The notes under the pieces were generated by a model. The model made no database searches. It was given only the letters and a program-made list of their open reading frames with translations, and was not told the DNA's origin. From NCBI GenBank assembly GCA_029258755.1, contig JAPDKC010000034.1, forward strand, positions 1-32,687: a stretch of 32,687 bases of DNA, in the 5' to 3' direction. Position numbers and translations under genes: made by a program. Shown one piece after another: positions 1-32,687 of this stretch (position 1 is its first letter; every line of letters begins with the position of its first letter). The DNA is from an archaeon. GTDB taxonomy: Archaea; Iainarchaeota; Iainarchaeia; Iainarchaeales; DTGL01.

Positions 1-2
1 AT

Positions 3-830
3 GTAGTTGCTATAGGCTACGAAGCAGCAAAAAACAACACAAACAACAATGTGTTTATTTTAAAGCAAGCCAATATAAATGCCACCCCTTTAATCTATGG
101 TGAATTTGATACTGGCAACGTCGGCATAGGGACAACAAGTCCAGAGGAGAAACTGCAAGTTTCAGGAGATGCATATGTTACTAATGATATTTGGGTAGGG
201 GATAGAATACAGATAGGAAATAGATCAACTGTTTGGATAGATGATGCTATAACAAATTGGACAAACGGATTTTATAGCAACGATGCTGCATTGTTCGTTC
301 CTGTCTATTCAGGAGCTAGATCAGATCTTAGGCTTTACATTACAGATGACAGTGATGATAGCTTCTCAATATGGGCTGGTACATGTGCTGGCGGAGATTG
401 TGGTAATTTGAATGCTGCTAGCGAAGTTGCAAGGTTTAGTTATGGGGGTACTTATTTAGGTCTTTCTAGTAACGTCGGCATAGGGACAACTTCGCCAAGC
501 GAAAAACTTACCGTTGCTGGCACGATTTATTCAACAAGTGGAGGCTTTAAGTTTCCTGATGGAACTGTGCAAACAACCGCTGCAAGCTTTGAGCCACAAT
601 GTGTTGATGCTTATTGTAGTGGTTGGGCATGCTCAGCAACTGCAAGTTGTCCATCTGGCAAAAAAATATTGTTTGCTGTTTCAGACGAACAATATAGTTC
701 GAGGGCGAGATGTCAGGATTTGTCCTATAATCTTCGGCTACGACTTGATTGTATTGGGAAGACTTCATGTACTGAAAAGAATAATGGCGGAGGTGCTGAG
801 GAAGCATCTGTTGCTATTGTTTGCGGATAA
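3..830 (+). CDS. Surface or fibre-like protein, 5' end outside the window
   Basis: The reading frame is open from base 3, ahead of the first ATG at 51, so the gene begins outside the window. Two copies of a VGIGTTSP-x-EKL motif (near bases 117-160 and 471-515), followed by a KFPDGTVQTTAA segment, are the pattern seen in phage tail-fibre-like and large bacterial or archaeal surface proteins. The last about 80 residues hold eight cysteines, which suggests an extracytoplasmic, disulfide-bonded domain. A 20-base stretch is identical in the two motif copies. The exact role cannot be assigned: it could be a cell-surface adhesin or a phage-derived fibre. It resembles the Cys-rich secreted protein at the other end of the window only in general style. 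Confidence 0.7.
   Translation, partial: VVAIGYEAAKNNTNNNVFILKQANINATPLIYGEFDTGNVGIGTTSPEEKLQVSGDAYVTNDIWVGDRIQIGNRSTVWIDDAITNWTNGFYSNDAALFVPVYSGARSDLRLYITDDSDDSFSIWAGTCAGGDCGNLNAASEVARFSYGGTYLGLSSNVGIGTTSPSEKLTVAGTIYSTSGGFKFPDGTVQTTAASFEPQCVDAYCSGWACSATASCPSGKKILFAVSDEQYSSRARCQDLSYNLRLRLDCIGKTSCTEKNNGGGAEEASVAIVCG
117..490 (+). repeat. Two copies of a 20-base direct repeat coding the GIGTTSP motif
   Basis: The same 20 bases occur at 117-136 and 471-490 and encode the start of each VGIGTTSP motif. The spacing is 354 bases, which is divisible by three, so this is an in-frame protein-domain repeat rather than a mobile element. Confidence 0.6.
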
Positions 831-1018
831 TCTTAGCTAACACCATGCTCGCATATTCCTTTCAAAATTTAATGTGGTTTTTTAGGACTCGCATCACAGC
901 ACAGATCATTAGTTATTTTTTTCGATAAGCAAGCGTTGTGCGTTTTGAATTTCTCACATTGTTCTAACAATTTTTCTGAGGGCAATGTTTTTGGGAACTG
1001 GGTTTGCTTATCTAAAAT
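831..1018. other. Intergenic spacer, no gene seen
   Basis: The stretch between the surface protein and the ATPase holds no convincing coding frame. It has short T-runs after the stop codon that could end transcription, and the first of three copies of ATTGTTCTA (958-966; the others are at 1017-1025 and 1049-1057). Confidence 0.5.
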
Positions 1019-1035
1019 TGTTCTAGAAGAGAACA
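1019..1035. promoter_or_regulatory. Inverted repeat, possible operator of the ATPase gene
   Basis: TGTTCT at 1019-1024 and AGAACA at 1030-1035 form a perfect 6-base inverted repeat around a 5-base spacer, just upstream of the TATA-like element. Half-site-like copies of ATTGTTCTA also lie at 958 and 1049. The symmetry and position suggest a binding site for a dimeric regulator. No regulator is identified. Confidence 0.4.
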
Positions 1036-1041
1036 GAAATA

Positions 1042-1050
1042 TTTTTATAT
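1042..1050 (+). promoter_or_regulatory. TATA-like box of the ATPase gene
   Basis: TTTTTATAT is centred 26 bases upstream of the ATG at 1072, the spacing expected for a leaderless archaeal transcript. No Shine-Dalgarno sequence lies in front of the ATG. Confidence 0.5.
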
Positions 1051-1071
1051 TGTTCTAAACAAAAACAATTT

Positions 1072-2322
1072 ATGGAAGAGGTTTTTGAGGAATGGAATGT
1101 ATATGCTAAAAAAAGGGTATTAAAGTCAAGAGCAATTGATTTGGATAAAATAAAATCTGATTCTAAGCTTAAAATTGTTGCAATCACAGGCATACGCAGA
1201 GCTGGAAAGACCAGCCTCCTTATGCTACTACTACAGAAACTTATTTCTGAAGGAAAACGTTCAGCTTACATAAATCTTGAAGATAGTCGGATAAAGGATT
1301 CAAAAGAAGTTTTGGATGAAATATTAAAGTGGTTTGGTGATAGCGGCTATCTCCTTCTAGATGAGATCACTTGTGTGCGAAACTGGTCTGGATGGCTTGC
1401 ACGCAATCATGAGCTTTTAAAGGGAAGATTGCATTTAATTATCAGCTCTTCTAGAAAAAAACTAGCGACCCCTGCTAAACCCTTGAGGGGGCGTATAATC
1501 CCTTATGAACTTTATCCACTCTCTTTTAGTGAGTTTCTCCAATTCAAAAATATCAAAGTGGAAAAAACAACAGCGGGCATAGGTAAAATTGAAAAAGCCC
1601 TTTCAGAATATCTTGTATTTGGCGGCTTCCCCGAAGTTGTACTTCTGGATAACAAAACAGATAAGGTGAAACTACTCAATTCCTACTTTAAAGATATTAT
1701 TGCACTTGATGTTGCAGAGATTTCTGGAGAAAACATAACAGCAATAGAGCTATTTGGAAAATACGTAATAGAAACGCCTTACTTTTCCGCATCCAAATGC
1801 CTAAATTTCTTCAAAAGCCTTGGATATAAGATCGGAAAAAGTAGCATTCTTAATCTTGAAAGACATGCGCAAGATTCATACTTATTTTACTTCGTCCCAA
1901 TATTTTCGCAGAGTATAAAAAATCGATCCCAGTATCCCAGAAAATCTTATCTTGGCGATACTGGTTTTATGTACGCGATAAGTGGCAGAAAAGATTTTGG
2001 CAGGTTGTTTGAGAACGCGGTTTTCTTGGAGTTAAAGCGTAGGCTTCCTATGAGCCACACTATAAATTATTGGAAAAGCCGCGAGGGTTTTGAAGTAGAT
2101 TTTATTGTTTGTGAAGGAGTCAGGGCAAAGCAAATAATACAGGTCTGCTATACGCTTGATGACGAAAAGACAAAAGAACGCGAAATTCGTAGCTTGATCG
2201 CATGTGCGAAAGAATTTGGGTTGAGGACAGGTTTAGTAATTACAAGAGAGGAATCCGGCACCGAAAAAATAAGGGGTATAAGAATACAGTATGTTCCCCT
2301 ATGGAAATGGCTACTTACTTAA
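1072..2322 (+). CDS. AAA-family ATPase with DUF4143-type C-terminus
   Basis: This is a cytoplasmic P-loop ATPase of the COG1373 / AAA_14-DUF4143 type. The Walker A motif GIRRAGKTS is at residues 40-48, and the Walker B motif, a hydrophobic run ending in DE, is at 97-98. The C-terminal third contains the PD-(D/E)XK-like pattern common in this group (YWKSREGFEVDF, then a K/Q-rich strand). The length of 416 residues is normal for the family. Members are abundant and often strain-variable in archaea, and their function is poorly defined. Some are suspected of defence or toxin-like roles. It precedes the first radical SAM gene by 42 bases on the same strand, but that gene has its own TATA-like box, so membership of the Hxs system is doubtful. 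Confidence 0.8.
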   Translation: MEEVFEEWNVYAKKRVLKSRAIDLDKIKSDSKLKIVAITGIRRAGKTSLLMLLLQKLISEGKRSAYINLEDSRIKDSKEVLDEILKWFGDSGYLLLDEITCVRNWSGWLARNHELLKGRLHLIISSSRKKLATPAKPLRGRIIPYELYPLSFSEFLQFKNIKVEKTTAGIGKIEKALSEYLVFGGFPEVVLLDNKTDKVKLLNSYFKDIIALDVAEISGENITAIELFGKYVIETPYFSASKCLNFFKSLGYKIGKSSILNLERHAQDSYLFYFVPIFSQSIKNRSQYPRKSYLGDTGFMYAISGRKDFGRLFENAVFLELKRRLPMSHTINYWKSREGFEVDFIVCEGVRAKQIIQVCYTLDDEKTKEREIRSLIACAKEFGLRTGLVITREESGTEKIRGIRIQYVPLWKWLLT

Positions 2323-2332
2323 AAATACCTGG

Positions 2333-2340
2333 TTTATTAA
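2333..2340 (+). promoter_or_regulatory. TATA-like box of HxsC-like gene 1
   Basis: TTTATTAA is centred 28 bases upstream of the ATG at 2365, in the short gap after the ATPase stop codon. Confidence 0.4.
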
Positions 2341-2364
2341 AACATTTCCCAATACTTTTCCTAT

Positions 2365-3309
2365 ATGCAAATAAAACGCCTTGATCTAAAGCTTGGGTTT
2401 GCTTGCAACAATAACTGCTTGAGTTGTCCTCAGGCTCATAGAAGGCATTTAGGCGACCTAACAACAGAGCAAGTTAAAAAGCTTCTTGAAGCTGGCAGAG
2501 AACACGGCGCTAATGAAGTTGTTCTAACTGGTGGTGAACCAACAGTAAGGCCTGATATCCTAGAAATAATTTCTTATGCAAAAAAGCTTGGTTATGAATT
2601 TATTCAGCTCCAAACAAATGGACGAATGCTGTACTATAAGGAGTTTTGTAAAAAGCTAATAAAAGCAGGTGTTACCGAGTTTGCACCAGCGATCCATGGA
2701 CCTAATGCAGAAATACACGATTATCTTGTTCAATCCAAAGGGGCTTTTAGGCAAGCTATTCAAGGGATAAAGAACCTTAAGGAATTGGGCCAATACATCA
2801 TAATGAATTCTGTAATAAATAAAATAAACTACAAATTTTTACCAGAAACAGCAAAGCTTTTTGTAGAGTTAGGCGTTGATCACTATCAGTTTGCTTTTAT
2901 CCATTGTGTTGGAAACGCATGGAAAAATATAGATCTGCTTTTACCTAGAAAAAGCGAGGTTATGCCCTATGTACATAAAGCGCTAGATATTGGCATAGAT
3001 GCTGGCATAAAGGTTATGGTTGAAGCATATCCTTTTTGCTTTATGCGCGGCTATGAAAAATATTGTTCTGAGCTTTATATGCCTCCTTCAGAGATTATGG
3101 ATGCTGAAGGGGTCATAGAAAATTTCGATAAATTGCGCAAAGAGACAGGAAAGCTTAAAGGACCTAATTGCAAACACTGCAAATATGATTTGATATGCGA
3201 AGGTCCATGGAAAGAATACCCGCAAAAATTTGGCTGGTCCGAATTTAAGCCAGTCCCGGGGCCAAAAATAAAGGATCCTAAGGAGATTCTGGGGGAAAAC
3301 GAAGCATAA
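2365..3309 (+). CDS. HxsC-like radical SAM protein 1
   Basis: This 314-residue radical SAM enzyme has the cluster motif CxxxCxxC at C14, C18 and C21 and GGEP at 56-59. QTNGRM and an HG-x-NAEIHDYL stretch follow in the barrel. The C-terminus holds four more cysteines (C225 in PFCFMRGYE, then C269, C272 and C278 in a C-x2-C-x5-C-EG pattern). That is a short Twitch/SPASM-like module able to bind one auxiliary iron-sulfur cluster. The layout, including the HD motif, KGAF, GIKNL and a late PxC followed by CxxC, matches the HxsC family of His-Xaa-Ser maturases, but without its N-terminal extension. It lies 33 bases before the HxsB-like gene, which supports a shared task. The substrate is unknown. 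The HxsC assignment is from remembered family features and is less certain than the radical SAM call. Confidence 0.75.
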   Translation: MQIKRLDLKLGFACNNNCLSCPQAHRRHLGDLTTEQVKKLLEAGREHGANEVVLTGGEPTVRPDILEIISYAKKLGYEFIQLQTNGRMLYYKEFCKKLIKAGVTEFAPAIHGPNAEIHDYLVQSKGAFRQAIQGIKNLKELGQYIIMNSVINKINYKFLPETAKLFVELGVDHYQFAFIHCVGNAWKNIDLLLPRKSEVMPYVHKALDIGIDAGIKVMVEAYPFCFMRGYEKYCSELYMPPSEIMDAEGVIENFDKLRKETGKLKGPNCKHCKYDLICEGPWKEYPQKFGWSEFKPVPGPKIKDPKEILGENEA

Positions 3310-3342
3310 AAAAGCTTACTCACTACTTTATTATAGATTTAA

Positions 3343-4788
3343 ATGCCGATAAGCTATTATGATGCAAACGTTTCGGAAGAATACATACTCAACAATTTTA
3401 ATGTACACAAGTTTGATGAAAACAATTACTTAATTACTACGGAGCACGGCTCCTGGGTATTGCTAAATAAGCAGGAATATGATTTGCTTAGGTTGCACAA
3501 AGTAAGCGAAGATCCTAACCTTTTTAAGGAGCTTAAAGAAAAAGGAATAATTCTTACAGAGGACAATGTTGAGGATGTTATAAAAGCGTATCGCGAAAGA
3601 TACCATTTCCTTTTCCAAGGTCCTTCGCTGCACATAGTAGTGCCTACTCTGCGCTGCAATCAGCGCTGCATATATTGCCACTCAAGAGCAGAGCCTGAAA
3701 GCAGCAAGCACTTTGATATGGATTATGATACTGCTAAAGCTGTTGTTGATTTTATATTCAAAACACCATCGCCAGTTGTCATAATAGAATTCCAAGGTGG
3801 AGACTGCCTGTTGAATTATGAAATAACAGAATTCATCATTGATTATGCAAAAGAAAAAGCAAAACAATGCAAGAAGAAGGTGGGTTTTTCCTTAGTAACA
3901 AATCTTACAAAGATGGACGAAACTATCCTTAAAAGCCTTAAAGAGAGGCATATAATGGGCCTAGCAACATCCTTAGATGGTCCAAAGGAGGTGCATGACA
4001 AAAACAGAAAATATCTTACTGGCAAAGGAACCTATGATGATGTTGTCTATTGGATTAAAAGAATAAAGGAAGAATGGAAATACGATTTCAACCTAAATGC
4101 ATTATGCACAATAACAAGGTATTCATTAGATTATGGAAAAGAGATTGTGGATGAATACATGCGTTTGGGCTTTAATGGTGTTTGGCTGAGGTTCTTAAAC
4201 AATATAGGCTTTGCTTCCGAAGCCTGGAATAGGATTGGCTACTCAGCAAGCGAATATCTAAAATTCTATAAGGAAACACTAGATTATATAGTAGAGAAAA
4301 ATAAAGAGCAAACATATTTTAGCGAATTGATGGCTGTTATATTCCTCAAGAAGATTCTCAGTAAAAGAGACCCAATGTTCACAGATATTCAGAGTCCTTG
4401 CGGTGCTGCTATAGGTCAGCTCCTCTACAAATATAACGGCGATATTCACACTTGCGATGAAGGCAAGCTGTTCGAGGAATTTAAGCTCGGAAATGTTTTC
4501 ACATCCAAATATGAGGACATATACAAGAATGAAAACCTAATAGCGATGATGGATATTTCCTCAAAGAAGAACTATCTTTGCGATAACTGTCCTTGGAATC
4601 CGTACTGTGGAATATGCCCCATCTATACGTATGCTGCACAAGGTACTATAGTTTCAAAGCTTGCCCTTGATGATAGATGTAAGATAATGAAAGGGTTGAT
4701 CAGCAATATATTCGAAAAGTTGCTTTTTTCAAAGGATCATAGGTCAGCGTTTTTCAGCTGGCTTAAGCACGATAAAGTATTTAGCTAG
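3343..4788 (+). CDS. hxsB: HxsB-like radical SAM/SPASM peptide maturase
   Basis: This is a 481-residue homolog of HxsB, the larger radical SAM maturase of the His-Xaa-Ser system. Residues 1-90 form a peptide-binding-like N-terminal region ending in FQGPSLHI. The radical SAM motif is C105, C109 and C112 after PTLRCN. The GGEP position reads GGDC (152-155), preceded by EFQ. A SLDGP motif is at 210-214. The SPASM domain has the full seven-cysteine set: C353 (SPCGAAIG), C371 (TCDEG), C413, C416, C422, C425 and C446. The strings LHIVVPTLRCN, EFQGG, TSLDGP, IVDEY and DIQSPCG are hallmarks of HxsB, and the length is typical. The final base of its stop codon is the first base of the prepilin peptidase start, so the two genes are translationally coupled. 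It is expected to crosslink or epimerise the H-x-S repeat peptide; that chemistry is inferred. Confidence 0.85.
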   Translation: MPISYYDANVSEEYILNNFNVHKFDENNYLITTEHGSWVLLNKQEYDLLRLHKVSEDPNLFKELKEKGIILTEDNVEDVIKAYRERYHFLFQGPSLHIVVPTLRCNQRCIYCHSRAEPESSKHFDMDYDTAKAVVDFIFKTPSPVVIIEFQGGDCLLNYEITEFIIDYAKEKAKQCKKKVGFSLVTNLTKMDETILKSLKERHIMGLATSLDGPKEVHDKNRKYLTGKGTYDDVVYWIKRIKEEWKYDFNLNALCTITRYSLDYGKEIVDEYMRLGFNGVWLRFLNNIGFASEAWNRIGYSASEYLKFYKETLDYIVEKNKEQTYFSELMAVIFLKKILSKRDPMFTDIQSPCGAAIGQLLYKYNGDIHTCDEGKLFEEFKLGNVFTSKYEDIYKNENLIAMMDISSKKNYLCDNCPWNPYCGICPIYTYAAQGTIVSKLALDDRCKIMKGLISNIFEKLLFSKDHRSAFFSWLKHDKVFS

Positions 4789-5855
4789 TGGTTTGCTTGT
4801 TCGAGCTTTTCTTTGTAGTAGCTGTTATAGTTAGCGCCTATATTTCGCTAGAAGATATTGTGAATAAAAGAATACCTAACAAAGCAATACTTGTTCTTCT
4901 TTTTGTAGGGATTTTATATCAGGCAATTTATGTGCAAAAATTTTCAGCGATAATCCTTTTCATATATGCAGCGATGATAGCGTTCTTGCTTTGGTTTCTT
5001 AGCCTATGGCCAGCCGGCGATGCTAAACTTTTTGCAGTCCTGCTCCTTTTCATGCCACCACAGCTTTATGTCTCGCAAACCATAGTGTTTGATTTCCTGG
5101 TGAATTGCTTCGTTCCGATATTTTTCTCCATGTTTTTCATAATAATCTGGAAGAGCAGATTTAAGCTTGTAAAAGAAGCATTGAGGTTTACTTTCGAGCC
5201 TTATAACGTTTGCATGCTTGCAATAATCCTTATAGGCTTCGTATGGTTTTTGATGCGAGCAATCCAGATCCTAACATTTAGGTTTTCGCTTCCTCTGGAT
5301 TATTTCCTAACGCTTATTCTCATGTTTTTTATATTTGAATTTTTTAGGAGGTTCTTGAGTGCGAAGCTTGAGCTCTTTTTCTTTGGATGTGCTATTCTTA
5401 GAATAATAATCGATTACCGCACTGTTTACTCCATAGCCTTTCTACAAAGATTTTCTACGCTACTCCTTATCTTTCTATTCTTCCGTTTCTTTATCCTATA
5501 CCTAGCGTTTAAGCTTTATACCTATGAAGTTCCGATAAGAAAGCTTAAACCTGGTATGAGCCCCGGCGAAGCAATAATTCAAAGAGGTAAACATTTTGAG
5601 AGAAAAAGCTTCTTACATGCAAGCCTTATAGGATTCATGCTTCAAAGAAGAGAAAATGTTATACACAGCCTGGATTTTCTCACAGAGGATGATGTGAAAA
5701 GGTTGAAGAAGCTTAGGGCCGAAAAAAAGATTCCTTTTACAAAGATGCTTATAACCAAAGTGCAGCCATTCGCGATATTCATACTTTTAGGCTATATTCT
5801 TACAGTTCTTTGTCATGGAAATTTCATGCAGTATCTAGTCAGCTTATTAAAATAA
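4788..5855 (+). CDS. Archaeal type IV prepilin peptidase-like aspartyl protease (A24)
   Basis: This polytopic membrane protein belongs to peptidase family A24. The first catalytic aspartate is D23 in LEDIVNKRIPN, and the second is D78 in the GDAK motif. The C-terminal part, with LKPGMSPGEA, then a TEDDVKRLKKL stretch, then PFAIFILLGYILT, matches the archaeal A24 C-terminal type II domain. Its length of 355 residues fits that subfamily. It starts at a GTG overlapping the HxsB stop by one base, so the two are probably co-translated. The family cuts class III signal peptides of pilins and archaellins at the cytoplasmic face. Coupling to HxsB suggests that a modified peptide, or the pilin-like protein at 10268, is its substrate. 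The 3' end overlaps the convergent gene at 5813 by 43 bases. Confidence 0.8.
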   Translation: MVCLFELFFVVAVIVSAYISLEDIVNKRIPNKAILVLLFVGILYQAIYVQKFSAIILFIYAAMIAFLLWFLSLWPAGDAKLFAVLLLFMPPQLYVSQTIVFDFLVNCFVPIFFSMFFIIIWKSRFKLVKEALRFTFEPYNVCMLAIILIGFVWFLMRAIQILTFRFSLPLDYFLTLILMFFIFEFFRRFLSAKLELFFFGCAILRIIIDYRTVYSIAFLQRFSTLLLIFLFFRFFILYLAFKLYTYEVPIRKLKPGMSPGEAIIQRGKHFERKSFLHASLIGFMLQRRENVIHSLDFLTEDDVKRLKKLRAEKKIPFTKMLITKVQPFAIFILLGYILTVLCHGNFMQYLVSLLK

Positions 5856-6904
5856 TCTTTAAGATAGAGCATGCTTGCCTTAAAGATATTTGCCAGGATT
5901 GTTTGGTTTGCCTCGCAAGGAGTCCAGCAGAGCTTGCATTTTTCCACCTTTTTTCTTACTGAATCTGAATTTTTGGATAAAACTATCTCGGTAAGGTTGT
6001 AGCTATTGTTCCTCAAATTTCCAACAGAATGGTTAAGCACAATGCATGGATAAACAGTACCGTAAGGATCTATAAAGCAAGAGCAACTCAGCGCGCAGCA
6101 TTTAATCGAGGAATAAGGGTTTTTATCTGCAAGCGATAGGTATAAATCGCCCAAGAATTTTTCTGCTGAAAGCGCATGCTTTCTTGCTTTGCGAATATTT
6201 GATAACTCCCTATACAAATTTTTTCTAAAATTTCCATACAGTTTGCGCATTTCAGGATTTGAATAATAATGCTCTGACACATGGAAAAACGTGATGTAAA
6301 AATCGTTTGCACTTACGTCTAACTCGCTTTTTGCCTCTTCTACAGTTTCTTCAAACATTCCAAGATTAAAAGGGCTTAGGGTGAACTCAAAAAATACTTT
6401 AAAATTTCTAAATTCGCTTTCTAGCTCTTTAAGCAAAGAAAATGTTTTTATGCATTTTTTCCAAGCATCGCTAGTGCCGCGTATCTCATTATGCAGGTTT
6501 TTCGGACCATCTAAGCTTATCGTGATGCAGGTCTTTCTTATACCAAGCTCGCATATTCTTCTTACCTTTTTGTATATTCTGTTTGGAATTGAACCATTCG
6601 TTGGAATATTTAAGATGAAAGGATTGCAGAATTCCTTAATGACGCTAGCGATCTTATCAATATCTTCTCTTAAAAAAGGTTCTCCGCCAGTTAAGCTTAT
6701 CCATTGCAAATAGCTTGCTTTTGAAAATATCTTTCTAATCTCTTGTAAGCTTAGCTCTTCTTTCTTTGGTTTCTTCCAAATATTGCATGTTTTACACCTA
6801 TAATTGCATCTATAGGTTATTGCAAAATTTACCTTAAAAGGTTTCTTGGGTTTTACAAGATTTGCTAAAGCGATTGTTTTTAGAAAGCAAAACCAATCAC
6901 GCAT
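5813..6904 (-). CDS. Radical SAM protein with C-terminal SPASM-like region
   Basis: The protein has 363 residues. The radical SAM motif is at C33, C37 and C40 (YRCNYRCKTC), with LTGGEPF next and SLDGP in mid-barrel. The C-terminal region is cysteine-rich: a CC and CSC group, PYGTVYPC, then CKLCWTPCEANQ, which is consistent with auxiliary clusters of the SPASM/Twitch group. SPASM enzymes mostly modify peptides or proteins, but many archaeal members sit in surface-polysaccharide loci, and this one is the last gene of a glycosyltransferase operon (7609-9273, then 6909-7604). There are four bases between it and the GT2 gene. A role in modifying a sugar or a glycosylated surface protein is as likely as peptide maturation. 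The specific substrate is not recognisable. Confidence 0.75.
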   Translation of the reverse strand: MRDWFCFLKTIALANLVKPKKPFKVNFAITYRCNYRCKTCNIWKKPKKEELSLQEIRKIFSKASYLQWISLTGGEPFLREDIDKIASVIKEFCNPFILNIPTNGSIPNRIYKKVRRICELGIRKTCITISLDGPKNLHNEIRGTSDAWKKCIKTFSLLKELESEFRNFKVFFEFTLSPFNLGMFEETVEEAKSELDVSANDFYITFFHVSEHYYSNPEMRKLYGNFRKNLYRELSNIRKARKHALSAEKFLGDLYLSLADKNPYSSIKCCALSCSCFIDPYGTVYPCIVLNHSVGNLRNNSYNLTEIVLSKNSDSVRKKVEKCKLCWTPCEANQTILANIFKASMLYLKDYFNKLTRYCMKFP

Positions 6905-6908
6905 AGCA

Positions 6909-7604
6909 TCACTTCAAAAATTTCCTAAAGGAAATCTTGATGAGCTGAATAAAGAAATATGTGCCGTGCGTTAATGTTTTCATCTTAGAGCTTCCGTAGC
7001 GCCTCCTTCTATAATACACAGGGACATCAACAATCTTTAAGCCAAGCCTTGATGCTTCTGCAAGCATTTCAAAATCAGGCCAACTGTTTTCTTTAAGCTT
7101 CATTCTCTTGAAATGTTCTCTCGCAAACGCTTTTGTTCCGCATAACGCATCGCTAATTCTCTGACCTAATAAAAATGATAGCGCTAAAGCAAATAGCTTG
7201 TTTCCTATAATATGCAAAAGAGGCATTGCTTGCTTTTCCATAGGGATTAAAAATCTGCTCCCATTTGCAAACACATTCCTATCTTTTTCCACAGCATGCA
7301 AAAATTTTTTTATTTCACTTGCATCAACCGAGCAATCAGCATCGAACGTAACTAATATTTTACCTTTTGCTATGCTTGCTCCTTTTCGCAAAGCATAGCC
7401 TTTGCCTTTGTTATGCTTATAGGAAACAAGCCTAACGTTCTTATGCCTTTTAGAAAGTTCTCTTACGATGTTAGCTGTATTGTCAGTGCTTCCATCATTA
7501 ACAACAATAATTTCCACATCTGGAACATTTTTCATAATCTCCATAATACAACGTTTTATTCCTTGTTCTTCGTTGTATGCAGGGACTATTATACTGCACC
7601 TCAT
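6909..7604 (-). CDS. Family 2 glycosyltransferase, dolichyl-phosphate sugar synthase type
   Basis: This 231-residue GT-A fold enzyme starts with IIVPAYNEE and has VVNDGSTD (nucleotide-sugar binding, D37) and FDAD (metal-binding DxD at 88-90). A GTKAFARE acceptor-side motif lies in the second half. The arrangement and length match dolichyl-phosphate mannose/glucose synthases (DPM1/Alg5-like), which load a sugar from a nucleotide donor onto a polyprenyl phosphate at the cytoplasmic face. There is no C-terminal membrane anchor. It is four bases from the upstream membrane glycosyltransferase gene, which would use such a lipid-linked sugar, so the two probably form one glycosylation step pair. Confidence 0.85.
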   Translation of the reverse strand: MRCSIIVPAYNEEQGIKRCIMEIMKNVPDVEIIVVNDGSTDNTANIVRELSKRHKNVRLVSYKHNKGKGYALRKGASIAKGKILVTFDADCSVDASEIKKFLHAVEKDRNVFANGSRFLIPMEKQAMPLLHIIGNKLFALALSFLLGQRISDALCGTKAFAREHFKRMKLKENSWPDFEMLAEASRLGLKIVDVPVYYRRRRYGSSKMKTLTHGTYFFIQLIKISFRKFLK

Positions 7605-7608
7605 CCAA

Positions 7609-9273
7609 TCACTTGATTCTATATATTAAAACACTTCTTCCTTTTTCTTCAACTCTTGCAACAAAACTCTTATCGAATTTTTTTAAGTAATTATATCCTT
7701 CCTTGAATAGATCGCTCTCAAAGTATCCTTCTATAAGATAGACACAGTCACTTTCTTCTAGTAGGCTATCGACTATAGGGACCGTAGAGCTAAATATTAG
7801 CCAGAGATTTACCGCTTTGCGCTTATTGTTTGGTAGAGCATCGCTTACCGTTATAAGATAGAGAGGGCTTATTACAGTGCAGCCATTCGGAATAAGCTCC
7901 ACTGCTCTAAAATATAAAGCCTCCGCTTTTGGCATCTCTTTTCGTGCATCCTTAAATAAGGACATTTTTGGTTGGAAACCTCCTGTGAGAAATAGCATAA
8001 TAAGTAAGATGAGCAAAAAATGTTCGCTTTGCAGCTTAAGCTTACGGCTTATTCTCTCAGAAATCTTCCAAGATGAAAAGGCGGCAAGCAAAGATATCGG
8101 TATAACAAGAGGATGTATAAATCGTACATAATCTGGACAAGTGCCACTTGGGCAGTACCCATAAAGGGTTGCGGTAAGGAAGAAGGAAATAAATATAAGC
8201 AAAACAAAAGCAACGCTTTTCAAATCCTTTTTCCTCATAAGAATAAAATTAATAAGGAATAAGAAGGAAACAATAGGGCTTATCAAGTAGGTAAAGCCAA
8301 CAATTTTTGCATAAGGGTTTTGGGAAGGAAGCAAAAGCTCATGCATAATTCTTGGAGCCTTGTTGTAGAAGCTTTCCAAGCTTATAAGCGCTTTGCCTCC
8401 ATAGTATTTGGAAAAAATTAGCCAATAGAAAAATACTGTTGAAAGCAAAAGGAAAAGCAGAAGGGCTGCAATACCATGGGCAGGATTCTTTAGGTGGCGC
8501 AAAGATTTTTTGTGTTCCCATAAAAGCATTAGAGCAAAGGGAAACAGCACAGCAACATATTGCTGATGCATATAAAGGGTTAGCGAAAGGCTTGCTGCTA
8601 GAAGGCATGATACAAGAAACTTTTTGCGCTTCAATGCTATTAGGAAAACAAAAATTGTTAGTGCAAGGAAGAAATTAGCGCTAGCTCTTACATTTCCAGT
8701 AGATGCAAACATTAGGTCTAAAGGAAACAGTGCAAAAATGCTTGCGGTATATAAGCCAGCTAAATCGCTTTTAAACAGAGCTCTTCCTATAAAAAACAGC
8801 AAAATTATGGTAGCTGAGCTAAGGATAGCGGATATTATTGGAGCGTATAGGGAGCTAAAGCCAAATAATAGGGAAGGGAGCACTATTAGGAACGCATATC
8901 CTGGAGGATAAAGCACCTGTTCGTAAAGCCTGCAGTCATCGATGTTTCCAAAAGCACAGTTCTTAACAAAAAGCCCCTTAGCCAGCATAAATCTTGCACT
9001 CTCAGCATATATGTAGCCATCGCTGTGCATACCATAGCTATATTCTGCATTCCTAAGCCAAAAACCAAGAATGAATATAAGAAAAAGGATAATCGCGGTT
9101 CTTTTACTAATTCTTATTTCTTCAAGCAGAACCCTTCTGTTTAAAAAAACCAAAGCTAGGAAGATAGCAGATATAAAAGCCATAACAAAAAGAGAGCCTC
9201 GAAGGAAAAACATATCTAAGAACCAATCGTATTGATAGGACGCATAGGGAATCCATGAGAGCGCTTGGTCCAT
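7609..9273 (-). CDS. Polytopic membrane glycosyltransferase (GT39/ArnT-like)
   Basis: The 554-residue protein has roughly ten to twelve hydrophobic segments. In the first large outside loop, GMHSDGYIYAESARFML and then YPPGYAFL match the GT-C pattern of an acidic catalytic residue and a YPPGY-like motif found in ArnT/PMT-type (PF13231, GT39/83) enzymes. Such enzymes transfer a sugar from a polyprenyl-phosphate carrier to a protein or lipid on the outer face of the membrane. The soluble C-terminal tail is short. It is the first gene of a minus-strand operon with the GT2 enzyme and a SPASM radical SAM enzyme. The acceptor is unknown. Confidence 0.75.
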   Translation of the reverse strand: MDQALSWIPYASYQYDWFLDMFFLRGSLFVMAFISAIFLALVFLNRRVLLEEIRISKRTAIILFLIFILGFWLRNAEYSYGMHSDGYIYAESARFMLAKGLFVKNCAFGNIDDCRLYEQVLYPPGYAFLIVLPSLLFGFSSLYAPIISAILSSATIILLFFIGRALFKSDLAGLYTASIFALFPLDLMFASTGNVRASANFFLALTIFVFLIALKRKKFLVSCLLAASLSLTLYMHQQYVAVLFPFALMLLWEHKKSLRHLKNPAHGIAALLLFLLLSTVFFYWLIFSKYYGGKALISLESFYNKAPRIMHELLLPSQNPYAKIVGFTYLISPIVSFLFLINFILMRKKDLKSVAFVLLIFISFFLTATLYGYCPSGTCPDYVRFIHPLVIPISLLAAFSSWKISERISRKLKLQSEHFLLILLIMLFLTGGFQPKMSLFKDARKEMPKAEALYFRAVELIPNGCTVISPLYLITVSDALPNNKRKAVNLWLIFSSTVPIVDSLLEESDCVYLIEGYFESDLFKEGYNYLKKFDKSFVARVEEKGRSVLIYRIK

Positions 9274-9294
9274 AATTCAAAGTTATATTAAAAT

Positions 9295-9304
9295 GTTATT
9301 AAAA
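9295..9304 (-). promoter_or_regulatory. TATA-like box of the membrane glycosyltransferase gene
   Basis: On the minus strand this reads TTTTAATAAC, centred 26 bases upstream of the start codon ending at 9273. It shares a 79-base divergent intergenic region with the promoter of the gene at 9353. Confidence 0.4.
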
Positions 9305-9321
9305 GCGATTATATCGAAAGG

Positions 9322-9329
9322 ATTTAATC
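9322..9329 (+). promoter_or_regulatory. TATA-like box of HxsC-like gene 2
   Basis: ATTTAATC is centred about 27 bases upstream of the ATG at 9353, again with leaderless spacing. Confidence 0.35.
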
Positions 9330-9352
9330 GTTTTTCAGGTTAAAATTGCTTT

Positions 9353-10267
9353 ATGGTTGAAAAGAAGACAGCATTGCTTTTAGGCTACAAATGCAACAAT
9401 TTTTGCAAGTTTTGCTATGCAGCTGATAAAAGGGATCTGCCTGTCATGAGCACAGAGGAAGCAAAAAGACAGCTTGAGTTAGCAAGGGAGAGGGGCTCGC
9501 GTTTTGTTGATTTTCTTGGCGGCGAGCCAACGATACGAAAAGACTTAGTAGAGCTAATAAGATATGCTAAAGAGCTCGGGTTTAAAACCATAAGTATTAC
9601 TACCAACGGTAGAATGCTTTCCAATATGGATTACGCTAAACAACTTGTTGAAGCAGGCTTAAACTCAGCTGTTTTCTCCATTCATGGGCACAAAGCAGAG
9701 CTACATGATTATTTAGTTAGCGTTAAAGGCGCATTCGAGCAAACAACTAAGGGAATGCGAAACCTCCGTTCAATTTCGGATGGAATATATATATGCACAA
9801 ACACGGTCATAGTAAAACCAAAAATAAAATTCTTGCCAAGAATAGCAGAGCTTAATGCTAAACTAGGGGCAAATGGAATGGAATTCATATTCCCGCATCC
9901 GAGAGGAAATGCTTACAAAAATTTTGAGGAGATGGTTCCGCATTTAGCAGAACTTATCGATGTGGTTCCAAAAACGATAAGTGTTGGTATACGCTATGGA
10001 ATAAAGCATTGCGTTTTTCGTTACGTGCCATTTTGCTATATGTACGGGTTCTTAAAATATCTCAGCGAATATATTGCTAGGGATAGGCTTGCTGAAGAGC
10101 ATATTGGTCCAGAATTTCAAGACCTAGAGGTGGAGAAGAATAGAGCATTATATGGTCGTGTAAAAGGGCCTCAATGTTTCGGCTGTAAGTATTATAACAT
10201 CTGCGAGGGCATATTCAAGGAATATGCTGAGAAGCGTGGTTTTGAAGAACTTGTGCCTGTGCCTTAG
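9353..10267 (+). CDS. HxsC-like radical SAM protein 2
   Basis: The 304-residue protein has CNNFCKFC at C14, C18 and C21, LGGEPTIRKD, TTNGRM, a HGHKAELHDYL segment and KGAF. Late cysteines are one in PFCYMYG and three in C-x2-C-x5-C-EG near the end. It is therefore a close paralog of the protein at 2365 with the same short auxiliary-cluster domain. Its stop codon is directly followed by the GTG start of a small membrane-anchored protein, making that protein or another pilin-like protein a candidate partner or substrate. Like the other paralogs it starts only about a dozen residues before the cluster motif, so no leader-binding domain is fused to it. Confidence 0.75.
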   Translation: MVEKKTALLLGYKCNNFCKFCYAADKRDLPVMSTEEAKRQLELARERGSRFVDFLGGEPTIRKDLVELIRYAKELGFKTISITTNGRMLSNMDYAKQLVEAGLNSAVFSIHGHKAELHDYLVSVKGAFEQTTKGMRNLRSISDGIYICTNTVIVKPKIKFLPRIAELNAKLGANGMEFIFPHPRGNAYKNFEEMVPHLAELIDVVPKTISVGIRYGIKHCVFRYVPFCYMYGFLKYLSEYIARDRLAEEHIGPEFQDLEVEKNRALYGRVKGPQCFGCKYYNICEGIFKEYAEKRGFEELVPVP

Positions 10268-10717
10268 GTGAGAATCATGAAGATGAAGACACTGAAAAAG
10301 GCCTTGAAAAACAAAAGATATGGCATACCAATAGCGTTTCTTTTAGTGATTCTTATAGGAGGCATCTTCTATTACATACAGGAATCTTATATACTCTCTC
10401 AAATCTTTGTAGCTGAAAGAGAAAACTGTGTGCTTGAATATGGCAATTGGGAATGTGTGGATGGCAAAATAGCAATACCGTTCTATAACGCTGGCGAGAA
10501 GGACATAACATTCACAAGTGTCACAATTCCAGTAAGAAATGGGGAAAACATATATAATGTTGATGAGCCTCTGAAATCAGGAAGCACGGGCGTACTTATA
10601 ACAGCAAACTGCGATGAAATAGTTTCAGAGAACTTTATATTAAAATGGTGCTGTGGCGATAAGTGCTTTGTAGCACCTATGGATAGGCCGGACTCTAACA
10701 TTACCCTAATGCGTTAG
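10268..10717 (+). CDS. Small membrane-anchored, pilin-like protein of unknown function
   Basis: The 149-residue protein has a basic N-terminus, KNKRYGIP, then a hydrophobic segment at about residues 19-38, then a polar region with predicted strands and six cysteines, including a CCGDKC group. The layout of basic residues, a glycine, a hydrophobic helix and a beta-rich outside domain is that of archaeal pilin-like proteins, and KRYG/IPIA could be a class III cleavage site, but no pilin family is recognised. The GTG start abuts the stop of HxsC-like 2; an ATG at 10277 or 10283 would do equally well. A methyltransferase gene follows after eight bases. It is either a substrate of the neighbouring enzymes or a membrane partner. 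Confidence 0.6.
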   Translation: MRIMKMKTLKKALKNKRYGIPIAFLLVILIGGIFYYIQESYILSQIFVAERENCVLEYGNWECVDGKIAIPFYNAGEKDITFTSVTIPVRNGENIYNVDEPLKSGSTGVLITANCDEIVSENFILKWCCGDKCFVAPMDRPDSNITLMR

Positions 10718-10725
10718 GTGCTTAC

Positions 10726-11673
10726 ATGCTCTTATTGCTTTTGGATTATGGAAAAGAGATTGTGCTAAACTCACAAATGCTTCCAAAGATTAAAGCAGGA
10801 AGCAAAGTTGTGGTTCTCTTTTCTTATAATGAGCTTTTCTGGAATAAGGAGCTAGAGGAAAAAAATTCGAATAAGCTCGAACTTCTACTAAAGCTTAGCA
10901 GGGAAAAGGGCATTGAGCTTTTTCCCATACCTGCCTGCTCCGCAAAACAAGAGATTGTTGAGGAATTCAATAGAAGAGCTATTCATGTTGAGCCGAGAGG
11001 CTTTTATACAGAAGGAGCTTATCTGAAACCAATATTTCTCTATAAGAAGATACAAGAAAAAGGGCTAAGACTGTTTGATATTTGTACAAAATGCTCAATG
11101 TACAATAAAAAATGCCCTGGTTGTTTTGAGGTTTATAGCGGTAGAAACATAAACATACTTATGAATGCTGTGCTTAGGCAAATACATCCCAAAGACATTG
11201 TTGTGGATATTGGCTGTGGTCAAGGATTTTATATAGAGGATTTGGTTGATATGCTTAATGCTCCGGAACAATTGTTTTTAATAGACCCTAAGCTCATTCT
11301 GCTAAAGGAGCTTCCAACAGCACTCAACATAAGCTTCTCAAGGAAACCAGTTTTGATATGTTCTGTAGCTGAAAATATCCCTCTTAAATCTAAAATATGT
11401 GATGTAGCATTGCTAATAAACTCCTTTGGTCACTTCTATGGGCCATCAAGAGCTATTTTAGAAATATTTAGAGTTCTAAAAGACGGTGGCAGAGTTTATC
11501 TTATTGAAAGTGAAGAAGTTCCAGAGGAAGATAAAGCAGAAAATTATGAGAAGCACAACATGCTCACTAAGGAGGGGATAAAGGAGCTTTTTAGGGAGGG
11601 AGGGTTCAGCATAGGTATGAGCAAGGAAGCTAAACCCTATTACTTATTAGTATTTAAAAAGCAAAGCTTGTAG
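10726..11673 (+). CDS. SAM-dependent methyltransferase with an N-terminal Cys-motif domain
   Basis: Residues 158-290 form a class I methyltransferase (Methyltransf_11 type). Motif I is DIGCGQG (161-167), and the post-motif VALLINSFGHFYGP and LKDGGRVYLIE are typical. Residues 1-140 are an unfamiliar alpha/beta domain ending in a CxxC-x6-CxxC group (C120, C123, C130, C133), which would bind zinc or an iron-sulfur cluster. It is the third gene of a tight operon after HxsC-like 2 and the pilin-like protein. The methyl acceptor may be a peptide, a lipid-linked sugar or a small molecule; the sequence does not decide. The unusual N-terminal domain hints at substrate recognition. Confidence 0.75.
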   Translation: MLLLLLDYGKEIVLNSQMLPKIKAGSKVVVLFSYNELFWNKELEEKNSNKLELLLKLSREKGIELFPIPACSAKQEIVEEFNRRAIHVEPRGFYTEGAYLKPIFLYKKIQEKGLRLFDICTKCSMYNKKCPGCFEVYSGRNINILMNAVLRQIHPKDIVVDIGCGQGFYIEDLVDMLNAPEQLFLIDPKLILLKELPTALNISFSRKPVLICSVAENIPLKSKICDVALLINSFGHFYGPSRAILEIFRVLKDGGRVYLIESEEVPEEDKAENYEKHNMLTKEGIKELFREGGFSIGMSKEAKPYYLLVFKKQSL

Positions 11674-11682
11674 CTAAACTAA

Positions 11683-11690
11683 CTTAAAAG
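11683..11690 (+). promoter_or_regulatory. TATA-like box before the second membrane glycosyltransferase
   Basis: CTTAAAAG is centred 27 bases upstream of the ATG at 11714, in a 40-base gap after the methyltransferase gene. Confidence 0.4.
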
Positions 11691-11713
11691 TTTTTCCATT
11701 TATTTAGAAAAAT

Positions 11714-13303
11714 ATGTTTATAGTTTCAGATTTCTTTATTTGGATTTCAAGGAATTTTTCGTTACATTTTGTTCTCTTAAATATGCTAGCAATACTTCTT
11801 CTAATCTATATGAGCAGGGATTCTCTATCTAAAACCTTTTCAGGGCTTACGAAAAAAGATTTCTTGGCTCTCGCTGCAATATTTTTTCTTGCTTTAATGT
11901 TGCGATTGTTTGGCGATAGCTGTGTTACAACTAGTGCAAAACTTTGGGGCCATGTAGATGTTGCTGAGCGTTTCTTTCCTTCGAAACAGCTTCCCTTAGA
12001 TGAGATAAGCTATCCCAAAGGATATGCTAGTTTGCTATGGGTACTTTTTATACTATTCGGAAAAAGCTTTGCCACAATATTTTGGCTTAATGTTCTAGCA
12101 TCAGCTCTAACAGCAATATTGGTATTTTTCATCACATATGTTCTTTCTAGACACAAAACAACAGCATATTTAGCTTCCTTATTCTATGCAACATTTCCTC
12201 TTTCCATACACTTTACGCAGCATTCTACAGAAATGATTGTATCGGTTTTTTTGCTTTCCCTAGCAGCGTTTTTCATATTAATTTCTTTAGAAAGAACAAA
12301 TACCTTAACGTTGGCACTATCTTTCTCATCTATAGTACTTGCTATTTCTTTTAGGTTAGAAAACATCCTGCTCCTTGGCTGCTTTATAGTAGCATGTTTT
12401 ATATTCCTTAAGAAAAGCGATATGAGAAAAATTGTCATTTCAGCAGCAATAGGCTTTATTCTTTCGCTTTCTCTAGTAGGGTTTTTTATAAGAGCGCCGC
12501 AGAGCTTTGGTTTTAATGAAGCCGCTGTGCATGATCCTCTTTGCAGGGCTGCGGAATGTTTTATTAGAAAGTTTTTTCCAAATGCAAAACCAGGACTTAT
12601 AACATTGGATTTTTTCGCTCTAAATCTTTCCACATTGCTCAATTTTTTTATAAACGAGAGCTTTTTCCCCTTAGCAATACTTATCTTTCTGCCCTTTGCT
12701 GTAGGATTTTGGCTGAAGCATAACAATAAAACAGTGTTCTTTTTCCTCTGGCTTTTAGGTTTTTTCCTAGGTTTCTCGCTGTTTTGGGCAACGTGGTTTG
12801 TTGGCTATAAGCTTTATATGCTCCAATTAACAATCCCTCTTTCTGTGCTTGCCGCCCTTGGAGTAAAATTTCTTTATGATTTTGTGACTCAGAAAACTTC
12901 TTTTAAGAAGAACACCAAACATTTAAGATTGGTTTTCATTGTATTGTTAGCCTTGCTTTTCTTGAGAATGTTTATTTACAGCGATGTTTATGTGAAAAAA
13001 AGCGAATGCTTCTTTGATGAGCTAAACAAAGCTAAAGCATTTGTAGGGGATGATTGCATAGCTGTCGATGATGTTGATTTAGATATTAAAACACCTGCAA
13101 AAAGGATTTTCAAGTATTTCTTTCCTAAAAACCGCGTGACAACGGAGCCTGAATGTAAGCAATTTACTTACTTCAAGCTCAAGGATAGATTTTTCATACC
13201 CATAGAAAAAAATCCGTTAATGGAATTCTTCGCGCAGAGATGCGAATTTAATAGAGTTTATAATTCAGGCTATTTTGAAGCATTTAAGGTTTATTGCAGC
13301 TAA
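11714..13303 (+). CDS. Polytopic membrane glycosyltransferase (GT39-like)
   Basis: The 529-residue protein has about ten to twelve membrane segments. The first outer loop contains LWGHVDVAERFF and then SYPKGYASLLWV, a GT-C type loop like that of the protein at 7609-9273 but divergent. A soluble C-terminal tail of about 100 residues follows, with five or six cysteines. It probably transfers a sugar from a polyprenyl-phosphate donor outside the membrane. The gene ends four bases into the convergent epimerase gene. It has its own TATA-like box, so it may be expressed apart from the upstream operon. Confidence 0.65.
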   Translation: MFIVSDFFIWISRNFSLHFVLLNMLAILLLIYMSRDSLSKTFSGLTKKDFLALAAIFFLALMLRLFGDSCVTTSAKLWGHVDVAERFFPSKQLPLDEISYPKGYASLLWVLFILFGKSFATIFWLNVLASALTAILVFFITYVLSRHKTTAYLASLFYATFPLSIHFTQHSTEMIVSVFLLSLAAFFILISLERTNTLTLALSFSSIVLAISFRLENILLLGCFIVACFIFLKKSDMRKIVISAAIGFILSLSLVGFFIRAPQSFGFNEAAVHDPLCRAAECFIRKFFPNAKPGLITLDFFALNLSTLLNFFINESFFPLAILIFLPFAVGFWLKHNNKTVFFFLWLLGFFLGFSLFWATWFVGYKLYMLQLTIPLSVLAALGVKFLYDFVTQKTSFKKNTKHLRLVFIVLLALLFLRMFIYSDVYVKKSECFFDELNKAKAFVGDDCIAVDDVDLDIKTPAKRIFKYFFPKNRVTTEPECKQFTYFKLKDRFFIPIEKNPLMEFFAQRCEFNRVYNSGYFEAFKVYCS

Positions 13304-14322
13304 CTATAAATTTTTGCTAAGTAATCCTTATTCGCTTTCACCCATCCAATAAGCTTTTCAATTCCTTCTTCAATTCCAACTTTTGGTTTCCAGCCAAGAA
13401 GCTTTTCTGCTTTGTAATAATTGGTGTAATAAACCTTTTGGTCGCCAGCTCGCCAATCGTAAAAGCTTTTGCTTATTCTTTTCCCAGTCTTCTCTTCTAT
13501 AATGTTAATGACCTCTAATAAAGAAGCTGAGTTATTCTTGCCGCCCCCTATGTTGAATATTTCCCCAAAATACTTCTTTTGCAGCGCAAGCTCTATCGCT
13601 TCTATAAGGTCGTCTATGTAAAGCAAATCTCTTACTTGTTTGCCATTCCCAAAAATTCTTATGGGCTTTTCCAGCAAAGCAGCGATAACAAACCATGCAA
13701 CCCAACCCTGAGCTTCTAAGCCAAGCTGCCTCGGTCCATAGATACAAGAAAGCCTGAAAATAACGTTTTTCAATCCATAAAGCTTTGCATATTCCTTAAC
13801 GTATTGATCTGCGCTTCCTTTGCTGCAGCCATAAGGTGTTTGAAAATCAAGAGGCATTGTTTCATCGACACCTTTCTTCAAATCCACAAAATCATACCTG
13901 TGTTGCGCTTCCACAATTTTTGCTCCGGAAAGCTCACCATAAACCTTATTCGTGGATGAATAAAACAAGGAGCAGTCACTATTGCTTCTTCTTATAGCTT
14001 CCAGCAGATTTAGCGTGCCTAAGATATTTGTTTCGAAATCTGCCAAAGGCTCTTTAATCGATACAGGCACTGATGTTTGAGCAGCAAAGTGATAAACTTC
14101 ATCACATTCCCTAACCAGATCATACAATTTTTCGAAATCCCTGCTTATATCTCCTCTCACAATAACAATTCCAGGATGCTGTTCTTTGAGCCATTTTGCA
14201 TTAAGTTCTGTGCCTCTTCTGGAAAAATTATCGAAGACAATAACTTCGTAGCCTTTGCTAGCTAATCTATGAGCCATATTAGAGCCGATAAATCCAGCGC
14301 CACCAGTAACAAGAGCCTTCAT
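13300..14322 (-). CDS. CDP-paratose 2-epimerase-like NAD-dependent epimerase
   Basis: This is an extended short-chain dehydrogenase of 340 residues. The NAD-binding motif GGAGFIG is at 7-13. The catalytic set is S123/T124 with Y164 and K168 in TPYGCSKGSADQY. DNFSRRGTELNAKWL, SSTNKVYGEL, PLDFQTPYGCSKG and GWVAWF are hallmarks of CDP-paratose/tyvelose 2-epimerases rather than ordinary GalE. Those enzymes invert C2 of a CDP-3,6-dideoxyhexose. The CDP-sugar 3-dehydration enzymes that normally make its substrate are not in this window, so the true substrate may be another nucleotide sugar. It is a single gene on the minus strand and likely supplies the nearby glycosyltransferases. Confidence 0.8.
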   Translation of the reverse strand: MKALVTGGAGFIGSNMAHRLASKGYEVIVFDNFSRRGTELNAKWLKEQHPGIVIVRGDISRDFEKLYDLVRECDEVYHFAAQTSVPVSIKEPLADFETNILGTLNLLEAIRRSNSDCSLFYSSTNKVYGELSGAKIVEAQHRYDFVDLKKGVDETMPLDFQTPYGCSKGSADQYVKEYAKLYGLKNVIFRLSCIYGPRQLGLEAQGWVAWFVIAALLEKPIRIFGNGKQVRDLLYIDDLIEAIELALQKKYFGEIFNIGGGKNNSASLLEVINIIEEKTGKRISKSFYDWRAGDQKVYYTNYYKAEKLLGWKPKVGIEEGIEKLIGWVKANKDYLAKIYS

Positions 14323-14353
14323 TTATATCCCTTAAAAAAGCGTCTTATCTAAC

Positions 14354-14363
14354 TAAAATATAT
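14354..14363 (-). promoter_or_regulatory. TATA-like box of the epimerase gene
   Basis: The minus strand reads ATATTTTAG in this AT-rich stretch, about 36 bases upstream of the start codon ending at 14322. It lies in an 81-base divergent spacer shared with the promoter of the gene at 14404. Confidence 0.3.
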
Positions 14364-14370
14364 CCCTAAG

Positions 14371-14378
14371 TATTTTAA
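14371..14378 (+). promoter_or_regulatory. TATA-like box of HxsC-like gene 3
   Basis: TATTTTAA is centred 29 bases upstream of the ATG at 14404. The same core, TATTTTAA, is found before the H-x-S precursor gene on the other strand. Confidence 0.4.
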
Positions 14379-14403
14379 GTTATTTTAGATTACTTAGATT
14401 ATA

Positions 14404-15282
14404 ATGCTTAATTACTATACATGCGTACTTGGGTATTCTTGCAATAACTCTTGCATATTCTGCACAAGACCTAATGATGCTAGTATGCCAAACGTTTGGG
14501 GTTATGTAGAAGATAAAAGTACGAAGCAGATATTCAACGAGCTTGCTGAAGCAAGAAAACAATTCAATGGCGTCATTCTTACTGGCGGCGAGCCAGCTAT
14601 TCGCAGGGATTTCTTTGAAATACTACAAAAATGTGTTGACCTTGGCTTTGAAAAGATTTCAATTCAAACAAACGCGCGCAAATTCGCTGACAAAATGTTT
14701 GCCGAAAAGACAATAAAAATTCTTGGTGATAGGGCTGATTTTTATGTTTCTTTCCATTCCCATAGAAAGGAACTCTTTAACAAGCTTAGCGGAACAAATG
14801 CTTACGATGAAGCCCTTACAGGACTGAAAAACCTCCTTTCTTTAAGTGAACAAGTTCGAACCAATACTGTAGTAATGAAACCAAATTATAAAGAGCTTCC
14901 TGAAATAGCTAAATTTTTGTGCGATTTAGGAGTAAAGGAAATTGAGTTCATGTTTGTTCATCCAAATGGAATGGCTTGGGTAAATCGCAAACAAATAGTT
15001 CCTAGAATTGAAAATACAATTCCCTTTGTAAAAAAAGCTATAGATGTGGCGGAGATGTATGGAGTAAGGGCCACGGCAACATGCTTTCCCATATGCGCTC
15101 TAGATAATAAATGCAAAACCAAGGCTTCAGAACTTTTTTTGCCAGAACATATGATCATAAAAAATCCCAAAGCAAGAACCAAAGATGAAAAATGCAAAGA
15201 TTGCAAATATTTTCGTAATTGTTGGGGTATATGGACAAATTATTTAAAGATTTTTCCCTTCGAGTTTAATCCCCAACATTAA
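14404..15282 (+). CDS. HxsC-like radical SAM protein 3
   Basis: The 292-residue protein has CNNSCIFC at C13, C17 and C20, LTGGEPAIRRD, QTNARKFAD, FHSHRKELF and NTVVMKPN. Auxiliary cysteines are one in CFPICALDN and three in CKDCKYFRNCWG near the C-terminus. It belongs to the same paralog group as the genes at 2365 and 9353, but it is shorter between the two cysteine groups and lacks the GYE-x-Y motif. The divergence suggests a different substrate. It stands alone on the plus strand. Its 3' end overlaps the convergent FemAB-like gene by 17 bases. Confidence 0.75.
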   Translation: MLNYYTCVLGYSCNNSCIFCTRPNDASMPNVWGYVEDKSTKQIFNELAEARKQFNGVILTGGEPAIRRDFFEILQKCVDLGFEKISIQTNARKFADKMFAEKTIKILGDRADFYVSFHSHRKELFNKLSGTNAYDEALTGLKNLLSLSEQVRTNTVVMKPNYKELPEIAKFLCDLGVKEIEFMFVHPNGMAWVNRKQIVPRIENTIPFVKKAIDVAEMYGVRATATCFPICALDNKCKTKASELFLPEHMIIKNPKARTKDEKCKDCKYFRNCWGIWTNYLKIFPFEFNPQH

Positions 15283-16528
15283 TATTAATATTTTTTAAAT
15301 AATATTTAAATCGCAAAATATATCTTGGAGCACGGTTGGTTTCTCTGGCAATTTCCCAAATATCTTTGTTTTGCTCGAGCAAATAAGGTATTTTTTTATC
15401 TACTTTCGGCTGGCCGGGAAGCACCCCAAGAGCCCAGAGTTCTCTTAAAGCTTTTTTGGCCTCTTCCGAAGAGAGGTTGCATTTTGAAGCAATATCTGAT
15501 AAACTGCCTGCAGGAGATTGCTTTAATATTTTTGTTATTTTTTCTTTTTCAATTATATTGGTTTCTATATCTTTTTCTTTTTCAACATAACAACAAAATT
15601 CGTGAAATTTTATTGTTTTTCCCCATCTTTTTTTGAAATTTCTAATGTTAAGGTTTTTTTGATCTCCTTGAGGGCCCCATATAAAATTTAAATCGAAATA
15701 CCGGATGCCCAAACTTTTCATTTTTTTTATCAAAAACCACTTTATAACGTGCTGAGGACAATACTTATAGCAAGAATCCTTAGTACATTCTATAAGCGAG
15801 AGAGCATAGTCTTTGCAAAATATGACCACGTTTCCTGCAATTGTTTCCTCATCTTTTTTGGCTATAACCATTTTTCCCTTGTTTTTTTTAATTATTTCTT
15901 TGAATAAAATTCTGAAAAATCTTTTGGATTTACTCCTAATTCTAAACCTTGCCATCTTAGAAGAATATATGTGTAAAAATTCAGTTACGTCATTCCAAGT
16001 TTCAGCTTCTTCAATCTCTAACCCGTAATTTAATCCTTTTTTTATATTGCGCTTTATATCTCTCCCAAGCTTGTTTTTTATATCCTGTAAAGACCCATCC
16101 AAGCTAACAACAACGTTTTCTCGTTCTATAGGCACAAAACCGTTCTTTGTCATAAGTTCATATGGGTTGTGCAGCGGATAACCCCATATCACAACATAGT
16201 CTATTTCATCATTGCGTGCTAAATTCTTAATTCCTTTAATGAAAAGCTCGTACGTTTCAGAGTTTTTTATTTTTTTAATCGCAGGCGGCGAATAAGAAAC
16301 CCAGTGGCGTGATAGTTCTTCAATCAATCTACTTCCTTGAAAGCTTTGTTCGAAGATTAATATCTGTCCTTTTCTGATGCCATCATTTTCCAATGCAAGG
16401 AATATTGGTTTATGCCCAACACTTTTTAATAGCTTGGCAAACTCCAATGTTTGCGTTGGATGGGCATAAGGGCATCTTTCTAGAAAATGATTCCATTTTT
16501 TACCTCCTCTTGCCTTTACAAGTTCCAT
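15266..16528 (-). CDS. FemAB/GNAT-like aminoacyl transferase with a winged-helix tail
   Basis: The 420-residue protein has two tandem GNAT-like halves over about residues 1-325, as in FemA/FemX and the related PF13480 group. The hallmark strings are LGRDIKRNIKKG in the middle and FKKRWG near the end of the second half. FemAB proteins use aminoacyl-tRNA to add amino acids to peptidoglycan bridges. Archaea lack that peptidoglycan, so the acceptor must be something else. Residues about 335-420 look like helical DNA- or RNA-binding repeats (LSDIASKCNLSSEEAKKAL, then DIWEIARETNRAP), unusual for FemAB. Position next to a radical SAM peptide cluster raises the possibility of amino-acid addition to a peptide. 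That is inference only. Confidence 0.65.
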   Translation of the reverse strand: MELVKARGGKKWNHFLERCPYAHPTQTLEFAKLLKSVGHKPIFLALENDGIRKGQILIFEQSFQGSRLIEELSRHWVSYSPPAIKKIKNSETYELFIKGIKNLARNDEIDYVVIWGYPLHNPYELMTKNGFVPIERENVVVSLDGSLQDIKNKLGRDIKRNIKKGLNYGLEIEEAETWNDVTEFLHIYSSKMARFRIRSKSKRFFRILFKEIIKKNKGKMVIAKKDEETIAGNVVIFCKDYALSLIECTKDSCYKYCPQHVIKWFLIKKMKSLGIRYFDLNFIWGPQGDQKNLNIRNFKKRWGKTIKFHEFCCYVEKEKDIETNIIEKEKITKILKQSPAGSLSDIASKCNLSSEEAKKALRELWALGVLPGQPKVDKKIPYLLEQNKDIWEIARETNRAPRYILRFKYYLKNININVGD

Positions 16529-16548
16529 AATGGTATATCATATACGTA

Positions 16549-16558
16549 GTTAAAATTT
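16549..16558 (-). promoter_or_regulatory. TATA-like box of the FemAB-like gene
   Basis: The minus strand reads AAATTTTAAC, centred about 26 bases upstream of the start codon ending at 16528. The spacer of 176 bases between this gene and 16705 otherwise shows no gene. Confidence 0.35.
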
Positions 16559-16704
16559 TTTTATTTTTACATTTGTGTTTGTGAACCAAGCGGAAGCGAA
16601 AACATGCCATAACTAAAGAAAAAAAAGTTTCGAATACTTTGATTTCTATCGAGAGGTACGCGCTTTGGGAAGAAATATAGATTAGAAACACAAAATATTA
16701 AAGT

Positions 16705-17757
16705 TTAGGGGAGCTTTTTGAATATTTTCCAACACTGTGGGTCGGGCATGTTTAGGGAGCCAAAATATCCGTAGCTTATGCATTTTGCACCTCCCAAGCA
16801 TTTATTCCAAAACTCGCAATTTTGACATGCGTTGCTCGGTTTTTGAGAGGCTCTTATTCTTTTAATCGCATCTGAATGATAATATATCTTGTAAAAACCA
16901 TCTTTTAATATATTTCCAAGGAGTATTGGAAGGCGCCTGCAAGCATATACATCCCCGTTTGGCAGTATGGAAAAAGAGTAGTAACCAGCGTTGCAGCCGT
17001 GAGGCTCATAGCATTTTTCCTGTGCAATTATGCTATCTTCACAGCCGAACATTATATGGAGCTTTATGCCTTTGTTTTGTAGCTCACGGTTTTTTTGCAA
17101 AAGGGAGAGATAAAGCTCCCTAACTTGCAAAGGCTCCAGCATCTTATCTTTTATTGCTTTGCCTCTTCCAATAGGCACGAACCTGCGAATTCCTAAATAG
17201 TTTATCCCTTTTTTTATGCAAAAACCTATAAGCTCATTGATGCCGGTTAAGTTTTCTTTTGTTATTGTTGTTGAAATTAAAACAGCGATCCCCTGGTTTA
17301 TTAGCATATCTATGCCCCTCTCCGCCTTTTTAAAACTTCCTTTGCCACGAATTTTATCATTTGTTTCACCTACTCCTTCGAGACTTATCTGGACTGCTTT
17401 TATACCCAACTTTTTCAACTTTTTTGCCACAGGTTTTGTAATAAGCGTTCCATTGCTCATAAGACCGTAGCGCAATTTTCCCCTATGTTTTTTAAGCAAC
17501 CCTAACAAATCGAATAAATCCTCCCTAACTAGCGGCTCACCACCTGAAATTGAAATCAGATTATTCTCTCTTGGTATTTCCCATTTTTCAGTTATTTCTA
17601 GGTATTGATAAAAAATTTCTGTGAGCTGCTCAAAACTTAGTTCGTTTTTAGTAAACTCTTTATTAAAATAACAGTGTTTACAACTCAAATTACACCTTTC
17701 TGTTATATGCCATTGCAAATGGAAAGAAGGAGGTATTAATTTATGTTCTTCTTCCAT
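16705..17757 (-). CDS. Radical SAM/SPASM peptide-modifying enzyme
   Basis: This 350-residue enzyme resembles the PqqE/MftC/heme-d1-type SPASM group. The radical SAM motif is at C22, C26 and C29 (RCNLSCKHC), with SGGEPLVRED and SLEG next. The C-terminal SPASM domain shows C-NAGYYSFSILPNGDVYAC, then CQNCEFWNKCLGG-AKC, then a final C. On the minus strand a strong GGAGG lies 11 bases before the ATG, unlike the leaderless genes, which is consistent with an internal operon gene. It overlaps the upstream radical SAM gene by 17 bases. It is the last of four genes that also include a CPBP protease, which fits RiPP maturation. The substrate is probably the peptide at 21750, by proximity only. Confidence 0.8.
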   Translation of the reverse strand: MEEEHKLIPPSFHLQWHITERCNLSCKHCYFNKEFTKNELSFEQLTEIFYQYLEITEKWEIPRENNLISISGGEPLVREDLFDLLGLLKKHRGKLRYGLMSNGTLITKPVAKKLKKLGIKAVQISLEGVGETNDKIRGKGSFKKAERGIDMLINQGIAVLISTTITKENLTGINELIGFCIKKGINYLGIRRFVPIGRGKAIKDKMLEPLQVRELYLSLLQKNRELQNKGIKLHIMFGCEDSIIAQEKCYEPHGCNAGYYSFSILPNGDVYACRRLPILLGNILKDGFYKIYYHSDAIKRIRASQKPSNACQNCEFWNKCLGGAKCISYGYFGSLNMPDPQCWKIFKKLP

Positions 17758-18748
17758 ATTTTATTTCCTCCGGATTCTTTGCAAATTTATATACAAGACA
17801 TGAGCCAAAACATTCTTGATTTTTATAATATTCGCAATTTTTACACTCTTCAAATAAAGGCTTCCTGATAAGTGCATCCCAGCTTGGCTTAAACTCAGAC
17901 CAAATATCCTCTATTTTCTCGTATTCCAATAGATTGTTAATTCTAAAAGGAATCCTAGGGCATGCATTTACTGACAAATCTGGTTGTATAAGTATTACGG
18001 GCATAAAGGTGTTATGGTAATACCCACATCTTGCCCTGGCCCCGTGTTTTTCCAGAAAACTATACTCTTTAGGAGGTAGCGCACATTTTGGCAAAGGCAA
18101 GGAATATAAACAGCTCGTTCCCAGTGCCTCTAAGTTTTCTATGGTGGTTTTTAGCATTGGAAAGAGCATTCTCATCTCTGTAAAACTTGTATAAGGCCTG
18201 CTGTATGCTAAGTCAGGGGTTGTAAAAGCTGTTAAAGTTTGTTTAATCCTAAATTTTTTACATATTTCTTCAACATAATTTAAGCTTTTTATTCCAGAAT
18301 GAACATTAAATCTTATAGCCACCTCTATATTCTTTTCTTTCAATTTTTCTAGATTATTATAAAAAATTCTGAGCTCCCTAGCAGAGTAGGTTTCTGGTGG
18401 ATTGAAATTTATTATTGCGCGGAATATATTTTTTTCTGAAATGCCTTCTAGTATTCTCCTGCTGAATAGATTGTTTGTTAAAAGCAGTATCTTGAATTCT
18501 TGTTGCAATGCTATTTTCAACATCTTATGAAATTGTGGGTGGACCGTACTTTCCCCCCCTAAAAAGCAGAGTTTTTCGAATCCTTGCTTTTCGAGCCATT
18601 TTAACATTTTTTTAAAGTCTTCTAAGCTCATATCTCTTGGAAATTTTTGCTTTAGATATGCTGTAAAGCAATATGGGCAAGATCGATTGCATTTATAAGT
18701 TATCGACACTACTGGGTGTTTTTTGAATTTTTTTTCCATGAAAACCAT
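17741..18748 (-). CDS. Radical SAM protein with SPASM-like C-terminus
   Basis: The protein has 335 residues from the ATG at 18748. The radical SAM motif is CNRSCPYC. The GGEP position reads GGES in a CFLGGES string. The C-terminal cysteines (ARCGYY, NACPRIPF, then CKNCEYYKNQECFGSC) form a SPASM-type set. The stop codon of the CPBP protease gene overlaps the ATG as TGATG. A GTG at 18751 and an ATG at 18739, with GGTGAT ten bases before it, are alternative starts. It overlaps the next radical SAM gene by 17 bases. The pair may act as successive maturases or as a heterodimer on one peptide. Confidence 0.75.
   Translation of the reverse strand: MVFMEKKFKKHPVVSITYKCNRSCPYCFTAYLKQKFPRDMSLEDFKKMLKWLEKQGFEKLCFLGGESTVHPQFHKMLKIALQQEFKILLLTNNLFSRRILEGISEKNIFRAIINFNPPETYSARELRIFYNNLEKLKEKNIEVAIRFNVHSGIKSLNYVEEICKKFRIKQTLTAFTTPDLAYSRPYTSFTEMRMLFPMLKTTIENLEALGTSCLYSLPLPKCALPPKEYSFLEKHGARARCGYYHNTFMPVILIQPDLSVNACPRIPFRINNLLEYEKIEDIWSEFKPSWDALIRKPLFEECKNCEYYKNQECFGSCLVYKFAKNPEEIKYGRRT
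17760..17770 (-). promoter_or_regulatory. Shine-Dalgarno site of the gene at 16705-17757
   Basis: The minus strand reads CCGGAGGAAAT shortly upstream of the ATG ending at 17757. It is one of the clearest ribosome binding sites in the window and lies inside the preceding overlapping gene. Confidence 0.6.
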
Positions 18749-19458
18749 CACCGGCCGATAAAATTTCTTATTGTTGGAACTTTTTTAAAAGACCAGTGAT
18801 ACTTGTTTAGAATGTTTAGTAGAAAATGTCCCCATATGACACTTAAGATATTCCCAAACGTCACAACCGAGAAGGAAAATATGATTCCATTTATAAAGCA
18901 CCATAAAATAATAATTCTCCCTTTGTGAACATGTGCTAAGGAAAAAAGTGCTGATGAAATAAGCACTGCAGAAGGAGGGGTAAAATTATTTAGGAGTAGA
19001 TAGAGTATGGCACCTCTGAACAAGATTTCTTCACCGATAACAGCTAGTAAATCACATAGCACGGCCTTTTTCGATATATTCTGTGCTAAATGCCTTTTTT
19101 GTTTTATTTTTTGAAAAAGCAATTTTCGCCCGAATGTAACTATTAAAACAGCCAATGTGCAGAAAGTTGTTCCATAAAGTAAATTTCCTGCAAGCATCTT
19201 TTTGAACAGATAAAAGTGCTTTGTTAAAAACATAATAATTAACAGCAATAAAATTTCGGTGACAAAGAAAAGCTTTTCAGAAAACCACTTTTTTCTAATT
19301 TTTTTCTGAATCAATTTGTAGGAAAAATTAAAAGAAAAAAAGAGCAGGAAAAGCATAAACCATTTTAACTTGTCGGGCAAAGTAAAAAACCCTACAAGAG
19401 ATAACAAAAATAAAATTGGGCCTAAGCGTAGCAGCCCGTAATGTATCTTTTTCCTCAT
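18748..19458 (-). CDS. CPBP intramembrane metalloprotease (CAAX/Abi-like)
   Basis: This 236-residue membrane protein has about six or seven hydrophobic segments and all three CPBP motifs: EEILFR (E143, E144, R148), F-x3-H (F172, H176), and H-x3-N (H211, N215). Family members act as prenyl-protein or peptide proteases, and CPBP genes often accompany bacteriocin or RiPP clusters as leader peptidases or immunity proteins. Here it lies inside a three-radical-SAM operon just downstream of the H-x-S precursor. Cleavage of that precursor in or near the membrane is a reasonable inference. Confidence 0.85.
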   Translation of the reverse strand: MRKKIHYGLLRLGPILFLLSLVGFFTLPDKLKWFMLFLLFFSFNFSYKLIQKKIRKKWFSEKLFFVTEILLLLIIMFLTKHFYLFKKMLAGNLLYGTTFCTLAVLIVTFGRKLLFQKIKQKRHLAQNISKKAVLCDLLAVIGEEILFRGAILYLLLNNFTPPSAVLISSALFSLAHVHKGRIIILWCFINGIIFSFSVVTFGNILSVIWGHFLLNILNKYHWSFKKVPTIRNFIGR

Positions 19459-19474
19459 AAAATTTTATTGTTTC

Positions 19475-20749
19475 TTAAAAATGATTTTTAATAAGATGGA
19501 TTAAATAATTATAGAACAACCTTTGTTTAACTTCACATTTTTTCTTAGGTTGCTTAAAAATATCGCCTGTTAGCCTTAGAGAATGTGCAGCACAACCTCC
19601 TGCACAGGTCCATCTTAATAGGCAATTTCTGCAGTAGGAGAGATTTTCAACACGTCTTTTTTTCATCCAGGCTATTTTTTTCTGATCGAATTTAAAAGCA
19701 GATCCATTGAAGCGTCCATATATAAACTCACGGTGGCCTACTTTGGAAGATACTGTTTCATAGCAATTTGACACAAAGCCATCTGGTGTTAGGCAGAACA
19801 TTATATTTGAAAAACCACATCCTTGAGGCTTTCCTTGTGTAGATGGAAACATCTGGGGTGATAATAGGAGTAGTCCGTGGCTATCGGCCCAAATGCGTGC
19901 TTTCAAAAAATATTTCGCAAAAAGATCGAGATCTACACCATATTCTTTCTTCTTTATTACGGGATTCATGCCTATAATTTTGACTCCCAATTTACGGAAA
20001 TAATTTACTATCTCATCCATTCTGAGAACAGAATAAGCCGTAATTGTGCACATAACGTGAAAGGCCATATTGTGTTTTACGAAAAATCTAATGGTTTTTT
20101 CAACAATAGGGCTGCTTTCTGAACCATTTTTCAAAGGTCGTTGTTTATTTTGTATTTCTGGTGGTCCGTCACATGAAATGATTAAATAATCTGTATTTTT
20201 TAATACCCATCGTCTCGTGGCTTTGTTCATGATCCCATTAGATTGTAGTATGATTTTTACATTATTACATTTTTTTTTAGCGTATTCTATAATCTCTGAG
20301 ATAAGTTCCTTTTCTATTAATGGTTCTCCGCCTCCATGAAAACATATTTCCAAAGAATTTGTGGTTGCGACTAAATCAACAGCTTTTTTTGCTATTTCTA
20401 CATCAAGCTTATAATTGTATTCGTTAGGGCGAGCATAACAATAGATGCAGCTAGCGTTACATTGCGTAGTTGGGAAAATATGAAGTTTTGATGAACTGAT
20501 TTGAGAAAAATTTTTGTATTCGATCCACTTTTTTAGAAACCATGGTGTGACATCAACAATCCCCTCTACTTTCCTCTCTTTTTTAAGCTTTTTTTTCTCT
20601 AATGGGGTTAATTCATAAAGAGCCCCTCTTATTGGCGAGAAATAGTAGCTTTTTCCTTTTTTTTCAAATATTTTCTTAAAATCAAAGACTTGATCAATAA
20701 AAGTGCTGTTTAGAGGAGGAGGTTTGTATACCTTGATAAGTCTCCCCAT
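19475..20749 (-). CDS. Radical SAM/SPASM peptide maturase (anSME-like)
   Basis: The 424-residue protein has residues 1-90 as an N-terminal region (YYFSPIRGALYELTPLEKKKL) comparable in position to the leader-handling region of peptide maturases. The radical SAM motif is at C97, C101 and C104 (CNASCIYC), then FHGGGEPL and SCDGPP. The SPASM domain has the seven-cysteine layout GCGFSN, NC, then CRNCLLRWTCAGGC, then a final KKKC. It resembles anaerobic sulfatase-maturase-like and quinohemoprotein-maturase-like peptide modifiers. It is the first gene of a minus-strand operon with the CPBP protease and two further radical SAM genes. It lies 16 bases downstream of the unknown membrane-anchored gene. 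Confidence 0.8.
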   Translation of the reverse strand: MGRLIKVYKPPPLNSTFIDQVFDFKKIFEKKGKSYYFSPIRGALYELTPLEKKKLKKERKVEGIVDVTPWFLKKWIEYKNFSQISSSKLHIFPTTQCNASCIYCYARPNEYNYKLDVEIAKKAVDLVATTNSLEICFHGGGEPLIEKELISEIIEYAKKKCNNVKIILQSNGIMNKATRRWVLKNTDYLIISCDGPPEIQNKQRPLKNGSESSPIVEKTIRFFVKHNMAFHVMCTITAYSVLRMDEIVNYFRKLGVKIIGMNPVIKKKEYGVDLDLFAKYFLKARIWADSHGLLLLSPQMFPSTQGKPQGCGFSNIMFCLTPDGFVSNCYETVSSKVGHREFIYGRFNGSAFKFDQKKIAWMKKRRVENLSYCRNCLLRWTCAGGCAAHSLRLTGDIFKQPKKKCEVKQRLFYNYLIHLIKNHF

Positions 20750-20765
20750 AACAACACTTAAGTTT

Positions 20766-21662
20766 TTACTTAAGATAGTGGTCTAATAATATTTTAAACA
20801 GTAACTTTTGGCAAGAAAGATCTTTTATGTTTGTATATCTTTTTTTAAACACTTCTCTTAATAGTTCAAAGTCCTCTGAAGAAAGTTTTGATCTTTTTGT
20901 ACATAGCCATAATACTAAGTAATAATTGTAAGTGTCGCAAATTGTGAGCCGTCCCACTAACTCAGTAGGGTTTGCAAATAAACATATTTTATCTCTTATT
21001 TTTGATAAATCCTCTACGAGTCCTAGATTGGCCAGTTTTCGTTCAATTTTGAATTTTGTACAAGATATCCTTGTCCTTAAAACAGGGTCAAGAATGTTAT
21101 GATCAAATTCAATTATCTTTTTTGTGATATTAATTTCTTTAAGTCTATCTTTTTTTCCACAATTTGACTCTGCCACAATAAAGCCATACAAATCATCTAT
21201 GTTATTTTCTCCGATATCTTCCTTCTTAAAATGATTGAACCAATAATCTAATGACTTTGTAAATGAGCTTGGAAAAGTTTTGTAAAAATAGTTTGGCGAT
21301 TTACCAAGTTTTTCGTAACTATACTTTTTAAGTATACAATAAGGTGCTAAAGTATGAATTGCACTACATTTGGTATCTGAGCATTCTTCCAAAAAAGCTT
21401 TGTCAGCCATAGATAAAAGAGTTTCCATTTCTTTGAAGGATATAGAATCTTTTCTTAGTAATATATAGTAGTAAATTTGTTCAACAGACAAATTATTTTT
21501 GTCTAGAATTTTTGTATCTAACTCTTCATAATACCTAGATTTTTCATTAATAATTCTTATGAGTTCAAATTTTTCACTAAATAAAAAATTCGATATTATA
21601 TATCCAAAAATTATAATGCCTGCAATAATGAGAAATAACAAAGCAAATTTTTTATGTAACAT
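20766..21662 (-). CDS. Membrane-anchored protein of unknown function
   Basis: The 298-residue protein is not recognised. Residues about 6-27 form one hydrophobic N-terminal segment after a short basic start, so it is probably a signal anchor with the rest outside. The remaining about 270 residues look mainly helical and contain about ten cysteines (for example ECSDTKC, CGKK, ISCTK, TICDT and LCTK), which could form disulfides. It sits between the H-x-S precursor and the radical SAM/CPBP operon, on the same strand. A role in transport, display or self-protection linked to the peptide is possible but unsupported by any motif. Confidence 0.6.
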   Translation of the reverse strand: MLHKKFALLFLIIAGIIIFGYIISNFLFSEKFELIRIINEKSRYYEELDTKILDKNNLSVEQIYYYILLRKDSISFKEMETLLSMADKAFLEECSDTKCSAIHTLAPYCILKKYSYEKLGKSPNYFYKTFPSSFTKSLDYWFNHFKKEDIGENNIDDLYGFIVAESNCGKKDRLKEINITKKIIEFDHNILDPVLRTRISCTKFKIERKLANLGLVEDLSKIRDKICLFANPTELVGRLTICDTYNYYLVLWLCTKRSKLSSEDFELLREVFKKRYTNIKDLSCQKLLFKILLDHYLK

Positions 21663-21686
21663 ATGTCTAATTCTTGTCTGTAAATG

Positions 21687-21695
21687 CTTTTAATT
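21687..21695 (-). promoter_or_regulatory. TATA-like box of the unknown membrane-anchored gene
   Basis: The minus strand reads AATTAAAAG, centred 29 bases upstream of the start codon ending at 21662, within the 87-base gap after the precursor gene. Confidence 0.35.
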
Positions 21696-21749
21696 ATTTT
21701 TCATTTAAAAATGTAACTAGTTTCTTGTTGTTTTTTACTTTTACTAACT

Positions 21750-22247
21750 TTAAAATGCATAACAGCAAAAAATACAACTATAATGACTAGCATGGCTGCT
21801 GTGCGAACCATGGCTCGAATGACTTCCATGTGAACTATGCGAAGAATGACTTCCATGCGATCCATGGCTGCTATGTGAGCTGTGACTTCCGTGCGAAGAA
21901 TGGGATCCATGAGAGCTATGACTCCCATGTGAGCTGTGAGACCCATGACTCGAATGCGAACTATGTGAACTATGACTCCCATGAGAGCTGTGAGAAGCAT
22001 GACTCGCATGCGATGCATGGTGTCCGTGTCTAGCGGTTATGCTGCCGGAATCCCAACTTACTCTAAAAGAATTTGTATGGGTAGCTGCGACTTCTGGCAA
22101 AAGATTTAATATTGAGATCGAGCCTAAAAACGCACCTAAACTGAGCATCTTGTGTTTGGATATAGCTCCTCTTTCCTCTAAAAGGAATGACTTTAAAGTT
22201 TTTTTGATCTTTGGAGTAAGCTCTTTGGCTTGTTTTTTTGCTTGCAT
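21750..22247 (-). CDS. hxsA: His-Xaa-Ser repeat precursor peptide, HxsA-like
   Basis: The 165-residue protein has three parts. Residues 1-30 are a charged, helical leader (KKQAKELTPK, LLEERGAIS). Residues about 34-50 are hydrophobic (LSLGAFLGSISILNLL) and end near PEVAA, a possible signal-peptidase site. Residues 77-157 are 27 uninterrupted H-x-S triplets (HSS, HGS, three HAS at the start, then HAS and HYS at the end), followed by CIFCCYAF. This matches HxsA, the repeat peptide of the His-Xaa-Ser system, whose maturases are in the same window. Serine codons of both AGY and TCN types are mixed, so the repeats are not recent DNA copies. A TATA-like box lies 28 bases upstream, which suggests separate, strong expression. 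A plain His-rich metal-binding protein is the main alternative. Confidence 0.85.
   Translation of the reverse strand: MQAKKQAKELTPKIKKTLKSFLLEERGAISKHKMLSLGAFLGSISILNLLPEVAATHTNSFRVSWDSGSITARHGHHASHASHASHSSHGSHSSHSSHSSHGSHSSHGSHSSHGSHSSHGSHSSHSSHGSHGSHSSHSSHGSHSSHGSHSSHASHYSCIFCCYAF
21777..22019 (-). repeat. 27 tandem nine-base codon triplets encoding H-x-S
   Basis: The stretch encodes 27 consecutive His-Xaa-Ser triplets without interruption. At DNA level the units are only partly alike because synonymous codons vary. The second residue is mostly Ser or Gly, with Ala at both edges and one Tyr at the end. Confidence 0.9.
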
Positions 22248-22270
22248 CTATTAGATAATGTTCACTACCT

Positions 22271-22280
22271 ATTTAAAATA
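22271..22280 (-). promoter_or_regulatory. TATA-like box of the H-x-S precursor gene
   Basis: The minus strand reads TATTTTAAAT, centred 28 bases upstream of the start codon ending at 22247, in a gap of only 36 bases after the preceding radical SAM gene. This indicates transcription of the precursor independent of the upstream maturase. Confidence 0.5.
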
Positions 22281-22283
22281 TTT

Positions 22284-23132
22284 TCACTTCCTTAAGATAG
22301 GCTGGAATTCCTTTGTCCCTGCTAGCGGCAAGTAGCTTTTCCATATTTTTGGGCAGCGATCCTTCACCACGCAAAACTCACATTTTTCAAGTAAGGTAAG
22401 CTCGCTTTCCTGCTTTGTTGTTCCTTCTGCCAGTGGCCAATACTTCTTATCTATTATGCAGAGCGGGAAATGGAATAGCTTTACCTCAAACCCGTTTTCA
22501 AGCAAGATGTCAGCAGCTTTTTGAACAAATGGTGCTGCTTTGCTATATCTCACAAAAATACGTTTCCTGTTGATAAAAGCATTTCCGGTATATTTTAGGT
22601 TTATAAAAACAACACGCTCCAATCCATTAAAATTTTCCACAATAAATCTCGCAAAATCCTCCATTTCTAAATAATTAAGCCTTTCAACAAGTATGCGAAG
22701 CTCAACATTGAATCCATACTTTAATAGGTTTTTTATCCCCTGAACAGCTTCATGCCAGCTTCCTTTTGCTTGAGCTATTTCATCGTGAACAGAAGCTTTA
22801 TGGCTATACAATGCTATGCCAATCCTAAAGTTTCCCAAATTTAGGCTGGCAAGCTTTTTTGTAAAATTCTCATCTGCAAATTTACGTCCATTACTTACAA
22901 CAAAGATGAATTTCTCCGGGTGCTTCTTTCTTGCATAGCTCAATATCTCAAAGAATTCTTTCCTTAATGTTGGCTCGCCACCTGTAAAGCAAAGCACTTC
23001 TTCTGCAGGAACCTTGTCTATAACTTCCTTTATCTGCTCTAAAAAAGGCTCGCCCAAATTTTTTGTTTGCCTAGTATCTAAAATGCAGCTTATGCAATTG
23101 TTGTTGCACTTAAAGGTTAGGGGCCATTCCAT
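22284..23132 (-). CDS. hxsC: HxsC-like radical SAM maturase 4, next to the precursor
   Basis: The 282-residue protein has the cluster motif C9, C13, C16 (CNNNCISC), FTGGEPTLRKE and SNGRKFAD. The segment IALYSHKASVHDEIAQAKGSW, then GIKNLLKYGFNVELRILV, is strikingly like bacterial HxsC (LYG-x-HD, QA-x-GAF, G-x-NL, VEIRVVL). The C-terminal module is PLCIIDKKYWPLAEG, then CEFCVVKDRC, comparable to the LCVL-x-LWPFA-x-C-x2-C-V pattern of HxsC. Of the seven paralogs this one looks closest to canonical HxsC, and it lies directly upstream of the H-x-S precursor on the same strand. It probably modifies the repeat region together with HxsB. Confidence 0.8.
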   Translation of the reverse strand: MEWPLTFKCNNNCISCILDTRQTKNLGEPFLEQIKEVIDKVPAEEVLCFTGGEPTLRKEFFEILSYARKKHPEKFIFVVSNGRKFADENFTKKLASLNLGNFRIGIALYSHKASVHDEIAQAKGSWHEAVQGIKNLLKYGFNVELRILVERLNYLEMEDFARFIVENFNGLERVVFINLKYTGNAFINRKRIFVRYSKAAPFVQKAADILLENGFEVKLFHFPLCIIDKKYWPLAEGTTKQESELTLLEKCEFCVVKDRCPKIWKSYLPLAGTKEFQPILRK

Positions 23133-23188
23133 AGATAACTATATACTATAAATACCAATAAAAATTGTTTTTAGGTCAAAGTTTGATA
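23133..23188. promoter_or_regulatory. Divergent promoter region between two HxsC-like genes
   Basis: The 56-base spacer holds CTATAAATA at 23146-23154 facing the plus-strand gene and an AT-rich CAATTTTTATT on the minus strand about 30 bases before the other gene. Opposite genes driven from one short region could be co-regulated. Confidence 0.35.
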
Positions 23189-24064
23189 ATGTCTACAATA
23201 ATTCCTGTTAATAGAGAATGCAACCTTAATTGCCTGTACTGTAGCTCTTTTTATGAAAAGCCAGCAAGCAAAGAAGAGATAATTAAGCAAATATTGAATG
23301 AAAAGGACCAGATTGTTTTTACAGGCGGCGAACCCTTACTATGCAAGGACCTTTTAAGGTATATAAAGCTTGCAAGAATGCAAGGTATTAGTGAAATAGA
23401 ACTTCAATCAAATGGAACGCTTTTTTATTACAACGATGTTGCAAAGAAGCTTGTTAAGGCAGGCGTTACGATCTTCAATATAGCTTTACCATCGCACAAA
23501 AAGAACATCTGCGAGCAGATAACCCAAACAAAAGGTCTTTTTGAGAAGCGCATAGTTGGTATTAAGAATTTGCTTTCATTAGGAGCAAATGTGAGAATAA
23601 CTCTTGTTATATGCACCCTGAACAAAGACTATCTTTATGACTATGCAAAGTTTGTATATAAAAACTTTCCAGGGATAAAAATACTCGAATTTAATACGGT
23701 AAAGCTCCGTGGCAGATGCTTGGAAAATAAATGGCTTGTGCCAAATCTAAATGAATTGGATGATCAGCTTTATAAGGCAATGGATTTTTGCGACAAGAAG
23801 GGGTTAAATCTGCTTGTAGATGGCATACCACTATGCCATATGCAGGGCTTTGAGAAATATTCTGTTGATCTGAGGAAGATAATAAGCGCTAAGCTTTCAC
23901 GCTTGCACGCGGAAAAGGAAAAAGCCGAGGAATGCAGTAAATGCTCCTTAAATAAACTTTGTCTTGGTTTGAGGAAGGGCTACTTAGAATTGCACGGAAG
24001 CAAACAGGTAAAACCAAGCAATAAGGATCCTGAGGAGATTATAAGACTTCTTAAAGCTCCTTAA
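23189..24064 (+). CDS. HxsC-like radical SAM protein 5
   Basis: The 291-residue protein is taken from the ATG at 23189; an in-frame TTG at 23165 would add eight residues but is unlikely. The radical SAM motif is C11, C15 and C18 (CNLNCLYC), then FTGGEPLLCKD and QSNGT. The segment ALPSHKKNICEQITQTKGLF replaces the usual HD stretch. Auxiliary cysteines are in IPLCHMQGFEKY and CSKCSLNKLCLG. It is diverged from the other paralogs (no HD, no NGRM) and is read away from paralog 4. The 3' end overlaps the convergent paralog 6 by 14 bases, the only place where two paralogs end on each other. Confidence 0.75.
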   Translation: MSTIIPVNRECNLNCLYCSSFYEKPASKEEIIKQILNEKDQIVFTGGEPLLCKDLLRYIKLARMQGISEIELQSNGTLFYYNDVAKKLVKAGVTIFNIALPSHKKNICEQITQTKGLFEKRIVGIKNLLSLGANVRITLVICTLNKDYLYDYAKFVYKNFPGIKILEFNTVKLRGRCLENKWLVPNLNELDDQLYKAMDFCDKKGLNLLVDGIPLCHMQGFEKYSVDLRKIISAKLSRLHAEKEKAEECSKCSLNKLCLGLRKGYLELHGSKQVKPSNKDPEEIIRLLKAP

Positions 24065-24983
24065 GCCCATTTATCCTTTCTCCTAAAATAGGTTTTACTT
24101 CCTCAAAGCCGAATAAGTCAGCATAATCATAGCGTATGCCTGCACAAAGCTTGCTATACTTGCATTTTTCGCATTGCGGCGCTCTTACCTTTTCTTCCTT
24201 TGCTTTATCATCCAAATTTGTTTCAAAGCCAGGACCAGCTACCTTAGTACGCAAAGGGTTAAGCTCGGTTGTTGCATATCTTTCATAACCTTTCATAAAG
24301 CATGGAGGAATACTTACAGTAACAACCTTATCAAGCCCATAATCTTCAATTATATCAATAGCTTCCTTAACATAAGGTACCGCTTCACTAAGCCTAACAA
24401 CAACATCATCCTTGTATACTAATGCGTTTCCAATATAGCTGGGGAATATGAGCGTGAATTGCGATATTCCTAAGTCAATAAAAAATTTGATCATCTGAGG
24501 CAAAAATCTATAGTTTTGCTTGTTTATAAGAATATTTACCTCAACGGTTCTGTTGAATGATTTTACATTCTTCAGGCCGGTGATTGTTTGGTTGAAAGAG
24601 CCGGGAACTTGCGTTAGAAAATCATGAATTTTGGCTTTATGAGCGTTTATCGTAAATTTGAAATAGTTAGCACCGGCTTCTATAATTCTCTTTGTAAACG
24701 CTTTATTAGCAAACATCCTTCCATTCGTTTGTATGCGTACAGTTCTGAAGCCCTGCTTTGATGCAAATTCAACCAACTCGAAGATATCTTTCCTTATTGT
24801 AGGTTCGCCACCAGTAAAGCCAAGTATTTCTGCACCTATCTGCTTCGCTCGCAATATATCCTGCTTTATCTCTGCTGTAGTTTTGTTAAATCTCCTCTTT
24901 TCGAAATCTATGGAGCAGAATCTACAATTGTTATTGCATGCATAACCTACAAGCACCTCATACAATGCTATCTTTTTCTCCAT
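24051..24983 (-). CDS. HxsC-like radical SAM protein 6
   Basis: The 310-residue protein has C16, C20 and C23 (CNNNCRFC), FTGGEPTIRKD, QTNGRMFAN, a NAHKAKIHDFL segment with PGSF, and an IPPCFMKGYERY plus CEKCKYSKLCAG auxiliary module. It is the last gene of the six-gene minus-strand operon. Its ATG directly follows the TGA of the cysteine desulfurase gene. It is most like the proteins at 2365, 9353 and 26859. Confidence 0.75.
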   Translation of the reverse strand: MEKKIALYEVLVGYACNNNCRFCSIDFEKRRFNKTTAEIKQDILRAKQIGAEILGFTGGEPTIRKDIFELVEFASKQGFRTVRIQTNGRMFANKAFTKRIIEAGANYFKFTINAHKAKIHDFLTQVPGSFNQTITGLKNVKSFNRTVEVNILINKQNYRFLPQMIKFFIDLGISQFTLIFPSYIGNALVYKDDVVVRLSEAVPYVKEAIDIIEDYGLDKVVTVSIPPCFMKGYERYATTELNPLRTKVAGPGFETNLDDKAKEEKVRAPQCEKCKYSKLCAGIRYDYADLFGFEEVKPILGERINGLKEL

Positions 24984-26234
24984 TCATTTCACTTTTTCTA
25001 GCAACTTTTCGAGCTCATAAGTGAAGATGTCTATTTCTTCTGGCGTGTTATAAAAGTATAAGGATGCCCTCAGAGTTCCTTCCCCTTTACTTGGATTCAT
25101 GCCTAAGAAGTAATGTAAAGGATTTGCGCAATGAGCTCCAGCGCGGAGCATAATTTTATACTTTTTAAGTTCGGTATCAAAGTACTCTGCAACATCCTTT
25201 GGACTTATGGTTTTTTCTAAAATTAATGAAAATGTTGCAACCCGCTTTTTTACATCAATGGGTCCAACAACCCTTACTTCACTAATTTGCGAAATATTTC
25301 TCATCATCTTTTTACATAGTTTTTGTTCCCTTTCCTCAATATTTTCCATCCCTATTTTTTTCAAGTAATTTATTGCGGCTCCCGTGCCTATAATAGCGGC
25401 ATAATCTTGCAGGCCTGCCTCAAACCTTTTTGGCGCTGGCAAGAAATCAGGAAGTAGCTGACCATTTCTATATACAACATCCTTAATTGTATCACCACCG
25501 ACCATAAATAGCTTTAATTCGTTCAATACGTCTTCTTTTCCATAGAGGATGCCCAAAGCAGGTCCAAGCATTTTATGCATGGAAAAGCAATAAAAGTCAG
25601 CATCAAGCTTTTTCACGTCTATTGCTTTGTGAGGCGCGTATTGTGCGCCATCTACTAAAGCTAAAGCATTGTTTTCATGAGCGATCTTTATGATCTCTTT
25701 TACAGGAAGTATTGTTCCAGCAACGTTTGATGCATGCGTTATTGCAACAATAGCTGTGTTTTCATCTATCTTTTCAGCAAACCTTTCAGCATCTATCGTA
25801 CATTCTTTGCTGCATTCAACAATTCTTAGCTCAGCTTGTGTTTCGGAGCATCTTTTATAAAAGGGCAAAAGTAAGCTATGATGATCTAAAATGCTACATA
25901 CAACATTTTGCTCTTTCTTAATCCTTAAAGAATTTGCTACCAAGTTTATAGCTTCTGTTGTATTCTTGGTCCAAACAATTTCGCTAGGGAGAGCTTTTAT
26001 AAATTTAGCTAGCTTCTCACGAGCTTCTTGGCATTTCTCCTCCGTTTCCTTGCTGAAATAATGCGAGCTTCTTTTTCCTGCGCAGCCAGGGTGATTCTTC
26101 AGATAATCCACGATAGCATCTACAACACAATTAGGCCTAAGCGTATTGCAAGCATTATCGAAATATATTACGCGCTTTCCTTCGATCTTTTTATTTAATA
26201 CAGGGAAATCCTCCCTAATCTTTAACCAATCCAT
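24984..26234 (-). CDS. SufS/CsdA-type cysteine desulfurase
   Basis: This is a PLP-dependent class V aminotransferase of 416 residues, the normal length for SufS/CsdA. The PLP lysine is K221 in SMHK. D195 in VDGAQ stacks on the cofactor ring side, and H118 lies in LDHHS. The active-site cysteine is C369 in RAGAHCANPL. It removes sulfur from cysteine to give alanine and an enzyme persulfide, which feeds iron-sulfur cluster assembly. No SufE or scaffold gene is near. Position inside an operon of radical SAM genes suggests a dedicated sulfur supply for their clusters, or sulfur insertion into the product. It overlaps the gene at 26222 by 13 bases. Confidence 0.9.
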   Translation of the reverse strand: MDWLKIREDFPVLNKKIEGKRVIYFDNACNTLRPNCVVDAIVDYLKNHPGCAGKRSSHYFSKETEEKCQEAREKLAKFIKALPSEIVWTKNTTEAINLVANSLRIKKEQNVVCSILDHHSLLLPFYKRCSETQAELRIVECSKECTIDAERFAEKIDENTAIVAITHASNVAGTILPVKEIIKIAHENNALALVDGAQYAPHKAIDVKKLDADFYCFSMHKMLGPALGILYGKEDVLNELKLFMVGGDTIKDVVYRNGQLLPDFLPAPKRFEAGLQDYAAIIGTGAAINYLKKIGMENIEEREQKLCKKMMRNISQISEVRVVGPIDVKKRVATFSLILEKTISPKDVAEYFDTELKKYKIMLRAGAHCANPLHYFLGMNPSKGEGTLRASLYFYNTPEEIDIFTYELEKLLEKVK

Positions 26235-26851
26235 GATTGCACCTTTTTTACAAGAAAGTGTTCCTTATTTAGGGACCATATATATCCTTCAGGACCAAAA
26301 CTCCTTAATACAACTCCTTTTTCCATAAGTTTTTTTCCAGTTAGCATAACATCATCGCTTTCAACGCAATGTGCGCATATATCCTTAAATTCAGGAGAGT
26401 TTTTCAATTCTAGAATCTGCTTGGTTGTTGCTTTCCCGACCTTAAGCAGTATTTCAATCATACAGCGTTCATTGTCGGTAATAAGGTATTTGCCAGTAAT
26501 AGGGCTTATCTCTCCTTCACCATACTTCTCAATGTAGCTTTTCCATAATCCGCTGCATTTTTCATAATATTTGCATTCCTTGCATTTTTTAGGCTTAACC
26601 TTCTCATCGTTTTTTACTTCCTTTATGTATCGCTTATATCCAACTAGAAAGCAATAGGGTATGTTTTCCACAACAACATCTATGTTTCGCAGTATGCATT
26701 CATCTATAAGCTCACTTAACCTTTCTGAAGCTTTGCTTAAGGAAAGATCACTATCCTTTGGAAAAACTATTGTTAGCTTATTAAAAGAACGATTCCTTAT
26801 AAACTTGCCTAAAAGCTCTAAGGAGCTTTTATACAACTCTATTTTTTTCAT
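26222..26851 (-). CDS. HxsC-family protein lacking the radical SAM core, with a winged-helix-like tail
   Basis: The 209-residue protein matches the C-terminal half of the HxsC-like paralogs. Residues 10-75 align with their second barrel half, ending in IPYCFLVGYKRY (C67), and C90, C93 and C99 form the CKECKYYEKCSG group. No CxxxCxxC or GGEP exists, and the upstream gene ends only eight bases away, so no missing half is encoded in the same frame. Residues about 126-195 look like a winged helix (ERCMIEILLKVGKATTKQIL, LTGKKLMEKGVV, YIWSLNKE) with a CAHC pair at 159-162. The four-cysteine module could bind one iron-sulfur cluster. It may be a regulator sensing iron, oxygen or peptide, or a recognition subunit of the neighbouring enzymes. 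Confidence 0.7.
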   Translation of the reverse strand: MKKIELYKSSLELLGKFIRNRSFNKLTIVFPKDSDLSLSKASERLSELIDECILRNIDVVVENIPYCFLVGYKRYIKEVKNDEKVKPKKCKECKYYEKCSGLWKSYIEKYGEGEISPITGKYLITDNERCMIEILLKVGKATTKQILELKNSPEFKDICAHCVESDDVMLTGKKLMEKGVVLRSFGPEGYIWSLNKEHFLVKKVQSWIG

Positions 26852-26858
26852 AGGATCA

Positions 26859-27815
26859 CTAATATTCCTGAAGCCTTATCTCTTCCTCCGTTATATATCT
26901 GCCCTCAATTGGTTTAAACTCTTTGAAGCCCATAAATTTCGTATATTCTTTGAATGGTCCAACACATACCAAATAATACCTGCACTTTTTGCATTCAGGT
27001 CCTTTATTTCTATATTTATGCCTATTCGTTTGAATGTCCATCCTAAATTTAGGACCTATTAGTATAGTGTCTGTTTTTGTAAGCTCAGACATTAGAGAAA
27101 CATGTTCTGGAAGAATACAAGGATATAAATTATGTAAGAAAGGTTTACCTCCGCCCTTCAACAAAATATTACAAGCTTCACTGATATAAGGAGCCGCCTC
27201 ACTCATCCTTGGCACCATCTCTTTAAAATTTTGCCTTGCAAACCCATCAGGGATAGCGAAATTTAGATGGTAGCTTTTTGTGTTCTTCCTAAACCTTAGC
27301 AAGAATCTGGCCATCTCTGGAAGTAGCTTATAATTATACCGGTTTATTACAGTGCTTGTCCTTTTCTCAACGTTGAGATCCTCAAGATTCTTTAATCCTT
27401 GCACTTTTTCTTCAAAAGAACCCTTGACTTGGGTTAGAAAATCCTCAAGCTCTGCATTTGGTGCATGGATTGAGACCAAAACCCTATTCACGCCAGCTTC
27501 AACAAGTTTTTCCACGTAGCTTCTGTATTTGAGCATGCGACCGTTAGTTTGTATTTCTATTACCTCAAAGCCAAGTTTTTTAGCATAGGCAATTGCTCTA
27601 AACAAATCCTTTCTTATTGTTGGCTCGCCACCAGAAAAAGAGATTATGTTGGCGTTTCTTCTTTTTGCATACTCAATATCTTTCTTTATCTCTTCCCAAC
27701 TTTTTACACTACCGTCGCTAACTAGCTTATGTCCTACAGAGCAGAATATGCAACGCTGGTTGCATTGCCAGTTCATTAGTATTTCTACCTTAGAGTGTCT
27801 TTCTTCCTCAACCAT
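26859..27815 (-). CDS. HxsC-like radical SAM protein 7
   Basis: The 318-residue protein has C18, C22 and C25 (CNQRCIFC), FSGGEPTIRKD, QTNGRMLKY, a HAPNAELEDFL stretch and KGSF. The auxiliary module differs slightly: the first cysteine is in LYPCILPEH, followed by CKKCRYYLVCVG. It is the third gene of the operon after the two HxsD-like genes, 32 bases from the second, and eight bases ahead of the radical-SAM-less relative. That order suggests a functional unit of HxsD, HxsD and HxsC. Confidence 0.75.
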   Translation of the reverse strand: MVEEERHSKVEILMNWQCNQRCIFCSVGHKLVSDGSVKSWEEIKKDIEYAKRRNANIISFSGGEPTIRKDLFRAIAYAKKLGFEVIEIQTNGRMLKYRSYVEKLVEAGVNRVLVSIHAPNAELEDFLTQVKGSFEEKVQGLKNLEDLNVEKRTSTVINRYNYKLLPEMARFLLRFRKNTKSYHLNFAIPDGFARQNFKEMVPRMSEAAPYISEACNILLKGGGKPFLHNLYPCILPEHVSLMSELTKTDTILIGPKFRMDIQTNRHKYRNKGPECKKCRYYLVCVGPFKEYTKFMGFKEFKPIEGRYITEEEIRLQEY

Positions 27816-27847
27816 GTTTCCCCAAATTTAAATTAATAAAATAAAAT

Positions 27848-28078
27848 TTAAAGCGCTGAGCCCTTAAGCAATGCCAAAAGCAGATTGCAATATTCCAATG
27901 CAAGCTTTTCAGCATCGTATTTGCTTTCAATTGTAATGTGGAAATAAGCTTCTTCCTCCCTTGCTTTTATCTTAGCTTCCTTAAGCATTTTAGATGCTTT
28001 ATCAATAACCTCCTTGGAATAAAAAGCCTTGGAAAGCTTCAGCTCAGCACAATTCTTGCTGCAAAGCTTGATGCACAT
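27848..28078 (-). CDS. Short HxsD-like protein
   Basis: The 76-residue protein is predicted to contain an N-terminal strand and helix (LKLSKAFYSKEVIDKASKML), a central strand (AYFHITIESKYD) and a final helix (AEKLALEYCNLLLALLKG). The order and spacing match the first half of the adjacent HxsD-like protein, so it seems a shortened paralog. Four cysteines are present, three of them in the first ten residues. Its ATG follows the TGA of the upstream gene after one base, showing translational coupling. HxsD is an accessory protein of unknown mechanism in the His-Xaa-Ser system, and a peptide-carrying or peptide-recognising role is a guess. Confidence 0.6.
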   Translation of the reverse strand: MCIKLCSKNCAELKLSKAFYSKEVIDKASKMLKEAKIKAREEEAYFHITIESKYDAEKLALEYCNLLLALLKGSAL

Positions 28079-28079
28079 A

Positions 28080-28568
28080 TCAATCCTCTAGTTCTGTGGG
28101 TTTTTTCAGTCCTTTCGCTTTTTCTGGTGTCCATGGCTTTGCTATGCCTTCAGGATCCTCTATAAACAAATCCTCCTCTTCAGGCATCTCTATCTCCTTA
28201 GCTTTCTCCTTGAGGGTTTCCTCACATTCAGCACAGTATTCTTCCTCGGCCAAGTTTGTTGCCAGAGCGCGCTTAATGATAGCTTCTCTAACAGCTTGAT
28301 TTCTTGCTGCCTGAACAGCATAAGTAGCGTAATTTATTAGCTCATCGTGCAACTGCAAAGCTATCTTTTCAAGCTCTTTTTTTCCTATCTTGGAATCCTT
28401 CGCCCTTATTATAACCTTAATTTCCTTTTCAGGATCCCCATCTAGAATAAAATATGCTTTGTCCAATAGCACATAACAAGCAGCATAGACAACCTCTAAC
28501 GGATATACCTTTGGATTTATGGTTACAATTGCCTTTGCCTCTTTCGGAAAAAGCTCTATATTTTTCAT
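28080..28568 (-). CDS. hxsD: HxsD-like protein
   Basis: The 162-residue protein has residues 12-75 giving a strand, helix and strand with FPKEAKAIVTINPKVYPLEVVYAACYVLLDKAYFIL and IKVIIRAK. Next comes the helix LQLHDELINYATYAVQAARNQAVREAIIKRAL. This matches the HxsD family, in which a strand-helix-strand unit is followed by an NELLDQ-like stretch, an R/E-rich turn and a helix ending in I-x-x-A. The C-terminal about 45 residues are acidic, with a CAEC pair, and are not part of the usual family. It is the first gene of the minus-strand operon. The assignment relies on recalled family features and should be confirmed by profile search. Confidence 0.65.
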   Translation of the reverse strand: MKNIELFPKEAKAIVTINPKVYPLEVVYAACYVLLDKAYFILDGDPEKEIKVIIRAKDSKIGKKELEKIALQLHDELINYATYAVQAARNQAVREAIIKRALATNLAEEEYCAECEETLKEKAKEIEMPEEEDLFIEDPEGIAKPWTPEKAKGLKKPTELED

Positions 28569-28671
28569 TAAGATTCCCTTTCAGCTTATAAATTCCAAAA
28601 GATTAATATGAGCAAAACATTTATATTTGAAAATGTCTTACTAAAATTAGACAAAAACTGTAAAGATTAAC
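28569..28671. promoter_or_regulatory. Divergent promoter region for the HxsD operon and the secreted protein
   Basis: CTTATAAA at 28585-28592 lies on the minus strand about 21 bases before the HxsD-like start. TTTATATTT at 28620-28628 lies on the plus strand about 48 bases before the ATG at 28672. The spacing of the first is a little short for a leaderless start. Confidence 0.4.
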
Positions 28672-30261
28672 ATGGCTGAAAGAAAAAGAGAATTTCTTAG
28701 AGGTAACTTCTTACTCTTAAATATGCTCTTTTCCCTACTCCTGTTTAGCTTTGCGCAAGCACAGACTTGTACAGGTGGCTTGGCAGGAACAAATTTACAG
28801 GATTGTACTGGTACGCCAAGCAACCCCTGTCATAAATGTGATGTTTCCGATATAGATTTTGAGATTCGAGCACCTGATGATACCACAACAACAGGCTGGA
28901 TTGACATGAGCTATTCTACTTCTACTGGAAGCTGTGTTGCTGGCAGTTGTATAGAGGAATTCTGGACAGCGAACTACCTTTGGTGTCCGCAAGAAGGACC
29001 TTACGATATAAGAATAAGAGCTTATGTTGAAGACGGGGATAGCTATGATTGGGAAGTAAGCGATTGGAACATAGGTGTTTATACAGTTAACTATGATTCT
29101 TCTCAACAATGGTGCGAATGTGGCGGATATTACTGGAATATTGGCGGTGAAGTTGCAGCAACAAGCTGCTGTGAGGACGACTCGGGTGAATATAGAATAA
29201 CAAGAGTATGTAATTCTGGCTGTACCTCTGATTCTACAGATGATGCTTGCTGTAACGCAAGCAACAAATGTGTCTGGAATGATACCTGCTATGATTCAGG
29301 TTCATATGTGTGTAATGGAAATCAAGTAATCTATTGTAATAATGGTGCTTGGGAAGCTAGAGATAATAGAGGAGATACAGACGGTGACGGCAAGGTTGAA
29401 GGATGCTATAATGATCAGTGGGTTGAGGTTGAGATAACCTCAATGTCGGCAGTGTATGTTTATGAAGGACACCCTTCGCATTATAAATGGTGGCCAATGT
29501 ATATTGATGCTACGCTTTATTACGTTGATGCATCTACAGGGGATTTAGTTGCACAGATAACATCACCTGCTACCAACGGAGATGGGAATTACAGAGTTGT
29601 TAAATGTGAAAATGACGGTCTCTTTACAGGCTGTACGCCAACAACTATTGGAAATAGAGGTACATGTACAGATGGCATTGTGAAAGATTTTGGTGATTTG
29701 GAACCGGCAACAGCAACAACATATAGAGATGACCAGTATAGAGACTGTGATACTGGAAACCCGTACAATATAAGATCTAGAAACCCCTATAACAATGGCA
29801 ACTATTTGCGTATTTACTACGAGGATATAGGTTGGCCCTACGGAAAATATCAGGTGTGTTTGAAATATGTTACAAATACCGGCTTGAATAGTGAAACAGA
29901 ATGTATAGAGGTCATTGATGAATATGAAGACATAACCTATTCTGGAATAGGAAGCAACTATCAGACAGGTGCTATAATCTCGTGGACGGGTACGGTAACG
30001 GATAGATACGATTCTTCGCCACCGCAAGACAACTTTTTGGAAAGACGTTGTAGAATATATTCATGGAACTCTTGGCATGATCCAAGGAATGACCCAGGAC
30101 CTTCCATCGAGATTAGAAGGCACTCTTCATGGGATAACTATTGGGCTTATCTTGGCTTATTTTGGGGTATAAGCTCTAGTCAGCCAGCTGACGAGCATCC
30201 TTTAAGTATAACGATACAATTTCCACAGAGCTGTTATTTGAGAGATAGGGATGGCAAATAA
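28672..30261 (+). CDS. Secreted cysteine-rich surface protein, N-terminal part
   Basis: A typical signal peptide (basic start, hydrophobic LLLNMLFSLLLFSF, then AQA before QTCTGG) opens a 529-residue frame. The mature part is rich in Cys, Asp, Tyr and Thr, including several CC and C-x-C groups, and looks like a beta-rich, disulfide-bonded surface protein. The frame ends at 30261 only because of a 50-base tandem duplication (see the repeat at 30208). The sequence after the duplication continues in another frame as the same protein, so the true product is probably one giant protein. Confidence 0.75.
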   Translation: MAERKREFLRGNFLLLNMLFSLLLFSFAQAQTCTGGLAGTNLQDCTGTPSNPCHKCDVSDIDFEIRAPDDTTTTGWIDMSYSTSTGSCVAGSCIEEFWTANYLWCPQEGPYDIRIRAYVEDGDSYDWEVSDWNIGVYTVNYDSSQQWCECGGYYWNIGGEVAATSCCEDDSGEYRITRVCNSGCTSDSTDDACCNASNKCVWNDTCYDSGSYVCNGNQVIYCNNGAWEARDNRGDTDGDGKVEGCYNDQWVEVEITSMSAVYVYEGHPSHYKWWPMYIDATLYYVDASTGDLVAQITSPATNGDGNYRVVKCENDGLFTGCTPTTIGNRGTCTDGIVKDFGDLEPATATTYRDDQYRDCDTGNPYNIRSRNPYNNGNYLRIYYEDIGWPYGKYQVCLKYVTNTGLNSETECIEVIDEYEDITYSGIGSNYQTGAIISWTGTVTDRYDSSPPQDNFLERRCRIYSWNSWHDPRNDPGPSIEIRRHSSWDNYWAYLGLFWGISSSQPADEHPLSITIQFPQSCYLRDRDGK

Positions 30262-30305
30262 CGATACAATTTCCACAGAGCTGTTATTTGAGAGATAGGG
30301 ATGGC
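30208..30305 (+). repeat. 50-base tandem duplication inside the surface-protein gene
   Basis: Two identical 48-base copies lie at 30208-30255 and 30258-30305, separated by AA, giving a period of 50. Because 50 is not a multiple of three, the reading frame shifts and a TAA follows in the first frame. Removing one period restores a continuous frame. It may be a real slippage event or an assembly error. Confidence 0.9.
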
Positions 30306-32687
30306 TCAGGAAACTATTCTTTCTACCACCACAACTGTGGCTGGTTCCATGGTGTTGATGGAGCAGATATAACAGTATACTGTACTGGTGGAAGCTGGAC
30401 TACAACCCCTTGTACGCCGGATTCAACATGTACAAAGTTTGTTGTCTCTGGACAGTATGGCGGAACCTTAACAATAGAAGGTGGTGTTAATGCAGGAGGA
30501 GATAACTACGATGATATGCGTGTCTATATAGAATGTCCTGGTGGAACAGCGTTTGGAAATGTTTCAGATCCTTATACCATTACAACAACAGGAAACGATT
30601 ATCTATGGGTAAATCAGTTCAACTATGGAGGAAACACTTTCAGCGAACCATTGCCAGATTCCCTATACTCTGCGAATTATGACTTTACAGGAGCAAATAA
30701 TAACGAATATTCTTGCGATTTGAACACAACTGGCTATTGTGGAAGAGCACAGATAGGAACAGAGTTCTTTGATTATTATGAAACTTATGGTGGAAAATGG
30801 CCTTGGGTTATGATAGATAAGATTTTGTTGAGCAATATGAGCGTTTCAGGCTCAACAAACACTTTAACTACGACTTTGGACGTGCAGTATTGTACTCATG
30901 ATACAAGGGATGTTACTGTTACATGTGAGCTAAACGATCCTACACCAGATACGTCAGGAGACTACTGCCAGTATAGTGGTGCTCCTGGCACTGGTAAGAG
31001 TTGTAGCATTACTAACCCTTCTTGTGAGGGGGGTACAAACACAATCTATTGTGGGGCTCAGGACCCTACATATAGCAATATTCATGAGGAATCTATTGTA
31101 AGCTTCTCTTTTACTGCAGATAGCGCAGAGCAATGGTGTATTGCTTGCGGCGGCGTCTGGTTCAATTCTATAAGCGAAGGCTCTAATGGCAATTGTTGTG
31201 GTGATGATGGTGCAAGCGATAATTTCTGTTTAATAGGGGGCGGAAGCTGTGTTGCAGGAACTTACTATTCAGATCACTGTTCAGATGGTGTTAAGAACTG
31301 TGATGAGCTAGATATAGATTGTGGAGGTGCAGATTGTGGAATATGTGTTGATGTCAATTTAAATGCTCCGAATGGAAATCAATACATTAACGGGACCTAT
31401 TCAATAGACTTTAACGTATATGCGTATCCTCCAGGCGATCTGCATGCAAAGATTGCATACTCATCAACACCAGGCTCCTTTGAAAACATAATAGTAAGCG
31501 ATCTAAACCTGAGCAATTACCAAAACATACCACAACTCACATGCACAAGCACAGATTGGCGAAGCACAGTTAATTGTCGTTATTCATGGAATACAACAGC
31601 TGTCCCAGACGGCAACTACTATATTGATATAAATATATGGACCGAAGGTAAAGCGTTTGATATAGATTCCAGCGATTCTTCATTCTATGTGGATAATACT
31701 CCTCCAAGCACAACTGATAATGTGCTGGCAGGTTGGCAAACAAGCGATATAACTGTAACTCTCACATGTAGCGATGCTGGTTCAGGATGTTATGCTACAT
31801 ACTACCGTATTGACTTGGGAGATTGGCAAACATATACAGCATCATTCACAATAACAACCGATGGCAACCATAGAATAGATTATTATAGTGTAGATAACTT
31901 AGGCAATACGGAAAGTACAAAAACCACATACGCAGCTTTAGATAAGACACCGCCAGCAATAGATGTAAATTCTCCCTCGGAGAATGAAAGCTTTGAATCT
32001 GTTGCCTATGTAAGGTTTGATGTTGAGAAAGGCCAGGGTTCAGACATAAATATCCATTCTATAAGAGTTCTTATCGATGGTACGGATAGCGATGACTTTG
32101 ATAGGTATTCCCACTGTGTTGAATCCGGCGGCAGTTATACATGTACATATTATGAGAGGGTTACGCTTACGGATGATTATAACCTTGCAATAATAGCTGC
32201 GGATATAGCAGGGCATGTTTCTCAGGTTGACAGAAACTTCTTTGTTTACACAGAATATAATTTGGAAGGGTATACTGTGGAGCCAAGCACCTCTATGGAA
32301 AGCAGTAGTTATTCTATGGCTGATGTGGGCTTAACCAATGTTGGAGGAAAAACTTGTTATGGTGACTATTGCATAGAGATAGGCTTTCCGGCAATACTTA
32401 GAAATATACCTCCAAGCTTGGTCTATACAGGTAATGAATACGGCTACTTTAGAGGCACGTTTTCCATAACATTCTATGCAAGCGATTATGAAATGGAAGA
32501 GTTGCATGCAAGATTTGCCTATTCCTCAAGCCAAGGAGCTTTCGAAAACATAATAGCAAGCGACTTAAACCTAAATAACTACACCAATATCACAAACCTT
32601 ACATGTACTGGTACAGATTGGCGATATGCACAACTTTGTACATATTCTTGGGATACAACAACAGCATCAGACGGAAACTACTATTTA
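30258..32687 (+). CDS. Secreted cysteine-rich surface protein, continuation, 3' end outside the window
   Basis: From the second copy of the duplication, a frame runs open to the window end; I read the first codons and the last codons in one phase, and no stop was noticed between. It contains a DGVKNCDELDIDCGG motif like those in archaeal surface proteins with cysteine ladders, and Ig-like repeats. One reads TTDNVLAGWQTSDITVTL, then GSGCYATYYRIDLGDWQTY, then HRIDYYSVDNLGNTES, a common Ig-like (Big-type) module. A second module of about 60 residues beginning LHAKIAYSSTPGSFENI (near 31441) recurs as LHARFAYSSSQGAFENI (near 32503). It has no start codon of its own and is part of the gene at 28672. 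Confidence 0.7.
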   Translation, partial: MTIQFPQSCYLRDRDGSGNYSFYHHNCGWFHGVDGADITVYCTGGSWTTTPCTPDSTCTKFVVSGQYGGTLTIEGGVNAGGDNYDDMRVYIECPGGTAFGNVSDPYTITTTGNDYLWVNQFNYGGNTFSEPLPDSLYSANYDFTGANNNEYSCDLNTTGYCGRAQIGTEFFDYYETYGGKWPWVMIDKILLSNMSVSGSTNTLTTTLDVQYCTHDTRDVTVTCELNDPTPDTSGDYCQYSGAPGTGKSCSITNPSCEGGTNTIYCGAQDPTYSNIHEESIVSFSFTADSAEQWCIACGGVWFNSISEGSNGNCCGDDGASDNFCLIGGGSCVAGTYYSDHCSDGVKNCDELDIDCGGADCGICVDVNLNAPNGNQYINGTYSIDFNVYAYPPGDLHAKIAYSSTPGSFENIIVSDLNLSNYQNIPQLTCTSTDWRSTVNCRYSWNTTAVPDGNYYIDINIWTEGKAFDIDSSDSSFYVDNTPPSTTDNVLAGWQTSDITVTLTCSDAGSGCYATYYRIDLGDWQTYTASFTITTDGNHRIDYYSVDNLGNTESTKTTYAALDKTPPAIDVNSPSENESFESVAYVRFDVEKGQGSDINIHSIRVLIDGTDSDDFDRYSHCVESGGSYTCTYYERVTLTDDYNLAIIAADIAGHVSQVDRNFFVYTEYNLEGYTVEPSTSMESSSYSMADVGLTNVGGKTCYGDYCIEIGFPAILRNIPPSLVYTGNEYGYFRGTFSITFYASDYEMEELHARFAYSSSQGAFENIIASDLNLNNYTNITNLTCTGTDWRYAQLCTYSWDTTTASDGNYYL

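Follow-up and report, generated by a model that had tools for sequence, protein, structure and literature searches.

Results

An archaeal, multi-enzyme variant of the Hxs system

We analysed a window of 32,687 nucleotides, one whole contig of a 1.2-Mb draft genome in 71 contigs, and found that it encodes an archaeal, multi-enzyme variant of the His-Xaa-Ser (Hxs) peptide-modification system (Table 1). The first-pass annotation had described the locus as archaeal, of Hxs type, multi-enzyme and spread over 26 kb, and all of this was borne out. The same holds for the 27 H-x-S triplets of its precursor, its single HxsB-like enzyme, its two HxsD-like proteins and its list of neighbours (a prepilin peptidase, here of family A24; a CPBP protease; a cysteine desulfurase, here of SufS type; and glycosyltransferases). 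As a check it had proposed that all four components score above trusted cut-offs. This was the case for HxsB, for the short HxsD (with HxsD_rel) and, nominally, for HxsA (with HxsA4, repeat region only), but not for HxsC and, narrowly, not for the long HxsD. The source genome is akin to named Candidatus Diapherotrites archaea, and several relatives show synteny of the cluster, among them named Diapherotrites records with HxsB identities of 89% and 77%.

Table 1. Features of the hxs locus in the window (bit scores are against the models named; G013 is a sister species)
Feature	Coordinates	Strand	Evidence
HxsC4-like paralogue C1, adjoins HxsB	2365..3309	+	NF038332 151 bits
HxsB radical SAM/SPASM maturase	3343..4788	+	TIGR03978 445 bits (cut-off 370)
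A24 prepilin-type peptidase	4788..5855	+	PF01478 32.5 bits (gathering cut-off 26.5)
HxsC4-like paralogue C2	9353..10267	+	NF038332 156 bits
u10268, membrane-anchored pilin-fold protein, six conserved Cys	10268..10717	+	model pLDDT 84
HxsC-type paralogue C3	14404..15282	+	NF038332 118 bits, TIGR03977 112 bits; orthologue in G015
Further radical SAM/SPASM-type enzyme near precursor	19475..20749	-	NF047865 115 bits
Protein with one N-terminal hydrophobic stretch	20766..21662	-	no family match
HxsA-type precursor, 165 aa	21750..22247	-	HxsA4 58.2 bits (cut-off 55, repeat part); HxsA3 39.2 bits (cut-off 65)
C4, HxsC orthologue by phylogeny, directly upstream of precursor	22284..23132	-	TIGR03977 204 bits; tree 100/100
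HxsC-type paralogue C5	23165..24064	+	TIGR03977 106 bits; orthologue in G013
HxsC4-like paralogue C6	24051..24983	-	NF038332 139 bits; orthologue in G013
SufS-type cysteine desulfurase	24984..26234	-	TIGR01979 398 bits (cut-off 475)
HxsC C-terminal (auxiliary-cluster) part without SAM domain	26222..26851	-	C-terminal matches only to NF038332 and TIGR03977; kept in G013
HxsC4-like paralogue C7, adjoins HxsD pair	26859..27815	-	NF038332 140 bits; orthologues in three genera
HxsD-like, short form	27848..28078	-	HxsD_rel NF038315 43.7 bits (cut-off 41)
HxsD-like, long form	28080..28568	-	TIGR03976 44.7 bits (cut-off 50)
Large Cys-rich secreted proteins (28672-30261 and 30288-end)	28672..32687	+	divergent from HxsD operon

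HxsA and HxsD are co-inherited with HxsB

We surveyed 87 genomes of the phylum, 20 of which encode HxsB and 67 of which do not. HxsA orthologues (18 genomes) and HxsD homologues (17 genomes) occurred only in genomes with HxsB. The system is spread over several families of the phylum, and in the distant family f5 its genes are packed into one compact operon in the order A24-HxsD-HxsB-HxsA-radical SAM, where the HxS units number about three and only one additional radical SAM enzyme is present. The compactness expected of an Hxs cluster is found in these relatives and not in the 26-kb locus analysed here. A second HxsD was found in relatives too. A leader-binding fold for HxsD was considered but is not claimed, as an AlphaFold model built from a single sequence (pLDDT 69) gave only weak PDB matches (E >0.01), to RNA polymerase subunit K, Pcc1 and similar proteins; a search of the HxsD profile against PDB sequences returned nothing credible (best E 0.01).

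The precursor carries an array maintained at the protein level

The precursor consists of a leader (residues 1-27) ending in EERG, a conserved A-I-S-K-H, a hydrophobic stretch, VAA, the array and a Cys-containing tail (YSCIFCCYAF). The array comprises 27 consecutive H-x-S units (residues 77-157), compared with runs of at most four in shuffles of the protein's own composition, and is the sole such array in the source genome (none in a reversed-pattern control). The 27 units are encoded by 22 different 9-mers, and the serine codon changes between the AGY and TCN types in 17 of the 26 pairs of adjacent units, which indicates that the array is maintained as protein and does not stem from a recent duplication of DNA. 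With regard to known models, the HxsA4 cut-off was passed by the repeat region, and the HxsA3 match, although below its cut-off, spans nearly the whole model and covers the leader and part of the core.

Of the precursors compared, 16 of 16 have [G/A] at the proposed prepilin cleavage position, and nearly every one has [V/A/S]-x-A, which suits signal peptidase I, before the core. The precursors of f5, f10 and genome G086 carry Arg or Lys at +1 of the proposed site, which is unusual among known archaeal prepilin sites. In one cluster (L051, genome G016) serine is often at i+1 and not at i+2, with the histidine period of three kept. The archaeal leader was not found when plasmids were searched for it.

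One HxsC orthologue and six archaeal paralogues

The seven HxsC copies reported by the first-pass annotation are indeed HxsC-type proteins, all with CxxxCxxC and a C-terminal CxxCx5C motif, but phylogeny did not support a simple expansion of HxsC. Against TIGR03977 (cut-off 267.9), six scored 101-120 bits and one 204 bits, and no genome of the phylum reached the cut-off. Only C4 grouped with eight bacterial HxsC sequences (support 100/100), and the other six fell apart from them. This result was obtained leaving out G014_L094_3652 (a DUF483-like protein) and two other long rows, and was the same with them included. Judged by the tree, C4 is therefore the HxsC orthologue, and the other six are separate archaeal paralogues. 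HxsC4 (NF038332), whose cut-off of 500 was not reached, was the best-matching model for C1, C2, C3, C6 and C7. The tree group of C1 is common to three genera and G086, and one orthologue of C2 lies beside the hxs clusters of the source genome's family.

A dedicated A24 peptidase accompanies HxsB

The prepilin peptidase, previously listed as one of several genes mixed into the cluster, is present but not incidental: it is the most consistent extra partner of the archaeal hxs system. The stop codon of HxsB and the GTG start of the peptidase gene overlap (TAGTG). The Hxs-linked A24 peptidases form one clade (97/99) in which both catalytic Asp motifs are retained; the two housekeeping A24 groups of the same genomes fall outside it. 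The gene lies beside HxsD/HxsB in the source genome's family, f5 and f10, and in the same cluster in G086. At least three A24 genes were found in 16 of the 20 genomes with HxsB versus 3 of the 67 without (Fisher p = 3e-11, for counts that are not independent of relatedness). The tie of HxsA and HxsD to HxsB, a third A24 peptidase that goes with HxsB in a clade of its own, and the compact f5 operon are what is new here. No prepilin peptidase was annotated near HxsB in eight bacterial plasmid loci.

Other neighbours of the cluster

The model of u10268 matched best, among PDB entries, an archaeal type IV pilus (8fk7, E 4e-5). We considered this protein as the common A24 substrate and rejected it: it occurs once per hxs cluster in family f1 and is absent elsewhere, and it does not retain [G/A] at the prepilin position. 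No small protein of the compact f5 operons other than the precursor bears a leader, and scanning the f5 clusters revealed no shared small protein with a pilin-like signal peptide.

The cysteine desulfurase, on the same strand between C6 and the HxsC fragment, was found at this place in the sister species G013 and was not recognised in the clusters of G014-G016; it is an accessory common to one sister species only. Beside the hxs genes of relatives, neither the CPBP protease nor the glycosyltransferases are conserved, and both look incidental. A longer form of the radical SAM enzyme at 19475 lies at the same place in relatives (L042, L046, L051 and L097), and proteins similar to its neighbour at 20766 occur near the precursor in L042, L046 and L097. 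Relatives also have a related protein at the position of the Cys-rich proteins, the first of which (28672-30261) matched no Pfam family. Of the four further SPASM enzymes proposed earlier, the one at 16705 was scanned with Pfam and has the SPASM domain.

Discussion

We favour, at roughly 55%, a reading in which the HxS array is modified by cytoplasmic radical SAM enzymes, the leader is cut by the dedicated A24 peptidase and the array is displayed on the surface or released. Using the conserved leader of the precursor, the HxsD pair would deliver it to HxsB and to the HxsC-type enzymes, which would modify the array in the cytoplasm. The likeliest chemistry would be of the three-residue cyclophane kind, bonding His (i) to the beta carbon of Ser (i+2). 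After modification the precursor would enter the membrane by its hydrophobic stretch, and the peptidase encoded with HxsB would cut the leader after [G/A] in E-E-x-[G/A]-x-[I/L]-[S/T]-K. The modified array may then stay on show at the cell surface or be released from it; the dedicated prepilin-type peptidase is itself a hint of membrane processing and surface display. More tentatively, and less likely than not, the modified peptide could itself be a prepilin-like surface subunit, a repeat cross-linked through histidine and anchored in the membrane or in a filament.

Alternatively, the leader and hydrophobic stretch could act as a standard Sec signal whose N-region is long and which signal peptidase I cuts. 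This would account for the [V/A/S]-x-A motif before the core in nearly all precursors and for the plain, signal-peptide-like N-termini of bacterial HxsA and HxsA2, and the A24 peptidase would then serve another cluster protein, such as u10268, with its pilin fold, or a large surface protein. However, u10268 is confined to f1, whereas the A24 clade accompanies HxsB in f5, f10 and G086 with no comparable pilin-like protein found there, and the [G/A] lost in u10268 is invariant in the precursor; we regard this explanation as less likely than the favoured one. It is improbable that the His-rich H-x-S proteins are exported without modification to bind metal and that the radical SAM enzymes have other targets, for example the nearby Cys-rich proteins. 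Dense histidines could bind metal unmodified, and Cys-rich proteins and extra radical SAM genes are close by, but the strict co-inheritance of precursor, HxsB and HxsD, the position of the precursor next to HxsB in the compact f5 operons and the same precursor-enzyme pairing in bacteria argue against it. Finally, in a 71-contig draft where the window is one whole contig, the cluster might be suspected of having been misbinned or recently inserted from bacteria. This is already largely refuted by the synteny in relatives, the archaeal-type C-terminal domain of the A24 peptidase and the distribution over several families, and we give it very little weight.

Our literature search found no characterisation of the product or role of the Hxs system, and the archaeal variant narrows this question. 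The compact f5 operons offer a small gene set for expression, and the version with seven enzymes and 27 units is a natural test of whether the additional HxsC paralogues differ in the positions on which they act or in their chemistry. A prepilin-like HxS subunit, if true, would add a new type to the known peptide natural products, one that combines pilus-type processing with radical SAM chemistry.

Among known systems, the triceptide-forming enzymes, which make three-residue cyclophanes, join an aromatic residue i to residue i+2, with His-containing motifs known, and radical SAM enzymes joining i and i+2 include Phe-Ser cases (PMC11002830). This likeness concerns the mode of action: H-x-S has the matching spacing, as read from sequence, and HxsB has no close kinship to triceptide families (GrrM/OscB 63 bits, YhhB 57 bits). 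The peptidase resembles archaeal FlaK/EppA-type A24 enzymes in being a PF01478 membrane protease with the first Asp, the [G/A]-D motif and, weakly, the archaeal C-terminal domain. The Hxs-linked clade differs from them in carrying W-[PS]-A-[GA]-D-[AS]-K-L in place of GGGD/AGGD, and in its link to hxs genes.

The NCBIfam matches (HxsA4 and HxsD_rel passed, HxsA3 and HxsC4 below cut-off) imply that curators had seen related variants. With the bacterial Hxs system (HxsA/HxsA2, HxsB, HxsC and HxsD) the locus shares an HxsB above cut-off, an HxsC orthologue, HxsD homologues and an H-x-S repeat peptide of exported type. In bacteria the genes sit close together (hxsD-hxsB-hxsC), the HxS arrays are short, the signal peptides are plain, and HxsC has an N-terminal extension of about 100 aa that the archaeal HxsC lacks. 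In contrast, the archaeal locus has 27 units, a different leader, an A24 peptidase of its own, two forms of HxsD and six HxsC paralogues.

The Hxs system and its setting

The first-pass annotation had read this stretch as an expanded His-Xaa-Ser (Hxs) system, an observation confirmed by its 27-unit precursor and by HxsB, which scored 445 bits against a curated cut-off of 370. The outline of that reading was right, but the identity of the HxsC proteins and the choice of neighbours that matter needed correction. The short HxsD also passed its curated model (HxsD_rel), whereas the long HxsD (44.7 bits, cut-off 50) and the best HxsC (204 bits, cut-off 267.9) remained below theirs, so that not all components lie above the cut-offs.

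The window is the whole of contig C9 of a draft genome (1.21 Mb, 71 contigs, completeness 93.7%). In a scan of named genomes, its HxsB was 89% and 77% identical to copies in two Candidatus Diapherotrites archaeon metagenome-assembled genomes, and the archaeal setting is therefore sound.

Features of the window
Feature	Position	Strand	Remarks
Contig-opening partial protein	3-830		opens mid-protein; VGIGTTSPxEKLxVxG repeats typical of tail-fibre/adhesin proteins; Cys-rich end
HxsB	3343-4788	+	
A24 prepilin-type peptidase	4788-5855	+	GTG start overlaps HxsB stop
u10268, pilin-fold protein	10268-10717	+	directly 3' of C2; model pLDDT 84
Radical SAM protein	19475-20749		424 aa; relatives' counterpart near the precursor 611-651 aa, with extra C-terminal part
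HxsA precursor	21750-22247	-	27 consecutive H-x-S units
C4, HxsC-type protein	22284-23132		precursor's neighbour
HxsC C-terminal part	26222-26851		no SAM-binding domain
HxsD, short form	27848-28078	-	
HxsD, long form	28080-28568	-	
Large Cys-rich secreted proteins	28672-32687		divergent from HxsD operon; related protein (up to about 1970 aa) equivalently placed in relatives

Distribution and core gene set

At a threshold of E <= 1e-60, HxsB was present in 20 of the 87 genomes of the phylum; the HxsA and HxsD profiles matched 18 and 17 genomes, every one within these 20. No HxsA match was obtained in the sister species G013, where the sequence ends at the point at which HxsA would follow C4, or in G075, which is too diverged for the HxsA and HxsD profiles, though its cluster has HxS repeats. 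The diverged 279-aa precursor of G075 (L091:5337-6176) carries PHSSS-type repeats, adjoins HxsD- and HxsB-like genes, and has a leader ending in NEG|SVSEW, near a classical prepilin signal.

The compact order in family f5 is a giant membrane-anchored protein, the A24 peptidase, HxsD (followed in some by a second HxsD), HxsB, HxsA, a radical SAM enzyme other than HxsC and an NHL-repeat protein. The giant surface protein that begins these operons (about 2250 aa) does not match the Cys-rich proteins of the window. The window's own family, f1, shares this set of A24, HxsD, HxsB and HxsA and adds the HxsC-type proteins C1, C2 and C4, u10268 and, in most clusters, C7. Among the other neighbours, the desulfurase is kept in G013 only, the methyltransferase and glycosyltransferases have only partial matches in relatives' clusters, and no CPBP, FemAB or epimerase gene was recognised beside relatives' hxs systems. 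In G015, the genes flanked by C7 and the following HxsC paralogue differ: a DUF483-type protein (L042:7803-8576) stands where the window has the desulfurase and the HxsC fragment. A similar-looking protein (L094:3652-4587) occupies that place in G014.

HxsC-type proteins

The seven copies attributed to HxsC are indeed HxsC-type proteins, all retaining CxxxCxxC and the C-terminal CxxCx5C motif. In a tree that took in eight bacterial HxsC proteins, however, C4 was the only window copy to group with these, together with its orthologues from relatives (support 100/100). C1, C2, C3 and C7 each formed a separate orthologous group with members in other genera, and for C5 and C6 orthologues occupy the equivalent place in G013. 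More accurately, the set is one HxsC, six archaeal HxsC4-like paralogues and one C-terminal fragment. This fragment is conserved in G013 and therefore probably functions as an accessory protein rather than being debris.

Sets of five to eight HxsC-type copies were found in the phylum only in f1 and in the distant relative G086; the survey revealed no comparable set in f5. The eight matches of G086 are spread across contigs C28, C29 and C5 (L045, L093, L120), and this genome also has a second HxsD, as well as a precursor whose middle region is rich in cysteine.

The precursor and a dedicated prepilin peptidase

The longest H-x-S run in composition shuffles of the precursor was 4, against 27 in the real protein, and a genome-wide search found no second array of at least four units. 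The units are encoded by 22 different 9-mers, and in 17 of the 26 adjacent pairs one serine codon is AGY and the other TCN, which argues that selection preserved the amino-acid pattern as the underlying DNA drifted.

In the 16 archaeal precursors compared, an amphipathic leader is followed by [ED]-[EN]-x-[G/A], x-[IVL]-[ST]-[KRE]-[HQEW], a run of hydrophobic residues and the H-x-S core, which in nearly all is preceded by [V/A/S]-x-A. The G or A at position -1 and the hydrophobic helix after it make this leader resemble a prepilin signal, in contrast to the plain signal-peptide-like N-termini of bacterial HxsA and HxsA2; a signal-peptidase-I-like site is also present. The NCBIfam model HxsA3 matches the leader below its cut-off, so its curators knew related leaders.

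At least three A24 genes (PF01478 counts) were found in 16 of 20 HxsB-positive genomes and in 3 of the 67 HxsB-negative ones (Fisher p = 3e-11, only a guide because the genomes are related). A tree of 36 A24 proteins placed the 16 Hxs-linked sequences in a single clade (97/99), separate from the two housekeeping groups. Clade members carry the motif W-[PS]-A-[GA]-D-[AS]-K-L and also retain the first Asp; one long-branch protein adjoins the clade with weak support. At eight bacterial plasmid loci, no prepilin peptidase was annotated near HxsB. HxsB-like genes matched 521 plasmid records, 322 of them from Klebsiella, and one such hxs cluster (L068), carried by a conjugative plasmid, has mercury-resistance genes nearby.

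The u10268 model comprises an N-terminal helix of 33 residues and a beta sandwich; its best PDB match (E 4e-5) was the type IV pilus of Pyrobaculum calidifontis, with the archaellum protein FlaF also among the matches. Each f1 hxs cluster has one copy, with six invariant cysteines, and none was found outside f1. Because its prepilin-type G/A is not conserved, u10268 does not stand out as the substrate shared by the A24 clade.

Proposed pathway and comparison with known systems

We infer the chemistry, cleavage and function of the system as follows. HxsB and the HxsC-type enzymes would modify the H-x-S array in the cytoplasm with the help of HxsD; the modified precursor would then insert into the membrane, where the dedicated A24 peptidase would remove the leader. 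The literature searched, which included few subscription papers and not the founding Hxs one, described no characterised Hxs product and no radical SAM peptide pathway that uses a prepilin peptidase. Enzymes are known that cross-link residue i with the beta carbon at i+2 (PMC11002830), a spacing that H-x-S matches, although cluster L051 deviates from strict H-x-S and these enzyme families have no close kinship with the HxsB of the window. The system is a variant of the already known Hxs kind, and the variant itself is new.
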